A DNA stretch of 59,912 bases from Prevotella sp. GTDB lineage: Bacteria > Bacteroidota > Bacteroidia > Bacteroidales > Bacteroidaceae. The stretch lies in NCBI GenBank assembly GCA_017475265.1, contig JAFVFY010000081.1, forward strand, positions 1 through 59,912. The letters are read 5' to 3'. This document shows positions 1 through 59,912 of this stretch, in pieces. The first letter of the stretch is position 1. Each line of letters opens with the position of its first letter. Position numbers and translations under genes: made by a program. The notes beneath the pieces are model-generated. The model was not told the origin of the DNA. It did not search any database and saw nothing but the letters and a program-made list of their open reading frames with translations.

Positions 1-21
1 AGTGATATGCGAAGATTCTAT

Positions 22-127
22 CGGTATCATTTGCAACGATATTGCGGTATCATTTGGGGTGATATAAGTGGTATCATTTGGAGTGAAAACATCGGTATCA
101 TTTGAGCGACAACATCGGTATCATTTG
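22..127. repeat. Five iteron-like direct repeats
   Basis: The 11-mer GGTATCATTTG occurs five times, at 23-33, 46-56, 70-80, 94-104 and 117-127. The starts are 23-24 bp apart, close to two helical turns, while the sequence between copies varies. Regular spacing on one helix face is typical of plasmid iterons or of multi-site operators. The gene they serve may lie left of the window or be the restriction-modification gene on the right. The repeat and spacing are seen directly; the role is inference. Confidence 0.8.
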
Positions 128-147
128 GCCGATATTATCAGATAGGT

Positions 148-232
148 AGAGAAAACGGCTTTCTCTATGAGAAAAAACGTATTTGTCTATAGGAGAAAAC
201 GGCTTTCTCTAGTAGACAAAACGGCTTTCTCT
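148..232. repeat. Three copies of an AAAACGGCTTTCTCT repeat
   Basis: AAAACGGCTTTCTCT is present at 152-166, 196-210 and 218-232. The first copy extends to an imperfect palindrome, AGAGAAA-ACGGC-TTTCTCT, at 148-166. A related inverted core (AAAGCCGTTTT) reappears near 45547, so this may be a dispersed genomic motif rather than one private to the island. Confidence 0.7.
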
Positions 233-261
233 CACGAGCCTTTCCGAGCTTTCCATCCGAG

Positions 262-502
262 AAAGTAGGAAAGTAGGAAAGTAGGAAAGCCGACATTAAG
301 GTGTTTTAGGGTACGAAAAGGTAGGGAAAGTACAGAAGAACGACATAATAAGCAGGAATTAATTGTTAATTAATATATATATTAAATAATATTATAATAA
401 CAATATAACAGTAATATAAATAATAATTCCTACCTTTTTCTTCTTTTTCTCTCTCCGAAATAGGTTAATGTCGGCTTTCCTACTTTCCTACTTTCCTACT
501 TT
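262..502. repeat. 38-bp perfect inverted repeat around an AT-rich core
   Basis: Positions 262-299 and 465-502 are exact reverse complements over 38 bp. Each arm contains tandem GAAAGTAG units followed by GAAAGCCGACATTAA. The 165 bp between them are very AT-rich, with long runs of TAATATATA type at about 355-430. Positions 269-307 also match 9526-9564 exactly over 39 bp in direct orientation. The layout resembles a DNA-unwinding region bordered by binding sites, or the end of a mobile element. Repeat identity is seen; function is inference. Confidence 0.85.
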
Positions 503-580
503 GTCAAAAAGGTAATGAAGTGTTTATATTAAATAATGTATATTTTTTGCTTTGGATTTTATTCGTATTAAAAATATTCG

Positions 581-588
581 TATATTTG
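581..588 (+). promoter_or_regulatory. Candidate -7 promoter box for the RM gene
   Basis: TATATTTG matches the Bacteroidetes -7 consensus TAnnTTTG and lies 39 bp before the RM start codon. TTTG tetramers occur at 546-549 and 551-554, but the spacing is longer than the usual 19-20 bp, so the -33 box is uncertain. Confidence 0.5.
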
Positions 589-627
589 TACGCAATTAAT
601 GTTACAGGCTAACAAAACACATTATTT

Positions 628-3600
628 ATGCTACTACAGAGGAATATCGTCAAGAAGTATCTGAACTTGCTCGGTGAGGAGCAGACAGCGAAGCCCTGGG
701 AGCAATACCAGCGGTTCTTCCTGAACGAGGACATACAGGCCAACATCCATAAAATCAAGGAGGAGCAGTTTCAGGAGGGCTTTCTTCGTGAACTGTTTGT
801 CAAGGTGCTGGGCTACACCATCAACCCCTCGCCCAACTACAACCTGACGACGGAACAGAAGAACGAGGTGGGGGCGAAGAAGGCCGACGGAGCCATCCTA
901 ATAGACGGCAAGGTGATAGGCGTGATAGAGCTGAAAGACCACAAGACGCCCGACCTTGCCAGCATCGAGCTTCAGGCTTTTGGCTATAAGAGCAAGCAGC
1001 GGGACACGCGCCTGGTCATCATCTCCAACTTCGAGAAGCTGCGCCTGTATATCGACAATGCCGTGGAGTTCCGCGAGTGGGACATCTTCCATATCACTGC
1101 CGAGGAGTTCCGCGAGCTATACCTTTGTCTGGCATGGGAACAAGTGAAGCACGGCGTGGCCTTGCAGATGAAGCAGGAGTCGGTGTCGAGCGAAGACCAG
1201 ATAACCAAAGCCCTCTACCGCGACTACTCGCACTTCAAGCGCGTGCTCTTTGCCGACATCCTGAAGAACAACCCGTTACCCTTATCTCTCACAGAAAGCA
1301 CGGAAAGCACAGAAAACTGCGAGAAGACTGACGAGAAGGAATGGCAGTTGCTGCTGTTCAAGAAGACGCAGAAGCTGCTTGACCGTCTGCTCTTCATCTT
1401 CTTTGCCGAGGACTGCGGACTGCTGCCACCCAACTCGATGGTGCAGATTATCGAACAGTGGGAGAAACTGAAGGAGCTGGATGCCTACGTGCCCTTCTAC
1501 GAGCGCCTGAAGAAATACTTCGGCTACATGAACACCGGCTTTCAGGGAAAGAAGTACGAGATATTCGCCTACAACGGAGGTCTGTTCAAACCCGACGAGG
1601 TGCTCGACAGCATCAGGATCAGCGACGAGCTGCTGGTGGAGCATACCCGTCGGCTCGCTGCCTACGACTTTGAGAGCGATGTTGACGTGAATATCCTTGG
1701 CCACATCTTCGAGAACTCCCTGTCGGAGATTGAGGAGGTGACGCAGCAGATTCAGGCATCAGGTGCTCCCCTTCCTATCGGGGAGGTGTCGGGGGAGAGG
1801 CTTTCAAAACGCAAGCAGGACGGCGTGTTCTATACCCCGCAGTATATCACGAAGTACATCGTGGAAAACACCGTGGGGCGTCTCTGCGCAGAGAAGAAAC
1901 AGCAGCTCGGCATTGTGGAAGATGAGTACCTTTCCGACCAGCGCCGACAGCTACAGACCAGGAAGCGACTGCTCGACCAGTTGAAGCAGTATCGTGAGTG
2001 GTTGCTACAGATTACCATCCTCGACCCCGCCTGTGGCAGTGGAGCGTTCCTGAATGCCGCCCTACAATTCCTGATGAAGGAGCATAAGCTGATAGACGAG
2101 ATGGAGGCAAAAGTCACAGGTTCTGCCATCGTCTTTCAGGACGTGGAGAACAGCATCCTGGAGCATAACCTCTATGGTGTGGACATCAACGAGGAAAGTG
2201 TCGAGATAGCCCAGCTGGCCCTCTGGCTCCGCACCGCCAAGCCCCACCGCAAACTCAACTCGCTGAACAAAAACATCAAGTGTGGCAACTCGCTTATCAG
2301 CGACCCTGCCATAGCAGGTGACAAAGCCTTCGACTGGCAGAAGGAATTCCCACAGGTCTTTGAGAAGGGAGGATTCGATGTGGTGATAGGGAATCCACCG
2401 TATATACCAACAGAGCGGATATCTTCTGTTTACAAATCTTTTTATGAACAAGTATATCAATCTGCCTACGGAAGGATAAATGTTTATCCCCTCTTTTATG
2501 AAAGAGGACTGTCATTATTGAAAAACAACGGATTGTTGGGCTATATTACTCCGTATACAATAATGAAAAATCAATATTATGTGGAAGCCAGGCGATACAT
2601 CTTGGACAACTGTAATATATTGTGTCTTGTTGATTTTTCAGGTTATCCTGTATTTGAAGATGCTACGGTAGATAGTATCATATTGATTCTACATAAGCAT
2701 CAACCAAAACTATCTAATCAATATCTTTTTGTAAACAATATTAAGGACTTTACAAATGGCTTCTACTCAACGTTGGAAGCTAAACAATCGGACATATTTC
2801 AACATGCTGATTTGTCATTTTGTAATATTGGAAGTACGCTTGACTTCAATAGAATAGTAGTTGATTGTGTAAAGTTAGGTGAAATAGTAAACTTTAAACA
2901 GGGCATTATAACAGGTAACAACAAGAAGTTCTTAACAAAGCAAGAAGGTAACAATACCAAAAAGGTCATAACAGGCTCTGATTTTAACCGATATTCGTTG
3001 AGGTGGCATAAAGATTATGTCATATATGATATAAACGAATTGCATAGACCTCGTGTACCTGAAATTTTTGAGGTTGCAGAAAAACTTCTATTGCGTCAGA
3101 CCGGATCATATCCTATATGTATGATAGATACAGATTCATATTATACGCTTGATACTGTTCATAACGGCATAATTAAAGATAAGAGATTTAATTTAAAATA
3201 CGTAATGTGTTTAGTGAACAGTAAATTACTTCGTTATTTATATGAGAGTTCTGTAAATGAATCAGGAAAAGTGTTTGCTCAGGTCAAAATCATATATATA
3301 GATCCTCTCCCTGTCAAAGTTGTTTCAGAAGCTTCCCAGCAACCCTTCATAGCTCTTGCTGACACAATGCTCTCTCTGAACACCCAGCTTCAGGATAAGC
3401 GTACCCGTTTCCTTCGTCGTCTGAGCGATAATCTGGAGGGTGTGAAGATTACTACTGCCCTGCAAGCTTTCGACCAGCTGGATTTCAAGGGTCTGATGGC
3501 AGAGCTGAAGAAACAGAAGATACACATACCCGTGAAGGAACAGGACGAGTGGGAAGACTTCTTCAAGGAACGCGTAGCAGACTGCCAGGCACTCTCGGCA

Positions 3601-3693
3601 CAAATAAAGGCTACCGACGAGGAAATAGACACCAAAGTGTTCGACCTCTACGGACTGACGGAGGAAGAGCGAAAGATAGTGATGGAGGCATAG
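628..3693 (+). CDS. Type IIG restriction-modification enzyme (Eco57I-like)
   Basis: This 1021-residue single-chain enzyme should both cut DNA and methylate adenine. The N-terminal part has a PD-(D/E)XK-like pattern (ADGAIL followed by GVIELK, about residues 86-103). The methyltransferase part shows motif I (DPACGSGAF, about residue 466) and the N6-adenine motif NPPY (about residue 589). The C-terminal third is the likely target-recognition domain. DNA from about 2400 to 3320 is visibly more AT-rich than the flanks, starting right after NPPY, which suggests a swapped specificity domain. Two low-complexity repeat stretches are carried in frame (about 1272-1320 and 1766-1800). The RAYT-like gene follows 12 bp downstream, so the two are probably co-transcribed. 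Family assignment is firm; sequence specificity cannot be told. Confidence 0.93.
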   Translation: MLLQRNIVKKYLNLLGEEQTAKPWEQYQRFFLNEDIQANIHKIKEEQFQEGFLRELFVKVLGYTINPSPNYNLTTEQKNEVGAKKADGAILIDGKVIGVIELKDHKTPDLASIELQAFGYKSKQRDTRLVIISNFEKLRLYIDNAVEFREWDIFHITAEEFRELYLCLAWEQVKHGVALQMKQESVSSEDQITKALYRDYSHFKRVLFADILKNNPLPLSLTESTESTENCEKTDEKEWQLLLFKKTQKLLDRLLFIFFAEDCGLLPPNSMVQIIEQWEKLKELDAYVPFYERLKKYFGYMNTGFQGKKYEIFAYNGGLFKPDEVLDSIRISDELLVEHTRRLAAYDFESDVDVNILGHIFENSLSEIEEVTQQIQASGAPLPIGEVSGERLSKRKQDGVFYTPQYITKYIVENTVGRLCAEKKQQLGIVEDEYLSDQRRQLQTRKRLLDQLKQYREWLLQITILDPACGSGAFLNAALQFLMKEHKLIDEMEAKVTGSAIVFQDVENSILEHNLYGVDINEESVEIAQLALWLRTAKPHRKLNSLNKNIKCGNSLISDPAIAGDKAFDWQKEFPQVFEKGGFDVVIGNPPYIPTERISSVYKSFYEQVYQSAYGRINVYPLFYERGLSLLKNNGLLGYITPYTIMKNQYYVEARRYILDNCNILCLVDFSGYPVFEDATVDSIILILHKHQPKLSNQYLFVNNIKDFTNGFYSTLEAKQSDIFQHADLSFCNIGSTLDFNRIVVDCVKLGEIVNFKQGIITGNNKKFLTKQEGNNTKKVITGSDFNRYSLRWHKDYVIYDINELHRPRVPEIFEVAEKLLLRQTGSYPICMIDTDSYYTLDTVHNGIIKDKRFNLKYVMCLVNSKLLRYLYESSVNESGKVFAQVKIIYIDPLPVKVVSEASQQPFIALADTMLSLNTQLQDKRTRFLRRLSDNLEGVKITTALQAFDQLDFKGLMAELKKQKIHIPVKEQDEWEDFFKERVADCQALSAQIKATDEEIDTKVFDLYGLTEEERKIVMEA

Positions 3694-3705
3694 TACAAAT
3701 CAGTT

Positions 3706-4875
3706 ATGGAAGTATCGTCCTATCGCCCACGCAATCCTGGTCACGACTATTATGGCCGGGGAACGTATTTAATAACACTCGTTGTTAACGGACGCGAGAG
3801 TCTGCTTTCACGATTTGTGAATGATGTCGCTCACGAAAGCCCTGCGGGGCGTGAACGTCTTGTGCTCACACCACTTGGTGAGGCCATACAAAGGGCATGG
3901 CAGCAGATACCAGCCCGACAGTCAATACACGGCAATCACGTAGTGGTACATGCGTGCGTATGTATGCCTGACCATTTTCACGGAGTCATCGAAGTGCTGG
4001 ACCCCATGTCGTGGAGCTTAGGCGACATCATCCAGGCCTTCAAGGCTTTCTGCACCAGCTGCTGGCAGCAGGGGCTGGGGCTTCCCACCTCTGTCAATCG
4101 ACCGATATCGGCCGATTGCAGGGGTGAGGGGGCTCCCGACTGGCTGCGGGCGAAGGCAGCCATGCACGGCAATGAAGGAGCACTGGTTCGCAGCCTGTCG
4201 AAAAAGCAGCGCCAGGAGTACTACACCTTTGTAGGACGCCAGCAGCGCCCGCTCTTCGATGACAATTACGACGACACGGTGTGCCTTGACGAGCGCCACC
4301 GCCAAGCGATGATAGCCTACGTGCACGACAATCCTCGCCGCGCCCAGTTGCGACGACTCCTTCCCGACTTCTTGCACCGATGTCTGCATGTGCAGATAGG
4401 TGGACGCAGCTATGGCGCATTTGGAAACCTGTTTCTTCTGAGGTGGCCTCGCAAGGTTCAGGTGATGTGCCACCGTCGCCATCCCGTGAGCCGACTGCCA
4501 TACGAGCAGACCGACGATTACGCCAGTGACTGCAGACAATGGGAGGCTGCCATTATGGAGGGCTGTACGGTTATTGTCACGCCAGGTATATCACGCGGTG
4601 AACAACTGATGAAAAACGAGTGCATAGATCGGAGCTTTCCTCTGATACACCTGCAGGCAACACCTATCGGGCGCTACTGGAAACCCGAGCTGAAGCGCTT
4701 TGATGCTTGTGCCCGGGGCTCGCTGCTCATACTGGCACCGTGGGATATTGACGCGATGGGTGATGTTAACGGCATACCAAAGGATAGCGACTACAGCCGG
4801 TTCCACAACCTCAACACATTGGCCGCCGAGATATGTGCCTTCGACGGCGAGGCGAAGATAATAGCAGACAAATAA
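3706..4875 (+). CDS. RAYT-like HUH transposase fused to a DprA/Smf-like domain
   Basis: This 389-residue protein has two parts. Residues 1-230 resemble REP-associated (IS200-like, Y1) tyrosine transposases: a GTYLIT-type start, the metal-binding HUH motif in CMPDHFHGVI (H90, H92), a candidate nucleophile Tyr near 188 (FDDNYDD) and a YVHDNP motif. Residues 280-389 resemble the DprA/Smf Rossmann fold of the SLOG superfamily: VIVTPGISRGEQL, LLILAPW and RFHNLNTLAAEIC correspond to the usual glycine-rich, strand and RN-type motifs. It follows the RM gene by 12 bp. A 24-bp near-palindrome at 4095-4118 lies in frame in the coding sequence. The HUH half is confident; the DprA-like half is pattern recognition and needs a profile search. 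Confidence 0.8.
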   Translation: MEVSSYRPRNPGHDYYGRGTYLITLVVNGRESLLSRFVNDVAHESPAGRERLVLTPLGEAIQRAWQQIPARQSIHGNHVVVHACVCMPDHFHGVIEVLDPMSWSLGDIIQAFKAFCTSCWQQGLGLPTSVNRPISADCRGEGAPDWLRAKAAMHGNEGALVRSLSKKQRQEYYTFVGRQQRPLFDDNYDDTVCLDERHRQAMIAYVHDNPRRAQLRRLLPDFLHRCLHVQIGGRSYGAFGNLFLLRWPRKVQVMCHRRHPVSRLPYEQTDDYASDCRQWEAAIMEGCTVIVTPGISRGEQLMKNECIDRSFPLIHLQATPIGRYWKPELKRFDACARGSLLILAPWDIDAMGDVNGIPKDSDYSRFHNLNTLAAEICAFDGEAKIIADK

Positions 4876-4913
4876 CTATTGCTCTGTAGCAAGAATTGAA
4901 TGTCATCTTCTTT

Positions 4914-4948
4914 GACCTACCCTATGGTTCTGGAGGGCTAGGTCTTTT
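4914..4948 (+). terminator. Intrinsic terminator after the RM/RAYT pair
   Basis: A stem GACCTA-CCC pairs with GGG-(C)-TAGGTC around a 12-nt loop and is followed by TTTT. It lies 38 bp past the RAYT-like stop codon, consistent with the end of a two-gene transcript. Confidence 0.75.
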
Positions 4949-5013
4949 AATTTATGTATATATAGGTTAATTAATTTAACTAAAATAGACTATTTCTCTC
5001 CGGAGAGGTTTTA

Positions 5014-5025
5014 TGCGCGCGCGCG
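5014..5025. other. Alternating GC tract in an AT-rich spacer
   Basis: An uninterrupted alternating purine-pyrimidine run (TGCGCGCGCGCG) sits in otherwise AT-rich spacer DNA (4949-5100), where I see no gene. Such tracts can adopt Z-form DNA; any role is unknown. Confidence 0.4.
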
Positions 5026-5147
5026 AGGCTTCATATTAACTCTCTATAACTTTTTACCAGGTAAAACTCTTTCTCCAGTTGCAGCGGGAGTTTTGGGCAA
5101 TATTATTACCAATTTCCTAACATTTCATTAGCAAATCATTACCAGCC

Positions 5148-5178
5148 CTTGACAAATTCTCCAAAGGCCGTATCTTTG
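5148..5178 (+). promoter_or_regulatory. Bacteroidetes-type promoter
   Basis: CTTG (5148-5151) and TATCTTTG (5171-5178) are separated by 19 bp, near-consensus for the -33/-7 promoter of this phylum. It drives the hairpin leader and the small gene at 5286. Confidence 0.75.
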
Positions 5179-5285
5179 TAGCGGGTAAACCCGCGCAACA
5201 TTTTCCGGCGTTTAATGAGCTCTTTTGACCGCAAACTGTCTTCGCGTGAAGCAGGCCGGTTATTAAAAGAGCTGTTAAACGCCAC
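5179..5285 (+). promoter_or_regulatory. Strongly structured mRNA leader
   Basis: The predicted transcript begins with a small hairpin, GCGGG-TAAA-CCCGC (5181-5194). It then has a long stem in which 5207-5226 pairs with 5265-5283 over about 19 bp, with one small asymmetry. Inside this lie CTTC-GCGT-GAAG and ACCG/CGGT pairings. The stem ends two bases before the ATG at 5286, so it should restrict ribosome access. This looks like a cis-regulatory RNA. I cannot name an Rfam family. Confidence 0.6.
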
Positions 5286-5690
5286 ATGGCAAAATCTAAA
5301 AAACAGCCCAAGACCCGTAAACCGAAGTTTACAGGCAAGACACGATGGTTTGACTTGGTGAGAAAAGAGTTCCACCCAGAACTACGCCAATTCGTAAAAG
5401 ACATCAGCGAGTATTTAATCTGTAGCAATCCAGACAACTGGAAGAATTTTTCTGTGTGCAACGTTGACTATAAAAAAATCAGAAAGTCAATGTTCATTTA
5501 TGAGATTGCGAAGTTCCTTTACTCAATCGGTAAGCAAGAGGGTCTTAAATGCTCTCTGAGGGTGTTCTGTCAATACCTTTCAAAAACTGAACATAGCAAT
5601 TTCGGTTTAAAGGAAGGCTCTATTAAAACACAGATTATCAGAATGTTATCCTATCTTGATAATGAGAAAAACAAGGATGAAAAGTGGTAG
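5286..5690 (+). CDS. Hypothetical basic protein
   Basis: This 134-residue protein has a Lys/Arg-rich start (MAKSKKQPKTRKPKFTGK) and a mixed helical body. The end (CSLRVFCQYLSKTEHSNFGL...IIRMLSYL) loosely recalls the C-terminal part of RteC-like mobile-element proteins, but this is not a firm match. The start ATG directly follows the long hairpin leader, which makes translational control likely. Base composition is more AT-rich than the housekeeping genes. It may be a DNA- or RNA-binding accessory protein of the island; function is unknown. Confidence 0.65.
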   Translation: MAKSKKQPKTRKPKFTGKTRWFDLVRKEFHPELRQFVKDISEYLICSNPDNWKNFSVCNVDYKKIRKSMFIYEIAKFLYSIGKQEGLKCSLRVFCQYLSKTEHSNFGLKEGSIKTQIIRMLSYLDNEKNKDEKW

Positions 5691-5728
5691 CACTTATAAG
5701 GCAAACAAAAGTAACAAAAGTTATGGAA

Positions 5729-5760
5729 TTTGAGGGTTAGAAAGAAAACGAATATTTTTG
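5729..5760 (+). promoter_or_regulatory. Bacteroidetes-type promoter
   Basis: TTTG (5729-5732) and TATTTTTG (5753-5760) are separated by exactly 20 bp, a full consensus match. It lies 38 bp past the preceding stop codon and starts the long leader for the gene at 6068. Confidence 0.8.
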
Positions 5761-6067
5761 CAGCATCAAAATTGGAAATCGCGAAAATCTTTCATAGTTC
5801 CAATTATTTTTTTTCGTAGCAAAGCGTTGCTACACAAGCAGTCCGGTTCGGGACGAATAGGGCTGCTTTTCGAAGAAGACTATTATATAATAAATAATGT
5901 TGGGGTCGCTCCCCAAAGTCCTACGGTTTCTGTTCGTGGTGAATCGGAACCATCACTCTCACCAAGCGAAGAGGCCGAGGAAGGTCTCGCGGGATTTCAG
6001 AGCCTCCTTCGCTATACGAAAGATTTTGAATAATCATAAAACAAAACATTTTAAAAAACTAAATAAT
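5761..6067 (+). ncRNA. Long structured leader or small RNA candidate
   Basis: About 300 nt lie between a consensus promoter and the next ATG (6068). The stretch holds several plausible helices: GTAGCAA/TTGCTAC (5816-5833), an AGCAG-CC/GG-CTGCT stem around 5838-5867, and TTGGGG/CCCCAA-type pairing around 5900-5915. An open frame of 91 codons crosses it, but its start overlaps the promoter box and its composition is not protein-like. I read it as a regulatory 5' leader or a small RNA; no family is recognised. Confidence 0.45.
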
Positions 6068-6430
6068 ATGAAGAAAAGAAATTTTCGCGCTACTAAGAGT
6101 AGCAAGACTCGCGAAGAACTGAAGATGACTATCTTCGACCAACGTGGGGAATCGAGCAAGTTTGCTCCAGATTCGTTTGCAACATCAGTATTATCGATGT
6201 GCGTACCGGATTGGATTCCCTCGACCCTGTACTTTGAAATAACCGACAGCCTGCGCGGGTTCGATTCTGAGATGGCTTTGGTTATTGCGGATGACATTAT
6301 CGACTGCTGGAGTGGTTTGGGACTGCACGTCACAAACATCGAGCACATCGACGACCTCTTGGGGCATCTTTATGCCAAGATACTGGCGTGCGCCTTTAAA
6401 CAAGGTATTCATCTAAAGTATCCCATCTAA
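6068..6430 (+). CDS. Hypothetical protein of the island
   Basis: This 120-residue protein starts MKKRNFRATKSSKTREE and has an acidic, mostly helical remainder (FEITDSLRGFDSEMALVIADDIIDCW). The frame is open upstream to 5897, but ATG 6068, preceded by an AT-rich stretch, is the natural start. No recognised domain and no signal peptide. It lies in a co-directional set that leads into the primase/helicase-like genes. Confidence 0.6.
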   Translation: MKKRNFRATKSSKTREELKMTIFDQRGESSKFAPDSFATSVLSMCVPDWIPSTLYFEITDSLRGFDSEMALVIADDIIDCWSGLGLHVTNIEHIDDLLGHLYAKILACAFKQGIHLKYPI

Positions 6431-6497
6431 ACGAAAAACGTGGGGGCACGAAGTGCCGGCTAAGTGCCTCCATCTTATTTAATTGAAAGAACAAACA

Positions 6498-7004
6498 ATG
6501 GATAAACAAAAGAAAATCAAGGTTCGCGGCTCGGGATGCTACGACCTTTCAGACAACAGTTTCAGTTTTAAGGCTTTCAACGAGGCACCACCTTCTAAGC
6601 AAAACGTGCAGACTTGCGCGGGTGGTGGCAAGAGCTGGATTACGGTAGGCTCTGACCCGTCGCGGATGATTAGCCTAAAGTGCAAGCAGTCATCGCCCGA
6701 CCAGTACAGTGAGCTGGTGACTCAGTTCAACAAATTGACCAAGGACTTGAAGCCCTCGAAACCCGTGAAGATGCCCGACCGTCTGCGCGTGGTATGTGAG
6801 GATGGCCTCCAGTGCTGGCTCAACGAGTCGAAGGCTGAGCTGACGTTCTCGGGCACCGTCAACATTGGCAAGCACACTCGTGACTGGCAAGCAGAGGTGC
6901 TGAGGCAGGTGCAGCTGGTGGTGCGCCGTCTGCCGGCATCGGAGAAGTTCAACACAATCGTTAAGAAATTTAAAAACCAAAAGGAGGAAAATAGAAATGT
7001 TTAG
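6498..7004 (+). CDS. Hypothetical protein upstream of the primase-like gene
   Basis: This 168-residue basic protein starts MDKQKKIKVRGSGCYD and is rich in Lys and Ser. I see no catalytic motif. ATG 6498 is preferred over a TTG 15 bp upstream. The last eight bases overlap the start of the next gene, indicating translational coupling with the primase-like protein. A helical end (DWQAEVLRQVQLVVRRLP) could mediate contacts. Function is unknown; context suggests a replication-module partner. Confidence 0.65.
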   Translation: MDKQKKIKVRGSGCYDLSDNSFSFKAFNEAPPSKQNVQTCAGGGKSWITVGSDPSRMISLKCKQSSPDQYSELVTQFNKLTKDLKPSKPVKMPDRLRVVCEDGLQCWLNESKAELTFSGTVNIGKHTRDWQAEVLRQVQLVVRRLPASEKFNTIVKKFKNQKEENRNV

Positions 7005-7617
7005 AATCACTTATCTAGTCCGTGTCTTTTGCGAAATGCAGCAGATGACATGGGAAGCGTGGCAGGAGGCCATGCAGAAGGCTAAGTCTATCGTTGCGGA
7101 GATACGCCGCGAGTTCAAGGCTTACAAGGAGACGGGCGACGCTGCCCACAAGGACAAGGCCGACGAGCTGAAACGCACGCTGCCGGGTGCCTGTTTCCAG
7201 GCTGGTGACTTTGCGGTGAGCATTGGCACGAAGAAGTATAACAGGGGGAAGCGCGGACGCTGGCGCGAGATGCGCTATGCCTATCTGAACGGGCTGGTGG
7301 TCATCGACGTAGACCATGTGGACAACCCTCGTGAGCTGTTCGAGCGTATCAGCAAGGAGCACGACCTGAAGGCTGAGGGCATACTCCTTGTCTATGTCTC
7401 GGCACGCGGCGAGGGCTTGAAGATAGTGTTCAAGGCTCGGGAAGAGTGGTCAAACTTGATTTGCCAGCAGTATGAGATGGCATCGCTTCTCGGCATCCTC
7501 GACTTCGTGGATGATGCTTGCAAGGACTCATCTCGCCTCAGTTGGCTGACTGGCCCTGATGATGTGCTTTACTGTGACACAAAGGAACTTTTTAATGTAG
7601 AACCCACAAATGAATAA
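6997..7617 (+). CDS. BT4734-like (VirE N-terminal) primase-type protein
   Basis: This 206-residue protein matches the BT4734-like N-terminal domain family, which has been related to archaeo-eukaryotic primases. Typical marks are LKRTLPGACF early, the acidic pair in VVIDVDHVDNP (about residue 100) as candidate metal ligands, SARGEGLKIVF as the second core motif, and SSRLSWLTGPDDV near the end. A canonical Shine-Dalgarno AAGGAGG (6981-6987), rare in this phylum, fixes the start. The gene overlaps both neighbours by 8 nt. With the DUF3987 gene it forms the usual primase/helicase-like pair of Bacteroidetes mobile elements. Catalytic activity is inference. Confidence 0.8.
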   Translation: MFRITYLVRVFCEMQQMTWEAWQEAMQKAKSIVAEIRREFKAYKETGDAAHKDKADELKRTLPGACFQAGDFAVSIGTKKYNRGKRGRWREMRYAYLNGLVVIDVDHVDNPRELFERISKEHDLKAEGILLVYVSARGEGLKIVFKAREEWSNLICQQYEMASLLGILDFVDDACKDSSRLSWLTGPDDVLYCDTKELFNVEPTNE

Positions 7618-9526
7618 GACGACTATGAACGAAGAAATCATTCGCACAGACTATGATCTGGCTTACGGCGACCGCTACCGCCAGACACCGAAGGGCGACT
7701 CATCGCCCCTGATGCCGAAGTGGCAGGAGTTTGAGAAACAACGCAGGGCAGAACGCAGGAAGAAGGGGAAGCCGCAAAGCTTGGAAGCTTCGCCTACTAA
7801 GCAAAGCTTGGAAGCTTCACCTACTACACTGGAGGAAGAGGTGTTTGTACGTGCCGTGAACGATTACTATGCTAACGGTGTGGAGGAGGGTCACCGGCAC
7901 GAGACGTTCATCAGCGAGCTGGCTCCGTGGCTCTTGCTTCACACGGACAACAACCCGGCTAAAGCCCTTGCCCTAGCCCATCAAGTGGAGTGGGTGAAGA
8001 AATGGACTGACCGCACAGCGGGCGAGCTGGAAAACGTGCTTCAGACCGTCAGCGAGCGTCCGCTGCTGCGCAAGCTGCCCAAGCGTCTGACCGACCTGAT
8101 GGCGAAGGCCAATGCCGACGTGGCGTTGCAGATGGCGACAGCGCAGGACATCGACCCCTTGGCAGACCTGCCCTTCGAGAAATGGTGCAACGAGATAGAG
8201 AGGTTCTTCGACGTGTTCCCCTGTCTGCGCGAGGTGTGCGAACCCCATCCGCGCCGTCTGTGGCCCTTCCTGCTCTTTGCATCTGCTGCCATGATGGGCA
8301 CGTGTATGACGCTCTGCTACTACAGGTTCTACGTCGACAATACCATCCGCTGCCGACTGAACTACATCATCCTGGGCATAGGCGACCCCACCAGCGGCAA
8401 GGGCACGCTGAGCCGTCTGCAAGAGCTGCTGCTGGCACCCATCATCGATGCCGACGTGTTGGCAGACGAAGCCACTAACGCCTGGAAGGAGATGAAGGGC
8501 AACGCCGCCACCAACCATGACACGAAGGCCCGCGACAAGATCTACAACCGCATGTTTGGCCCGAGAGCCTCGAACACGGAGTTCATCCGCTCGATGATAA
8601 ACTGCAAGACAGTGGTGGACGGCATGGAGATGAATAATCACCTCATCACGGTGGACTCGGAGAAGGACAACAGCATCAACATGTCGAGGTCTGGAGGTTG
8701 GCAGAACCGCGACATCATGGCGCTGAAGGCGTTCCATAATGAGTTCGACGCACAGCACTACTCCAACAACCAGTCGGTGAGCGGACGCTTCCGCATATAC
8801 TGGAACCAGATAGAGACTTGCACGCCGCCCACGCTGAAAAGACTGGTCAACGAAAGGAACTTCAACTCTGGTCTTGACACCCGTATGGGGGCTATTCCCA
8901 TGGGGCAGGACGACTTTGTCATGATGCCCCTGATGAACGAGCACGACACGACTCTGGAGAAGGCAAACGAAACACTCAAGGAGTGGGCGTATAAGCTGGA
9001 CCAGCGTAGCGGTGAACTGCCGCTGTGGCCTCTGGTGGTGCATGTGCATAAGTGGTGTGACGAGCATTGTGCCATTGCCAAGTTCAACAACAAGGACAAG
9101 GCCGACTGGGTGCTCACCAAGCGTGTGCCGTACTATGGCATCAACGTGAGCGCACCCTACATCGACATGCGTCATTGGGAGGAGCGCGAAAAGACGGGCA
9201 CGTACCAGATAGACGACACGGACATCGCCCTGTGTGACCTGGTAGTCGATATTCAGTATCGCACGCAGCATTATTGGTTTTATGAACTACATCGTCTTTA
9301 CTACGACAACCAGCTGCGCGAGGCAGCACAGCAACGCCGACGTACCAACAAGTTCATGGAGTGCTTCAGACAGCTGCCAGAGGAGTTCACGACCGAAATA
9401 TTTGCCAAGACATTCGGCTATGCCAATAACCGCGCAGGACAGAAAACACTGGAACGTCTGCTTGACGACAAAGCCATTGAACGTACCAAGCGCGGCAACT
9501 ACAAAAAACTCGTTTCCGAACTGTAG
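7610..9526 (+). CDS. DUF3987 helicase-like protein
   Basis: This 638-residue protein has a P-loop-like motif, GIGDPTSGKGTL (about residues 256-267), downstream of a hydrophobic helix, the known DUF3987 pattern. Later motifs include ITVDSEKD and KAFHNEFDA. DUF3987 proteins are regularly encoded after BT4734-like primase domains and are thought to be replicative ATPases. The N-terminal linker contains two tandem copies of a nine-residue repeat (QSLEASPT core, 7772-7825). It overlaps the preceding gene by 8 nt. The stop codon ends at 9526, where the 39-bp island repeat begins. Confidence 0.85.
   Translation: MNKTTMNEEIIRTDYDLAYGDRYRQTPKGDSSPLMPKWQEFEKQRRAERRKKGKPQSLEASPTKQSLEASPTTLEEEVFVRAVNDYYANGVEEGHRHETFISELAPWLLLHTDNNPAKALALAHQVEWVKKWTDRTAGELENVLQTVSERPLLRKLPKRLTDLMAKANADVALQMATAQDIDPLADLPFEKWCNEIERFFDVFPCLREVCEPHPRRLWPFLLFASAAMMGTCMTLCYYRFYVDNTIRCRLNYIILGIGDPTSGKGTLSRLQELLLAPIIDADVLADEATNAWKEMKGNAATNHDTKARDKIYNRMFGPRASNTEFIRSMINCKTVVDGMEMNNHLITVDSEKDNSINMSRSGGWQNRDIMALKAFHNEFDAQHYSNNQSVSGRFRIYWNQIETCTPPTLKRLVNERNFNSGLDTRMGAIPMGQDDFVMMPLMNEHDTTLEKANETLKEWAYKLDQRSGELPLWPLVVHVHKWCDEHCAIAKFNNKDKADWVLTKRVPYYGINVSAPYIDMRHWEEREKTGTYQIDDTDIALCDLVVDIQYRTQHYWFYELHRLYYDNQLREAAQQRRRTNKFMECFRQLPEEFTTEIFAKTFGYANNRAGQKTLERLLDDKAIERTKRGNYKKLVSEL
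7772..7825 (+). repeat. 27-bp tandem duplication inside the DUF3987 gene
   Basis: Two 27-bp units (7772-7798 and 7799-7825) differ at only a few positions. Each contains the palindromic AAGCTTGGAAGCTT core and encodes nine residues ending SLEASPT. The frame is preserved. Confidence 0.9.
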
Positions 9527-9564
9527 AAAGTAGGAAAGTAGGAAAGCCGACATTAAGGTGTTTT
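9526..9564. repeat. 39-bp direct copy of the left-end repeat
   Basis: The 39 bases are identical to 269-307 (two GAAAGTAG units, then GAAAGCCGACATTAAGGTGTTTT type). The copy begins on the last base of the DUF3987 stop codon. Together with the inverted pair at 262-502 it brackets the island. Confidence 0.9.
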
Positions 9565-9728
9565 CAGGAAAAAGGCAGGACTTAGTAAATGAGCCTCTGC
9601 TTTTTTTTCATCCATCTTTCTCTTTTCAGGTATGATTATACGGTGTGCGGAGATGTTCTCACGGCGGGCATTGTAGTCACAAAGCGAGTCCTTTGCACTC
9701 GGAAATGAAAAGAAAAACTTGTTTTCCT

Positions 9729-9759
9729 TTTGCATTTCCCTCGTTTTTTCGTAACTTTG
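9729..9759 (+). promoter_or_regulatory. Bacteroidetes-type promoter
   Basis: TTTG (9729-9732) and TAACTTTG (9752-9759) with a 19-bp spacer precede the lipoprotein gene at 9787. The 160 bp to the left (9565-9725) carry no gene that I can support. Confidence 0.75.
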
Positions 9760-9786
9760 CCGCCCAAATAACGAATAGTGTCAATT

Positions 9787-10179
9787 ATGAAAAGATTTTT
9801 TGTGTTTTTTGCGGCTTCTGTGATGCTTCTCTCTTGTCAGGAGAGTTTGGAGGAGCGTGCCGCCCGTGAAGCCCGTGAGGTAACGGAGACCAAGTGTCCC
9901 ATGCCAGTTGCCGACAATGTGATTCTGGATAGTGTTGTGTTTGATATTCCAACGCTGACTCAGTCACAGTATTTTCGCGTTAAGGGAGAGCTGGACAATG
10001 ACTCCCTGTTTGAGTCTGTGGATTCCCGTAGCCTTCTGCTTCAGGAATTGAAGAACGCACCTACCTATCGTGCTTTGAGGGAGCGTGGCGTGCTCTTCCA
10101 CTATGTCTACTATTCAACAAAAGAGCCCAGCAAGGTGATGCTGGAGCTTACGCTTACCCCGGAAGACTATAAACAATAA
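9787..10179 (+). CDS. Small lipoprotein of unknown function
   Basis: This 130-residue protein starts MKRFFVFFAASVMLLSC, a lipoprotein signal with the acylated Cys at position 17. The mature part is charged and soluble, with no domain I recognise. A GTG nine bases upstream is less likely than ATG 9787, because the signal sequence begins here. A consensus promoter lies 28 bp upstream. It is followed by a repeat-filled gap. Confidence 0.75.
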   Translation: MKRFFVFFAASVMLLSCQESLEERAAREAREVTETKCPMPVADNVILDSVVFDIPTLTQSQYFRVKGELDNDSLFESVDSRSLLLQELKNAPTYRALRERGVLFHYVYYSTKEPSKVMLELTLTPEDYKQ

Positions 10180-10345
10180 ACAATAACCAATAACCAATAA
10201 ACGTTAGACAATAACCAATAAACGTTAGACAATAACCAATAAACGTTAAACAATAAACGATAGACGAGGGGCAATAAACAATAAACGTTGATTCGCATTT
10301 GATAGCGCACCAACGTTTATTGTTTGTCGTTTAATGTTTATTGCT
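10176..10345. repeat. CAATAAACGTTAGA repeat array with inverted end
   Basis: The gap is built from near-identical 20-21 bp units of CAATAACCAATAAACGTTAGA type. After a short non-repeated stretch the motif returns in inverse orientation (CAACGTTTATTG from about 10310), so the array can fold into a hairpin. The right end overlaps the last codons of the DUF1573 gene. The same unit recurs at 27482-27575. Confidence 0.85.
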
Positions 10346-10733
10346 CTTTCTCTTCCTCTGCGGTCATTTCGCCTTCAATGGTGAGCCTCACCACTTCTAC
10401 CTTGCCGTTGCAGTGGACGGTGATGGTCTTGGCGAAACGTCCCAGACGCTTGCCAGTGCCATTGTAGGTTACTTTAATCTCACCTTTCTGGCCGGGCTGT
10501 ACGGGTTCCTTGGTGTATTCGGGAACGGTGCAGCCGCAAGAACCGATGGCCTGGTTGATGACCAGGGGAGCATCGCCGATATTCTCGTAGGAGAATACAC
10601 AATGAACCACAGGTGACTTCTGAGAGAACTGGCCGAAGTTATGAGTCACTTTGTCGAACTTGATTTCGGCCTGTGCATTGGCGGCATTGATACCGCCAAT
10701 GAGCAACATGATGAATAATAAAAATTTCTTCAT
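10338..10733 (-). CDS. DUF1573 secreted protein
   Basis: This 131-residue protein has a signal peptide (MKKFLLFIMLLIGGINAANAQA). An Ig-like DUF1573 fold follows: FDKVTHNFG, VFSYENIGDAPLVI and GSCGCTVP are the standard family motifs. Such proteins are periplasmic or surface-associated in Bacteroidetes and their role is unknown. It is followed on its 3' side by the repeat array and preceded by a TTTGACAATTTAC-type repeat spacer. Confidence 0.9.
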   Translation of the reverse strand: MKKFLLFIMLLIGGINAANAQAEIKFDKVTHNFGQFSQKSPVVHCVFSYENIGDAPLVINQAIGSCGCTVPEYTKEPVQPGQKGEIKVTYNGTGKRLGRFAKTITVHCNGKVEVVRLTIEGEMTAEEEKEQ

Positions 10734-10737
10734 AGCC

Positions 10738-10779
10738 TTATTTACTATTTGACAATTTACTATTTGACAATTTAAGCTT
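10738..10779. repeat. ACTATTTGACAATTT spacer repeat
   Basis: The entire gap between DUF1573 and yebC consists of TTTACTATTTGACAATTTAC-type units, the same family as 11518-11552, 14031-14100, 26930-26960 and 28945-28985. Confidence 0.75.
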
Positions 10780-11511
10780 TTATTCCTCCTCGGGTTTCAT
10801 GTTGGTGTAGACGGTCTGCACATCGTCGAAGTCCTCCAGCTTCTCCACCATCTTGTCGATGGCTTCACGCTGTTCAGGAGTAACATCCTTCAGGTCGTTG
10901 GGGATGCGGGTGAACTCTGCTCCAGTCACTTCGAAGCCGTTCTCCTCCAGGTGTTTCTGAATGGCAGAGAAGCTGCTGGGCTCGCCATAGATGGTGATGC
11001 TGCCCTCTTCCTCATCCTCGTCGTACTCATCATCCACGCCATAGTCAATGAGGTCGAGAATCATCTCGTCCATGTCCAGTCCGTCCTTCTTCTTGAAAGT
11101 GAAGACGGCCTTGTGGTCAAAGAGGAAGCTCAATGACCCCTGTGTTCCGAGGTTGCCCGAGAACTTGTTGAACACTGAGCGCACGTCACCAACAGTACGG
11201 GTGTTGTTGTCAGTCAGGGTCTCCACGAAGATGGCCACTCCGTGAGGTCCATAGCCCTCGTAGGTCACCTCCTTGTAGTCGCTCTGGTCCTTACCCATAG
11301 CGTTCTTGATGGCACGCTCGATGTTGTCCTTCGGCATGTTCTCACGCTTGGCGTTGGCAATGATGGCACGCAGGGCAGGATTGTTCTCCGGCTCCGGGCC
11401 TCCAGCCTTTACTGCGATGGCAATCTGCTTGCCAATCTTGGTGAATGTCTTGGCCATGTGGCCCCATCTCTTCAGCTTTGTAGCTTTACGGTATTCAAAT
11501 GCTCTTCCCAT
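10780..11511 (-). CDS. yebC: YebC/PmpR family protein
   Basis: This 243-residue protein is a full-length YebC/PmpR family member: MGRAFEYRKATKLKRWGHMAKTFTKIGKQI, then NPALRAIIANAKRENMP, GYGPHGVAIFVE and FLFDHKAVF. Family members were annotated as transcriptional regulators; some have been reported to help ribosomes on proline-rich stretches. It is cytoplasmic, with an acidic C-terminal half. It lies downstream of pheT on the same strand, 41 bp away across a repeat spacer. Confidence 0.93.
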   Translation of the reverse strand: MGRAFEYRKATKLKRWGHMAKTFTKIGKQIAIAVKAGGPEPENNPALRAIIANAKRENMPKDNIERAIKNAMGKDQSDYKEVTYEGYGPHGVAIFVETLTDNNTRTVGDVRSVFNKFSGNLGTQGSLSFLFDHKAVFTFKKKDGLDMDEMILDLIDYGVDDEYDEDEEEGSITIYGEPSSFSAIQKHLEENGFEVTGAEFTRIPNDLKDVTPEQREAIDKMVEKLEDFDDVQTVYTNMKPEEE

Positions 11512-11552
11512 AACTTTTATTTACGATTTACTAATTTACTATTTACGATTTG

Positions 11553-14024
11553 TTACCTTAGTTGAGCGCCTAACTTTGAAGTAAGTTGAGCGATGAGTTT
11601 CTGCATGATAGCATCTATCTGCTTGTCGTTCATGGTCTTCTCCTCGTCCTGGAGGATGAAGTTCACGGCGTATGACTTCTTGCCGGCAGGGAGGTTCTTG
11701 CCCTCATAGACGTCGAAGAGTTCCACCTGCTTCAGGAGTTTCTTCTCTGCCTGACGAGCCACCTGCTCTATCTGGGCAAACTCTACAGCATTGTCTACCA
11801 GTAGAGCCAGGTCACGGCTCACGGCTGGCTGACGGGGAATGTCAGTAAAGGTCACCTTGTTCTTCTTCGTTGCCTTCATCAGTTGTGTCCAGTTCAGTTC
11901 TGCAAAGAACACAGGCTGCTGCAGGTCGAACTTCTTCAGCACAGCCTTCGACAGGATGCCCATCTCACCCAGTTTCTTGCCACCACGGTTCTCAATGGTC
12001 ATTCCTTCTGCGAAGACGTTCCACTCAGACTTCTTCATGACGAAGTTGCTCATTCCTATGCGTGCCAGGATGTTCTGCACATCGGCAGACAGCTCATAGA
12101 AGGTGGAGTCCTCGTTGGGATGTGCCCAAGAGCCTTCCACACGCTTACCTGTCACCCAAAGTCCCAGGAAGTTCTCCTCCTTATAGGCCTGCATGGGGTC
12201 ATCATCATTCTGACGTTCAGGGTCGAAGAAGTAGCAGTTGCCAAACTCAAAGAACCTCAGGTTGGTGACCTTGCGCTTCACATTATGCTCCACGCTCTCC
12301 AGACCGCCGTAAAGCAACGTTTGGCGCATAACACCAAGGTCGCTGGAAAGCGGGTTCATAATCTTTACGATTTGAGGATTGAGAGTTGAGATTTGAGATT
12401 TCTCATCTTTTTCTTCATAATAAGCAACTTTCGTGAGTGAGTTGTTCAGTATCTCATTGAAGCCAGCACCTATGAGTTGCTCGCTGATGATATTCTGCAA
12501 AGTATGCTTACGGTCCTCATCACCCTTGATGACAAGGCTGGACTTCAGCTGCGTGGGAATCTCCACATTATTATATCCATAGATACGCAGGATGTCCTCC
12601 ACCACGTCACAGGGACGCTGCACATCTACACGATAGGCAGGAATCTCCAGCTGCAGACCCTCAGCAGTCTCACTGAGCACCTTCATCTCCAACGACTGGC
12701 AAATGCTCTTGATAATCTCTGCAGGGATGTCCTTACCCACCAGCGAGTGCACATAGCTGTATTTCAGGTCGACGACGGCGTTCTCAATGGGTGAGGGATA
12801 TTCATCGCGTATCTCCATCGAGATTTTTCCTCCTGCCAGCTCCTTGCACAGGATGGCTGCCTGTTGCAGAGCATAGATGACTCCATTGGGGTCAATGCCA
12901 CGCTCAAAGCGGAAGGAAGCATCAGTGCTCAGCCCATGACGGCGTGCAGACTTACGAATCCAGGTGGGATGGAAGTAGGCACTCTCCAGCACAACGCTAT
13001 GAGTGGTCTCATACGTACCACTGCCCTTACCACCAAAGACACCTGCTATACACATAGGTTCCTCAGCATTGCAGATGGCCAGGTCGCGGTCAGAGAGCTT
13101 GTGCTCCACTCCGTCGAGAGTGACGAAAGGCGTTCCCTCAGGCATGGTCTTGACCACAATCTTATTACCCGTCACCATGTCTGCATCAAAGCAATGCAGG
13201 GGCTGACCGTAGGCCATCATGATATAGTTGGTGATGTCCACAATATTATTAATAGGACGCAGGCCCACGTTGGTCAGTTTATTCTTCAGCCAGTCGGGGC
13301 TTTCCTTCACTTCGCAGTCGGTGATGCTCACGCAGGCATAGCGGCGGCAGGCCTCTGTGTTTTCGATGATGACGTCGATGGGGAGCGAGTGGTCATCAAT
13401 CTTGAAACCATCCACTCCAGGGCGGTGGAGGCTGGTCTTATAGCCGTTCTGCAGGAGCCAGGCATACAGCTCACGGGCTACACCCCAGTGACTCAGGGCA
13501 TCAGCACGGTTAGCCGTGATGTCAATCTCTATGAGCCAGTCGCTCTCCAGGTTGTAATATTCAGCGGCAGGAGTACCCACGACAGCATCCTCTGGCAAAA
13601 CGATGATACCAGAATGATCATTACCGATACCAATCTCGTCCTCTGCACAAATCATTCCACAGGAGTCTACGCCGCGCAGCTTGGACTTCTTGATGACAAA
13701 CTCCTTGTCGCCATCATAGAGCACGCAACCCAGGTCGGCCACAATGACTTTCTGACCAGCAGCCACGTTGGGGGCTCCACAGACTATCTGTGAAGGCTCC
13801 TCACGGCCTAGGTCTACCGTTGTTACATGCAAGTGGTCACTGTTAGGATGGGGCTCACAGGTGAGCACCTTGCCCACATAGAGCCCTTTCAGCCCACCAC
13901 GGATGGACTGTACTTCCTCCAGAGCGTCAACTTCAAGACCAGTGGAGGTGAGTGCGTCACACACCTGCTGGGCAGTGAGGTCGAAGTCAACAAACTCATT
14001 CAGCCATTTATAAGAAACATTCAT
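11553..14024 (-). CDS. pheT: Phenylalanyl-tRNA synthetase beta subunit
   Basis: This 823-residue protein is the beta subunit of the alpha2-beta2 Phe-tRNA ligase. The start MNVSYKWLNEFVDFDLT is typical. An N-terminal EMAP-type tRNA-binding domain follows (EPHPNSDHLHV), then the B3/B4 editing region, the B5 domain, and a C-terminal anticodon-binding FDX domain (FTDIPRQPAVSRDLALLV). A low-complexity stretch at 12367-12406 (SQISTLNPQI) is a repeat of the TTGAGATTTGAG kind carried in frame. A promoter sits at 14113-14142. Confidence 0.97.
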   Translation of the reverse strand: MNVSYKWLNEFVDFDLTAQQVCDALTSTGLEVDALEEVQSIRGGLKGLYVGKVLTCEPHPNSDHLHVTTVDLGREEPSQIVCGAPNVAAGQKVIVADLGCVLYDGDKEFVIKKSKLRGVDSCGMICAEDEIGIGNDHSGIIVLPEDAVVGTPAAEYYNLESDWLIEIDITANRADALSHWGVARELYAWLLQNGYKTSLHRPGVDGFKIDDHSLPIDVIIENTEACRRYACVSITDCEVKESPDWLKNKLTNVGLRPINNIVDITNYIMMAYGQPLHCFDADMVTGNKIVVKTMPEGTPFVTLDGVEHKLSDRDLAICNAEEPMCIAGVFGGKGSGTYETTHSVVLESAYFHPTWIRKSARRHGLSTDASFRFERGIDPNGVIYALQQAAILCKELAGGKISMEIRDEYPSPIENAVVDLKYSYVHSLVGKDIPAEIIKSICQSLEMKVLSETAEGLQLEIPAYRVDVQRPCDVVEDILRIYGYNNVEIPTQLKSSLVIKGDEDRKHTLQNIISEQLIGAGFNEILNNSLTKVAYYEEKDEKSQISTLNPQIVKIMNPLSSDLGVMRQTLLYGGLESVEHNVKRKVTNLRFFEFGNCYFFDPERQNDDDPMQAYKEENFLGLWVTGKRVEGSWAHPNEDSTFYELSADVQNILARIGMSNFVMKKSEWNVFAEGMTIENRGGKKLGEMGILSKAVLKKFDLQQPVFFAELNWTQLMKATKKNKVTFTDIPRQPAVSRDLALLVDNAVEFAQIEQVARQAEKKLLKQVELFDVYEGKNLPAGKKSYAVNFILQDEEKTMNDKQIDAIMQKLIAQLTSKLGAQLR
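12367..12406. repeat. In-frame low-complexity repeat inside pheT
   Basis: GATTTGAGGATTGAGAGTTG-type tandem units match the style of intergenic spacers (CTCAACTCTCAAC family) but lie in the pheT coding sequence, adding roughly 12 residues without a frameshift. Confidence 0.6.
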
Positions 14025-14030
14025 TGATTT

Positions 14031-14100
14031 GACTATTTGACAATTTACTATTTGACTATTTAATATTTACGATTTACTGATTTACGATTTACGATTTGAT
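14031..14100. repeat. TTTACGATTTAC / ATTTGAC spacer repeat
   Basis: Short units (TTTGACTATTTGACAATTTAC, then ATTTACGATTTAC) fill the pheT leader region between its promoter and start codon. Confidence 0.7.
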
Positions 14101-14112
14101 GAAAATCGCGTG

Positions 14113-14142
14113 CAAAATTACAAAAAAAGATTGAATGGCCAA
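14113..14142 (-). promoter_or_regulatory. pheT promoter
   Basis: On the minus strand TAATTTTG (14113-14120) is the -7 box and ATTG (14139-14142) a near -33 box. It is back to back with the divergent promoter at 14159-14191. Confidence 0.6.
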
Positions 14143-14158
14143 TGTTTTTTTATCATTA

Positions 14159-14191
14159 TTTTGGGAATTACGCGAAAAAGGCGTACTTTTG
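14159..14191 (+). promoter_or_regulatory. Promoter of the membrane-protein gene
   Basis: TTTTG (14159-14163) and TACTTTTG (14184-14191) have a 20-bp spacer, full consensus. The ATG at 14216 follows 24 bp later. Confidence 0.8.
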
Positions 14192-14215
14192 CAGCTCATT
14201 AATATTTATTTAGAG

Positions 14216-15736
14216 ATGAATAGGTTCAAATTATTCCTCCTTCTACGCCGCCACAACTGGTTGGCATTCCGTCGCAGTCCTGCCTACGAGCAGAGCCTTG
14301 TGGCACGTGTAATGATGGTTATTGGTGCAGGCTTCATGATGGTCTACATGATTTTCCTGGGCACCATGTTTGGCAGCATAGCCAACAGTAGTGGCATGCC
14401 GGGTATGCTGCTGATGTTCATGTTCATCTTCCTGCTGGTGCTAGACTTCTTCATACGCTTCATGGTTCAGAAGACTCCGGCCATGCTCATCAAGCCCTAC
14501 ATGCTGTTGCCCATCCCCCGTCGCTCGGTGGTAGAGACCTTCCTGGCCACCTCGCTCACCAGTGGCTACAACTGGATGTGGCTGTCGCTCTTCTTGCCCT
14601 ATTGCTTCATCATCCTCTGTGGGGGTACATCCTTTGGCACCGTGCTGGTGGTGCTCATTAGTGCCATACTCCTTATTCTGGCCAACAGCCAGTTCTACCT
14701 CTTGGTACGTACCCTCATTGGCCGTTCCCTGCTGTGGTGGGTGTTGCCAGTGGTGGTATATGGCGCGTTCATAGGACTGCTCCTCCTTTCCAATGTCGAG
14801 AACTCCTTCCTGGCACCTCTCTCTTCCAATATCAATGTTATCTTCGACAGTATTGCCGAAGCCTTGGCCGAGCCGTGGACCATCCTGCTCTGTCTAGTCC
14901 TGCTTATAGGACTGCTGTGGTTGAACCGCGCCACCCAGTTCCGCTTTGCCTTTGAAGAGGTGACCCGTGAGGAAGGTCGTTCTGGGGCTATGAATGGAAA
15001 GGTGGTTCAGTTCACCTTCCTGGAACGCTTTGGACAAACGGGCGAATACCTTAAACTGGAGCTGAAGAGCATCATGCGCAATAAAGCTATCCGTTCAAGA
15101 GTGGTCATGAGCCTAGGACTGATAGTGATGCTCACGCTCCTCATCGCTTATACCGACGTCTATGATGGCAAGATGGTGCTCAATTTCTGGTGTTTCTATT
15201 GCTTCTCCATCTATGGCATGACGGCACTGATAAAGATTATGGCTCCTGAGGGCAACTACATTGACCTGCTGATGACCCACCGTGAGAACATCCTCCAGCT
15301 GCTTCGGGCAAAGTATTACTTCCATGTGGCCATTCTCTTCGTTCCCCTGCTGCTCATGCTCCCTGCCATCATTGCCGGAAAGTTCTCCATGCTTATGGTT
15401 GTAGCCTATATGCTGCTTTCCAGCGGCATCACCTATTTCCTCCTCTTCCAGATGGCCATCTACAACAAGCAGAGCCTTCCCCTGAACGAGAAAATTACAG
15501 GCAAGAACAACATGGAGACTGGTCTGCAGCTCGTCATAGAGCTGGTAGCCATGTTCCTGCCCATGGTGCTAGTAGCCCTGCTCATCCTGCTCTTCGACGA
15601 GACCACAGCCTACTGCGTCATGGCTGTCCTTGGCCTCCTCTTCACCCTTGCCCATCCCCTCTGGCTCCGCAACATCTACACCCGCATGATGACCCGTAAG
15701 TACCAGAACCTTGAGGGGTTCCATGCCAGTAGATAG
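14216..15736 (+). CDS. Polytopic membrane protein, DUF5687-like
   Basis: This 506-residue integral membrane protein has about 10-12 hydrophobic segments. It starts MNRFKLFLLLRRHNWLAFRRSP, and a soluble loop in the middle (LERFGQTGEYLKLELKSIMRNK) precedes a second membrane half. The pattern fits DUF5687/ABC-2-type permeases of Bacteroidetes, which usually work with a separate ATPase; none is adjacent here. ATG 14216 is chosen because the consensus promoter ends at 14191, so earlier starts would lie upstream of transcription. Confidence 0.75.
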   Translation: MNRFKLFLLLRRHNWLAFRRSPAYEQSLVARVMMVIGAGFMMVYMIFLGTMFGSIANSSGMPGMLLMFMFIFLLVLDFFIRFMVQKTPAMLIKPYMLLPIPRRSVVETFLATSLTSGYNWMWLSLFLPYCFIILCGGTSFGTVLVVLISAILLILANSQFYLLVRTLIGRSLLWWVLPVVVYGAFIGLLLLSNVENSFLAPLSSNINVIFDSIAEALAEPWTILLCLVLLIGLLWLNRATQFRFAFEEVTREEGRSGAMNGKVVQFTFLERFGQTGEYLKLELKSIMRNKAIRSRVVMSLGLIVMLTLLIAYTDVYDGKMVLNFWCFYCFSIYGMTALIKIMAPEGNYIDLLMTHRENILQLLRAKYYFHVAILFVPLLLMLPAIIAGKFSMLMVVAYMLLSSGITYFLLFQMAIYNKQSLPLNEKITGKNNMETGLQLVIELVAMFLPMVLVALLILLFDETTAYCVMAVLGLLFTLAHPLWLRNIYTRMMTRKYQNLEGFHASR

Positions 15737-15821
15737 AATTGTTCTCTTGATTTTAAGTTAAAGATTCCTAAATCAAAGGGGGTGCGAAGGGGATAATGGT
15801 CTCTGTCTCAATAATTATGAG

Positions 15822-15829
15822 TAACTTTG
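15822..15829 (+). promoter_or_regulatory. rpsA promoter, -7 box
   Basis: TAACTTTG matches the -7 consensus; no good TTTG lies at the -33 distance. It is followed by a roughly 125-nt leader. Confidence 0.6.
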
Positions 15830-15859
15830 CGCCCGCTTTTAACCCCGACAAAGGGAAAA

Positions 15860-15938
15860 GGAGCCTGAACAGGCGCGGGTTCCTTCATGTTTAACCTTTT
15901 AAATTCGGTCTGGTAACGTCTGTTCAGGCCATTGCTCC
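15860..15938 (+). promoter_or_regulatory. rpsA leader with long-range stem
   Basis: GCCTGAACAG (15863-15872) is perfectly complementary to CTGTTCAGGC (15920-15929), and GGAG (15860-15863) can pair with CTCC (15935-15938). The stem closes a loop of about 47 nt and ends 22 nt before the start codon. This is a candidate autoregulatory leader; S1 is known to control its own synthesis in E. coli, but the link here is inference. Confidence 0.5.
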
Positions 15939-15960
15939 ATGAGAAATGGGGCGTAAAAAA

Positions 15961-17757
15961 ATGTCAGAATTAACAAAGAACGTTCAGCCGTTACAGGACT
16001 TTAACTGGGACGAGTTTGAGAATGGAACCGTGGCCAACGTCAGCCGTGAGGAACTTGACAAGGCCTACGACGAGACCCTCAGCAAGGTGGCCGACCATCA
16101 GGTGGTGGAAGGCAAGGTCGTCTCTGTGGACAAGAAAGAGGTCGTCGTCAACATCGGTTACAAGAGCGATGGTATTATCCCCGCCACCGAGTTCCGCTAC
16201 AATCCCGAGCTGAAGGCCGGCGACGTGGTGGAGGTCTACGTGGAGAGCGCCGAGGACAAGAAGGGACAGCTCCTTCTCTCGCACAAGAAGGCACGCCTGA
16301 GCCAGGCTTGGGACCGCGTGAACGCAGCTCTCGACGAGCAGCAGGTCATCCAGGGATTCATCAAGTGCCGCACGAAGGGTGGTATGATTGTCGACGTGTT
16401 CGGCATAGAGGCCTTCCTCCCCGGCAGCCAGATCGACGTTCACCCCATCCGCGACTACGACCAGTTCGTGGGCAAGACCATGGAGTTCAAGGTGGTGAAG
16501 ATCAACCAGGAGTTCCGCAATGTCGTCGTCTCTCACAAAGCCCTCATCGAGGCCGAGCTCGAGGCTCAGAAGCAGGAGATCATCTCTCGCTTGGAGAAGG
16601 GCCAGATCCTCGAAGGCACGGTGAAGAACATCACCAGCTACGGTGTGTTCGTAGACCTGGGCGGCGTGGACGGACTCATCCATATCACAGACCTCAGCTG
16701 GGGACGCGTGGACGACCCGAAGAAGGTGGTCGAGCTGGACCAGAAGATCAACGTCGTCATCCTCGACTTCGACGAGGAGAAGAAGCGTATCGCCCTCGGC
16801 CTGAAGCAGCTAACACCGCATCCTTGGGATGCCCTCGATGCCAACCTGAAGGTGGGCGACCACATCAAGGGTAAGGTGGTCGTGCTCGCCGACTACGGCG
16901 CATTCGTAGAGGTGCAGCCCGGCGTGGAGGGACTCATCCACGTCAGCGAGATGTCGTGGAGCCAGCACCTGCGCTCAGCCCAAGAGTTCCTGAAGGTGGG
17001 CGACGAGGTGGAGGCCGTCATCCTGACCCTCGACCGCGACGAGCGCAAGATGTCGCTCGGCATCAAGCAGCTGAAGGAAGACCCATGGGAGGCTATCGAG
17101 GTGAAGTACCCCGTTGGCTCAAAGCATACTGCAAAGGTGCGCAACTTCACCAACTTCGGCGTGTTCGTCGAGCTGGAGGAGGGTGTCGACGGTCTGATTC
17201 ACATCAGCGACCTCTCTTGGACCAAGAAGGTGAAGCACCCCTCAGAGTTCACGAAGGTGGGCGAGCCTATCGACGTGGTCGTGCTCGACATCGACAAGGA
17301 GAATCGTCGTCTCAGCCTTGGTCACAAGCAGTTGGAGGACAATCCTTGGGATGAGTTTGAGGCACAGTTCACCGTCGGCAGCGTCCACAATGGTAAGATT
17401 CTTGAAGTGCTCGAGAAGGGTGCCGTCATCCAGCTGGCCGAGAATGTGGAAGGCTTCGCTACTCCGAAGCACCTGCAGAAGGAAGATGGCTCACAGGCCG
17501 TGCAGGGCGAGGAACTGCCCTTCAAGGTGATTGAGTTCAACAAGGACTCGAAGCGCATCATCCTCTCGCACAGCCGCACCTTCGAGGATCCCGCACGCGA
17601 AGAGAAGCGCGCCGCTACCCGTAAGGCTGCTGCTCCCCGTGCCGCTGCCGCCAAGAAGGAGGAGACCCCGAAGATTGAGAACGTTGCCGCTAGCACCACG
17701 CTCGGTGACCTCGATGTCCTGGCCAACCTCAAGGCTCAGATGGAGAACAAGGATTAA
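15961..17757 (+). CDS. rpsA: 30S ribosomal protein S1
   Basis: This 598-residue protein consists of six S1 (OB-fold) repeats. The repeat signature is visible as YGVFVDLGGVDGLIH, YGAFVEVQPGVEGLIH and FGVFVELEEGVDGLIH, each followed by DLSW or EMSW. The C-terminal tail is Ala/Lys-rich. It binds mRNA at the ribosome and aids translation initiation; Bacteroidetes leaders lack strong Shine-Dalgarno sites, so S1 is expected to matter. An ATG 15 bp upstream (15946) is possible. Codon use is strongly biased, as for highly expressed genes. A terminator follows. Confidence 0.97.
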   Translation: MSELTKNVQPLQDFNWDEFENGTVANVSREELDKAYDETLSKVADHQVVEGKVVSVDKKEVVVNIGYKSDGIIPATEFRYNPELKAGDVVEVYVESAEDKKGQLLLSHKKARLSQAWDRVNAALDEQQVIQGFIKCRTKGGMIVDVFGIEAFLPGSQIDVHPIRDYDQFVGKTMEFKVVKINQEFRNVVVSHKALIEAELEAQKQEIISRLEKGQILEGTVKNITSYGVFVDLGGVDGLIHITDLSWGRVDDPKKVVELDQKINVVILDFDEEKKRIALGLKQLTPHPWDALDANLKVGDHIKGKVVVLADYGAFVEVQPGVEGLIHVSEMSWSQHLRSAQEFLKVGDEVEAVILTLDRDERKMSLGIKQLKEDPWEAIEVKYPVGSKHTAKVRNFTNFGVFVELEEGVDGLIHISDLSWTKKVKHPSEFTKVGEPIDVVVLDIDKENRRLSLGHKQLEDNPWDEFEAQFTVGSVHNGKILEVLEKGAVIQLAENVEGFATPKHLQKEDGSQAVQGEELPFKVIEFNKDSKRIILSHSRTFEDPAREEKRAATRKAAAPRAAAAKKEETPKIENVAASTTLGDLDVLANLKAQMENKD

Positions 17758-17776
17758 AAATCATAGTTCATAGAAG

Positions 17777-17812
17777 CTAAAAGGGCGTACCTTTCGTGGT
17801 TCGCCCTTTTAG
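17777..17812 (+). terminator. rpsA terminator
   Basis: CTAAAAGGGCG (17777-17787) pairs perfectly with CGCCCTTTTAG (17802-17812) around a 14-nt loop, 20 bp past the stop codon. Because the stem ends are A- and T-rich it may act in both directions. Confidence 0.8.
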
Positions 17813-17820
17813 TGTATAAT

Positions 17821-17895
17821 CTTATCTGACTGAAATGCGGTTAAACTTATCTGGCTGAAATGCGGTTAAACTTATCTAGCTGATATGCGGTACTT
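17821..17895. repeat. 25-bp tandem repeat running into a gene end
   Basis: Three 25-bp units of CTTATCTGACTGAAATGCGG plus TTAAA type lie head to tail. The third unit contains the last codons and stop of the transglycosylase gene, so the array looks like local duplication of the 3' end of that gene. Confidence 0.85.
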
Positions 17896-18969
17896 CTTAT
17901 ATCGCTCACGGATGCGGTCTACGTATTCGGCGGTCTCCTGTCCTCGCATGTAGCCGTGGTGGACGAGGGTGTCCTGATAGTAACGTGGCTCGCTCAGTCG
18001 GAGCACATACTGCTGTACGTCGGCCCAGCGGTGGGGGTTACGTCCGTCGTGCTGGCAAAGGCGCATGGCATCGTGTATGTGGTGTATACCGCCGTTGTAA
18101 CTTGCCAGTACCATGTTCTGCCGCTCCGTGCGGTCGTGGATGTCTGCGAATTGCTCCTCCAGTTCCTTCAGGTAGCGTGTGGCAGCTTCTATGCTTCGCT
18201 CGGGATTGTTCAGTTGGTCGCGGGGCAGACCCAGATGGTCGGCAGTGGCGGGCATAATCTGCATCAGGCCCCGTGCACCAGCCCAGGAACGTGCCTCTGG
18301 GTCGAAGGTTGACTCCTGGTAGCATTGGGCGGCCAGTAGTCGCCAGTCCCAGCCTATGCGACGGCCATAGTGCTTGAAATGAGCATCGTAGTGGGAGATG
18401 ACACTTTTTGACAGCATGGGGGCGTAGACGCGGCGCTTCACTTTCTTGAGTGACAGCAACTGACGCTCCTTGGCCTGTGTTTCAGCAAATAGGGTAGGGT
18501 GGTACCACTCCTGCAGGGCCTGCTCCAGCAACGGCTTGCCAGCTCCAACCTGCCAACCTGCAGAGAGCGAGTCGTTCTTCATGCGCAGGGCAATGATATC
18601 ACCGTCACCGTCTGCAAGGCGTGAGAGTAGTTCTGCTGTGTCGCGACACACTTCTATGCGTAGCCTTACCCCCAGGCTGCTGGCGAATTTCTCGCACATG
18701 AGGTAGTGAACGCCCAAGTGTCGACCCTGATAGTCATAATATGTATCTGGACCAGATAGCGTGAGGGCAATCAGTTCGCCCGCCTTCTGGATGGTGGGCA
18801 GGTCGAAACCTTCATCGACAGTTTGCGTTCCCCATACAGGTGATGGCTGTGGAGCAGGACGCTCTTCGCAACTGACAAGAAAAGCAGAAAAAAGAAAGAA
18901 TAATAAGAATAATGTGCTTATTGCAGTCAGATTATTCTTATTATTCCAATTGTTTTCAAACAAAGACAT
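17872..18969 (-). CDS. MltF-like lytic transglycosylase, lipoprotein
   Basis: This 365-residue protein has a signal sequence with a lipobox (FLVSC, Cys34). A periplasmic solute-binding-like domain follows (LIALTLSGPDTYYDYQG to about residue 170). The C-terminal SLT domain has the catalytic-Glu motif QESTFDPEA, GARGLMQIMPATA and LASYNGG. The architecture is that of MltF, which cleaves peptidoglycan to 1,6-anhydro-muropeptides. It is probably anchored to the outer membrane. The stop codon lies in a 25-bp tandem repeat. The kinase gene precedes it on the same strand by 12 bp. Confidence 0.92.
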   Translation of the reverse strand: MSLFENNWNNKNNLTAISTLFLLFFLFSAFLVSCEERPAPQPSPVWGTQTVDEGFDLPTIQKAGELIALTLSGPDTYYDYQGRHLGVHYLMCEKFASSLGVRLRIEVCRDTAELLSRLADGDGDIIALRMKNDSLSAGWQVGAGKPLLEQALQEWYHPTLFAETQAKERQLLSLKKVKRRVYAPMLSKSVISHYDAHFKHYGRRIGWDWRLLAAQCYQESTFDPEARSWAGARGLMQIMPATADHLGLPRDQLNNPERSIEAATRYLKELEEQFADIHDRTERQNMVLASYNGGIHHIHDAMRLCQHDGRNPHRWADVQQYVLRLSEPRYYQDTLVHHGYMRGQETAEYVDRIRERYKKYRISAR

Positions 18970-18981
18970 CTGAATATCTTT

Positions 18982-20133
18982 CTAGTCCTTCTTCAGCGGT
19001 ACAAGGACGCTGAAGGTAGAGCCTTCGCCGAGCACAGATTCTGCCATGACGTCACCACCGTTCTTAGCAGCAAAGTCAGCACAGAGTTGCAGTCCCAGTC
19101 CGGAACCCTCTTCGCCGCTGGTGCCGTAGGTGGTATCTCCCTTGTGGAAGATGCCAGCGATGCGCTCCGGGGCAATGCCCACGCCATGATCGTGGATGCT
19201 GATTTTGGCAAACTCGTCATTCTCCTTGCGCATGGTGATTTCCACGCTGCTGCCTTCGGGCGAGAACTTCACAGCATTAGACATGAAGTTACGGACGATG
19301 GTCTTCAGCATGTCATTGTCGGCACGGACAACGAGCGGTGAGCCAGGAGCCTGATAGTTCAGCTTGATGTTCTTCGTCATGGCAATCATCTCGAAGATGT
19401 CCACCACGCCAGGTATGATGTCGTTGAGGTCGAGGTCTTGTGTCACCACGTTCAGTCGTCCCGTCTGGCTCTTCGTCCATTTCAACAGGTTGTCCAGCAG
19501 GTCGTGCACCTCCTCACTCTCTTTGTTAGCCTTGTCGAGCAACTCAAACAGTTCTGGTCCAACCATATCGGCGGGTACGGCGTTCACCACGAGGTTGAGT
19601 ACCATACGTATGGAAGCCATGGGCGAGCGCAGGTCATGGGCGATGACGGAGTACATCTTGTCGCGGTTCGAGATGGTGGCACGCAGCTCTGCGTTCTGTT
19701 TCTCGATAATGCGACGTGCAGCCACGAGCTTTATCTGGTGGAACACACGGATGGTCAGCTCTTCCTTGTTGAAGGGCTTCGTGAGGAAGTCGCTGGCACC
19801 CACTTGGAAACCGTGCACCAGGTCGCTGGGGTTGTTGAGAGCCGTGAGGAAAATAATGGGGATGTCTGCGGTCGAAGGGTCTTTCTTGAGGATGGTGGCG
19901 GTGTCGAAACCGTTGATGTCGGGCATCATGACGTCAAGAAGTATCAGGTCGGGCTTTTCAGCCTTGGCCTGCTCAATACACATATTGCCACAGTTGGCAG
20001 TGCAAATCTGGTATTTCTCGTTGCCCAAAAGTATCTTCAGCAGTAGCACATTGCTCACCACATCGTCTACGATGAGTACCTTATAATCGCTCTTATTAAT
20101 CCGCGATTCTAACTTTTCGCCATTGTCTTGCAT
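18982..20133 (-). CDS. Receiver-histidine kinase hybrid
   Basis: This 383-residue cytoplasmic protein has an N-terminal receiver (KVLIVDDV, LDVMMPDINGF with the phospho-Asp, and KPFNKEEL), a short coiled linker, a HisKA box (SVIAHDLRSPMASI) and an HATPase domain (NFMSNAVKFS, DHGVGI, GEEGSGLGL). It has no transmembrane segment or sensory domain, so input probably comes through phosphorylation of its receiver by another kinase. No cognate output regulator is adjacent. A consensus promoter is at 20169-20200; the transglycosylase gene follows by 12 bp and may be co-transcribed. Confidence 0.93.
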   Translation of the reverse strand: MQDNGEKLESRINKSDYKVLIVDDVVSNVLLLKILLGNEKYQICTANCGNMCIEQAKAEKPDLILLDVMMPDINGFDTATILKKDPSTADIPIIFLTALNNPSDLVHGFQVGASDFLTKPFNKEELTIRVFHQIKLVAARRIIEKQNAELRATISNRDKMYSVIAHDLRSPMASIRMVLNLVVNAVPADMVGPELFELLDKANKESEEVHDLLDNLLKWTKSQTGRLNVVTQDLDLNDIIPGVVDIFEMIAMTKNIKLNYQAPGSPLVVRADNDMLKTIVRNFMSNAVKFSPEGSSVEITMRKENDEFAKISIHDHGVGIAPERIAGIFHKGDTTYGTSGEEGSGLGLQLCADFAAKNGGDVMAESVLGEGSTFSVLVPLKKD

Positions 20134-20168
20134 GTGTCAAATCAGATGATTAAATAAGGTTTAGGCTG

Positions 20169-20200
20169 CAAATATAAACCTTTAATTTGAAATATCCAAA
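20169..20200 (-). promoter_or_regulatory. Promoter of the kinase gene
   Basis: On the minus strand TTTG (20197-20200) and TATATTTG (20169-20176) are separated by 20 bp, a full consensus. Confidence 0.8.
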
Positions 20201-20268
20201 TTTAATTGACATTTTTTTTCTGTGACTGTGCAAAAACTGTGCAAATCTGTGCAAATGCCTGCAAACAA

Positions 20269-21135
20269 CTATTTCATTGCTTCTCGCAGCCGTATGCGTG
20301 TGAGCACCTGTTTTGTGTTGAAACTGAACTCTCCGTTCATCACCCAGGAGAAATAGCCTTGGTCGAACTTCAAAACGTCGGCGACGGTCTTACCCTTGTG
20401 CTTGCCGAAGTTGAAGTACTCGGTCATCACGGGTTTACCGTCCTTGTCGAGGATGGTGTTGCCCTTCTCATCCTTGGCCTCTCCCCATACGATGCGGCCT
20501 GCGAAGTCCACATTATTATTTACACGCGAGAACTGGCTGAGGAAGTCCATGTCGTTCTCCAACACACGACCCTCTGGGTCTTCGCCCAGCGAGCGCTGGT
20601 GCTCTGCAGTGTAGTGGTCTAGTTCGGCCTGTAGCACACGGTAGGTGGCCTCGGTGTCTTGGTCGGCACGGTGGGCCTCGAAGTCCTCTTCCATCTTGTG
20701 GCCAATGTAGAATTTATAGGCAGCGGCAAGGTTACGACGTTCCATCTTGTGGAAGATGGTCTGTGCGTCGATGAGGCGGCATCGGGAGAAATCGAAGTCT
20801 ATACCAGCACGCAGGAACTCTTCCGCCAGCAATGGAATGTCGAAGTGGTTGCTGTTGAAGCCGGCGAAGTCGCAGCCCAGGAATTTGTCGGCCAGTGTTT
20901 TGGCTATCTGTTTGAACGTGGGCTTGTCGGCAACGGTTTCATCGCTGATGCCTGTCAGCTTGGTAATCATTTCCTCAATATGGCATCCTGGGTTGATGAG
21001 GAAGTTGTCACGTTCCTCGGAGCCGTTGGGAAATACCTTGATATACGACAGCTGTATAATCCTGTCATGTACTATATCAAGACCGGTCGTCTCCAAATCG
21101 AAGACGACCAGCGGTTTATTCAGGTTTAGTTTCAT
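20269..21135 (-). CDS. 3'-5' exonuclease (DnaQ-like) with a C-terminal extension
   Basis: This 288-residue protein has a DEDD exonuclease domain: ExoI VVFDLETTGLD, ExoII GFNSNHFDIPLL and ExoIII HRADQDTEATY. The C-terminal 90 residues hold FNFGKHKGKTVADVL, typical of the DUF3820/exodeoxyribonuclease-X-like C-terminal domain. It resembles the epsilon proofreading subunit but is not fused to the polymerase. It lies immediately downstream of dnaN, which fits a replication role. A hairpin repeat separates the two genes. Confidence 0.9.
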   Translation of the reverse strand: MKLNLNKPLVVFDLETTGLDIVHDRIIQLSYIKVFPNGSEERDNFLINPGCHIEEMITKLTGISDETVADKPTFKQIAKTLADKFLGCDFAGFNSNHFDIPLLAEEFLRAGIDFDFSRCRLIDAQTIFHKMERRNLAAAYKFYIGHKMEEDFEAHRADQDTEATYRVLQAELDHYTAEHQRSLGEDPEGRVLENDMDFLSQFSRVNNNVDFAGRIVWGEAKDEKGNTILDKDGKPVMTEYFNFGKHKGKTVADVLKFDQGYFSWVMNGEFSFNTKQVLTRIRLREAMK

Positions 21136-21150
21136 ATCGCGATTAAGTAT

Positions 21151-21180
21151 CCTCCCCCTTTGAGGGGAGGTTGGTGGGGG
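21151..21180. repeat. CCTCCCC-CTTTG-AGGGGAGG repeat
   Basis: A hairpin-forming repeat fills the gap between dnaN and the exonuclease gene. Related GC-rich units occur inside GH115, GH127, trpE and the RM gene and between trpB and trpE. Confidence 0.75.
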
Positions 21181-22305
21181 CTAGTCATTAAGCAGCATTG
21201 GCATCATCAGCATAAGCACATCCTGGTTCTCAGGCTGTTCTGAGGGAAGTACAAGTCCGGCACGGCTGGGGTCGGCTAGCTGTATGAGCACCTGTTCACA
21301 TTCGAAGTTGCTTAATATCTCTATGAACGACGAGCCTTTGAAGCCGATGCTCATGGGCATGCCGTTGTAGTCACACGACATGTGCTCCGTAGCAGTTTTC
21401 GAGAAGTCGTAGTCCTCTGCGTCGAGCTGGAGTGTTCCGTTCTCCACGTGGAAGCGGATGAGGTTGCTCGAGTCATTGCTGAAGGGCTGTACGCGACGAA
21501 GTGCAGCCAGCAGCCCCTGACGGTCGACGGTGAGCTGGTTGGGGTTGCTCTGCGGTATGACGGAGTTATAGTTGGGGTAACGTCCTTCGATAAGACGGCA
21601 GGTGAGCACACCCTCTTCGTAGATGACTTCAGCGTTGCGGTCGTCGAAGCGTATGACAACATCGCCACCCTGCTTGCCGAGAACGCCCTTAAGCAGTGTA
21701 GCTGGTTTCTTGGGCAGTATGAACGATGCGGGCTGGTCGCTGCTGATGTTCAGAATCTTGTTGCGCACCAGCTTGTGTCCGTCGCTGGCAACGATGGCCA
21801 GATGGTCGGGCGTAAGGTCAAAATATATGCCATTCATCACGGGGCGCAGCTCGTCCTGGGCGGTAGCGAAGAGCGTACGAGTGATGTTGTCGTTGAGCAC
21901 GGGTGTGGGAATGTTGATGATGGTGGCCTCGTCGCCTATTTGCTGTGGCTGTGGGAACTCGTCAGCATTCTCTACGGGCAGGGAGAACATACCGTTGAGG
22001 TAGCTGATGCGGGCGATGTTCTGCGTCTGGTCCACCTCGAAGGTGATGGGCTGCTCACTGATGCCCTTGACGGCTTCCAGCAGGTCGTGGTTGCCCACGC
22101 AGAAACGTCCGTTGCCGTCGTTGTCGTTAAGCTCCAGGTTGGTCTTCATCATCACCTCGCTGTCGGAGGCCGTCAGATGGAGTCGTCCGTCGATGACCTC
22201 GAAGAGGAAGTCACCGAGGATGGGAAGCGAGTTCTTACTGTTGATAACTCTTGCCAGGGCAGACAGACGGTTGCCCAGGGCGGTACTTGAAACTGTGAAT
22301 CTCAT
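21181..22305 (-). CDS. dnaN: DNA polymerase III beta subunit (sliding clamp)
   Basis: This 374-residue protein is a full-length sliding clamp. It starts MRFTVSSTALGNRLSALARV, has the inter-domain motifs NSLPILGDFLFEV and GRYPNYNSVIP, and ends VLMLMMPMLLND, equivalent to the usual MPMRL end. It encircles DNA and tethers the replicase. ATG 22305 is used because homologous clamps begin at this Met. A consensus promoter is at 22338-22368. Confidence 0.97.
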   Translation of the reverse strand: MRFTVSSTALGNRLSALARVINSKNSLPILGDFLFEVIDGRLHLTASDSEVMMKTNLELNDNDGNGRFCVGNHDLLEAVKGISEQPITFEVDQTQNIARISYLNGMFSLPVENADEFPQPQQIGDEATIINIPTPVLNDNITRTLFATAQDELRPVMNGIYFDLTPDHLAIVASDGHKLVRNKILNISSDQPASFILPKKPATLLKGVLGKQGGDVVIRFDDRNAEVIYEEGVLTCRLIEGRYPNYNSVIPQSNPNQLTVDRQGLLAALRRVQPFSNDSSNLIRFHVENGTLQLDAEDYDFSKTATEHMSCDYNGMPMSIGFKGSSFIEILSNFECEQVLIQLADPSRAGLVLPSEQPENQDVLMLMMPMLLND

Positions 22306-22337
22306 ATTATTATTTGTTAGTATGCGAATTTGGAGCA

Positions 22338-22368
22338 CAAAAATACAAAAAAGTGTGTTATTAGCAAA
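22338..22368 (-). promoter_or_regulatory. dnaN promoter
   Basis: On the minus strand TTTG (22365-22368) and TATTTTTG (22338-22345) are separated by 19 bp. The divergent DUF3127 gene has a weaker TAATTTCG box at 22408-22415. Confidence 0.8.
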
Positions 22369-22461
22369 ATATTCTTGATTTTTTTTCGTCTTTTCAAACT
22401 ATTTTAGTAATTTCGCCGACGATTTAGAAAATAACAAACATAACAACCAAATTTTAATTGT

Positions 22462-22947
22462 ATGGATTTAACAGGAAAAGTAATTGCTATCTTGCAGCCT
22501 CGTAGTGGTCAGTCACAGCGTACTGGTAACCCATGGATGAGTCAGGAATATGTTATTGAGGTTCCGGGACAGTTTCCCCGTAGGATGGTTTTCACCGTGT
22601 TCGGCGAAGAACGTCTCAAAATGTTCAACATCCAAGCGGGTGAAGAAATAACCGTTCAGTTTGACATTGATGCTCATGAATATCAGGGGCGTTGGTTCAA
22701 TGATATCCGTGCCTTTAACGTTTTCCGTGGACAGCCCGCCCAGAGCGTACCAGCTGCTACTACCGTTGCTAGTGGTGTTCCTGGTGCCACGCCCTTCCCG
22801 CCAGCTCCAGATGCTGCCTCTGTAGCTCCTCAGGGGCCTCCTTTCCCACCAGCTCCTGGTGTTGCTCCTGCCGCTCCTCAGGCTACCCCGTTCCCTCCAG
22901 CTCCGGAAGGCGCTGAGGAAGGTGCGGCCGATGACCTGCCGTTTTAA
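22462..22947 (+). CDS. DUF3127 protein with an SSB-like acidic tail
   Basis: This 161-residue protein has an N-terminal DUF3127 domain (residues 1-95; MDLTGKVIAILQPRSGQ, ERLKMFNIQAGEEITVQFDI), an OB-like beta-rich fold. The linker contains three PFPPAP units separated by Ala/Val/Gln, and the protein ends ADDLPF. That end closely mimics the DDDIPF tip of single-stranded DNA-binding proteins, which recruits repair and replication partners. It is divergent from dnaN. A single-stranded DNA-binding role is inference from the tail and the fold. Confidence 0.88.
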   Translation: MDLTGKVIAILQPRSGQSQRTGNPWMSQEYVIEVPGQFPRRMVFTVFGEERLKMFNIQAGEEITVQFDIDAHEYQGRWFNDIRAFNVFRGQPAQSVPAATTVASGVPGATPFPPAPDAASVAPQGPPFPPAPGVAPAAPQATPFPPAPEGAEEGAADDLPF

Positions 22948-23004
22948 AGGGCAATAGATTTACTCTTTGAGGTTCTATAAGAATTAGTATTTCGTAATTC
23001 CATC

Positions 23005-23057
23005 AAGAGGGTGTGTCAAAATACGCGAAGCGTATGATATCTATGACACACCCTCTT
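23005..23057 (+). terminator. Strong terminator between convergent genes
   Basis: A 14-bp perfect stem (23005-23018 with 23044-23057) carries an inner TACGCG-AA-CGTA hairpin and is followed by TTTCTTTT. It ends the DUF3127 transcript and, in reverse, could end the GH115 transcript. Confidence 0.85.
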
Positions 23058-23084
23058 TTCTTTTAGTATCTTTATGGATTGCTC

Positions 23085-25658
23085 CTACCTTGCGGGTATG
23101 ACGTAGAACTTGCGTCCAGGCTTGAAGTCGAGCATCCACTGGTCGGCGATAATATGGTCGTCGAGGGCCTTTATCCTCAGGGTGTGCTTGCCTTTTGATA
23201 CGGTGACGGGTATCTGCTTCAGAGCTTGGCCACGCAGCACGCTCAGTTTCCAGAAGTCGGAGCGGTATCTCTCCTTTAGTGAGATGATGACGGGTTCTTC
23301 ATTGTCTATCTGAACCGAGTAGCGCAAGTCGCCCTTGTCATTGGGCTGGGTGGGTATCATGGCGGTGTAGAGCATGGCCTCGCCGTTGTCGGGGACTTTC
23401 ATTCCATCACGTATAGTAAACTCATAAACGACCTCTGCACCCTTGGGGATGCTGACGGCGTTCATCGAGTGGCCGAGCATCTGGATGGGCTGTACTCCTT
23501 CCGTAGCAGACGTGTATCGGTAGGCATTAAGGGCAATGGCATCGCTGGGCACTGCAGGGTGAGTGAGATAGAAACCGTAGCCAGGCTGGTAGTCGGCTGC
23601 TGGCAAATAGGGCACTGTTGGGGGATTGAACACTGGAAGGTCGCGTGGCATCATGTTCATGATGCCCTTCCACTTGCCGTTGGAGAGGCTGTCGTTATAG
23701 TATTGTGTGAGCTGTTGAATCTCACGGTAAGCCAGTATGGCGCGAGCCGAAGCCAACAGCATGTATTCCTCACGACCCTCCATGCTTTTGTCGGTCTGCC
23801 CTTGGTATTTCGAGCGTGCTTTCTGGGCTTCAAGCATCTTGACGGCCATAGCCCGGGCAGACAGGATGGGATATTTCACGTGAGCGAAGAATGCGTCTTT
23901 CAGCTCCGGGCGGATGAGCTTCTCTGCCTCTTCCACACTTATACAGATATGCTCATAGTGTGAAAGGTAACGCTCCAATTCGCCGTCGAACTCATTGGTG
24001 AACTCAGTATCGATAACCTGTGAGCGTCCCCGGGGGTATGCCTTGCGGTCGGACAACTCCACTTGCGTCCATCCCATGAACTCTGGTTTGCGGATACCGC
24101 ATAGACGGTAGAAATCCTTCATTACAGGGAACAGTTTCTTTCCAGCCTCCTTGCCAAACTGCGTGCAGAGCCACCGCTCCAGATGTTGTTCAAGTGTAAC
24201 AGCTCCCTTCGCCTTCGGAGAGGGACAAGAGGCGAGGTTATTGATATTCCATGCCATGTCGAGAAACAGCTCCAGGTCGTATGCTGCTACCTTTGGGTCG
24301 TGTACGTTCACTATCCACAGCTTGCGGCAGTTGTGGTCGTAGGCGGCTTTCATTTCTGAGTAGATGAGTCCTGGCTGCGTGGTGGTGAGCCACAGATAGT
24401 CATGCGGACGGCCCCAATAAGAGAAATGGTAGTACACACTACCGCCACCGCTTCGCTTCTGTTGTTCCTCGTCCGAGAGGCGGGTCATGTAGCCGTAGTT
24501 GTCGTCACACCACATCAGCGTCACGTCGTCGGGCACACGCAGGCCGCTCTCCATGATTTCTAGCACCTCCTTGTAGGGAATGAATACCTGCGGCACCTTC
24601 TCCACATCTTTATTATAATACTTGCGGATGAGTTCACGTTGGTCGTCGATGACCTGTTGCAGACCGTTAAGTTTCTCCTCCTTGGTCTTCACACCCTCCA
24701 TCGAACCGTCGTGGATGCCACGCATGCCGATGGTGAAGAACTCCTCCGAGCCTTTCACTTGCTGCAGACGCTCTATCCAGTACTGTTGCACCTGCTCACG
24801 GTTGGTGATGTAGTTGTAAGGGCCACGAAGTGCTTGGTCCCACTCTGCGACATTGTTCCTCAGCAACGGCTCGCAGTGGCTAGTGCCGATAAGGATGCCG
24901 CAAGAGTCGGCCATTTCTTTGTTTCCGGGAACAGTGAAGAATCCTGGTGTACCCGGGTGCATGCCCGGCCAGATGGTGTTGGCACGAAGGCGCAGTAGCA
25001 GCTGGAAAACAGCCTTGTAAGTCTTTGGTCCCATACGTCCGAATACAGGTTCCTCTCCTTTGGAGGGGGTGGGGGAGGCCTCATAATTCTTCCATGCCCA
25101 GTTGCGCAGACTCCAGTCCTCGTCGTTGATGAAGATGCCGCGATACTCCACCGAGGGTGATTGAAGGGTAGTGCTCGTCTCGTCAAAAACAAGACGCATA
25201 CGCCGCTCTGGCACCACGTCACCCCACCACACCCAGGGTGACACGCCGGCCATGCGGCTCAGTTCGAGGATGCCGTAGGCACAGCCACGGCCGTTACTAC
25301 CAACTATGAAGAGCTGAGGGGTGAGAGGTGAGGGGTGAGAGCCGATGTAGAAGGTGTCGTGCCTGCCCAGCAGGCTGTCTACGGGCACGCCTATTTTGCG
25401 TAGCCTAGCGGTGGCAGACTTGTTCGTGTCAAGTTCATAGATACGTATGGTGGCATTTTTGCTGACAACTGCCTTCTGGCCTGTCACCATCTCCATATCG
25501 GAGGCAAACATGTCGAGGGCGATGTCTACCACGGGAGCTGTCTTCCCCTCCACCTGGTAGGTCACGGCATGACTACCGTCATACCACACCACGTCGGTAG
25601 CATAGTGGCCATTACAGACAGCCATCATGGCTGCCACAACGATGTTTTTTAGTTTCAT
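23085..25658 (-). CDS. GH115 xylan alpha-glucuronidase
   Basis: This 857-residue protein is a GH115 enzyme, which removes (methyl)glucuronic acid from xylan. Recognisable stretches are SPWVWWGDVVPER, IWPGMHPGTPGFF, GMRGIHDGSM, WCDDNYGYMTRL and HFSYWGRPHDYLW. The C-terminal domain has a beta-sandwich look. ATG 25658 opens a signal peptide (MKLKNIVVAAMMAVCNG). Three low-complexity repeats are carried in frame (24203-24236, 25051-25080, 25314-25340). It lies directly after the fabH terminator, so its transcription probably depends on read-through or a weak local promoter. Confidence 0.93.
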   Translation of the reverse strand: MKLKNIVVAAMMAVCNGHYATDVVWYDGSHAVTYQVEGKTAPVVDIALDMFASDMEMVTGQKAVVSKNATIRIYELDTNKSATARLRKIGVPVDSLLGRHDTFYIGSHPSPLTPQLFIVGSNGRGCAYGILELSRMAGVSPWVWWGDVVPERRMRLVFDETSTTLQSPSVEYRGIFINDEDWSLRNWAWKNYEASPTPSKGEEPVFGRMGPKTYKAVFQLLLRLRANTIWPGMHPGTPGFFTVPGNKEMADSCGILIGTSHCEPLLRNNVAEWDQALRGPYNYITNREQVQQYWIERLQQVKGSEEFFTIGMRGIHDGSMEGVKTKEEKLNGLQQVIDDQRELIRKYYNKDVEKVPQVFIPYKEVLEIMESGLRVPDDVTLMWCDDNYGYMTRLSDEEQQKRSGGGSVYYHFSYWGRPHDYLWLTTTQPGLIYSEMKAAYDHNCRKLWIVNVHDPKVAAYDLELFLDMAWNINNLASCPSPKAKGAVTLEQHLERWLCTQFGKEAGKKLFPVMKDFYRLCGIRKPEFMGWTQVELSDRKAYPRGRSQVIDTEFTNEFDGELERYLSHYEHICISVEEAEKLIRPELKDAFFAHVKYPILSARAMAVKMLEAQKARSKYQGQTDKSMEGREEYMLLASARAILAYREIQQLTQYYNDSLSNGKWKGIMNMMPRDLPVFNPPTVPYLPAADYQPGYGFYLTHPAVPSDAIALNAYRYTSATEGVQPIQMLGHSMNAVSIPKGAEVVYEFTIRDGMKVPDNGEAMLYTAMIPTQPNDKGDLRYSVQIDNEEPVIISLKERYRSDFWKLSVLRGQALKQIPVTVSKGKHTLRIKALDDHIIADQWMLDFKPGRKFYVIPAR

Positions 25659-25681
25659 AGCTATGGTTAGTAGTAGAAAAA

Positions 25682-25716
25682 ATATCCGGGCTACATGTAA
25701 ACTGCAGTCCGGATAT
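25682..25716 (-). terminator. Terminator of the fabH operon
   Basis: ATATCCGG (25682-25689) pairs with CCGGATAT (25709-25716). On the minus strand the stem is followed by TTTTTT. It sits 22 bp past the fabH stop codon and 23 bp before the GH115 start. Confidence 0.8.
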
Positions 25717-25738
25717 GTTCTTTTTCTTGGATTGAGGC

Positions 25739-26731
25739 TCAGTAGGCCCAGCGCAAGAAGTTTGCTCCGTGTACGAACCCGGCTCCGAAGGCAGTCATGA
25801 TGATATTGTCGCCTTTCTTCATCCGGTGCTCGTTCTCCCAAAGTGCCAGGGGGATGGTTGCCGCCGAGGTGTTGCCGAAGTGCTCGATATTCACCATCAC
25901 CTTTTCCATGGGCAATTCGAGTCGTTTTGCCAAGGCTTCGATGATGCGCATGTTTGCCTGATGAGGGATAATCCAGTCGATGGTGTCCTTCGTCAGTTCG
26001 TTGCGCTGGACGATGAGTTCGCAGTCTTCGCTCATCTTCGTTACGGCGTAGCGGAACACGGTGCGACCTTCCTGATAGGTGAAGTGCATGCGGTGGTCGA
26101 CGGTGAAGTGGCTAGGTGGACTTACGGAGCCGCCGGCCTTCATGTGGAGGAACGGCAGTCCCTGTCCGTCGGTGCGCAGGTAGGAGTCCTGGAGACCCAG
26201 TCCCTCTTCCTCGGTACCTTCCAGCAGGACAGCCGCAGCACCATCGCCGAAGAGCGGGCACGTCTGGCGGTCCTTGTAGTCGGTTACCGACGACATCTTG
26301 TCGGCGCCGATGATGATAATGCGCTTGTAGCGTCCGCTCTGTATCATCGACGAAGCCACGTCGAGGGTGTAGATGAATCCGCAGCAGGCAGCCCAGAAGT
26401 CGAAGGCGAAGGCGTTCTTCAGCCCCAGCTTGCCGATGACGATGCTTGCCGTGGAGGGGTAGTGGTAGTCGGCAGTCGACGTTGCTACGATGAGCGCGTC
26501 AATACTGTCGGGGTCCACGCCCGTCTTCTGTATGAGTTGCTTTGCTGCCTTACGTGCCATGTAAGAGGTGCCGAGGCCCTCTTCGGTGAGGATTCGGCGC
26601 TCCTTGATACCGACACGTGTCATTATCCACTCGTCGTTGGTGTCTACCATGCGCGACAGCTCCTCGTTGGTGAGGATATAGTCGGGCACATAGCCGCCTA
26701 TGCCGGTGATGACAGCATTAATCTTTCCCAT
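25739..26731 (-). CDS. fabH: Beta-ketoacyl-ACP synthase III
   Basis: This 330-residue protein starts fatty acid synthesis by condensing acetyl-CoA with malonyl-ACP. The active-site Cys is C116 (DFWAACCGF), with His in IIPHQANMR and Asn in HFGNTSAAT completing the triad. The start MGKINAVITGIGGYVPD is standard. It is the third gene of the yceD-rpmF-fabH set, 2 bp after rpmF, the common arrangement linking ribosome and lipid synthesis. A terminator follows. Confidence 0.97.
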   Translation of the reverse strand: MGKINAVITGIGGYVPDYILTNEELSRMVDTNDEWIMTRVGIKERRILTEEGLGTSYMARKAAKQLIQKTGVDPDSIDALIVATSTADYHYPSTASIVIGKLGLKNAFAFDFWAACCGFIYTLDVASSMIQSGRYKRIIIIGADKMSSVTDYKDRQTCPLFGDGAAAVLLEGTEEEGLGLQDSYLRTDGQGLPFLHMKAGGSVSPPSHFTVDHRMHFTYQEGRTVFRYAVTKMSEDCELIVQRNELTKDTIDWIIPHQANMRIIEALAKRLELPMEKVMVNIEHFGNTSAATIPLALWENEHRMKKGDNIIMTAFGAGFVHGANFLRWAY

Positions 26732-26733
26732 GC

Positions 26734-26925
26734 TTATTCAGCTACTTCGTCTTCCTTCTTGATTGCCACCTTGCCACGGTAGTAGCCGCAGCTCTGGCAT
26801 ACGGTGTGATACACATAGTAGGCTCCGCAGTTAGGGCATACTGCCAGTGTGGGTGCTACTGCCTTGTCGTGAGTGCGACGCTTGGCTGTACGTGTCTTTG
26901 ATTGTCTTCTTTTAGGATGTGCCAT
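26734..26925 (-). CDS. rpmF: 50S ribosomal protein L32
   Basis: This 63-residue protein starts MAHPKRRQSKTRTAKRRTHDK and has a zinc ribbon with two CxxC pairs (CPNCG and CQSCG). It sits between yceD and fabH, its conserved place. L32 is a structural protein of the large ribosomal subunit. Confidence 0.97.
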   Translation of the reverse strand: MAHPKRRQSKTRTAKRRTHDKAVAPTLAVCPNCGAYYVYHTVCQSCGYYRGKVAIKKEDEVAE

Positions 26926-26953
26926 AATGATTTACAATTTATTAATTTACGAT

Positions 26954-27478
26954 TTACAATTTCAATTTAGTTAATGCTTGCCATCTCGGGTCAATGGTTT
27001 CCTGTGCGTCCGCATCACTGCTTCGGGCAGCCGAGAGCTGTTTTAGCTTCTCGCTCATGAGTACGTTACAATCGCCAGGTTGATGTACGTGCTGGATGGG
27101 TACCGCCAGTACTATTGATTCGTATATGGGCCAGGCTATGTCCAGCAGTCCGTCACGCTCATTCACCCAGATGATGTCATCGTCGGTGTCTTGAGTGCTA
27201 GTGCCCAGCTTCACTGTCGCCGTGAGGTCAGCTTCTATGGGCTGTGCCATCATGTCGAGACAGCGGTCGCAGGGAACTTGGACGGTGCCGGTGGTGTGAA
27301 TTGTCAGCTCGTAAAAGCCGGAAGCCTTGCGTATAGACCCCGACGCATGCAGGGAGCCGCTCTTCACTTGTGCATCTTCAAGGGCAGCGAAAAAAACATC
27401 GTCAAGCACATATTCCAGCGGGGTCTCCTCCGCCGTGAGTGCCATCAGGTCAATCTTAAACTGCTCCAAGCCACACAT
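26954..27478 (-). CDS. DUF177 (YceD) family protein
   Basis: This 174-residue protein has the DUF177 core: VPCDRCLDM, followed by acidic DDDIIWVNERDGLLDI and later VLAVPIQHVH. YceD proteins are linked to 23S rRNA accumulation and are nearly always encoded before rpmF, as here. The usual second Cys pair is partly altered. It is separated from rpmF by a short AT-rich repeat spacer. Confidence 0.88.
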   Translation of the reverse strand: MCGLEQFKIDLMALTAEETPLEYVLDDVFFAALEDAQVKSGSLHASGSIRKASGFYELTIHTTGTVQVPCDRCLDMMAQPIEADLTATVKLGTSTQDTDDDIIWVNERDGLLDIAWPIYESIVLAVPIQHVHQPGDCNVLMSEKLKQLSAARSSDADAQETIDPRWQALTKLKL

Positions 27479-27481
27479 TAT

Positions 27482-27575
27482 TGTCTAACGTTTAACGCTT
27501 ATTGTTTAACGTTTATTGTATAACGTTTATTGTTTATTGTTTAACGTTTATTGTTTATTGTTTAACGTTTATTGT
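27482..27575. repeat. TTTAACGTTTATTGTTTATTG repeat array
   Basis: Six or more imperfect units of AACGTTTATTGTTTATTGTT type fill the tig-yceD gap and run into the stop codon of tig. It is the same unit as at 10176-10345. Confidence 0.85.
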
Positions 27576-28945
27576 TTCTTGCCTTCCGCCTCAATAATTT
27601 TCTTGAACTCATCAAGGGTGACGTCCTTCACGTTGAGCTTCACCATCTGCTTCAGGGCGGGCACAAGCTTCTGGTCGATGATTTGCTCCACGTATTGTGC
27701 CTGGGTGTCCTTGTCCTTCAGCTGCTGTTCAGCATACTGCTCGAGTAGGTCGTCGGGTACTTCGTTCATACCATACTGAGCGAACTGCTGGCGCACATGG
27801 TCTCTGGCGATGGACTTCATGTCGTTGTCTTCGACCTTGATGCCCGTCTGTTCCACGAGCTGCTCCTTGATGAGATGCCACTTCAGGTCCTTGATTGCAT
27901 CAGCGAAGTTCTTCTCCACCAGTTCCTGCGCGTTCTCCTTGTCCTTGTTGTTATCCAGCATGACACGCTTCAGGATGGCCTCTGGCATGGTTACGTCGCC
28001 AATCTTCTTCTCAAGATACTTGCGGAGGTCCTGCATGAACTTGAAGTTTCCGTTTCCTGCCAGCTGAGCCTGCAGTCCTGCGGCAATGCGCTTGCGGAAG
28101 TCGGCCTCGTCCTTGACGCCGTCGCCGAATACCTTCTTGAACAGTTCCTCGTTCACCTCTGCGGGCTCAAAATGACGGATGGTGGTAATCTGGAAACTGA
28201 AATCGCTCTCAAGCTCTTTAACCTCTTCCTTCTTCATCTTCAGCAGTCCGGCCACCTCGGCGTCGTTGTCGGGATAGGCCTTCTTGGGATTGAAGATGAT
28301 GATGTCACCGGGCTTTGCTCCGTCGAACTTCTTCTTCTGTTCTTCATCTTTTATATAAGAGGGCATCACCTGTCCACTCTCAGCGGTGATACCTCCCTCA
28401 AGGGTGTTGCCGTCTGCGTCGAGCTGGCGTAGGTCGCCAACGAGTGTGTCGTTACCGCTCCACTCCTGAGCCTCTACAAAGGTTCCCGACTGTGCTGCGA
28501 ACATACGCACCTGCTCGTCGATAAGTTTGTCATCTGGCTTGATGTTGTAGAAGTCAATCTTGTCCTTGTTCGTAAGCTCCACCTTGAATTCCGGGGCTAC
28601 GGCCACATCGAAGAAGAACTCCAACGTTCCCTCCCCGGCCATGTCCTGAGGCTTCTGTTTCTCCTCGTTGGGCAGGATGTTGCCCAGCACTTTCACCTTA
28701 TTGTCAGTCAGGTATTTGTTGATGGCTTCGCTCACGAGGCGGTTCACCTCATCCATTTTCACGTTCATGCCGAACTGCTTCTTTATCAGTCCCATGGGCA
28801 CCATGCCAGGGCGGAATCCAGGCAACTGGGCCTTCTTGCGTATCTCCTTCAATTTCTTGGCTACCGGCTCTTGGTAGTCACTCGGCTCAAGGGTGATGGT
28901 CAGCAGGCCATTCACCTGGTCGGTACATTCAAACTGAGTGTTCAT
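27569..28945 (-). CDS. tig: Trigger factor chaperone
   Basis: This 458-residue protein is a ribosome-associated chaperone. The N-terminal ribosome-binding domain carries the signature GFRPGMVPMGLIKKQFG, a variant of the usual GFRxGKxP. A divergent FKBP-like middle part (about residues 160-255) and a helical C-terminal chaperone domain follow. Classical prolyl-isomerase residues are not obvious, as often in Bacteroidetes. The stop codon lies inside the repeat array. Confidence 0.95.
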   Translation of the reverse strand: MNTQFECTDQVNGLLTITLEPSDYQEPVAKKLKEIRKKAQLPGFRPGMVPMGLIKKQFGMNVKMDEVNRLVSEAINKYLTDNKVKVLGNILPNEEKQKPQDMAGEGTLEFFFDVAVAPEFKVELTNKDKIDFYNIKPDDKLIDEQVRMFAAQSGTFVEAQEWSGNDTLVGDLRQLDADGNTLEGGITAESGQVMPSYIKDEEQKKKFDGAKPGDIIIFNPKKAYPDNDAEVAGLLKMKKEEVKELESDFSFQITTIRHFEPAEVNEELFKKVFGDGVKDEADFRKRIAAGLQAQLAGNGNFKFMQDLRKYLEKKIGDVTMPEAILKRVMLDNNKDKENAQELVEKNFADAIKDLKWHLIKEQLVEQTGIKVEDNDMKSIARDHVRQQFAQYGMNEVPDDLLEQYAEQQLKDKDTQAQYVEQIIDQKLVPALKQMVKLNVKDVTLDEFKKIIEAEGKKQ

Positions 28946-29125
28946 CGATTTAATTTACGATTTACGAATTTACGATTTACTATTTATTTTACAAGTTGCG
29001 AATTTGCTATCTGCGAATTGAGCGTGCAAAATTACTCATTTTTGCCCAAACATCGGAATAATTATATATTTTTAACAGCAAACACTGTTCAAAACTCATC
29101 TCTCAACTCTCAACTCTCAACTCAC

Positions 29126-29863
29126 TTACATGTTCATTCCGCCATCCACCTGTATGACCTGTCCGCTGATGTAGCTCGACATGTCGGAGGCGAGGAACAC
29201 GGCGCAGTTAGCGATATCATCGACGGTGCCGCCACGACGAAGGGGTATCTTCTTCTTCCACTCCTCACGCACGGCCTCAGACAGCTGGGCAGTCATCGCG
29301 GTGTCTATGAACCCCGGGGCGATGGCGTTGGCACGGATGCCCTTGGGACCCATCTCCTGACCTATCGACTTTGCCAAGGCGATGAGTCCGGCTTTCGAGG
29401 CGGCGTAGTTAGCCTGTCCAGCATTGCCATGCACACCTACCACCGATGCCATGTTGATAATAGAACCATTGCGCTGGCGCATCATCACTGGCACGCAGGC
29501 ATGGATGAAGTTGAAAGCCGACTTCAGGTTGACGGCGATGACAGCATCCCATTGCTGTTCCGTCATGCGCAGCATCAGCCCGTCCTTGGTGATACCGGCG
29601 TTGTTCACGAGAATGTCTATCGTTCCAAAGTCTTCCTTCACCTTCTGTACCACCTCTTCCGTCTGCTGGAAGTCGGCGGCGTTAGAGGCGTAGCTCTTCG
29701 CCTTCACGCCCTTGGCGGCAATCTCCTGTTCAGTCTCCAGGTTCACCTCCAGGTCGGTGAACGCGATGTTTGCTCCCTCTTCTGCGAAGCGTAATGCTAT
29801 GGCCTTACCGATGCCACGTGCCGCACCTGTGATAAGGGCGGTCTTTCCTTGTAATAGTTTCAT
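29126..29863 (-). CDS. fabG: 3-oxoacyl-ACP reductase
   Basis: This 245-residue short-chain dehydrogenase has the NADPH-binding motif TGAARGIGKAIA, NNAG, catalytic Ser in INMASVVG, Tyr/Lys in YAASKAG, and the C-terminal GQVIQVDGGMNM typical of FabG. It reduces 3-ketoacyl-ACP in fatty acid elongation. ATG 29863 is chosen as the start of MKLLQGKTALITGAARG. A consensus promoter lies at 29894-29925. Confidence 0.95.
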   Translation of the reverse strand: MKLLQGKTALITGAARGIGKAIALRFAEEGANIAFTDLEVNLETEQEIAAKGVKAKSYASNAADFQQTEEVVQKVKEDFGTIDILVNNAGITKDGLMLRMTEQQWDAVIAVNLKSAFNFIHACVPVMMRQRNGSIINMASVVGVHGNAGQANYAASKAGLIALAKSIGQEMGPKGIRANAIAPGFIDTAMTAQLSEAVREEWKKKIPLRRGGTVDDIANCAVFLASDMSSYISGQVIQVDGGMNM

Positions 29864-29893
29864 TTCCTTGTTGTTTACGTAAGTTTCAGCGTG

Positions 29894-29925
29894 CAAAGTT
29901 ACTTCAGTTTTTCCTTTCTGCCAAA
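29894..29925 (-). promoter_or_regulatory. fabG promoter
   Basis: On the minus strand TTTG (29922-29925), a 20-bp spacer and TAACTTTG (29894-29901). Confidence 0.85.
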
Positions 29926-29990
29926 ATATACAATTAGTATATAAGCTATTTTAACTAATAATTTGTGTAATTAGTTGAAATCCTGAATGA

Positions 29991-30032
29991 AAGAACAGGC
30001 CGCTGGTGCATGAGCATCGGTGGCCTGTTCTT
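29991..30032 (-). terminator. Terminator of the kinase gene
   Basis: AAGAACAGGCC (29991-30001) pairs perfectly with GGCCTGTTCTT (30022-30032). It lies 43 bp past the kinase stop codon on the minus strand. Confidence 0.75.
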
Positions 30033-30074
30033 GGTTCGTTGTTGTAATTGTTGGATAATTCAGGAGATGGATGG

Positions 30075-33023
30075 CTAGATGAGGAAGATGAGGTCAACAA
30101 TCATCACCAGGGCCATGAGCGTCCAGAGGATGTAGTGGATGACCGACTCTCCAGACATGGAACGGACGTGATCGTTCAGCTCGTCGAGGAGTCCGAAACG
30201 CGAAGCCTTGTAGCGCACGGAACGGGTCTTGAAGGTGTAGTAAAGAGGCTCCAGGAGCGATGACTTGATGTCCTCCTGACGCAACATCTGTGCCAGTTGC
30301 TCAGCATCCTTTTTCTGTCCTCGCGTGATGTCGGTTAAGATGCTCACAGCCATGTAGGCGGCGGTAATAATGAGCACGGCGATGTGGAAGAGTGTGGGTG
30401 CGTTGAGCTCAACAACCTTTAATATATAATAAGGTATAGCAGCGGAGGCCACTCCAACGATTCCTGCGAGTATGGATAGCATGGTGCCGAATCCTTTGAA
30501 GTAGGCTCGTGTGCCGGTGATGAGTCCGGTGGTGATGCCTAGGGGCAGGATGATGGTTTTAATGGGATGTGAGAAGAGTGGCGAACGGTCACTGAGTCCG
30601 CAGGTGCATACAAGCAAGACCCAGACGGTGCATAGGGCGTAGAAGACGTACTGCCATATCTGCTCTGTCCTGTTTGCTTTTTGCCAGAGTTTGCTCACCT
30701 CTTCAACACGCTGCCTGGTATCTTCGCAGGCTTTCTTGAAGCGACGGTAGTGGGGCTGCTGCTGGTCGAGTCGTCCGAGAGCGAGGAGCCAAGCCTCTAG
30801 CGCTTTCTCGTAACTGTGTTCCTCGGCGAAGTCCTTCGACGGGTCTTCGTGGTAGAAGATGGATAGCCACTGTGGCAGTGCTCCCTGACGTATTTCCGAG
30901 CGTACCATCGACATGCTATTTGTGCTGATGTGCAGCCCATCTTTCAGCTGTGTGCCGTCAGAAAGCAGGTAGGCGGGTTTGTGGCCCAATATGCAGCAGA
31001 AACGGTAGAGGGCGGTGCGCAGGTCGTATGCTCCCAGTCGCTCGCGGTTTTCATCGCTATTGAGGTCGAAGCAACGAGTGGCCTCACTGATAAGGTCTGT
31101 CCATCCGTGCAGCTGTGCGTAGTAATAGAATCGTTCCGTGGGGTTGGTAAAGACTTTCATCTGCTCGGCCAGTGTTTCGTCGTCGAAGTGCTGTGCCTGT
31201 TGCAGTTCTTGGGCGAGAATCTTTCCAACGGCCTGTGGTGTGGTGGCATCGTTGAGGTCGAAGGCGGCCTCTCGGTCCAGGTTATAGAGCACCTTGTAGG
31301 CAAGCGTCTTGGAGAAAGGCTGACCGTGGGTCATGATGCGCAGCGCCTCTGCGGCCATCAAATCCTCATGACCGTACATCCATGACAACAGACGGCCGTC
31401 GCAAATTGAGAGCCACTCATCATCGGTAAGCTCTGACGTGCCGAAGCTGTGTACTATCTGCTTCAGCGTGGCCGAGGGTTTATGGGCCAGTAGGGGTATC
31501 TCTGGGTCTATCTCGTAAACCAGCCGAAGGACTGATATGCGCCCGTTTACCTTTGCTTTTTTGAAATAGCCCCGCAGACGGTTGACGTCGCATCGCGTAT
31601 GACTTTCAAGCCAGAGGAACAGTCGGTCGTTAGGGTTCTTCAGCACCATGGCGTATTGTTCCTGGTAGGCCAGTATGGAAAGTGCTATGGCGTGTATGTC
31701 CTCACACTCCACATCTTGCAGGTCGCGATAGCAGAGTGTGGGCTCCATGGCATAGCATGAAGCCATGAGGCCAGCCTGCTGGTCGGCAGGATAGCGGTTG
31801 GTGATGATGTCCTTGACGATGGCCGACAGGCGGGTGTTTCCGCAGGTGTCGAGCCAGTTCACTATCTGTCCGTTGTAGAGGTAGTTGATGGCCAGTTTCT
31901 CATTGCCCAGGAGCAGTGGCACCAATTCGTGCACATTGTCTGCCACGAGGTTTTGCTCCGGGTTTACGACGAAGCTCTTGTACTTCAGGTAAGGAGACGA
32001 GATGTCTACTTTCACCTCTTCGCCCTTGAACCATCGCTCCACCTCGTCGTACCCCCATCGGTTGTTGGGGTTCACGGCGGTAAGTCCTTGTATCAGGAGT
32101 CGCACGTTGTCGGGAAGCTCGTTAAGGCGGGGCAGCCGTCCCTCGTTCTTCTGCTTCATCATGGTGCGCTCGTTGCTGCTCATGGGGTTCTCCCCCAGCC
32201 AAGTGGCAAAGAGTGTTATGCCCAGGGAGTAGAAGTCTGCGGCAGCGGTGATGTCTACCTCTCCATCAATGACGTCGGTATACATCTCTGGTGCGGCATA
32301 GATGGGCGTGCGTGCCTGTGTGGTGCGGAAGTTCTGACTCTCGTTTTCACGCATGGCCGATATGCCAAAGTCGCCGAGCACAAGCCTTTCCTTGGTCTCG
32401 TCGCGGAAGAACAAGTTGGTTGGCTTCACGTCCTTGTGAAGTACGTTGTTCTTGTGACAGTAGGCTAGGGCTGCTGCTCCCTGCAGGGCAATGCGTCGGA
32501 AGAGATTTATGTCTCCCTTAAGGTTCAGCTCGCGCAGCGTACCGCCACGGAGGTACTCCATCAACTCGTAGTATCGGCTCTTACCGTCGACGTAGGTTTT
32601 ACCGTAGTCCATCAACTCTACAATCATTTCGAACTGGAATGAGCGTATGAGCTGCAGCAGTTTCTTATCGACGTTGAAGTTGGGGTAGTAAATCTTCAGC
32701 ACGTACTCTTTGTCGTCGTGCTTCACAAGGAACACCTGTGCCTCTCCCGAGTTGTCGCTCAGCAGTTTTACCTGCTGATAGTCTTCACCCTTCAAGTGGA
32801 AAGTCAACAGTGTCTGGGAGTCATCACCATCTTTATGAGGCATGGCGGTACCGTCAGGTCTCAACGTACGGTCGGTGTTGTCGGTTGGTGACAAGGTGTT
32901 AAGGTTCGAGGTGGAGCCAGGCACATCGCCAGTCAGCCTGAAAGTGTTGTCAGGGCTTTTGTTGACGGACATTCCTGCACCCGGCATGGCATTGGTTCTA
33001 TCCAGTGTATCGCTGTTATCCAT
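30075..33023 (-). CDS. Membrane-anchored Hanks-type Ser/Thr protein kinase
   Basis: This 982-residue protein has an N-terminal kinase domain: GEAQVFLV glycine loop, Lys110 in EYVLKIYY, catalytic HKDVKPTN (D198; HKD in place of HRD), DFG at 218-220 and an APE in YAAPEMY. A long central region of several hundred residues has no domain I recognise. Four or five transmembrane segments lie near the C-terminus (about residues 820-930 and the last 20). No phosphatase or FHA gene is adjacent. It is monocistronic, with a promoter at 33046-33077 and a terminator at 29991-30032. The target is unknown. Confidence 0.9.
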   Translation of the reverse strand: MDNSDTLDRTNAMPGAGMSVNKSPDNTFRLTGDVPGSTSNLNTLSPTDNTDRTLRPDGTAMPHKDGDDSQTLLTFHLKGEDYQQVKLLSDNSGEAQVFLVKHDDKEYVLKIYYPNFNVDKKLLQLIRSFQFEMIVELMDYGKTYVDGKSRYYELMEYLRGGTLRELNLKGDINLFRRIALQGAAALAYCHKNNVLHKDVKPTNLFFRDETKERLVLGDFGISAMRENESQNFRTTQARTPIYAAPEMYTDVIDGEVDITAAADFYSLGITLFATWLGENPMSSNERTMMKQKNEGRLPRLNELPDNVRLLIQGLTAVNPNNRWGYDEVERWFKGEEVKVDISSPYLKYKSFVVNPEQNLVADNVHELVPLLLGNEKLAINYLYNGQIVNWLDTCGNTRLSAIVKDIITNRYPADQQAGLMASCYAMEPTLCYRDLQDVECEDIHAIALSILAYQEQYAMVLKNPNDRLFLWLESHTRCDVNRLRGYFKKAKVNGRISVLRLVYEIDPEIPLLAHKPSATLKQIVHSFGTSELTDDEWLSICDGRLLSWMYGHEDLMAAEALRIMTHGQPFSKTLAYKVLYNLDREAAFDLNDATTPQAVGKILAQELQQAQHFDDETLAEQMKVFTNPTERFYYYAQLHGWTDLISEATRCFDLNSDENRERLGAYDLRTALYRFCCILGHKPAYLLSDGTQLKDGLHISTNSMSMVRSEIRQGALPQWLSIFYHEDPSKDFAEEHSYEKALEAWLLALGRLDQQQPHYRRFKKACEDTRQRVEEVSKLWQKANRTEQIWQYVFYALCTVWVLLVCTCGLSDRSPLFSHPIKTIILPLGITTGLITGTRAYFKGFGTMLSILAGIVGVASAAIPYYILKVVELNAPTLFHIAVLIITAAYMAVSILTDITRGQKKDAEQLAQMLRQEDIKSSLLEPLYYTFKTRSVRYKASRFGLLDELNDHVRSMSGESVIHYILWTLMALVMIVDLIFLI

Positions 33024-33045
33024 GGTTTGTTTTTAAAAATCCGTG

Positions 33046-33077
33046 CAAAATTACAAAATGTTTGTGAAACCAACAAA
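33046..33077 (-). promoter_or_regulatory. Promoter of the kinase gene
   Basis: On the minus strand TTTG (33074-33077), a 20-bp spacer and TAATTTTG (33046-33053). Confidence 0.85.
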
Positions 33078-33115
33078 TTTCTTGACTATTTTCTATGGGA
33101 AAAAGCTGTTTTTTC

Positions 33116-35338
33116 TTAATAGACCGCTGGAAGCCATACGGTCATTTCGCTTTTGCCCCGATTTCCCCAAGCATAATAAGGAATGAAGCGTATGGTCATC
33201 TTTTCTTTCTGTTTGATGGCAGGACGGTAGAGGTGGCCACCCCAATCGTCATGGCTGCGCACGTAGGCCTCGGTCTCCAGGGCCATCATACGCGCACCGC
33301 CGATGGTGGTCTCCACGGTGCGGAACTGGGCATCGACAGGAAGGACGATGTCATCGATGTCTATTGTGGAGTTAGGAAGTTGTGGAGTTGTGGATTTGAG
33401 GTCGCTGCTCTCCATGCAGTAGAGGATGGGACCACGCATGATGGCTACCTGTCCGCGACTTTCCTCCACCAGTGGGTTGGCCTCGATGATGCGCGTTTCC
33501 ATGGGCAGCTCATAGCTGATGACATCGCCCTGCTTCCACTCACGGTCAAGGATGAAATATCCCTGCTTATAATAATCCGTTGTTTCGTGCTGTCCGTTGA
33601 CGGTGAGTTTTATCGCCTGGAAAGATTGTTCGCTATGGGCATTGACCGCCCACTCAGGACAGCGTAGGGCAATGGCGAACTTTTGTCCTCGCCGGGCTTT
33701 GAGTCTTTCTATCGTCAGCGTCACTTTACCATCCCACGGATAGTCAGTCTGCTGCTTGAGCATGATATCTCCAATGCCATCCAGCTTTCCCTCCAAGTTA
33801 CTCTGCCCAAACAGGTTGACATATAGTGTAACAGATGATGGAACTACGCCCCCCTCCTTGTGAGAGGTGTTGGGGGTGAGGCTGTAAATATAGTCCTGTG
33901 CCTCACATAGTGTTCGCAGCGTGTTCGGCGGACAGCAGAAACATGAGATGAGTTTTTTCCTCTCCTTCGGCCAGCGCAACGTGTAGGGCAGCTCGTCGGA
34001 GAGGCGCAGGGGGTTGGTGTAGAAATACCCTTCGCCATCGAGCGAGATACCAGGCAAGATGCTGTTATAGAGACAGTTCTCCACCAGGTCCATGTACTTC
34101 GCGTCTGCGGTGGCCTGGAGCATACGCCAGTTGAAGAGCATGTTGCCGATGTTGGCGCAGGTCTCGTTGTGGGCGGTGGAGTGGGGGAGCTGGTAGGGGC
34201 GTCCGTAGCTCTGGTGCACCTTCTGTATACTGTCGGGCTTGTAGTTCGTGCCGTCTGGCGACGTACCGTCGTAGAGGGCACCGCAGGCTCCGTTGATATA
34301 CATCTTTCTCGTCACGATGTCCTGCCAGATGCTCGTCAGGTTTTTCATCAGCTGTTCCTCGCCACTCTCCAGATAGAGGTCGGCCACGCCGGCATAGAGG
34401 TAGTTGGCTCGCACAGCATGACCCATGGCCTTGTATTGCTGACGGAAGGGGATGCGGTCTTGGTTGTCATCGGTGCCGTTCTCCACCATGCCTCGGATGT
34501 CGATGAATTGCTGCAGCAGGTCGAGGTATTTCTTGTCGCCCGTCTCACGGTAGAGTTCGGCCACGCCCATGTAGTGTGAGGGACAGATGGCGTTGCCGGC
34601 TAGTTCTTCGGGAGCACGCTGACAAAAATTATAAAGGAAGTCGGCGGCCTTCACACCGCAGCGGAAGAGCGTCTCCTTGCCTGTCGCCCTTTTATGGATG
34701 ATGCCTGCCATGATGAGGTGCCCCAGGTTGTAGGTCTCGAAGTTCAGGCGGTTCTTGAAGGCAGCGTCGTTCTTACTACCGACAGCGGTGCCAGCCTCCC
34801 CAAGCCCCTCCAAAGGAGGGAATGTCTGATTACTTGAGACCGTGTCTGGTATATGGACATCCCTCCCTTTGGGAGGGCTTGGGTTGGTTTTCTCCTTGAT
34901 GATTACTGGCGTATGTATATACCCGTCCTCGCGCTGAGCCTTCGCCACTAGACCGACGAAGCGGTCCATGATGGCATCAAGCTCAGCGTCGTGGGTGACG
35001 GCATAGACTGAAGCTACGGCCTCCAACCATTTGTACATGTCTCCGTCGTGGAAGGGAGGACCGTGATGCTCTCCCTGCTGTTCTCCGGCAGCAATAAGAA
35101 AGTTGTTGAAGCCCTTACCCTCCTTCGACTGCCACGTCTGCCACATGCTTTGCACGCTCGTATGGCTGAATACATCGAAGCGGTCGCCCCAGAAGCCACC
35201 CGTCCAACGGACTGAGCTGATGGGTATGGCCGTCATGGCTGCATGGTTGCTAAGGGCAGTATTGGTGATGCCTCCCTGGGCACTAATGCCGAGGCTCAGT
35301 CCCAGGCTGCAGGATAGTAGTAATAATTTGATTTCCAT
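33116..35338 (-). CDS. GH127 beta-L-arabinofuranosidase family enzyme
   Basis: This 740-residue protein belongs to GH127 (formerly DUF1680), which releases beta-L-arabinofuranose from plant glycans. The metal-binding catalytic set is visible: HNETCA (E392 and the following Cys) and CFCCPPN (C468-C469, one of them the nucleophile). The start MEIKLLLLSCSLGLSLGISA is a signal peptide. An insertion of about 31 residues (34795-34887) comes from an inverted-repeat element, and two shorter repeat stretches lie at 33370-33405 and 33841-33885. All are in frame, so the gene stays intact. Confidence 0.92.
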   Translation of the reverse strand: MEIKLLLLSCSLGLSLGISAQGGITNTALSNHAAMTAIPISSVRWTGGFWGDRFDVFSHTSVQSMWQTWQSKEGKGFNNFLIAAGEQQGEHHGPPFHDGDMYKWLEAVASVYAVTHDAELDAIMDRFVGLVAKAQREDGYIHTPVIIKEKTNPSPPKGRDVHIPDTVSSNQTFPPLEGLGEAGTAVGSKNDAAFKNRLNFETYNLGHLIMAGIIHKRATGKETLFRCGVKAADFLYNFCQRAPEELAGNAICPSHYMGVAELYRETGDKKYLDLLQQFIDIRGMVENGTDDNQDRIPFRQQYKAMGHAVRANYLYAGVADLYLESGEEQLMKNLTSIWQDIVTRKMYINGACGALYDGTSPDGTNYKPDSIQKVHQSYGRPYQLPHSTAHNETCANIGNMLFNWRMLQATADAKYMDLVENCLYNSILPGISLDGEGYFYTNPLRLSDELPYTLRWPKERKKLISCFCCPPNTLRTLCEAQDYIYSLTPNTSHKEGGVVPSSVTLYVNLFGQSNLEGKLDGIGDIMLKQQTDYPWDGKVTLTIERLKARRGQKFAIALRCPEWAVNAHSEQSFQAIKLTVNGQHETTDYYKQGYFILDREWKQGDVISYELPMETRIIEANPLVEESRGQVAIMRGPILYCMESSDLKSTTPQLPNSTIDIDDIVLPVDAQFRTVETTIGGARMMALETEAYVRSHDDWGGHLYRPAIKQKEKMTIRFIPYYAWGNRGKSEMTVWLPAVY
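34795..34887. repeat. 93-bp inverted-repeat element inside the GH127 gene
   Basis: The 32-bp arms 34795-34826 and 34856-34887 are imperfect reverse complements (GGAGGG/CCCTCC cores, AATGTC/GACAT inner ends) around 29 bp. The element adds about 31 residues (PSPPKGRDVHIPD type) without a stop or frameshift. Confidence 0.85.
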
Positions 35339-35344
35339 ATAATA

Positions 35345-35392
35345 ATTCTCAACTCTCAACTCTCAACACTCAACTCTTAACTCTCAACTCTT
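35345..35392. repeat. CTCAACTCTCAAC spacer repeat
   Basis: Tandem TCTCAACTCTCAACTC-type units fill the gap between the GH127 start and the synthase stop codon and overlap the last codons of the synthase. The same unit is at 29096-29125. Confidence 0.75.
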
Positions 35393-37009
35393 TTTACTGT
35401 TTTCTACGATGTTAAGCATTTTTATGGTAGCCTTGATGGCTGCTTCTGTCTGGTCGGCGTCCAGGCCTCGGGTGCGCAGCAGCCTTCCGCTGTCCATCTG
35501 CCAGGTGATGACCGTCTGCACCAAGGCGTCGGTGCGGCCGCCGGGCGGGATAGTCACGGCGTAGTTCTCCAGCAGGGGGAACGTCCGGTCGAGGTTCTCC
35601 TTGTAAATCATGCGCAGCGCCTTCACGAAGGCGTCATACTGACCGTCACCAGAGGAGTGCCCCTCGTACTGCTGACCGTTAATCTCTACTTTTACGTTTG
35701 CAAGAGGCTTCAGACCGTAAGCCAATGACACTTGGTAACTTACCAGCTTTACCTTGTCCTCTGTTACATCATGTTTCAGCACGTCGCTAACGATAAACGG
35801 CAGGTCCTCCTGTGTGACCACCTCCTTGCGGTCGCCCAGCTCGGTGACACGACGTGTGACGCGCTGCATCTGCTCCGGCGTGAGGTCGAGTCCCAGCTCC
35901 TGCAGGTTGCGCATGATGTTGGCTCGCCCGCTGGTCTTGCCCATAGCGTAGGCCCGACGACGGCCGAATCGCTCGGGCATCAGGGCGTTATGATAGAGAT
36001 TGCCCTTCTGGTCGCCGTCAGCATGAACACCGGCCACCTGCGTGAAGACGTTGTCGCCGATGATAGGCTGGTTGGGGGCGATGGCAATACCGCTATAGCT
36101 CTCCACCATGCGGCTGATGTCGTTCAGCTTCTCTTCGTTGATGCTCGTCAGAGCGTTGAAATGGTCTTTGAGTATCACCTGGACGCTCGACAGCGGGGCA
36201 TTGCCGCAGCGCTCGCCAAGACCGTTCACCGTGACGTGCAGTCCTCGGGCACCGCTCAGGGCTGCCGCTAAAGAGTTGCTCACGGCCAGGTCGTAGTCGT
36301 TGTGGGCATGGAAGTCGAAATGTGTGTTGGGGTAGCGCTTCACCATCTTACGGAAATACTCCACCACCTGCAAGGGGTTCATAATGCCCAGCGTGTCAGG
36401 GAGCATGAAACGCTTAATGCATTGACCATTGACCATTGACCGTTGAACATTGTTGGACTCCGCGTTCTCTTGCGCAGCTGAATGGTCAATAGTCAATGGT
36501 GAATGGTCAATGGTCAATGCGTCCATCAGCTGATAGACATACTCCGGCGAGTCCTTCATGCCGCCAGACCAGTCCTCGAGGTAGATGTTCACGCCGATGC
36601 CCTTCTCAGCCGCATAGCTGACCACGGCCTTAATGTCGGCGATGTGCTCTTCGGGTGTCTTGTGCAGCTGCTGGGTACAGTGGCGCAGCGATCCTTTGGC
36701 AAGTAGGTTCAGCGTCTTGGCACCACATTCGTCGAGCCAGTCCACGGACGTATGGCCGTCGACGAAGCCCAACACCTCGACGCTCTCCAGGCGGTTTATC
36801 TGCTGGGCATAACGGCAAATCATCTTCACCGCCTCCTTCTCGCCGTCGCTCACACGGGCAGAGGCCACTTCAATGCGGTCTACGTTGAGGTCGCGCAGCA
36901 GCGTGCGAGCTATCATCAATTTCTCATGGGGAAGGAAACTCACGCCGCTGGTCTGTTCGCCGTCGCGTAGCGTGGAGTCCATAATCTCAATGAATCTCTG
37001 GTCTGACAT
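35384..37009 (-). CDS. Isopropylmalate/citramalate synthase family protein
   Basis: This 541-residue protein is a DRE-TIM acyltransferase: MDSTLRDGEQTSGVSF, HAHNDYDLAVSN (metal His pair), GLGERCGNAPL, and a C-terminal allosteric LeuA_dimer domain (VKVEINGQQYEGHSSGDGQYDA). It condenses acetyl-CoA with a 2-oxo acid. The sequence alone does not separate 2-isopropylmalate synthase from (R)-citramalate synthase. A 34-residue insert (36419-36520) encodes a repeat element. A promoter is at 37037-37068. Confidence 0.88.
   Translation of the reverse strand: MSDQRFIEIMDSTLRDGEQTSGVSFLPHEKLMIARTLLRDLNVDRIEVASARVSDGEKEAVKMICRYAQQINRLESVEVLGFVDGHTSVDWLDECGAKTLNLLAKGSLRHCTQQLHKTPEEHIADIKAVVSYAAEKGIGVNIYLEDWSGGMKDSPEYVYQLMDALTIDHSPLTIDHSAAQENAESNNVQRSMVNGQCIKRFMLPDTLGIMNPLQVVEYFRKMVKRYPNTHFDFHAHNDYDLAVSNSLAAALSGARGLHVTVNGLGERCGNAPLSSVQVILKDHFNALTSINEEKLNDISRMVESYSGIAIAPNQPIIGDNVFTQVAGVHADGDQKGNLYHNALMPERFGRRRAYAMGKTSGRANIMRNLQELGLDLTPEQMQRVTRRVTELGDRKEVVTQEDLPFIVSDVLKHDVTEDKVKLVSYQVSLAYGLKPLANVKVEINGQQYEGHSSGDGQYDAFVKALRMIYKENLDRTFPLLENYAVTIPPGGRTDALVQTVITWQMDSGRLLRTRGLDADQTEAAIKATIKMLNIVENSKKS
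36419..36520. repeat. 102-bp inverted-repeat element inside the synthase gene
   Basis: GCATTGACCATTGACCATT (36419-36437) and its exact reverse complement (36502-36520) bound a 102-bp segment, which is 34 codons exactly. Further GACCATTGAC units lie inside each arm around a core of about 28 bp. The same unit is found in trpF (38617-38650) and ftcD (48046-48076). Confidence 0.9.
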
Positions 37010-37036
37010 GGTTCATCATCTGTGTTTTATGGGCTG

Positions 37037-37068
37037 CAAAATTACATATTAAATGCGAACTGACCAAA
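37037..37068 (-). promoter_or_regulatory. Promoter of the synthase gene
   Basis: On the minus strand TTTG (37065-37068), a 20-bp spacer and TAATTTTG (37037-37044). Confidence 0.85.
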
Positions 37069-37164
37069 AATGCGAACCTAATTCTGCCGATTTCAATAGA
37101 AAAAGGCGTTGCGCTGTCAAAAGGTTCGCATTTCTTTTTCTATTTTTGTCTCCATATTAATATG

Positions 37165-37216
37165 GTTCTTCATAGGAATGGCGTGATGCTGGCATCACGC
37201 CATTCCTATGAAGAAC
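37165..37216. repeat. 52-bp perfect palindrome after trpA
   Basis: Positions 37165-37189 and 37192-37216 are exact 25-bp reverse complements with a 2-base loop. It lies 48 bp past the trpA stop codon, so it may end or protect the trp mRNA, but it lacks a clear T-tract. On the plus strand a TATTTTTG box (37141-37148) stands just before it. Confidence 0.9.
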
Positions 37217-37264
37217 TAAAAAACTATAAATACGATATAAAACACCAATTATGGCACTCCCTTA

Positions 37265-38044
37265 CTAACTTTTCAGGGCTTCAAACAACTTGTCGAGGGC
37301 GGCGTCAGCGTTGCCCTCGTTTTCGTTGAGGAGGGTGACAAACTTGGAACCAATGATGGCACCGGCGGCATTGTCCTGCGCGGCTTTGAGGGTCTGGGCG
37401 TTGGAAATGCCGAAGCCTATCATGCGAGGATTACGGAGGTTCATTGCATTGATGCGGCGGAAGTAGTCTTGCTTGGCATCGTCGAAATTCTTCTGCGCAC
37501 CGGTGATGGCGGCGGAGGAGACCATGTAGATGAAGCCGTCGGTGTGGTCGTCGATGAAACGGATGCGCTCGTCGGAGGTCTCAGGCGTGATGAGCATGAT
37601 GACGCGCAGGTCGTAGCGGTCGGCGACGGGTTTGACAATGTTGAGATAGTCATCGAAGGGGAGGTCGGGGATGATCATGCCTGAGACACCAGCATCGACG
37701 CAGCTCTGACAGAAGGGTTCAATGCCGTAGTGAAGGATGGGGTTGAGGTAGCCCATTAGGATGAGCGGGATGGTTGCCTCGTCCTTGATGGCTTTCAGCT
37801 GCTCGAAAAGCAGTTGCACACTCATGCCGTTCTTGAGGGCTTGGGTGGCGGCACTCTGGATGACGGGGCCGTCAGCCAGCGGGTCGCTGAAGGGGATGCC
37901 CACCTCGATAAAGTCGATGCCTCTTTTTTGCATCGTCTTGATGACATCGCCCGTGCTGTCGAGTGTCGGGTAGCCGGCGCAGAAGTAGAGACTCAGTAGT
38001 TTGCGGTCGCCACGAGTGGCGAAGAGTTGGTTTATCTTGTTCAT
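37265..38044 (-). CDS. trpA: Tryptophan synthase alpha subunit
   Basis: This 259-residue TIM-barrel lyase converts indole-3-glycerol phosphate to indole and glyceraldehyde 3-phosphate. Motifs: FIEVGIPFSDPLADGPVIQ (catalytic Glu), YFCAGYP, GMIIPDLPFDD (catalytic Asp), SAAITGAQ and GFGISNAQT. The start is MNKINQLFATRGDRKLLS at 38044; the frame is open further upstream only through the repeat spacer and across trpF. It is the last gene of the trp operon. Confidence 0.97.
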   Translation of the reverse strand: MNKINQLFATRGDRKLLSLYFCAGYPTLDSTGDVIKTMQKRGIDFIEVGIPFSDPLADGPVIQSAATQALKNGMSVQLLFEQLKAIKDEATIPLILMGYLNPILHYGIEPFCQSCVDAGVSGMIIPDLPFDDYLNIVKPVADRYDLRVIMLITPETSDERIRFIDDHTDGFIYMVSSAAITGAQKNFDDAKQDYFRRINAMNLRNPRMIGFGISNAQTLKAAQDNAAGAIIGSKFVTLLNENEGNADAALDKLFEALKS

Positions 38045-38135
38045 GATTCTTTTGGGTTTAATGGGTTTAATGGGCTCTATGGGTTTAATGGGTTTTATGG
38101 GGCTAATGGGTTTAATGGGCTCTGTGGGGTTAGTG
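38045..38135. repeat. GGGTTTAATGGG repeat between trpF and trpA
   Basis: About seven imperfect TTTAATGGGCTCTATGGG-type units form the whole trpF-trpA gap and overlap the last codons of trpF. The same unit separates trpD and trpC (39572-39660). Confidence 0.85.
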
Positions 38136-38810
38136 GGATAGTTGGGAGAGGAAACGGCGAAGGGCATCAACGTCTTTGATTCCAGGTTCGGTCTCGAAGC
38201 GGGAGTTAAGGTCGATGCCGATGCACTTGGGGTGATGGAAAGCGCGGACACGCTCGGCGTCATCAGGGCCGATGCCGCCACTGAGCAGGAAGGGCAGCTC
38301 GCCGTCGTAGGCGTCAAGAATACTCCAGTCGAACTGCTCACCGCTACCGCCCACCGTTTTACACTTGGTGTCGAAGAGGAAGTAATCCACACAGTCGGAG
38401 TAGTCCTTGTATGTTGCAATATCATCGATAGTCTCCACGCTGATGGCCTTGATAATCTTGATGCCGGGACGGATGTCAGGGTCGAGGGTAAGGCGGAGGT
38501 TGCGGATAAGGGTGGGGGACTCGTGACCATGGAGTTGGATGATGTCGAGTTTGTAATTGAATACACGGGTGACGATGTTCTGAGCCATCTCGTCGACGAA
38601 GACGCCGACGCGCTTACATTGACCATTGACCTTTGACCATTGACCATTGGCGCGGTCGGGGATGATACCGGCGTTAGTGGGAATCATCGTGACGTTGCGG
38701 GGTGACTTGTCCCAGAAAATCATGCCAATCCAGTCGACACCTAACTCTACGACTTGGCGGATGTTCTCGCCGTCGCGCATACCACAAACTTTTACTATCA
38801 GGTTGTTCAT
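38130..38810 (-). CDS. trpF: Phosphoribosylanthranilate isomerase
   Basis: This 226-residue TIM-barrel isomerase starts IVKVCGMRDGENIRQV (catalytic Cys in KVCGM). It contains IIQLHGHE, FDTKCKTVGGSGEQFDW (catalytic Asp) and LSGGIGPDD. A repeat of GACCATTGAC units (38617-38650) inserts about 11 residues after PDRA, in frame, in a surface position of the early barrel. It sits between trpC and trpA. Confidence 0.96.
   Translation of the reverse strand: MNNLIVKVCGMRDGENIRQVVELGVDWIGMIFWDKSPRNVTMIPTNAGIIPDRANGQWSKVNGQCKRVGVFVDEMAQNIVTRVFNYKLDIIQLHGHESPTLIRNLRLTLDPDIRPGIKIIKAISVETIDDIATYKDYSDCVDYFLFDTKCKTVGGSGEQFDWSILDAYDGELPFLLSGGIGPDDAERVRAFHHPKCIGIDLNSRFETEPGIKDVDALRRFLSQLSH
38617..38650. repeat. 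GACCATTGAC repeat inside trpF
   Basis: Three to four GACCATTGAC units lie in the trpF coding sequence and encode a NGQWSKVNGQ-like stretch. The same family is found in the LeuA-like gene and ftcD. Confidence 0.8.
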
Positions 38811-38827
38811 TCTTTTTCGATATTTCG

Positions 38828-39571
38828 TTATTTCGATAACTCGATGATAAACTCCCGCAGGGTGGCGCCAGGGTTGGCGGTCTTCATAAAGGTCTCGCCG
38901 ATGAGGAAGCCTCGGAAACCTGCTTGGCGCAGCGCCTTAATGGTCTCTGGGTTACTGATACCGCTCTCGCTGACCTTTACGGCATCCTTCGGCAGGAGCT
39001 CGGCCAGACGGAACGAGTTCTCGACATCGGTGACGAAGGAACCAAGGTTGCGGTTGTTGATGCCGCAGAGGTCGGGGCCGAGGTCGGCATACTCCAGTTC
39101 CTCTTCAGCGTGCATCTCCAAGAGCACCTCCAAGCCGAGGCTGTGGGCTTTCTCCATGAGATACTTGCACTCCTGCTTCGTGAGGCAGGCGGCGATGAGG
39201 AGCACAGCCGACGCGCCACAAAGGGCTGCCTCGTAGAGCTGCATCTCGTCGATGACGAAGTTCTTGTAGAGGATGGGAATGGTCACACCGCTCTGCCGGG
39301 CTTCTGTTATAAAACGGTCGTGGCCACCGAAATATTGTTTATCGGTGAGGATGCTCAGGGCGGCGGCACCATTCTGCTGATAGCACAGCGGAATGATGTC
39401 TGCCCGGCCTTCTTCCTTAATCCAGCCCTTAGAGGGAGAGCGGCGCTTGAACTCGGCGATGATGCCAGAGTCACTCTGAAGCAAGGCGTCTCTTAGTGAG
39501 GGCTTCTTTGCCCGCATACGCTCCAGCTCTTTGCGCTTGTGGGAGATGATTTCTTGGAGGATATCTTTCAT
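38828..39571 (-). CDS. trpC: Indole-3-glycerol phosphate synthase
   Basis: This 247-residue protein closes the indole ring. Motifs: IIAEFKRRSPSKGWI (catalytic Lys), LSILTDKQYFGG, ILYKNFVIDEMQ, LLEMHAEEEL, GINNRNL and VSESGI. It is a stand-alone enzyme, not fused to TrpF. It sits 17 bp before trpF in the operon and is separated from trpD by a repeat spacer. Confidence 0.97.
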   Translation of the reverse strand: MKDILQEIISHKRKELERMRAKKPSLRDALLQSDSGIIAEFKRRSPSKGWIKEEGRADIIPLCYQQNGAAALSILTDKQYFGGHDRFITEARQSGVTIPILYKNFVIDEMQLYEAALCGASAVLLIAACLTKQECKYLMEKAHSLGLEVLLEMHAEEELEYADLGPDLCGINNRNLGSFVTDVENSFRLAELLPKDAVKVSESGISNPETIKALRQAGFRGFLIGETFMKTANPGATLREFIIELSK

Positions 39572-39660
39572 GGGGGTGATGGGTTTAATGGGGCTAATGG
39601 GTTTAATGGGGCTAATGGGTTTAATGGGGGGATGGGTTTAGTGGGTTTAATGGGTTTTAT
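39572..39660. repeat. GGGTTTAATGGG repeat between trpD and trpC
   Basis: Seven or so units of GGGGCTAATGGGTTTAAT type fill the gap; same family as 38045-38135. Confidence 0.85.
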
Positions 39661-40667
39661 GAGTTGAGCTCGACGAATTTCTTGAACGTGCGGAGGGCGG
39701 TGCCTGAGTCGATGCTCTCGCGGGCGATGTCGATGCACTCCTCAATGCTCTTCTGGCCCTTTTCGAGCACCTGGATGCCGAAGGCGGCGTTGGCCAGCAC
39801 GATGTTCTTCTGGGCGGGCAGGGCGCGGTTCTCCAGCACGGAGTCGAAAATCTGTGCTGCCTCCTCCTCTGTGGCACCGCCTACCAATTCCTCTGGCTTG
39901 GCGATGTCGAAGCCCAGGTCGCGGGGCGAGAAGATGCGCTCGTAGTCCTTTGTGGTAACCTTGAAGTCGCCCGTCAGGGAAATCTCGTCGTAGCCGTCGA
40001 TGCTGTTCACGATGCCGTAGTCAATTCCCAACTTCTGGTACACCTGATGGTAGAGGCGCATCTGGTCGAGGTTAGCCACGCCGAGCAGCTGACACTTAGG
40101 CTGAGAGGGATTGACGATTGGGCCTAACAGATTGAAGATGGTGGGGAACTGCAGCGCCTTGCGGATGGGGCCTACGAATTTCATGGCGCGGGCAAAGAGC
40201 TGGGCATGCAGGTAGACGATGCCGGCCTCGTTGAGCGAGCGGTTCAGCTTGTCGATGTCATCCGTGAACTTAATGCCGTGATGGGCGATGACGTTCGAAG
40301 CGCCCGAGACCGACGTGGCTGCATAGTTGCCGTGCTTTGCCACCTTGTAGCCCGCGCCGGCGATGACGAAGCAGGCCGTGGTCGAGATGTTGAACGTGTT
40401 CTTGCGGTCGCCGCCCGTGCCGACGACATCGATGTAGCGGTCGGCCTCCAGGATAGCAGGTACGCCGGTCTCCAGGATGCCGTCGCGGAAGCCGAGCAGC
40501 TCGTCGACGGTGACGCCGCGCATCTGCAGGCAGGTCAGCAGGGCCGTGATTTGCTCGTTGGGGTACTCTGAATGGGTGATGCCAATCAAGATTGTTTTCA
40601 TCTCCTCGCGGGAGAGCTCTTCGTGGTTCAGGAGGCGGAAGAGGTAGCCTTTCATTGTCTGTTCCAT
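39657..40667 (-). CDS. trpD: Anthranilate phosphoribosyltransferase
   Basis: This 336-residue protein transfers the phosphoribosyl group of PRPP to anthranilate. Motifs: DVVGTGGDRKNTFNIST (PRPP loop), KHGNYAATS, RKALQFPTIFNLLGPIVNP and GYDEISL. A second ATG 12 bp downstream (MKGYLFRLL) may be the true start. It stands between trpG and trpC. Confidence 0.97.
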   Translation of the reverse strand: MEQTMKGYLFRLLNHEELSREEMKTILIGITHSEYPNEQITALLTCLQMRGVTVDELLGFRDGILETGVPAILEADRYIDVVGTGGDRKNTFNISTTACFVIAGAGYKVAKHGNYAATSVSGASNVIAHHGIKFTDDIDKLNRSLNEAGIVYLHAQLFARAMKFVGPIRKALQFPTIFNLLGPIVNPSQPKCQLLGVANLDQMRLYHQVYQKLGIDYGIVNSIDGYDEISLTGDFKVTTKDYERIFSPRDLGFDIAKPEELVGGATEEEAAQIFDSVLENRALPAQKNIVLANAAFGIQVLEKGQKSIEECIDIARESIDSGTALRTFKKFVELNS

Positions 40668-40710
40668 ATTCGGTTTTGAAAATTTTGTCGTGTTTTTGTT
40701 CTGTTTTGGT

Positions 40711-40814
40711 TTCCGATTTTCAAACGGAGGCTGTTTTTGACTGTCGGCGGCTTCCGATTTTCCAACGGAGGCTGTTTTTGACCGTCGGCGGCTTCCGATT
40801 TTCCAACGGAGGCT
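40711..40814. repeat. 41-bp tandem repeat between trpG and trpD
   Basis: Two full units (40711-40751, 40752-40792) and a partial third (from 40793) of TTCCGATTTTCCAACGGAGG type. The last unit reaches the trpG stop codon. Confidence 0.85.
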
Positions 40815-41376
40815 ATAGGAAGAGCCAGTTCTGCAGCATCCGCCGCCCGTCGGGGGTCAGCACGCTCTCGGGGTGGAACTGAATGCCTCGCACGTTCAAC
40901 TCCCGGTGTCGCAGTGCCATGATCTGACCTTCGTCCGAGACGGCCGTGACTTCGAGGCACTCAGGCAGCCCTTCGCGCGAGACCACCCACGAGTGGTAGC
41001 GCCCGACGGTGATGTCTTTGTCCAGTCCGGAGAACAGGGGGTCGTCGGCGACGATGTGACAGGGCGTGGCGACTCCATGAAAGACGTCGCTGAGGTTCTC
41101 GAGCTTCCCGCCAAACGCCTCGCCGATGGCCTGATGACCGAGGCAGACGCCCAGTATGGGTTTGCGACCGGCGTAGGTGCGGATGACGTCGAGCAGGAGT
41201 CCTGCCTCGGAGGGGATGCCAGGTCCTGGCGAGAGGATGATCTTGCTGTAGGGTTCAAGGTCGGAGAGTTGGAACTGGTCATTACGCAGCACGGTGACCT
41301 CTGCGCCCAACTCCTTTACTAAATGACTCAGGTTGTAGGTAAACGAGTCGTAGTTATCTATAATGACTATTTTCAT
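40813..41376 (-). CDS. trpG: Anthranilate synthase glutamine amidotransferase subunit
   Basis: This 187-residue class I glutaminase has IIDNYDSFTYNL at the start, the nucleophile Cys in LGVCLGHQAI, and the His-Glu pair in GIQFHPESVLTPDG. It supplies ammonia to TrpE. The stop codon lies at the edge of the 41-bp tandem repeat. Confidence 0.97.
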   Translation of the reverse strand: MKIVIIDNYDSFTYNLSHLVKELGAEVTVLRNDQFQLSDLEPYSKIILSPGPGIPSEAGLLLDVIRTYAGRKPILGVCLGHQAIGEAFGGKLENLSDVFHGVATPCHIVADDPLFSGLDKDITVGRYHSWVVSREGLPECLEVTAVSDEGQIMALRHRELNVRGIQFHPESVLTPDGRRMLQNWLFL

Positions 41377-41411
41377 AATCCGTAATCCGTGTAATTCGTT
41401 AAATTTGTGGT

Positions 41412-41601
41412 TTAAAATAAATGATTATCTGCAATCATCCGTATGCCGCCAATGTCGGGGCAAGCCTCTGTGTCAGCCCCAACAATAGCATCGGGCTGGT
41501 ACGTGGTTCCGGCTCCCAGCCGGGGCAACAGACGAAAGGGGCCTGGCAGGGGGGGGCATCGGCTAATCCCCCAGTCGGATACATGCGGATAATCATTTTA
41601 A
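41412..41601. repeat. Repeat-like element between trpE and trpG
   Basis: The roughly 190-bp gap is bounded by imperfect inverted ends (TTAAAATAAATGATTATCTGC against TTAAAATGATTATCCGC in reverse). It holds GC-rich hairpins such as GGCTGG...CCAGCC and G-runs near 41548-41558. Both strands have open frames, yet neither looks like a conserved protein. I read it as a small dispersed non-autonomous element. Confidence 0.5.
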
Positions 41602-41614
41602 GTAATACCTGGTT

Positions 41615-43102
41615 TTAAATCCTTTCCGCTGTCTCGATGGCCTTGCGCAGGGCGCCGAGCTTATTGTTCACTTCCTGCAATTCATATTCCACATCGCTCT
41701 TCGCCACGATGCCGCCGCCAGCTTGGAACCATAGTTCGCCGTTGCGAGCAACGAAGGTACGGATGGTGATAGCCTGGTTGAGCGAACCGTCAAGGCCGAT
41801 GATGCCGATGCAACCACCGTATGCTCCGCGGTTGTGCGGCTCGTACTCAGAGATAAGCTGCATGGCGCGAACCTTCGGCGCACCGCTCAGGGTACCTGCC
41901 GGGAAGGTGTCGATGAAAGCCTTGATGGGGTCTTTATCGTCATCAAGCTCACCGCTGACACGAGAGACAAGGTGAATGACGTGTGAGTAGTACTGCAGGT
42001 CTTTATAGAAGTCCACCTTCACCCCGTGACAGTTCCTCGACAGGTCGTTGCGGGCAAGGTCTACGAGCATCACGTGCTCAGCGTTCTCCTTGGGGTCGTT
42101 GCGCAGGTATTCTGCTCCCTTTCGGTCGGCCTCGGCATCGCCCGTGCGCTTCGTTGTCCCCGCAATGGGGTCGATGTACGCCCGGAATTTATTATTTGGG
42201 GCGTCAGTTCGCTCGATGCGGCAGTGTGTCTCAGGACTTGAGCCGAAGATGCGGAAGCCGCCGAAGTCAAAATAGAACAAGTATGGCGAGGGGTTGATGC
42301 TCCGCAGGGCGCGATAGAGCTTGAAGTCGTCGCCCTCGTACTTCTGGATGAAGCGGCGGCTGAGCACAATCTGGAACACATCGCCACGAAGACAATGACG
42401 GATGCCACGACGGATGTTCTCCCTGTGCTCGTCATCGGTCAGCGTGCTCTTCACATCGCCGATGGGGTGGAAGCCGTAGGCCTGGACATTCGACTTGTTC
42501 ATGGCTTTGAGGATGTCGGGGATTACTGACCCCACCCTCAACCCCTCCCCTTGAGGGGCGGGGAGTTGCTGCACGCAGCCATTCCCTTCCCTTGTAGTGA
42601 CGGGGTCAGTAATCTCCACCACTTTCAGCATGTTATTATGATGGTCGAACACAATCACCACCTTATATAATATATAGAGCACGTCGGGGGCATCGTTCTT
42701 CTCCTGAGTCTCGTCCTTCACGTCGATGTTCTCGAAGTAGCGCACGGCGTTGAAGCTGGTATAGCCAAAGAGCCCGCAGACGTCCTTGTCATCGCCCTCG
42801 ACTTGGATACGGTCGATGAGGGCGTGGATGGCCTCGGCAGAACCGAAGCCCGCGCCCAGGGGCTGGCGGAGCGTTGTTCCGTCGGGAAAACCGACGGAGG
42901 CGATGCCGTGACCGATGGCCACGCTGGCGATGGGGTTGATGCCGATGAACGAACGGGAGTTGTTCGCGTCGTGATAGTCCGAGCTCTCCATCAGCGCACT
43001 CTGGGGGTAGAGGTCGCGAAGTCGCATATACACGCCGACGGGAGTATAAAGGTCGGCAAGAATCGTCTTGCTGCTTGTTGTATATTTAAAAGTCTTCTCC
43101 AT
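41615..43102 (-). CDS. trpE: Anthranilate synthase component I
   Basis: This 495-residue chorismate-using enzyme has the C-terminal chorismate-binding motifs RRFIQKYEGD, SSPETHCRI, IAGTTKRTGD, LVDLARND, SGELDDDKDP and GAPKVRAM. The N-terminal feedback region has YPQSALMESSDYHDANNSRS, which fits a Trp-binding ESS motif. A 94-bp element (42521-42614) adds about 31 residues between the two parts without a frameshift. It is the second gene of the operon. Confidence 0.96.
   Translation of the reverse strand: MEKTFKYTTSSKTILADLYTPVGVYMRLRDLYPQSALMESSDYHDANNSRSFIGINPIASVAIGHGIASVGFPDGTTLRQPLGAGFGSAEAIHALIDRIQVEGDDKDVCGLFGYTSFNAVRYFENIDVKDETQEKNDAPDVLYILYKVVIVFDHHNNMLKVVEITDPVTTREGNGCVQQLPAPQGEGLRVGSVIPDILKAMNKSNVQAYGFHPIGDVKSTLTDDEHRENIRRGIRHCLRGDVFQIVLSRRFIQKYEGDDFKLYRALRSINPSPYLFYFDFGGFRIFGSSPETHCRIERTDAPNNKFRAYIDPIAGTTKRTGDAEADRKGAEYLRNDPKENAEHVMLVDLARNDLSRNCHGVKVDFYKDLQYYSHVIHLVSRVSGELDDDKDPIKAFIDTFPAGTLSGAPKVRAMQLISEYEPHNRGAYGGCIGIIGLDGSLNQAITIRTFVARNGELWFQAGGGIVAKSDVEYELQEVNNKLGALRKAIETAERI
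42521..42614. repeat. 94-bp element with 13-bp perfect terminal inverted repeats inside trpE
   Basis: GATTACTGACCCC (42521-42533) and its exact reverse complement (42602-42614) bound the segment. Inside, CCCCTCCCC-TTGA-GGGGCGGGG forms a further hairpin. The frame stays open throughout. Confidence 0.9.
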
Positions 43103-43108
43103 TTTATG

Positions 43109-43223
43109 GACCCCCTAAGTTAGGGGGTTGGGGGTCTGAACAAGCGTCAATCAGACCATTAATTTGTTATTATTATTAGGAATCTGCGCCTGTTCAGACC
43201 CCCTTCCCCCTAACTTAGGGGGT
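43109..43223. repeat. Large inverted repeat between trpB and trpE
   Basis: Arms 43109-43141 and 43192-43223 are near-perfect reverse complements, and each is itself palindromic (CCCCCTAAGTTAGGGGG). The right arm supplies the last four codons and the TAG stop of trpB. In the operon mRNA it would form a strong hairpin between the first two genes. Confidence 0.9.
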
Positions 43224-44412
43224 TAATAACCATCGATTTGTTCTTCAGGTACGTCTCGATGTCCTTGTCACCACGTCCGCTGACGGTGAGCACCACCACG
43301 TCATCGGGCTTGAAGTTGAGCTTGGAGAGGACTGCAATAGCGTGAGCACTCTCGATGGCCGGGATGATACCCTCCATCCTTGTCAGCTCATAGCCGCCAC
43401 GGATGGCCTCGTCGTCGTTGATGCTCAGCACTTGTGTGCGTCCCTGTTTTGCCATGTTGCAATGCATCGGCCCAACGCCTGGATAGTCGAGGCCTGCCGA
43501 GATGGTGAAGGCCTCCTGAATCTGGCCGTCCTCGTTCTGCATCACCAGCATCTTGGCACCATGAAGGATGCCCACGGTTCCGCGATGGATGGTAGCGGCA
43601 GTATAATCCGTGTCCCAACCATGACCGCCGGCCTCTGCCAGCACAATCTTCACCCGCTCGTCGTCCATATAATGGTAGATGGTTCCAGCAGCATTGCTTC
43701 CACCTCCGATGCAGGCAATCAGGTAGTCGGGATAGTCACGGCCAACCTTCTCCTGAAGCTGCCATTTGATTTCCTCCGAGATAACGCTTTGCATACGGGC
43801 TACGAGGTCGGGGTAGGGGTGAGGTCCCATCGTCGAGCCCACGATGTAAAAGGTGTCTGCGGGATGACAGCACCAGTCGCGAATGGCTTCCGAACAGGCA
43901 TCGCTCAGCGTCATGTTGCCTGTGCGAACGGGGTGCACCTCGGCGCCCAGCATTTTCATGCGCTCCACGTTGGTGTGTTGACGCTCTACGTCTGTAGCTC
44001 CCATGAATACCTCGCACTTCATGTTCATCAGCGCACATACTGTTGCCGTAGCCACACCGTGCTGGCCAGCTCCCGTCTCGGCGATGATGCGCGTCTTGCC
44101 CATCTTCTTTGCCAGCAGAATCTGCCCGATGGTGTTGTTGATTTTGTGCGCTCCCGTGTGGTTCAGGTCTTCACGCTTCAGATACAGCTGACAGCCATAG
44201 CGCTCGCTCATCCTATTGGCATAGTAGAGTGGCGACGGACGTCCCACATAGTCTTTCAACAGCGCATGATACTCCTGCTTGAACTCCTCCGACTCGATAA
44301 TCGGAAGGTAAGCCTCCTGCAGGTCATGCACACACTTGTAAAGAATCTCGGGGACGTATGCTCCGCCAAACTCTCCATAGAAACCGTTTTTGTCTACTTG
44401 ATACTTTCCCAT
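43210..44412 (-). CDS. trpB: Tryptophan synthase beta subunit
   Basis: This 400-residue PLP enzyme condenses indole and serine. Motifs: GKYQVDKNGFYGEFGGAYVPE start, LKREDLNHTGAHKINN (Lys-PLP), ETGAGQHGVATATV, IACIGGGSNAAG and TVSGRGDKD. The C-terminal residues NPLS are encoded by a genomic repeat arm. It is the first structural gene of the operon, preceded by the leader peptide and attenuator. Confidence 0.98.
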   Translation of the reverse strand: MGKYQVDKNGFYGEFGGAYVPEILYKCVHDLQEAYLPIIESEEFKQEYHALLKDYVGRPSPLYYANRMSERYGCQLYLKREDLNHTGAHKINNTIGQILLAKKMGKTRIIAETGAGQHGVATATVCALMNMKCEVFMGATDVERQHTNVERMKMLGAEVHPVRTGNMTLSDACSEAIRDWCCHPADTFYIVGSTMGPHPYPDLVARMQSVISEEIKWQLQEKVGRDYPDYLIACIGGGSNAAGTIYHYMDDERVKIVLAEAGGHGWDTDYTAATIHRGTVGILHGAKMLVMQNEDGQIQEAFTISAGLDYPGVGPMHCNMAKQGRTQVLSINDDEAIRGGYELTRMEGIIPAIESAHAIAVLSKLNFKPDDVVVLTVSGRGDKDIETYLKNKSMVINPLS

Positions 44413-44483
44413 ATTTTTAAAGTTTTACTGTTGGTTATTTCTAGCTTTTGCTGCGACGGAGCCGCAGCCTACTGCGAAACTGA

Positions 44484-44517
44484 AAAGAGGCCCGTCGCAA
44501 GAACGACAGGCCTCTTT
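44484..44517 (-). terminator. trp operon attenuator
   Basis: On the minus strand AAAGAGGCCTGTCG pairs with CGACGGGCCTCTTT over 14 bp with one G-U pair and a 6-nt loop, and the stem runs into a T-rich stretch. It stands between the leader peptide and trpB, where an attenuation terminator is expected. Confidence 0.88.
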
Positions 44518-44558
44518 CTATTACTTCGGTACAAACCTACTGGTATACGGCAAGCGTC

Positions 44559-44612
44559 TCACGATTGAAATCTTGAGCTGCGCCACCACCAATAGTTTGC
44601 TGTTCTAGTCAT
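44559..44612 (-). CDS. trpL: trp operon leader peptide
   Basis: This 17-codon open frame (MTRTANYWWWRSSRFQS) has three consecutive TGG codons at 44583-44591. It starts 31 bp downstream of a full-consensus promoter box and ends 41 bp before the attenuator stem. The region just after it (CCAGTAGGTT type, near 44530-44540) can pair with the Trp-codon segment, giving a pause-type hairpin. The arrangement is that of ribosome-mediated attenuation: stalling at scarce Trp-tRNA would favour read-through. The antiterminator pairing was not resolved by eye. Confidence 0.9.
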   Translation of the reverse strand: MTRTANYWWWRSSRFQS

Positions 44613-44643
44613 GTTAAATCACGTTTTTGTTTCAAATCGTCGG

Positions 44644-44675
44644 CAAAAGTACGTATTATCTTTCATTCTGCCAAA
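44644..44675 (-). promoter_or_regulatory. trp operon promoter
   Basis: On the minus strand TTTG (44672-44675), a 20-bp spacer and TACTTTTG (44644-44651). The -33 region is duplicated as a 12-bp tandem repeat (44667-44690), giving a second TTTG 12 bp upstream. Confidence 0.9.
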
Positions 44676-44797
44676 TATTCTGCCAAATATTTTACGATTT
44701 TTAGCAATTTTATCAATTCTCCGCTCGGCCGAAGGACGCTTGCTCAGCAAGACCCCTCAACTCTTAATTATCAATTGTCAATTGTAAATTCTCAATT

Positions 44798-45343
44798 CTA
44801 GAAGCTTGGCTCGGCATAGCCGCGCTGATACTCGGAGTTCTGGATGCCGTTAATGCGGAGCGTGTCCCCGCCGTCATAGTCGAAGAGCATGTTGTGGCTG
44901 TAGGCCATCCAACCATTCCCCTGCTCGTCGGGCTCGTCGAAACTGGCATAGAGAATGAGGCGGTTCTCGCCTACGCCGTTTTCGTTCCTCTGCCATTCCA
45001 GCTTCCACGTGCCGCTGAAGCTACCGACGAGCGATTCCATATCCTCCCAGTCGGTGTATTGCTGTTCGCCATTGATGGTGACCAACGAGCGTTTCTGCCA
45101 TTTTCGGTTGCCAGTCAGCGTGCCGTCCTCCCAGAACGTAAGCCGCTCGTAAAACCGTTGTTTGTCGTTAGTGTACTCGCAATACCACGTGCCTTCCAGC
45201 TGCCACCCGTACTGCTTTTGCAGCTGTTCCGTCTTCTCGTGTGCCTCAGGGTCAGCCCATTCAGGGTCGTTGCTACAGGAGGCGAGGACGAACAGGGCAA
45301 GCATCGTCACAAAGAGTCTGCAAATCTTCTTTGCTTTCATCAT
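44798..45343 (-). CDS. Lipoprotein of unknown function, lipocalin-like
   Basis: This 181-residue protein has a lipoprotein signal (FVTMLALFVLASC, Cys23). The mature part is rich in Trp and Tyr with alternating strands (GTWYCEYTND, LTFWEDGTLTGN, GSFSGTWKLEW, ENRLILYASF), like lipocalin-type or META-like small beta-barrels. The start MMKAKKICRLF is preferred over upstream codons because it opens the signal peptide. It lies upstream of the trp operon on the same strand, but the operon has its own promoter. Confidence 0.75.
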   Translation of the reverse strand: MMKAKKICRLFVTMLALFVLASCSNDPEWADPEAHEKTEQLQKQYGWQLEGTWYCEYTNDKQRFYERLTFWEDGTLTGNRKWQKRSLVTINGEQQYTDWEDMESLVGSFSGTWKLEWQRNENGVGENRLILYASFDEPDEQGNGWMAYSHNMLFDYDGGDTLRINGIQNSEYQRGYAEPSF

Positions 45344-45520
45344 TTCTGTCATTAATACATCTATTATATAAACGCGAATCTTCGCAAAGATTGTATCACC
45401 GGAGGTTAAACTTCTTAAAAGTTCCATATTCTGTTGTTCACCTTTTACTGTAACCGTCTGAACTATTATCTGTTAACAAAGATGCGTACTTCTCTGGAAG
45501 TATCACCTAGTATCTCCGAA

Positions 45521-45605
45521 GTAAAACAAGTTGTTTTGGTATAGAAAAAGCCGTTTTTTCTGAGGGTTTGGACGGACTTTTCTAAATCAAAACAACTTGT
45601 TTTAC
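45521..45605. repeat. 18-bp perfect inverted repeat in an intergenic gap
   Basis: GTAAAACAAGTTGTTTTG (45521-45538) and its exact reverse complement (45588-45605) flank 49 bp that include GAAAAAGCCGTTTTTTC. The gap 45428-45734 otherwise holds no gene I can support. Confidence 0.85.
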
Positions 45606-45734
45606 TTTTACAGATTCTATTTTCTCTGTCAGTCAGCTCGTCAATTGTACTGTTCATGAACGGCTTTTACATCATGAACCCCCTTTTACCCCCTATAAAG
45701 TGAAACAAAAACGTAGCCTTTGTTTTGCCATAGA

Positions 45735-46274
45735 TTATTTCCTCAGTTTGCCTTTGCTTTCCAGATACTTTGTGAAGGTCTCCCATTGCGCGGCGTTCTT
45801 CTTGATGTTGGCCTGGACGCGCTCGTCGTTGATGAATTGCAGCGGGTAGCAGTCGTAGAGGTAGTAGCCATCCATCTCAATGGTTTTCAGATTGCCGTAG
45901 CACAGCACCAGGTCGCTGAAGGCGCGGCTGTCCCAGAGACCAACGAAGCTGCTGACCACGAAAAGGGGATAGTCGCCCATATTGAACTGGATTTCGTGGT
46001 AGGGTTCCATACGCTTGTAGAGCGGCTCGTCCATGTCGTGGAACTTAATCTCACGGGTGGTAACGTTGAACCATTCGATGTCATCCTCGGTGAAGAGGAT
46101 TTCCACGTCGGAGCGTGTCTCTGGAAGTCCACAGGCATAGAGAGGTGTTTTCGAGGGTGCCGGGTCGGTGGTGAAGGGCTTCTCAGGTTCGTAACTGTCA
46201 AGACTGCAAGCAGTCATCGTTGTGCCGGCAATGGCTATCGCCATCATCCAAGCGAAAGGTTTGTAATGTTTCAT
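45735..46274 (-). CDS. Lipoprotein of unknown function
   Basis: This 179-residue protein starts MKHYKPFAWMMAIAIAGTTMTAC, a lipoprotein signal with Cys23. The mature part is acidic and has no recognised domain. A weak TATTTTCG box (46322-46329) could be its promoter. It is neighboured by another lipoprotein and by the esterase-like protein on the same strand. Confidence 0.75.
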   Translation of the reverse strand: MKHYKPFAWMMAIAIAGTTMTACSLDSYEPEKPFTTDPAPSKTPLYACGLPETRSDVEILFTEDDIEWFNVTTREIKFHDMDEPLYKRMEPYHEIQFNMGDYPLFVVSSFVGLWDSRAFSDLVLCYGNLKTIEMDGYYLYDCYPLQFINDERVQANIKKNAAQWETFTKYLESKGKLRK

Positions 46275-46352
46275 GTTCTCAAGAGTTTTAATGAATGTCT
46301 CTCTTTATAAACGTAGAACTGCGAAAATACTGCACGGAATTCCCAACTTTTT

Positions 46353-47300
46353 TCATTCCTGTTCCAAAATTGTGCTTATGCTGTCCGACGATGTTGTGTC
46401 TTTCAGCAGTAGGAACCAGTCGCGGAGCACTCCTCGGTATCTGTTCTGGGAGTCGGCGACGATGAGCAACAGACCGGGAACGGGTTCGTAGAGCCCCTCG
46501 CAGTTGGCAAAGCGGCGGCTGGTGAGCGACAGTCGGGTCTTGATTTCCTTCACCAGACGTTTCTCCACGATGCCCCCTTCTTCGGGCAGCACCACCTCGT
46601 AGATATGTGTGACGGCACGGGCACCGAGTTTCAACTTCGGCACCCTTATCTGTCGCTCCATGACCAGCAGACGGCCATCGTCAAGGGCACACATCGCCGA
46701 CACACCATGAACATGTTCTTCAGCAGCATCAGGGCGATACAGATATTGCTGCCGAGGCTGAAGGTCATCGCCAAAGGTTTGTATGCGCAGCAGGGTGTCG
46801 CCCTGCAAGGGCTGCTCCGTGGTGGTGAAGAAAAGGTGACGGCGGCAGTCGTATGTCAGAGCCTCCAGACCGCAGTTTTTACTGGCTTTCTTGAACTCCG
46901 GCGGCATGGCCAGCCGTCGGCCTGTGCGCTGTCCGTCAAGACCATACTCGTAAACCTCATTATCAGCCTCGCCGCTGATGAAGAGTGTCTGCGTCGAGGG
47001 ACAGTAGCAGATGCCTTCCATGTCGCGGTTGGGCATTCCGCTGGAGCGGTAACCCTCGTTCTCGATGTCAATGATGCGCCCTTTCTTGTCGTCGATGGCT
47101 ATACGGAACACGTAGAAACCGTCCTCGGCAGCCTTATCGTCGACCACAGCGAAGCGGCCATCGCCGATAGCGCAGATGCCACTATAGTTACCAGGAGGCA
47201 GTTCGCGGTGGAAGCGTTGCCGCACAATCTTCATATCGCCCGACTGTGGCCAGGCTATCAAGGTCAGAAGGGAAAAGAGAGTGGTCAGGATTGTCTTCAT
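46353..47300 (-). CDS. Esterase-like, phytase-family beta-propeller protein
   Basis: This 315-residue secreted protein (signal MKTILTTLFSLLTLIAWPQS) has repeated beta-propeller-like strands: SGICAIGDGRFAVVDDK, RDMEGICYCPSTQTLFISGE and CEGLYEPVPGLLLIVAD. These fit the esterase-like-activity-of-phytase family (PF13449 type). The substrate is unknown. A full-consensus promoter lies at 47318-47349. Confidence 0.8.
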   Translation of the reverse strand: MKTILTTLFSLLTLIAWPQSGDMKIVRQRFHRELPPGNYSGICAIGDGRFAVVDDKAAEDGFYVFRIAIDDKKGRIIDIENEGYRSSGMPNRDMEGICYCPSTQTLFISGEADNEVYEYGLDGQRTGRRLAMPPEFKKASKNCGLEALTYDCRRHLFFTTTEQPLQGDTLLRIQTFGDDLQPRQQYLYRPDAAEEHVHGVSAMCALDDGRLLVMERQIRVPKLKLGARAVTHIYEVVLPEEGGIVEKRLVKEIKTRLSLTSRRFANCEGLYEPVPGLLLIVADSQNRYRGVLRDWFLLLKDTTSSDSISTILEQE

Positions 47301-47317
47301 AGTCAACATTATGCGTA

Positions 47318-47349
47318 CAAAGTTACTCCTTTTCTCCGATATCAGCAAA
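47318..47349 (-). promoter_or_regulatory. Promoter of the esterase-like gene
   Basis: On the minus strand TTTG (47346-47349), a 20-bp spacer and TAACTTTG (47318-47325). A divergent TATCTTTG box for ftcD is at 47410-47417. Confidence 0.85.
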
Positions 47350-47409
47350 TTTTTGCGAATGGAAGAGAATATTTTAACAAAAACAGGCGGCACTTTTGGA
47401 AAATCTTCG

Positions 47410-47417
47410 TATCTTTG
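47410..47417 (+). promoter_or_regulatory. ftcD promoter, -7 box
   Basis: TATCTTTG matches the -7 consensus; the -33 box is not clear. The leader to ftcD is about 115 nt. Confidence 0.6.
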
Positions 47418-47537
47418 TCGGCAAATTGGCTAATCCCTTAAATGATGGTGTGCTTCCGATCGCCCTGTCTCTATACAATAATATATAATAAGGCGTGTGA
47501 GAAAGTGAATTGTCAAATTGTAAAATAGATTTTTCGT

Positions 47538-48566
47538 ATGATGATGAACAACCGACTTGTTGAGTGCGTCCCCAACTTCAGCGAGGGGCGCGACATGGGC
47601 GTTATCCGTCAGATTACCGATGCTATAGAAAGTGTTGAGGGCGTCAGCGTGCTCCACGTCGATGCCGGCGAGGCTGCAAACCGTACGGTCGTTACCTTTG
47701 TGGGCTCGCCGGAGAATATCGTGGAGGCTGCCTTCCGAGCCGTGAAGACGGCTGGCGAGGTCATCGACATGCGTAAGCATCATGGTACGCATCCCCGCTT
47801 AGGAGCTACAGACGTGCTGCCCCTCATTCCCGTAAGTGGCATCACGCTGGAGGAATGTGCCGAGCTGGCCCGTGGGTTGGCTAAACGTATTGCCAGCGAG
47901 GCCGGCATCCCCTGCTACTGTTACGAGGCGGCTGCCTTCCGACCTGAGTTCAAGAACCTCGCCGTCTGCCGCGCAGGAGAGTATGAGGGACTGCCGGAGA
48001 AGCTTGCCGACCCTGACAGGCGTCCTGACTTCATGCCGGAGGAAATGTTCAATGGTCAATGTTCAATGTTCAATGAAAGCGTGGCCCGCACAGGCTGCTC
48101 CGTCGTTGGTGCCCGTGACTTCCTCATCGCCGTGAACTTCAACCTCAATACTACCGACACGCACATTGCCAATGCCATTGCCTTCGATGTGCGAGAGAAA
48201 GGCCGTCCGCCAAAGCCCGGCACGCTGAAATGTACCAAGGCCCTCGGCTGGTATATCGACGAATATGGCATAGCTCAGGTGTCGATGAACATTACAAACA
48301 TCAACGTTACGTCGCTCCACGTAGCCTTTGAGGAGGTTTGCCGTTGTGCCGCTCTGCGAGGCGTGAAGGTCACAGGAACGGAAATCATCGGTCTGGTTCC
48401 CAAACGTACGCTCATCGAAGCTGGCCGCTATTTCCTGGAGAAGCAGCACCTCTCCCCAGACCTTCCTGAGGAAGACATCCTGAAAACCGCCATCACGTCG
48501 ATGGGCCTTGACGACCTCAAACCCTTCGACCCCCAGAAGAAGGTCATCGAGTACCTGATAGATTAA
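47538..48566 (+). CDS. ftcD: Glutamate formimidoyltransferase
   Basis: This 342-residue enzyme transfers the formimino group to tetrahydrofolate in histidine breakdown. Motifs: NRLVECVPNFSEGRD, HVDAGEAANRTVVTF, HHGTHPRLGATDVLPLIP (His region), GARDFLIAVNFNLNT and IGLVPKRTLIEAG. It lacks the cyclodeaminase domain, as in most bacteria. A GTTCAATG repeat (48046-48076) adds about 10 residues (EMFNGQCSMFNES) after the PDRRPDF region. The ATG at 47544 is an alternative start. No hut genes adjoin. Confidence 0.94.
   Translation: MMMNNRLVECVPNFSEGRDMGVIRQITDAIESVEGVSVLHVDAGEAANRTVVTFVGSPENIVEAAFRAVKTAGEVIDMRKHHGTHPRLGATDVLPLIPVSGITLEECAELARGLAKRIASEAGIPCYCYEAAAFRPEFKNLAVCRAGEYEGLPEKLADPDRRPDFMPEEMFNGQCSMFNESVARTGCSVVGARDFLIAVNFNLNTTDTHIANAIAFDVREKGRPPKPGTLKCTKALGWYIDEYGIAQVSMNITNINVTSLHVAFEEVCRCAALRGVKVTGTEIIGLVPKRTLIEAGRYFLEKQHLSPDLPEEDILKTAITSMGLDDLKPFDPQKKVIEYLID
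48046..48076. repeat. TCAATGTTCAATG repeat inside ftcD
   Basis: Four imperfect TGTTCAATGGTCAA units lie in frame in ftcD; they are related in reverse to the GACCATTGAC repeats of trpF and the LeuA-like gene. Confidence 0.8.
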
Positions 48567-48613
48567 GCCGTTAATCTAGAGAAAAATACAATGTATCATC
48601 TATCAACCTTGAA

Positions 48614-48646
48614 AAATCCCCGAAACATTTGGTGGTTCGGGGATTT
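48614..48646 (+). terminator. ftcD terminator overlapping the next promoter
   Basis: AAATCCCCGAA (48614-48624) pairs perfectly with TTCGGGGATTT (48636-48646) and is followed by CTTTG. The loop contains the -33 box of the next gene. Confidence 0.8.
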
Positions 48647-48659
48647 CTTTGTATCTTTG
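48628..48659 (+). promoter_or_regulatory. Promoter of the GHL10 gene
   Basis: TTTG (48628-48631), a 20-bp spacer and TATCTTTG (48652-48659); the ATG follows 29 bp later. Confidence 0.85.
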
Positions 48660-48688
48660 CACCGCAATTGTAAATGTGAATTCAAGAA

Positions 48689-50173
48689 ATGAAGAAAGTT
48701 TTACTCCTGTTCTTTCTTATCCTTGCCGCTGGCGGTGCTTTTGCGCAGCAGAAGCGTGAGTTCCGTGGGGCGTGGATACAGTGTGTGAATGGTCAGTTCC
48801 AGGGCATGGGCACTGAGCAGATGCAGCGTACGCTGACCTACCAGCTTGACGAATTGCAGAAGATGGGTGCCAATGCCATCATCTTCCAGGTGCGCCCTGA
48901 GTGTGATGCTCTCTACCAGAGCAGTCTCGAACCTTGGAGCCGCTTCCTCACCGGGCAGCAGGGGCGTCCGCCAAAGCCATATTGGGACCCCCTGCAGTGG
49001 ATGGTATTCGAGTGTCACAAGCGTGGCATGGAGCTTCATGCATGGATAAACCCCTATCGTGCCAAGACGAAGGGCACGACGGCGGTGGCCGTCACTCATG
49101 TCACGGCACGACATCCGGAGCGTTGTATGGAGTACGACGAGCTGATGCTGCTGAACCCCGGCTTACCCGAGAACCGCGACTACATCTGTGAGGTGGCACG
49201 AGACATCGTGACCCGCTATGACGTGGACGGCATACACATGGACGACTATTTTTATCCGTACCCCGTGGCAGGTCTCACTATCCCCGACGATAATGCCTAC
49301 CGCCAGTATTCCAATGGAATAGCCGACCGGGGCGACTGGCGCCGCCATAACGTGAACCTCTTCATCAAGCAGTTCTATGAGACCGTGCATCAGGCAAAGC
49401 CGTGGGTGAAGGTGGGCATCTCGCCCTTCGGCATCTACCGCAACAAGCGTTCCGCTTCCATTGGCAGCGAGACCAATGGTCTGCAGAACTACGATGACCT
49501 CTACGCCGACGTGCTGCTGTGGGTGAACAATGGTTGGCTGGACTACTGCGTGCCGCAGGTCTACTGGGAGATAGGCAACAAGGCTGCCGACTATGACACG
49601 CTCGTTCGTTGGTGGGACCGCTACTGCGGCAACCGTCCGCTCTACATCGGCGAGGACATAGAGCGCACGGTGAAGAACGCCGACCCACAGAACCCGAAGC
49701 GTAACCAGCAGTGGGCCAAGCATCAGATATGTATGCAGATGAAGAACGTGAAGGGCTCCGTCCTTTGGTATGCCAAGGCCGCTGTAGACAACGTTGGCAA
49801 CTATGCCACCACGTTACGTCAGAACTACTGGCGCTATCCGGCCCTGCAACCGCTGTTGCCCTATATTGACAAGAAGGCACCTGGAAAGCCGGTGAAGATG
49901 AAGCAAATCAAGACCGACGACGGCCCTGTGCTCTTCTGGCAGGCTCCGAAAGCCAAGAAGTGGGGCGACGAGGCTATTAAATATGTGGTCTATCGCTTTG
50001 CCAAGGGAGACAAGGTGGACACAGATAATGCTGCGAATATCGTCGCCGTCACGACGAACACCTTCTACAAGCTGCCCTACATCAACGGTAACCATACTTA
50101 CACCTATCTCGTCACCACGCTGGACCGTCTGCAGAACGAGAGCAAGCCGGCAAAGAAGAAGGTGAAGCTCTGA
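48689..50173 (+). CDS. GHL10-family glycoside hydrolase-like protein
   Basis: This 494-residue secreted protein (signal MKKVLLLFFLILAAGGAFA) has the GHL10 (DUF187) barrel: REFRGAWIQCVNGQF, ANAIIFQVRPECDALY, HAWINPYRAKT, VDGIHMDDYFYPYP and KVGISPFGIYR. A C-terminal FN3-like region (KPVKMKQIKTDDGPVLFWQAP) follows. The family cleaves or binds peptidoglycan or complex glycans; the substrate is not known here. It has its own promoter and terminator. Confidence 0.9.
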   Translation: MKKVLLLFFLILAAGGAFAQQKREFRGAWIQCVNGQFQGMGTEQMQRTLTYQLDELQKMGANAIIFQVRPECDALYQSSLEPWSRFLTGQQGRPPKPYWDPLQWMVFECHKRGMELHAWINPYRAKTKGTTAVAVTHVTARHPERCMEYDELMLLNPGLPENRDYICEVARDIVTRYDVDGIHMDDYFYPYPVAGLTIPDDNAYRQYSNGIADRGDWRRHNVNLFIKQFYETVHQAKPWVKVGISPFGIYRNKRSASIGSETNGLQNYDDLYADVLLWVNNGWLDYCVPQVYWEIGNKAADYDTLVRWWDRYCGNRPLYIGEDIERTVKNADPQNPKRNQQWAKHQICMQMKNVKGSVLWYAKAAVDNVGNYATTLRQNYWRYPALQPLLPYIDKKAPGKPVKMKQIKTDDGPVLFWQAPKAKKWGDEAIKYVVYRFAKGDKVDTDNAANIVAVTTNTFYKLPYINGNHTYTYLVTTLDRLQNESKPAKKKVKL

Positions 50174-50224
50174 AGGCGTGATGATGGCAGTATGAAAAAA
50201 ATAAACAAAAAGAGATAAAATGGA

Positions 50225-50256
50225 AAAAGCGACGGGCTTCACAGCCGGTCGCTTTT
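50225..50256 (+). terminator. Terminator after the GHL10 gene
   Basis: AAAAGCGAC (50225-50233) pairs perfectly with GTCGCTTTT (50248-50256) around GGGCTTCACAGCCG. The rest of the gap (50257-50606) is AT-rich with a weak TACCTTTC box (50571-50578) and no gene. Confidence 0.85.
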
Positions 50257-50606
50257 ATCTTCAATAGGTATTAGTTCTTTTAAGGTAAAAAGATTGTTTT
50301 CAGGATAACGCTGCAAAGGTACGTGTTTTTTTTCTATCCTCCAAATAATTTTCGACTTTTTTTTTACATAATTTTATGTGTGGGCACACATTCCGAAAAC
50401 GATGTCTTTTATTTCCTCTTCATTGAGTAAAGTGTACAATAATGTTAGTTGTTGTATCTTCTCTTCAACATGAACTGCTGTCTTGGCTCGCCGTTGTCTG
50501 GCTGTTGTACGGCTAGTTAAATACTTACTAAAAATACTTAAAACAAAGCGACTATTTGGAAAATTATTCGTACCTTTCGGCCTTAAAACGTATAACTTGA
50601 CCTAAA

Positions 50607-53600
50607 ATGAAGCACACGACTATTAAACGGCTGTGTCTAACAGCCTTATTTCTAGCTATATATACATCTACGCAGGCTCAGCAACTGCAAGCAAAGCTGT
50701 CTCACTATTCTACTGAAGATGGACTGGCCAGCAACGCCATCTCGAAGATGAAGCAGGACGACTGGGGTTACATCTGGATAGCTACCTGGAACGGCCTTAC
50801 CCGCTTCGATGGCTACGACTTCACCAACTACCGTACGGGCACCATGAGCCGAGTGCCTAACTTGCATAACCGAATAGAGGATTTGGCCATAGACAATCAG
50901 CAGAACGTTTGGATGCGTATGTATGATAACCGCATCTTCGTGATGAAGCGCTCCGTGGACAAAATCATCAATCCTTTTGAAGGTATCAAGGGTAGCGATG
51001 AATTCCGCAACAATCAGGTCATCTTCGTCACCAGTAGTGGTGACGTGTACGTACCCATTATTGACAAGGGTATTTACAAGATGCGTGTCGAGCAAGACCG
51101 CGTGAATTGTCAGCTGGTCACTACCGGCGGGCTAACGATTACTTCCATGGCCGAGGGTTACCATGACGACATCTGGTTGGGCACCAACGAGGGCATACAC
51201 CGCTTGGATGCCAGCAACATGACAGTCGAGCGAAAGGGATTATTCCTTGATGAGTACGTGACATGCCTATTCTCAAATGGCTATAATATCTTTGCAGGTA
51301 CTAAGTCTGGAAAGATTCTTTCGTTCGCCTACGGTCAGGAGCCAACCGTTATACGCCAGCAGGCGGGCAACGACTTGCACGGACTATTTGTAGACAGTCA
51401 CGACTTGATCTGGTTTGCGGACGATAAAGCGGGTGTACTCATGTATGACCCAGAGACGGGCGTGGAGAGACGCTTCGTGCAAACGGTAATGACACATGGG
51501 TACGAGAGCGGCGGCGTTGAGTTCAACGATGTGAATGGTACGGTGTGGATACGCATGAATTTTGGCGGCTATGGTTACTATGACCGTGAGGCTCAGGAGG
51601 TTCGCTACTTCCACAACGACCCCAGCAACCCTTGGAACCTGTCAAACTCCTGCAATGCGACGCTGGAGACCCTGGACGGTGTGGTATTTGAGTCGACCAT
51701 ACGGCGAGGGCTTGACAAGCTGGAGATAATGAAGAACACCATCGAACGGAAGTTGATGGTGGAGAATCCCACGTCTTTGCCAGACAACGATGTCCGTGCA
51801 TTCTACTATGACACCCGCAACCGCAGTTTGCTGATGGGCAACAAAAGTGGCATGCTCAGCATCACCGACAACGACGGCAATCGCACCTTCTATACTCATA
51901 GCGACAACGGACAGGCATTTGGTCGTATCTACGGCATATCGAAAGACTCCAAGGAGAACTACTGGGTGTCGTCGAAAGACAATGGCTTGTTCAAGATGAC
52001 ACCTCGTGCTGGTGGTGGCTATAGCATCGTCAACTATTGTCATGACGACAATGATGTCCATTCCCTAAATGACAACCATGCCTACCAGACCCTTGAGGAC
52101 GGTCAGGGGAATATCTGGGTGGCGACATACGGTGGAGGCGTGAACGTGTTGCCTAATGGTTCATCACAGTTCCTGCATTGTAATAGCGGTATGGAAGCCT
52201 ATCCCCACAACTTCTATCGCAAGGCGCGTACATTGGCCATCGACAAGGATGGTAAGATATGGGCTGGCACCACCGACGGCATCCTGCTCTTCTCGATGAA
52301 GGACGGCAAGGTGCAAGTAGAAAAACTGGAATACTCTGAGGAGGAACCTGACAATATCCTTTATTCTAACGACATCGTTTGCCTGGGACGTGACCAGAGA
52401 GGCATGATGTGGGTGGGAACCAATGGTGGCGGACTGGGTCATACCATTGGCAAGGACAATCAGGGGCGTTGGCTCTTCGAGAACTTCGGCGCTCGCGACG
52501 GTCTTCCCTCTGAGGAGATACTCAGTCTGGCTTTTGACTCCCGTGGTAGCGTGTGGTTCGCAACAGAACATATACTCTGCTCCTTCGACCAGGATAAACG
52601 CATCTTCACCACTTTCTCCACCTTGGAGGGTGTCGACGAGACCATGTGCTCCGAGTCGGCTGCACTGGTGCTTCCTTCGGGCAATATTCTCTTTGGAACA
52701 ACTACTTCCGGATACTACGTCGTAGACCGTAACAAGCTGATGAGCAACAATGCCGCAGTATTCAAGTTGCGTCTCACCGGCTTCTGGGTAGACAATGAGT
52801 TGCAGAGCCCACGCCTGACGAACCTCTATGATTACTACGTGCCCGAATCCAAGGCTGTGACGTTGCCTTCCCACAGTTCCTCCTTTGCCTTCCGTTTCGC
52901 TTCGCTCAACTTCCAGTTGCAGCATCGCGTACATTATCAATATATGCTTGAGGGCTACGACTCCGACTGGCGCAACGCCGGCCCTGACCGTATGGCCAGC
53001 TACGAGAATGTACCGGCAGGAGAATACAGGTTCCAGGTGAGGGCCTTCATGCTGGAGTCGCCTGATAAGTATGACATGAAGGAGATAATGATTACTATTC
53101 CTCCGATGTTCTTATTCTCCTCTGGAGCCACATGGCTGTACATGCTCATCGTGGCAGTAGCCGGTCTTTTGCTGCTCTTCCTAAGTCAGCAGCGCATACG
53201 CCAGCAGGTAAAGAATAAGCGTAACCAGGATGCAAAGAATAGCGAGGACGCAAAACCTAGTTCCTTCATCGTAAAACTGGAGGAATGGCTGGAGGCACAC
53301 TATGCTGAGCAGAACCTCTCCTTCGAAACGTTTATGGAGGATCAGGGCATCAACCGTGCCGATTTCGAGGATTCCCTTCGTGCATTCTCCAAGAAGTCTC
53401 CGCGCGAATTCCTGATAGACTACCGCATCGAAAAGGCACGCCAGTTGCTCGAACAGACCAGCGACAGCGTGGCCGACATCTCCTTCAACACGGGCTTTGC
53501 AGACCCCATGCAATTCAACCGCCTTTTCACTGAGCGCAATGGCATGACACCATCGCAGTATCGCGACCATAGTCATCAGTCTTCTGAGCACACCGATGAG

Positions 53601-53618
53601 TACGAAGTCATAGAATAA
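50607..53618 (+). CDS. Membrane-tethered sensor with AraC output, lacking kinase and receiver
   Basis: This 1003-residue protein has a signal peptide and about 14 two-component-regulator propeller repeats (GYIWIATWNGLTRFDG, GNIWVATYGGGVNVL, GMMWVGTNGGGLG). A Y_Y_Y domain (FASLNFQLQHRVHYQYMLEGYD, VPAGEYRFQVRAF) and one transmembrane segment (about 838-862) follow. An AraC-type DNA-binding domain ends it (about 886-988; SVADISFNTGFADPMQFNRLF). Usual hybrid two-component sensors have histidine kinase and receiver domains between membrane and HTH; both are absent. The next gene starts at the overlapping TAATG, so it is coupled to the pectin methylesterase it likely controls. Confidence 0.92.
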   Translation: MKHTTIKRLCLTALFLAIYTSTQAQQLQAKLSHYSTEDGLASNAISKMKQDDWGYIWIATWNGLTRFDGYDFTNYRTGTMSRVPNLHNRIEDLAIDNQQNVWMRMYDNRIFVMKRSVDKIINPFEGIKGSDEFRNNQVIFVTSSGDVYVPIIDKGIYKMRVEQDRVNCQLVTTGGLTITSMAEGYHDDIWLGTNEGIHRLDASNMTVERKGLFLDEYVTCLFSNGYNIFAGTKSGKILSFAYGQEPTVIRQQAGNDLHGLFVDSHDLIWFADDKAGVLMYDPETGVERRFVQTVMTHGYESGGVEFNDVNGTVWIRMNFGGYGYYDREAQEVRYFHNDPSNPWNLSNSCNATLETLDGVVFESTIRRGLDKLEIMKNTIERKLMVENPTSLPDNDVRAFYYDTRNRSLLMGNKSGMLSITDNDGNRTFYTHSDNGQAFGRIYGISKDSKENYWVSSKDNGLFKMTPRAGGGYSIVNYCHDDNDVHSLNDNHAYQTLEDGQGNIWVATYGGGVNVLPNGSSQFLHCNSGMEAYPHNFYRKARTLAIDKDGKIWAGTTDGILLFSMKDGKVQVEKLEYSEEEPDNILYSNDIVCLGRDQRGMMWVGTNGGGLGHTIGKDNQGRWLFENFGARDGLPSEEILSLAFDSRGSVWFATEHILCSFDQDKRIFTTFSTLEGVDETMCSESAALVLPSGNILFGTTTSGYYVVDRNKLMSNNAAVFKLRLTGFWVDNELQSPRLTNLYDYYVPESKAVTLPSHSSSFAFRFASLNFQLQHRVHYQYMLEGYDSDWRNAGPDRMASYENVPAGEYRFQVRAFMLESPDKYDMKEIMITIPPMFLFSSGATWLYMLIVAVAGLLLLFLSQQRIRQQVKNKRNQDAKNSEDAKPSSFIVKLEEWLEAHYAEQNLSFETFMEDQGINRADFEDSLRAFSKKSPREFLIDYRIEKARQLLEQTSDSVADISFNTGFADPMQFNRLFTERNGMTPSQYRDHSHQSSEHTDEYEVIE

Positions 53619-54607
53619 TGAATACATATTTATATATATTCCTTACCATGCTGTTCCTTGGCATTGGCATCGGCAATGTGAACGCTGCAGGTAAGTATGA
53701 CAACCCTGATACGCTCTTCGTGGCACGTGACGGTACGGGTGAGTTCCGCACCGTCGACGAGGCTATCGAGGTGTGCCGTGCCTTTATGGACTATCATAAG
53801 GTCATATTCGTGAAGCGGGGCACTTACAAGGAGAAGCTTATCCTGCCCTCTTGGTTACAGAACATAGAAATCTGTGGCGAGGATCGCGACCAGACCATCA
53901 TCACCTACGATGACCATGCCAACATCCGTACCGCAGAGCGCCCTCAAGGTATGGGCACCTTCCGTACCTACACGCTGAAGATAGAGGGAAACGACATCAC
54001 GCTGAAGAACATCACCATCGAGAACAACTCCGCCCGGCTGGGCCAGGCTGTGGCACTTCATACCGAGGGCGACCGGCTGAAGTTCATCAACTGTCGATTC
54101 CTGGGTCATCAGGACACGGTGTACACAGGTGTGGCAAACACACGTCTATACTTCAAGGACTGCTACATCGAGGGAACCACCGACTTCATCTTCGGTCCTT
54201 CGACGGCGTGGTTTGAGCACTGCACTATCCATTGCAAGGCCAACAGTTACATCACCGCTGCCTCTACGCCGAAAGACGTGGACTACGGCTACGTGTTCAA
54301 CGATTGCACCATCACCGCCGCTCCCGATGTGGAGAAAGTCTATTTGGGCCGTCCCTGGCGTGACTATGGCTATACCCTCTTCATGCATTGCTCGTTGCCT
54401 CGTCAGATACGTCCTGAGGGATGGCACCATTGGCAGAAAGAGCGTGAGCAGACTGCCCGTTATCTGGAGTTTGAGAACACGGGCGAGGGTGCCGGCACTG
54501 GCCAGCGCGCAGCCTGGAGCAAGCAGCTCACCAAGAAAGAAGCATCGCAGGTGACGCTGCAGAATGTCCTCGCCGGACAGGCAACACCATTTGATATTAA
54601 CAAATAG
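53618..54607 (+). CDS. Pectin methylesterase (CE8)
   Basis: This 329-residue secreted enzyme demethylates pectin. Catalytic motifs: GQAVAL (Q143), GHQDT (D166), TDFIFG (D189) and GRPW (R245, W247). The signal peptide is MNTYLYIFLTMLFLGIGIGNVNA. The start codon overlaps the regulator's stop by one base (TAATG). The modular glycosidase follows 10 bp downstream. It is likely exported to the periplasm or surface as part of a small pectin module. Confidence 0.96.
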   Translation: MNTYLYIFLTMLFLGIGIGNVNAAGKYDNPDTLFVARDGTGEFRTVDEAIEVCRAFMDYHKVIFVKRGTYKEKLILPSWLQNIEICGEDRDQTIITYDDHANIRTAERPQGMGTFRTYTLKIEGNDITLKNITIENNSARLGQAVALHTEGDRLKFINCRFLGHQDTVYTGVANTRLYFKDCYIEGTTDFIFGPSTAWFEHCTIHCKANSYITAASTPKDVDYGYVFNDCTITAAPDVEKVYLGRPWRDYGYTLFMHCSLPRQIRPEGWHHWQKEREQTARYLEFENTGEGAGTGQRAAWSKQLTKKEASQVTLQNVLAGQATPFDINK

Positions 54608-54617
54608 TTTCCCCAAT

Positions 54618-57347
54618 ATGAACCAATTCCTTCTTTCCGCCATGATGATGGCGATGGTACTACCGGCTATAAGCCAGGAACGCTCCTCTTCGAGCATGTA
54701 CATACAGCCGCAGCCTAAGTCTGACGTGACTCTTTACTATAGTGTCGATGGCGAGGGTACTCGTTTCCAGCCTATCTGGGGACTCGACCTTGCATGGATT
54801 AACGAACAGAACCTACGCAAGGGTGTGCGCCACATGGGAAAAGAGAATGTGGGCATAGGCCGTTCTGCCTTTCGCTTCACGGATGCGTTGGTCAACGATG
54901 TGAGCCTGACCAATAGCCAGATAAATAATCTTCGTCGGCGCAGCAATCTCTTCACCTCTATCTGCGGAGCAGAGCTACCGCTAGTGCTTACTGCCGACCA
55001 GGAGGCTGGGACAAACAGCTACTACGTGACGAACAAAAGCTGCAACACCAGTCACTGGGCAGCGATGATTAACGCCCATGTGGAGTGGATGCAGCAGAAC
55101 ACTAGCCACCCCATCGTCGGTGTCTCGCCCTATAACGAGCCTGACTACTGGACCGAGGAGGAGGGCGCTACCGTGGCCAAGCAGGTGGAGGTGGCCAAGA
55201 AACTGCGTGAGGAGTATCCGAGCATGGAGGACGTGGCCATCGTTGGCGGCAACACCCTGAACAACGATAAGGCTATGGACTGGTATAAGACGGGTAAAGA
55301 CTATTACGACTGGGGGAACACCCACCAGCTGGCTGGTGACTTCAACACCTTCGCCGCTTTCTACAGTCAGCTGAAGGCTGACGGTAAGACGGGCTATGCT
55401 GATGAGATGCACAACGTGGGTGAGGCTATGATTGGTCTGGAGTACGGTATGACGGTAGGCATCTGGTGGGGCTTCGACAGCCGTGCCCGTGGTGAGTTCT
55501 GCGACATCTCGCGCAACGGCGAGCGTTTGGCCTACGGTGAGCACCGTAACAACTGGACGGCGGCATCGGTCTATCGTCATGACGACGGACGGGTGAAAGC
55601 TTTCATAGGCAGTAGCGAGCGTCAGGCAAAGACAACAACATACCAGTTCGTCAGTACCGACCGCGACATGTACTATGATACGCAGGGCCCAATGCGTTCT
55701 TTCCGAATGGAGATTCCAGGCGGCACAGGCTACCAGAATGGTCAAACCAACGCAGAACGTGTGATAGACATTACTTGGGGTGAGAACGTGCCCTACGTGG
55801 CTGTTACCGATGGTACATATCGCATTGTGAACAAGGCCACTGGAACATACATTAATGCTTCATCGAACATTATTCTACAGAATAGCTTCCCTAAGTCAAA
55901 GACTCAACAATGGACGATTAAGTGGAGTGACCCGAAGCGCACAAGCGGAGACTACAGCTTCCTCGACATCGAGTCGGTCAGTAATAGCAAGCTACGCATG
56001 AACGTAGAGAATTTCTCCACCTCTGACGGAGCCAACGTCATTGGCTATTCGCAGAACGAAACACCATCGACCAACGAGCAATGGTACCTGCAATATGCCG
56101 GCGATGGGTTCTTTTACATTCGTAACCGTGAGACCTCGCTCTATCTCACCTCTGCCTCATCGTCAACCAGCAATGGTGTGCGTGTGCGCACTAACGAGCT
56201 GCAGGCTGACAGTACCGAGCGCGCCCGCCAGATGTGGCGACTGCTCCCAGTTGGCATTGACTACGACAGGGAAGCTCCTGCAAAGCCTCAGGGATTCACG
56301 GCTAAGGTACAGTCTGCATCGGTACGCCTGACATGGCAGGCAAATAATGACGAGGACTTGCGGGGATATAACATCTTCAGAAAAGATGCTGAAGGCTGGA
56401 GCGTCATAGCACGTGATATCAAATCTACGTCGTTTGTAGATAACAACTGCCGTCCCGGGCACACCTATTCATATATTGTCAGGGCTTTGGATAACGCCCT
56501 TAATCTCTCCGAAACCAGCGAGACCGTAGAGGCTACTCTAACGGATGCTCCGGCACTCATAGCCCGATGGACAATGAACAACACACTCAACGACACCACC
56601 GAGAACGTCATGGATGCTGCCGTCTATGAAACCGAAAGCTACTTAGCAGGAAACCCGGCCCTTGATACAGAAGAAGTCACCTATAAAGGACTGAGCCTTA
56701 AAGAGAAATGCTATGCACAACTGCCCTACGAGGTGGCCAGCCACGACGAGCTGACTTTCTGCGCATGGGTTAAAGTGCTCAGCTCAAAGCAGTGGCAGCG
56801 AATCTTTGACTTCGGCAACGGTACTTCGCACTACATGTTCCTCACACCAAATGCGGGCAGTACCATGCGCTTCGCCATCAAAAACGGAGGCGAGGAGCAG
56901 ACACTTGACTGCGCAAAACTGCCAGTAGTGCAATGGAAACACGTGGCCGTGACGATAGGGCAGGGGAGAACTGCTATTTACATCGACGGCGAGGAAGCAG
57001 CATCAACTACCGACATCACTATCAAGCCTAGCGACATACGTCCCGCGATGAATTTCTTGGGACGCAGCCAGTTCGATTCCGACCCTGCCCTCACGGGTAC
57101 TATTCAGGATGTGCGCATTTATAACTACGCCCTCACGGCTGAAGAGGTGAAGCAAGCAATGAAACTGGAAGTCGAATCGCCCGTGAAAGGCGATGTCAAT
57201 GGCGACGGTACGGTGGACGTAGCTGACATTTCCAGTATCATCAGCGTCATGGCTGGTGATGGTGAATATGCCAATGCTGATGTCAACGGCGACGGTACGG
57301 TAGACGTAGCCGACATTTCGACGGTAATATCGATTATGGCTGAATAA
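54618..57347 (+). CDS. Modular clan-A-type glycosidase with lectin, FN3, LamG and dockerin
   Basis: This 909-residue secreted protein has a catalytic (beta/alpha)8-like part (about 20-400) with acid/base Glu in GVSPYNEPDYW and a candidate nucleophile Glu in YADEMHNVGEA; the family is probably GH30-like but not assigned. A ricin-type trefoil (about 410-545; TYRIVNKATGTYINAS), an FN3 domain (about 555-640) and a LamG/concanavalin domain (about 650-850) follow. Residues 857-909 form a type I dockerin with two DVNGDGTVDVADIS calcium loops. The start ATG 54618 opens the signal peptide. No cohesin is visible in the window. Confidence 0.88.
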   Translation: MNQFLLSAMMMAMVLPAISQERSSSSMYIQPQPKSDVTLYYSVDGEGTRFQPIWGLDLAWINEQNLRKGVRHMGKENVGIGRSAFRFTDALVNDVSLTNSQINNLRRRSNLFTSICGAELPLVLTADQEAGTNSYYVTNKSCNTSHWAAMINAHVEWMQQNTSHPIVGVSPYNEPDYWTEEEGATVAKQVEVAKKLREEYPSMEDVAIVGGNTLNNDKAMDWYKTGKDYYDWGNTHQLAGDFNTFAAFYSQLKADGKTGYADEMHNVGEAMIGLEYGMTVGIWWGFDSRARGEFCDISRNGERLAYGEHRNNWTAASVYRHDDGRVKAFIGSSERQAKTTTYQFVSTDRDMYYDTQGPMRSFRMEIPGGTGYQNGQTNAERVIDITWGENVPYVAVTDGTYRIVNKATGTYINASSNIILQNSFPKSKTQQWTIKWSDPKRTSGDYSFLDIESVSNSKLRMNVENFSTSDGANVIGYSQNETPSTNEQWYLQYAGDGFFYIRNRETSLYLTSASSSTSNGVRVRTNELQADSTERARQMWRLLPVGIDYDREAPAKPQGFTAKVQSASVRLTWQANNDEDLRGYNIFRKDAEGWSVIARDIKSTSFVDNNCRPGHTYSYIVRALDNALNLSETSETVEATLTDAPALIARWTMNNTLNDTTENVMDAAVYETESYLAGNPALDTEEVTYKGLSLKEKCYAQLPYEVASHDELTFCAWVKVLSSKQWQRIFDFGNGTSHYMFLTPNAGSTMRFAIKNGGEEQTLDCAKLPVVQWKHVAVTIGQGRTAIYIDGEEAASTTDITIKPSDIRPAMNFLGRSQFDSDPALTGTIQDVRIYNYALTAEEVKQAMKLEVESPVKGDVNGDGTVDVADISSIISVMAGDGEYANADVNGDGTVDVADISTVISIMAE

Positions 57348-57370
57348 GTCCTATTAATGTTAGAAGTCAC

Positions 57371-59815
57371 ATGAACTCCACATCCCCCTCACTACTGTCA
57401 GAACTTAACCCCAGCCAGCGGGAAGCCGTGGAGTATTGCGACGGTGCCTCGCTTGTCATCGCGGGTGCCGGTTCGGGCAAGACTCGTGTGTTGACCTACA
57501 AGATTGCCTACCTGCTACAGGAGAAAGACCTGAAGCCATGGAACATCCTGGCCCTGACCTTCACCAACAAGGCGGCAAAAGAAATGAAGGAGCGCATAGC
57601 ACGACTGGTAGGCGCAGACCGGGCCCGCTACTTGCAGATGGGAACCTTCCACTCTGTCTTTTCCCATATACTTCGTGTGGAGGCAGAGCATATCGGCTAT
57701 AACCCCAGCTTCACTATCTACGACCAGGCTGATGCCCGCTCGCTGACGAAGAGCATCATCAAGGAGATGGGACTCGATGACAAGGTCTACAAGCCCAATA
57801 CCGTCAGCGACCAGATTTCGATGGCGAAGAACCACCTCATCCTGCCCGGACAGTTCCCGCAATGTTCGCTCTACGACTCCAAGCGTCCCAAGGTGCACGA
57901 TGTCTACCAACGTTACGTCGCCCGTTGCCGTCAGGCCAACGCCATGGACTTCGACGACCTGCTCGTGCAGACCTTCCTGCTCTTTGAGCGCAACGAGGAT
58001 ATACGCCGAAAGTATGTAGAGAAATTCCTCTACGTGCTCGTCGATGAGTATCAGGACACCAACTTCGCCCAGCAGAAGATTGTCTATCAGCTCACTCGTG
58101 AGCGGCAGCGTGTCTGTGTCGTGGGCGACGATGCCCAGAGTATCTACAGCTTCCGTGGCGCTAACATCGACAACATCCTGAACTTCCAGCAGATGTATGC
58201 CGACGCCCGTCTCTTCAAGCTGGAGCAGAACTACCGCTCTACGCAGCTCATCGTGAAAGCCGCCAACAGCCTCATACGCAAGAACGAACGACAGATTCCC
58301 AAGGACGTTTTCAGTAAGAATGACGAGGGTGAACGTGTCACCCTGAAGCCCGCCTACAGCGACAAGGAGGAGGCGATGATAGTCTGTGGCGACATCAAGC
58401 ACATCATGAAGAAGGAAGGTGGACAGTACAGCGACTTTGCCATCCTCTACCGCACCAATGCCCAAAGCCGCTCCTTCGAGGAGCAGATGCGGAAGGACAA
58501 CATTCCCTATCGCATCTACGGCGGTCTGAGCTTCTATCAGCGTAAGGAAATAAAAGATGTCATCGCCTACTTCCGTCTCGTGACCAATCCCGACGACGAG
58601 GAGGCCTTGAAGCGCATCATCAACTACCCAACCCGTGGCATCGGCGATACCACGCTCAACAAGATTGTCGCTGCCGCTAACGAAAGTGGCCTCTCCCTTT
58701 GGACGGTCATCACTAGTATCACTACTGATGGTAACGCCCCTCTCACTCCCCCCTCACTCCCCCTTCACTCCACTTTCACTCCCCCTTCTATCTCCCCCGC
58801 CACCGTCAGCAAGCTGAAGGCATTCCGCCAGCTAGTCGCCGACTGGACAGCACGTGCCGCCACCCAAGACGCCTACGAGATAGGCCATGCCATCGTGCAG
58901 GAGAGTGGTGTGTCCAAAGACCTCTACAGCGGTCATAACCCCGAGGATGTATCCCGGCAGGAGAACCTTCAGGAGTTCCTCGGCGGTGTCCACGACTTCG
59001 TGGAAGGCCGTCGCGAAGAAGGACTTGGTGACCAGGTGGCGCTCTCCGACTTCCTGCAGGAGGTGGCTCTGCTCACCGACCTTGATAGCGATGGCGACGC
59101 CGACCAGCCCAAGGTTTCGCTGATGACTATCCATTCTGCCAAGGGACTTGAGTTCCCCACCGTCTTCGTCGTTGGCCTGGAGGAGAATATCTTCCCCTCG
59201 CCCTTGAGTATGGGTTCTTTGCGTGAGCTTGAGGAGGAGCGGCGCCTGTTCTATGTGGCCATCACCCGTGCTGAGCGTCATTGCATCCTCACCTGTGCCG
59301 AGAGTCGCTTCCGCTATGGTCGCATGGAGTATGACACGCCGTCGCGCTTCATCCGTGACATCGACCCTTCGTTCATCCGTGTAGAATCCTTAGGGGCAGA
59401 CCCCGTGTCAGCCCGCAACGATGATTTCGGTTCTTCCAACCTCCCGTGGAAGAAGAATAATTGGATGCAGAACTCGCATCCTGTGGCTACCCAGTTCCGT
59501 GCCGACCCGAAGCCTCGCGCTGTACCCCCTCATCGTGAGGCTCCACCCGTAGACCCCTTCTCCGACAGTTTCAAGCGTCAGTTGCAGCAGGCCTCAGGCA
59601 ACAGGCTGAAGCCCGTCACTAGTGCTGTTCCTTCAAATCCCAGCAGCTTCTCTCCTCTTCGCGAGGGCTCCGTCATAGAGCACCTGCGCTTCGGCATCGG
59701 CACAGTTCTCCGTGTGGAGGGCGAAGGTGAAAACACCAAGGCCACCGTGCAATTCCGAAACGCCGGCACCAAACAGCTGTTGCTGAAATTCGCCAAGTAC
59801 AACATTGTCAAATGA
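57371..59815 (+). CDS. UvrD/PcrA-type DNA helicase
   Basis: This 814-residue superfamily 1A helicase has motif I AGAGSGKT (31-38), motif II VDEYQDTN, GDDAQSIYSFRGA (III), TIHSAKGLEF (V) and YVAITRAERHCIL (VI). The C-terminal Tudor-like PcrA tail (GSVIEHLRFGIGTVL) is present. It acts in repair and displaces proteins from DNA. A proline-rich insertion (58736-58800, TPPSLPLHSTFTPPS) between motifs IV and V is an in-frame genomic repeat. Confidence 0.95.
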   Translation: MNSTSPSLLSELNPSQREAVEYCDGASLVIAGAGSGKTRVLTYKIAYLLQEKDLKPWNILALTFTNKAAKEMKERIARLVGADRARYLQMGTFHSVFSHILRVEAEHIGYNPSFTIYDQADARSLTKSIIKEMGLDDKVYKPNTVSDQISMAKNHLILPGQFPQCSLYDSKRPKVHDVYQRYVARCRQANAMDFDDLLVQTFLLFERNEDIRRKYVEKFLYVLVDEYQDTNFAQQKIVYQLTRERQRVCVVGDDAQSIYSFRGANIDNILNFQQMYADARLFKLEQNYRSTQLIVKAANSLIRKNERQIPKDVFSKNDEGERVTLKPAYSDKEEAMIVCGDIKHIMKKEGGQYSDFAILYRTNAQSRSFEEQMRKDNIPYRIYGGLSFYQRKEIKDVIAYFRLVTNPDDEEALKRIINYPTRGIGDTTLNKIVAAANESGLSLWTVITSITTDGNAPLTPPSLPLHSTFTPPSISPATVSKLKAFRQLVADWTARAATQDAYEIGHAIVQESGVSKDLYSGHNPEDVSRQENLQEFLGGVHDFVEGRREEGLGDQVALSDFLQEVALLTDLDSDGDADQPKVSLMTIHSAKGLEFPTVFVVGLEENIFPSPLSMGSLRELEEERRLFYVAITRAERHCILTCAESRFRYGRMEYDTPSRFIRDIDPSFIRVESLGADPVSARNDDFGSSNLPWKKNNWMQNSHPVATQFRADPKPRAVPPHREAPPVDPFSDSFKRQLQQASGNRLKPVTSAVPSNPSSFSPLREGSVIEHLRFGIGTVLRVEGEGENTKATVQFRNAGTKQLLLKFAKYNIVK
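58736..58800. repeat. CTCACTCCCCC repeat inside the helicase gene
   Basis: Four to five CCCCTCACTCCCCCTTCACT-type units are carried in frame and encode about 22 Pro/Ser/Thr-rich residues. Confidence 0.8.
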
Positions 59816-59912
59816 CCACCTTCCGACTGATTGCTCTTAAAATAGTTAATAACAATATTGTCGGGAATGTCAGTAGTCAAATTTACAGTAGGGGGGTCAT
59901 GTATAATGGAAG
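59816..59912. other. Window end, no feature recognised
   Basis: The last 97 bp after the helicase stop codon hold no gene, hairpin or promoter I can support. Confidence 0.5.

Follow-up and report, generated by a model that had tools for sequence, protein, structure and literature searches.

Short repeats lie in frame in conserved genes of a Prevotella genome, both within the window and beyond it, and those composed of 7-nt or 11-nt tandem units are probably (we would put the chance near 60%) gene-less relatives of the hairpin elements that surround S23/IVP genes, themselves kin to 23S rRNA intervening sequences. The window, by which we mean the whole stretch of DNA analysed (59,912 nucleotides), is contig C117 of a 4.75 Mb genome assembled in 135 contigs. 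This reading would join three loose ends, namely the unexplained heptamer repeats, the orphan genes of the S23/IVP type and the translated palindromic inserts, and it offers a concrete test case of how a repeat enters conserved genes without killing them.

Repeat inserts in the window and in orthologous genes

An earlier note on this DNA had described repeats inserted in frame in many genes. All of the coordinates that it named were read, and in pheT, cimA, trpF, trpE, ftcD, uvrD and GH127 the repeats were found in place with the frames open; the RM gene segment at 1766-1800 stays outside this confirmed set. Three inserts claimed in GH115, which came without coordinates, were not confirmed: the gene has just a few extra residues there relative to BtGH115A and no exact inverted arms of at least 10 nt, a search that also overlooks the imperfect palindrome of GH127. 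Nor do the inserts form the one family proposed, since at least two unrelated repeat classes had been pooled. Tandem arrays occupy pheT, cimA, trpF and ftcD (7-nt units) and uvrD (11-nt units), and GC-rich palindromes, unrelated to these arrays, occupy trpE and GH127. The arrays and palindromes of the window are as follows.

10155..10294, no strand assigned: intergenic heptad array (AATAAAC); matches the arms of an S23/IVP hairpin on contig C102 of this genome
12367..12406, minus strand: heptad array (CTCAAAT family) in pheT; 12369-12401 matches S23/IVP hairpin arms on contig C74 of this genome
14026..14099, no strand assigned: array (TTTACGATTT) between genes; 14065-14097 matches S23/IVP hairpin arms of this genome, C85
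27478..27577, no strand assigned: heptad array (AACGTTTATTG) between genes or at their edge; matches S23/IVP hairpin arms of this genome, C102
34795..34887, minus strand: GC-rich palindrome in GH127; about 14 net residues relative to PDB 5mqo; no IVP-arm match
36419..36520, minus strand: tandem-heptad hairpin in a LeuA-like/citramalate synthase-like gene (cimA); ATTGACC arm, loop, GGTCAAT arm
38617..38650, minus strand: heptad array (CAATGGT) in trpF; the loop that holds it varies among relatives
42521..42614, minus strand: GC-rich palindrome in trpE; 13-bp perfect terminal inverted repeats; no IVP-arm match
44756..44799, no strand assigned: intergenic heptad array (CTCAATT/AATTGTC); 44765-44797 matches S23/IVP hairpin arms of this genome, C111
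48046..48076, plus strand: heptad array (CAATGGT/CAATGTT) in ftcD; eight additional residues
58736..58800, plus strand: 11-mer array (CCCCTTCACTC) in uvrD; 17 additional residues; 58737-58788 matches S23/IVP hairpin arms on contig C20 of this genome

The cimA hairpin reads in translation as ...ALTIDHSPLTIDHSAAQENAESNNVQRSMVNGQC..., has a predicted RNA fold of -48.7 kcal/mol and carries TCA at the positions of in-frame TGA. Several further repeats were observed in the window. An identical 39-nt stretch, beginning with GAAAGTAG 8-mers, occurs at 261-307 and 9526-9564, and with an inverted 8-mer run at 475-502 the segment 261-502 may be a further hairpin. Arrays of 9-mers (ATGGGTTTA) lie at the trpF-trpA and trpD-trpC junctions (38053-38137 and 39566-39661). 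This genome contains some two dozen partial matches to the GC-rich trpE palindrome; among 19 loci inspected (L252-L270), some copies of this type lie within called coding sequence.

Comparison with orthologues, which the earlier note had named as one of two tests that could refute it, did not do so and showed that most orthologues examined lack repeats at these places. The 17 residues of uvrD face a 19-residue gap in PcrA, and an insert of at least 8 residues was present there in none of 29 other sequences. The cimA insert adds 28 residues; one of 29 others has an insert of at least 8 residues at the site, with a different sequence, and a second relative has a shorter array. In ftcD the gain is 8 residues, with a different 27-residue insert close by in one relative, and in trpE it is 21 residues, with inserts of at least 6 residues at the same place in 8 of 80 relatives, all of them differing. 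The description of the repeats as inserts needs qualification at pheT and trpF, where the arrays sit in loops of variable length anyway: the pheT loop of the window is the longest among the 12 sequences shown, and the net gain in trpF is not clear. Solved structures of PcrA and RsmH are without the inserts of uvrD and of RsmH (a host outside the window), and the repeat region of QueA, another such host, has only about 11 extra residues, in pieces, relative to the solved protein. In an alignment of 33 TrpE sequences the insert is flanked by invariant columns to either side, and the trpE gene therefore looks intact.

The relatives of the window's trpE, mostly records of rumen Prevotellaceae and of Bacteroidales, have inserts of their own. 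When the 80 relatives and the window were taken together, 31 of 81 sequences had an insert of at least 6 residues that falls beyond the core columns; two places account for most of these inserts. By eye, some ten of the inserts in relatives are plainly tandem repeats, with units such as AGAGGTG, CTCACCA, CAGGAGT and CAATGTT that are their own. Inserts of at least 6 residues, some of them repeats, also occur in the trpA, trpF, trpC, trpD and trpG genes of relatives, and none of that length was found in their trpB. A metagenome assembly artefact was considered and is unlikely; the trpE of Prevotella aff. ruminicola Tc2-24 (L060), whose record is not marked as metagenome-assembled, contains a CAATGTT array. 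At one cimA site three species have three different repeats, these being the ATTGACC hairpin of the window, a CGGACT hairpin in G007 (by eye) and a CTCACCT array in G033, and the other 16 of the 18 relatives displayed have neither a hairpin nor an array there. The CAATGGT-type module occupies the same position of PurL in this genome and in L097, and the same place of wbqC in this genome and in G151; such sharing may come from a common ancestor or from a tolerant site having been used more than once.

A dispersed heptad family and its frame signature

Abundance was evaluated in a sample composed of the window plus twenty 20-kb stretches, taken at fixed offsets from 14 contigs of the same genome that had been met in earlier hits (459,912 nt in total). 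Genes were assigned with a home-made, hexamer-based caller that was trained on this sample and called 85% of it coding; the caller requires open frames, so that the absence of stops and the strand bias within called genes are partly built in. Among tandem arrays counted at periods 4-30, period 7 was the commonest, with 17 coding, 12 intergenic and 3 edge arrays, and a dinucleotide shuffle, run once per stretch, contained no period-7 array. The next commonest period was 22, with 1 coding and 9 intergenic arrays. Period 7 also came first in 80 loci of relatives (1.06 Mb; 18 coding, 24 intergenic and 4 edge arrays), followed there by period 8 (1, 13 and 2); the shuffles for both sets were single runs. 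Because seven is not a multiple of three, the coding period is unlike that of ordinary amino-acid repeats.

The whole-genome count, the other test that the earlier note had proposed, did not refute it either: when at most two mismatches were tolerated, the 19-mer CAATGGTCAATGGTCAATG matched 475 times and its reversed control not once. In the DNA of this genome that was examined, CAATGGT-type repeats occupy 68 distinct sites, of which 60 are called coding, 5 edge and 3 intergenic (stricter merging gives 62 sites: 55, 4 and 3). The coding sites consist of 37 single arrays on the open strand (sense), 6 single arrays on the closed strand (anti) and 17 hairpins, and along 51 uncut ORFs their positions are flat, except that none falls in the first tenth. 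Restriction to perfect matches leaves 34 sites, with 30 coding (29 sense), 2 edge and 2 intergenic, so gene-breaking copies are at most the 4 non-coding ones. The control family CTCAATT has 23 sites, 14 coding (all sense) and 9 intergenic, a distribution different from that of CAATGGT (Fisher p=0.005); of 35 perfect rows, 30 supplied the loci in which its sites were counted, and the pattern has 275 matches against 22 for its reverse. In other species the coding single arrays are sense in 17 of 17 cases.

The host proteins are recognizable ones. A scan of 20 of the 60 gave a Pfam match in all 20, and for 10 of them the best-matching stretch encloses the insert, for example in MraW/RsmH, QueA, methionyl-tRNA synthetase (MetRS), a pseudouridine synthase, an FGGY kinase and the HAD domain of an E1-E2 ATPase. 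Distribution across the genus is patchy: the family was found in 42 of 150 genomes, with 0 to 297 matches each when one mismatch was allowed. In the sister species G006 the CAATGGT heptads are mostly intergenic (13 of 16), and the coding bias therefore belongs to this genome and certain others and not to the heptad as such. Several times the G006 heptads form part of nested palindromes (L393-L401), with 12-mers of the GCTGCGTTACC type as outer arms and heptads as inner arms. The coding counts for G151 are too low, as the caller missed its wbqC gene.

An exact heptad array traverses all three frames every 21 nt, so each strand is open or closed regardless of frame. The open strand of a CAATGGT array encodes a single peptide, VNGQWSM, in any frame, and the ATTGACC strand is closed by TGA. 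The earlier note had asked whether coding copies avoid stops in the frame used, and they do, to an extent partly built into the caller. In coding copies of the closed strand the in-frame TxA triplets comprised 25 TCA, 1 TTA and no TGA, against TGA in 73 of 78 off-frame triplets. The arms of intergenic hairpins, taken from eight places in G006 and one in this genome, had TGA in 110 of 121 triplets and TCA in 1 of 121. The caller by itself would give a count of zero in-frame TGA; it does not explain the excess of C, a base nearly absent at this position from intergenic arms. A similar pattern was seen at the G151 wbqC locus, where two copies within the ORF are open in the frame of the gene and a copy just upstream of the start has only TGA-type units. 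That the in-frame base is nearly always C points to one frame-locked module copied between genes rather than to many independent changes.

Inverted tandem arms around S23/IVP genes

In G006 a pair of inverted arrays surrounds a small ORF that matches PF05635 (23S_rRNA_IVP). This family has 7 matches in the present genome, 2-11 in each of seven other genomes searched and at least one match in 157 of the 198 genomes taken from across the phylum; its likeness to Avd, which serves diversity-generating retroelements as an accessory protein, has been reported (PMC10053308), and one S23/IVP protein of this genome matches the solved structure 2rld. In a first set of loci from the genus, inverted arms lay beside the gene in 27 of 27 (scores 34-94), mostly of period 7 and also of periods 8, 10 and 11. 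Control genes reached an arm score of at least 30 in 2 of 112 cases, and in 5 of 208 in a second control. Seven further genus loci above the family cut-off gave six passes (C74 and C85 of this genome and four of G140) and one failure (L480 of G151, score 16), so that inverted arms, mostly tandem repeats, accompany 33 of the 34 S23/IVP loci scored. This set leaves unscored L434, L435 and L441, which are below the cut-off, other rows below it, and five partial or fragmentary rows above it. All six full-length copies of this genome pass; C127, whose match is below the cut-off, scores 20 and fails. At the scale of the phylum, represented by the best-scoring match from each of 30 genomes, 14 of 30 loci pass a score of 30 and 19 pass 24. 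Classical intervening sequences lie in 23S rRNA and are excised by RNase III; the flanks of the gene-bearing hairpins here read as protein genes as far as inspected.

The arms of these hairpins recur elsewhere in the genome that holds them. For the six full-length hairpins of this genome, the 460 kb sample contained 9, 8, 4, 0, 3 and 9 sites; the arm family of the C123 copy had no other site in it. The median for 23 arms from other genomes was 1 site (own versus foreign, p=0.014), and some foreign arms are frequent too, namely the GTTGAGAG type (TTGAG) with 10 sites and the ATTGACC type with 6-7. The arms were then compared with 16 inserts of our own choosing. All five tandem inserts of the window matched an S23/IVP arm, as did six of eight tandem inserts of relatives, against none of three GC-rich inserts and 10 of 320 letter-shuffled inserts. 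With idealised units, four of the five window inserts matched (mean 0.57, maximum 2, in 60 unit-shuffled sets), and 7 of all 13 tandem inserts did so (mean 1.68, maximum 4, again in 60 sets); the ideal ftcD unit array gave no arm match.

The commonest coding family does not fit the simplest form of this relationship. ATTGACC arms surround none of the six full-length S23/IVP genes of this genome and were seen around such genes only in sister species, which weakens the simplest source model. The loops of the coding hairpins show, by eye, no likeness to remnants of S23/IVP genes. A homology search of the window, L031-L110 and L291-L310 found no S23/IVP gene. As a separate observation, L420, L431 and L442 each have an S23/IVP hairpin with ATTGACC arms, apparently at the same gene junction in three species, which by eye we take to be serC-serA. 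Another small gene, at 8934-9365 of L307, has strong inverted arms in the same layout as S23/IVP genes and is presumably GxxExxY-like; of this possible second gene-bearing form there are two examples, with arms at one.

Origin of the inserts and comparison with known systems

The preferred reading envisages a dispersed family of hairpin elements in which short tandem repeats form the arms of the stem, with the heptad and 11-mer inserts as its gene-less members. Gene-carrying members hold one S23/IVP four-helix-bundle gene (PF05635) between two inverted arms, as in 23S rRNA intervening sequences. New copies would land widely and be lost from genes unless they fell in a tolerant loop and remained open. 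In one hairpin lineage the closed-strand arm is open as well, by TCA in place of TGA once per 21 nt, and the occurrence of this lineage in many genes in the same frame (LTIDHSP...NGQWSMVNGQ) suggests gene-to-gene copying. The arms could grow by template switching at the hairpin. The inserts are presumably translated, and S23/IVP proteins may have a role in copying. A bolder proposal holds that S23/IVP proteins maintain or spread common Bacteroidota hairpins with tandem arms, and that one lineage is a translated mobile element, with one arm encoding the same peptide in any frame, the other frame-locked by Ser for stop, and the module copying itself between enzyme genes; we regard this as possible and rather doubtful. 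As for the mobile class suggested by the earlier note, the dispersal and the patchy distribution are observed, and mobility itself is what these suggest. Inverted arms, a MITE-type feature, are present; no strain-level filled/empty pair or target-site duplication was found, the available pairs being too distant for a duplication to be recognized, and in relatives as much as 94% alike the arrays look as if they had grown locally.

That last behaviour would be expected if the arrays arose by slippage alone, each in place from a chance seed and with no dispersal, and if S23/IVP genes did no more than settle into hairpin loops, as is the case with those in 23S rRNA helices. The arrays of close relatives do extend short local seeds, and overrepresented heptamers are recorded in many bacteria (PMC4692102). 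Slippage does not readily account, however, for one unit at dozens of unrelated sites of a genome and its absence from many sister species, nor for 17 hairpins at unrelated genes that have both arms in common and, in several cases, loop features as well (SAAQ, NNGQ). The in-frame base would also be expected to be a mixture of sense codons under independent growth, but it is nearly always C, as for a single copied module, and we consider slippage alone unlikely. An account in which the peptides are retained because they help their hosts, as selected linkers or regulatory segments rather than tolerated passengers, would draw on the strongly coding distribution of CAATGGT in this genome (30 coding, 2 edge and 2 intergenic sites, versus 14 coding and 9 intergenic for CTCAATT) and on the presence of the module at the same place of PurL and WbqC in two species each. 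Yet the host functions are unrelated, the inserts vary in sequence and length, most orthologues examined manage without them and the family is mostly intergenic in G006, all of which makes such selection improbable.

Hairpins suit HUH enzymes, and the genome contains three Y1_Tnp matches, one of full length, so non-autonomous hairpins moved by a Y1 (HUH) tyrosine transposase, in the manner of REP/RAYT systems, were also weighed; REPs within genes are on record (PMC3733652). The full-length gene (L331) lies between GC-rich palindromes of other sequence, which are not tandem arms and are also unlike those of trpE and GH127, and by eye the partial matches L332 and L333 have no heptad arms. With other palindromes as the flanks of the full-length gene, the Y1 transposase was dropped as the mover of the heptad hairpins, and this mode of spread is very improbable. 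The L331 locus, on contig C37 of this genome, is an observation in its own right, with a Y1 (HUH) transposase gene amid palindromes of GCCCCGAAGGGGC and CCCCCG runs that resembles a RAYT unit.

The inserts offer a ready natural collection of linker peptides and of sites in enzymes that tolerate insertion. They also call for caution, as protein annotations of this group include repeat-born segments. Among titles and the beginnings of abstracts in the open-access literature, subscription papers being mostly uncovered, there was no account of the S23/IVP link or of heptad hairpins in Prevotella genes.

The palindromic elements of Rickettsia and Wolbachia (RPE/WPE) are palindromic repeats that lie in frame in protein genes and are probably translated. 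The earlier note had taken the Rickettsia elements as the nearest parallel, and in effect the likeness is real, as the present repeats are dispersed palindromes that sit in conserved genes without shifting the frame and that most orthologues lack; the nearest kin found, however, are the hairpins around S23/IVP genes. To our knowledge, RPE/WPE include no tandem heptad arms or S23/IVP-bearing members, the comparison being one of descriptions. Both are mentioned briefly in PMC3733652. PARCELs are likewise coding repeats with dyad symmetry that are thought to move between genes, but are described as domains of 25 residues, arranged in tandem, in variable proteins with no assigned function (PMC2996958), whereas the present elements are short hairpins in enzymes. 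In the 23S rRNA intervening sequence of Coxiella, termed a selfish element, two to three tandem heptamers are reported just upstream of the S23p ORF (PMC4990558). A hairpin stem around an S23/IVP ORF is common to that system and to the gene-bearing hairpins described here. The hairpins seen here differ in lying between and inside protein genes and in having tandem arrays of many unit families as arms, and the gene inserts differ further in having no S23/IVP gene, while they have arm sequence in common with the S23/IVP hairpins.

The STRR sequences of cyanobacteria are heptamer direct repeats. So are the GGGAATC repeats (PMC4692102) and the TAACTGA repeats (PMC4679880); for the latter MacGregor noted that stops close every frame of one strand while the opposite strand can be read through (LSVISYQ), and that ORFs contain some of the copies. 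All of these, as here, are tandem 7-mer arrays dispersed over the genome. As described, they are mostly intergenic, and their ORF copies are mainly at protein ends or in hypothetical proteins; in contrast, dozens of the present repeats lie mid-enzyme in conserved proteins, and many are hairpins with a frame-locked stop replacement.
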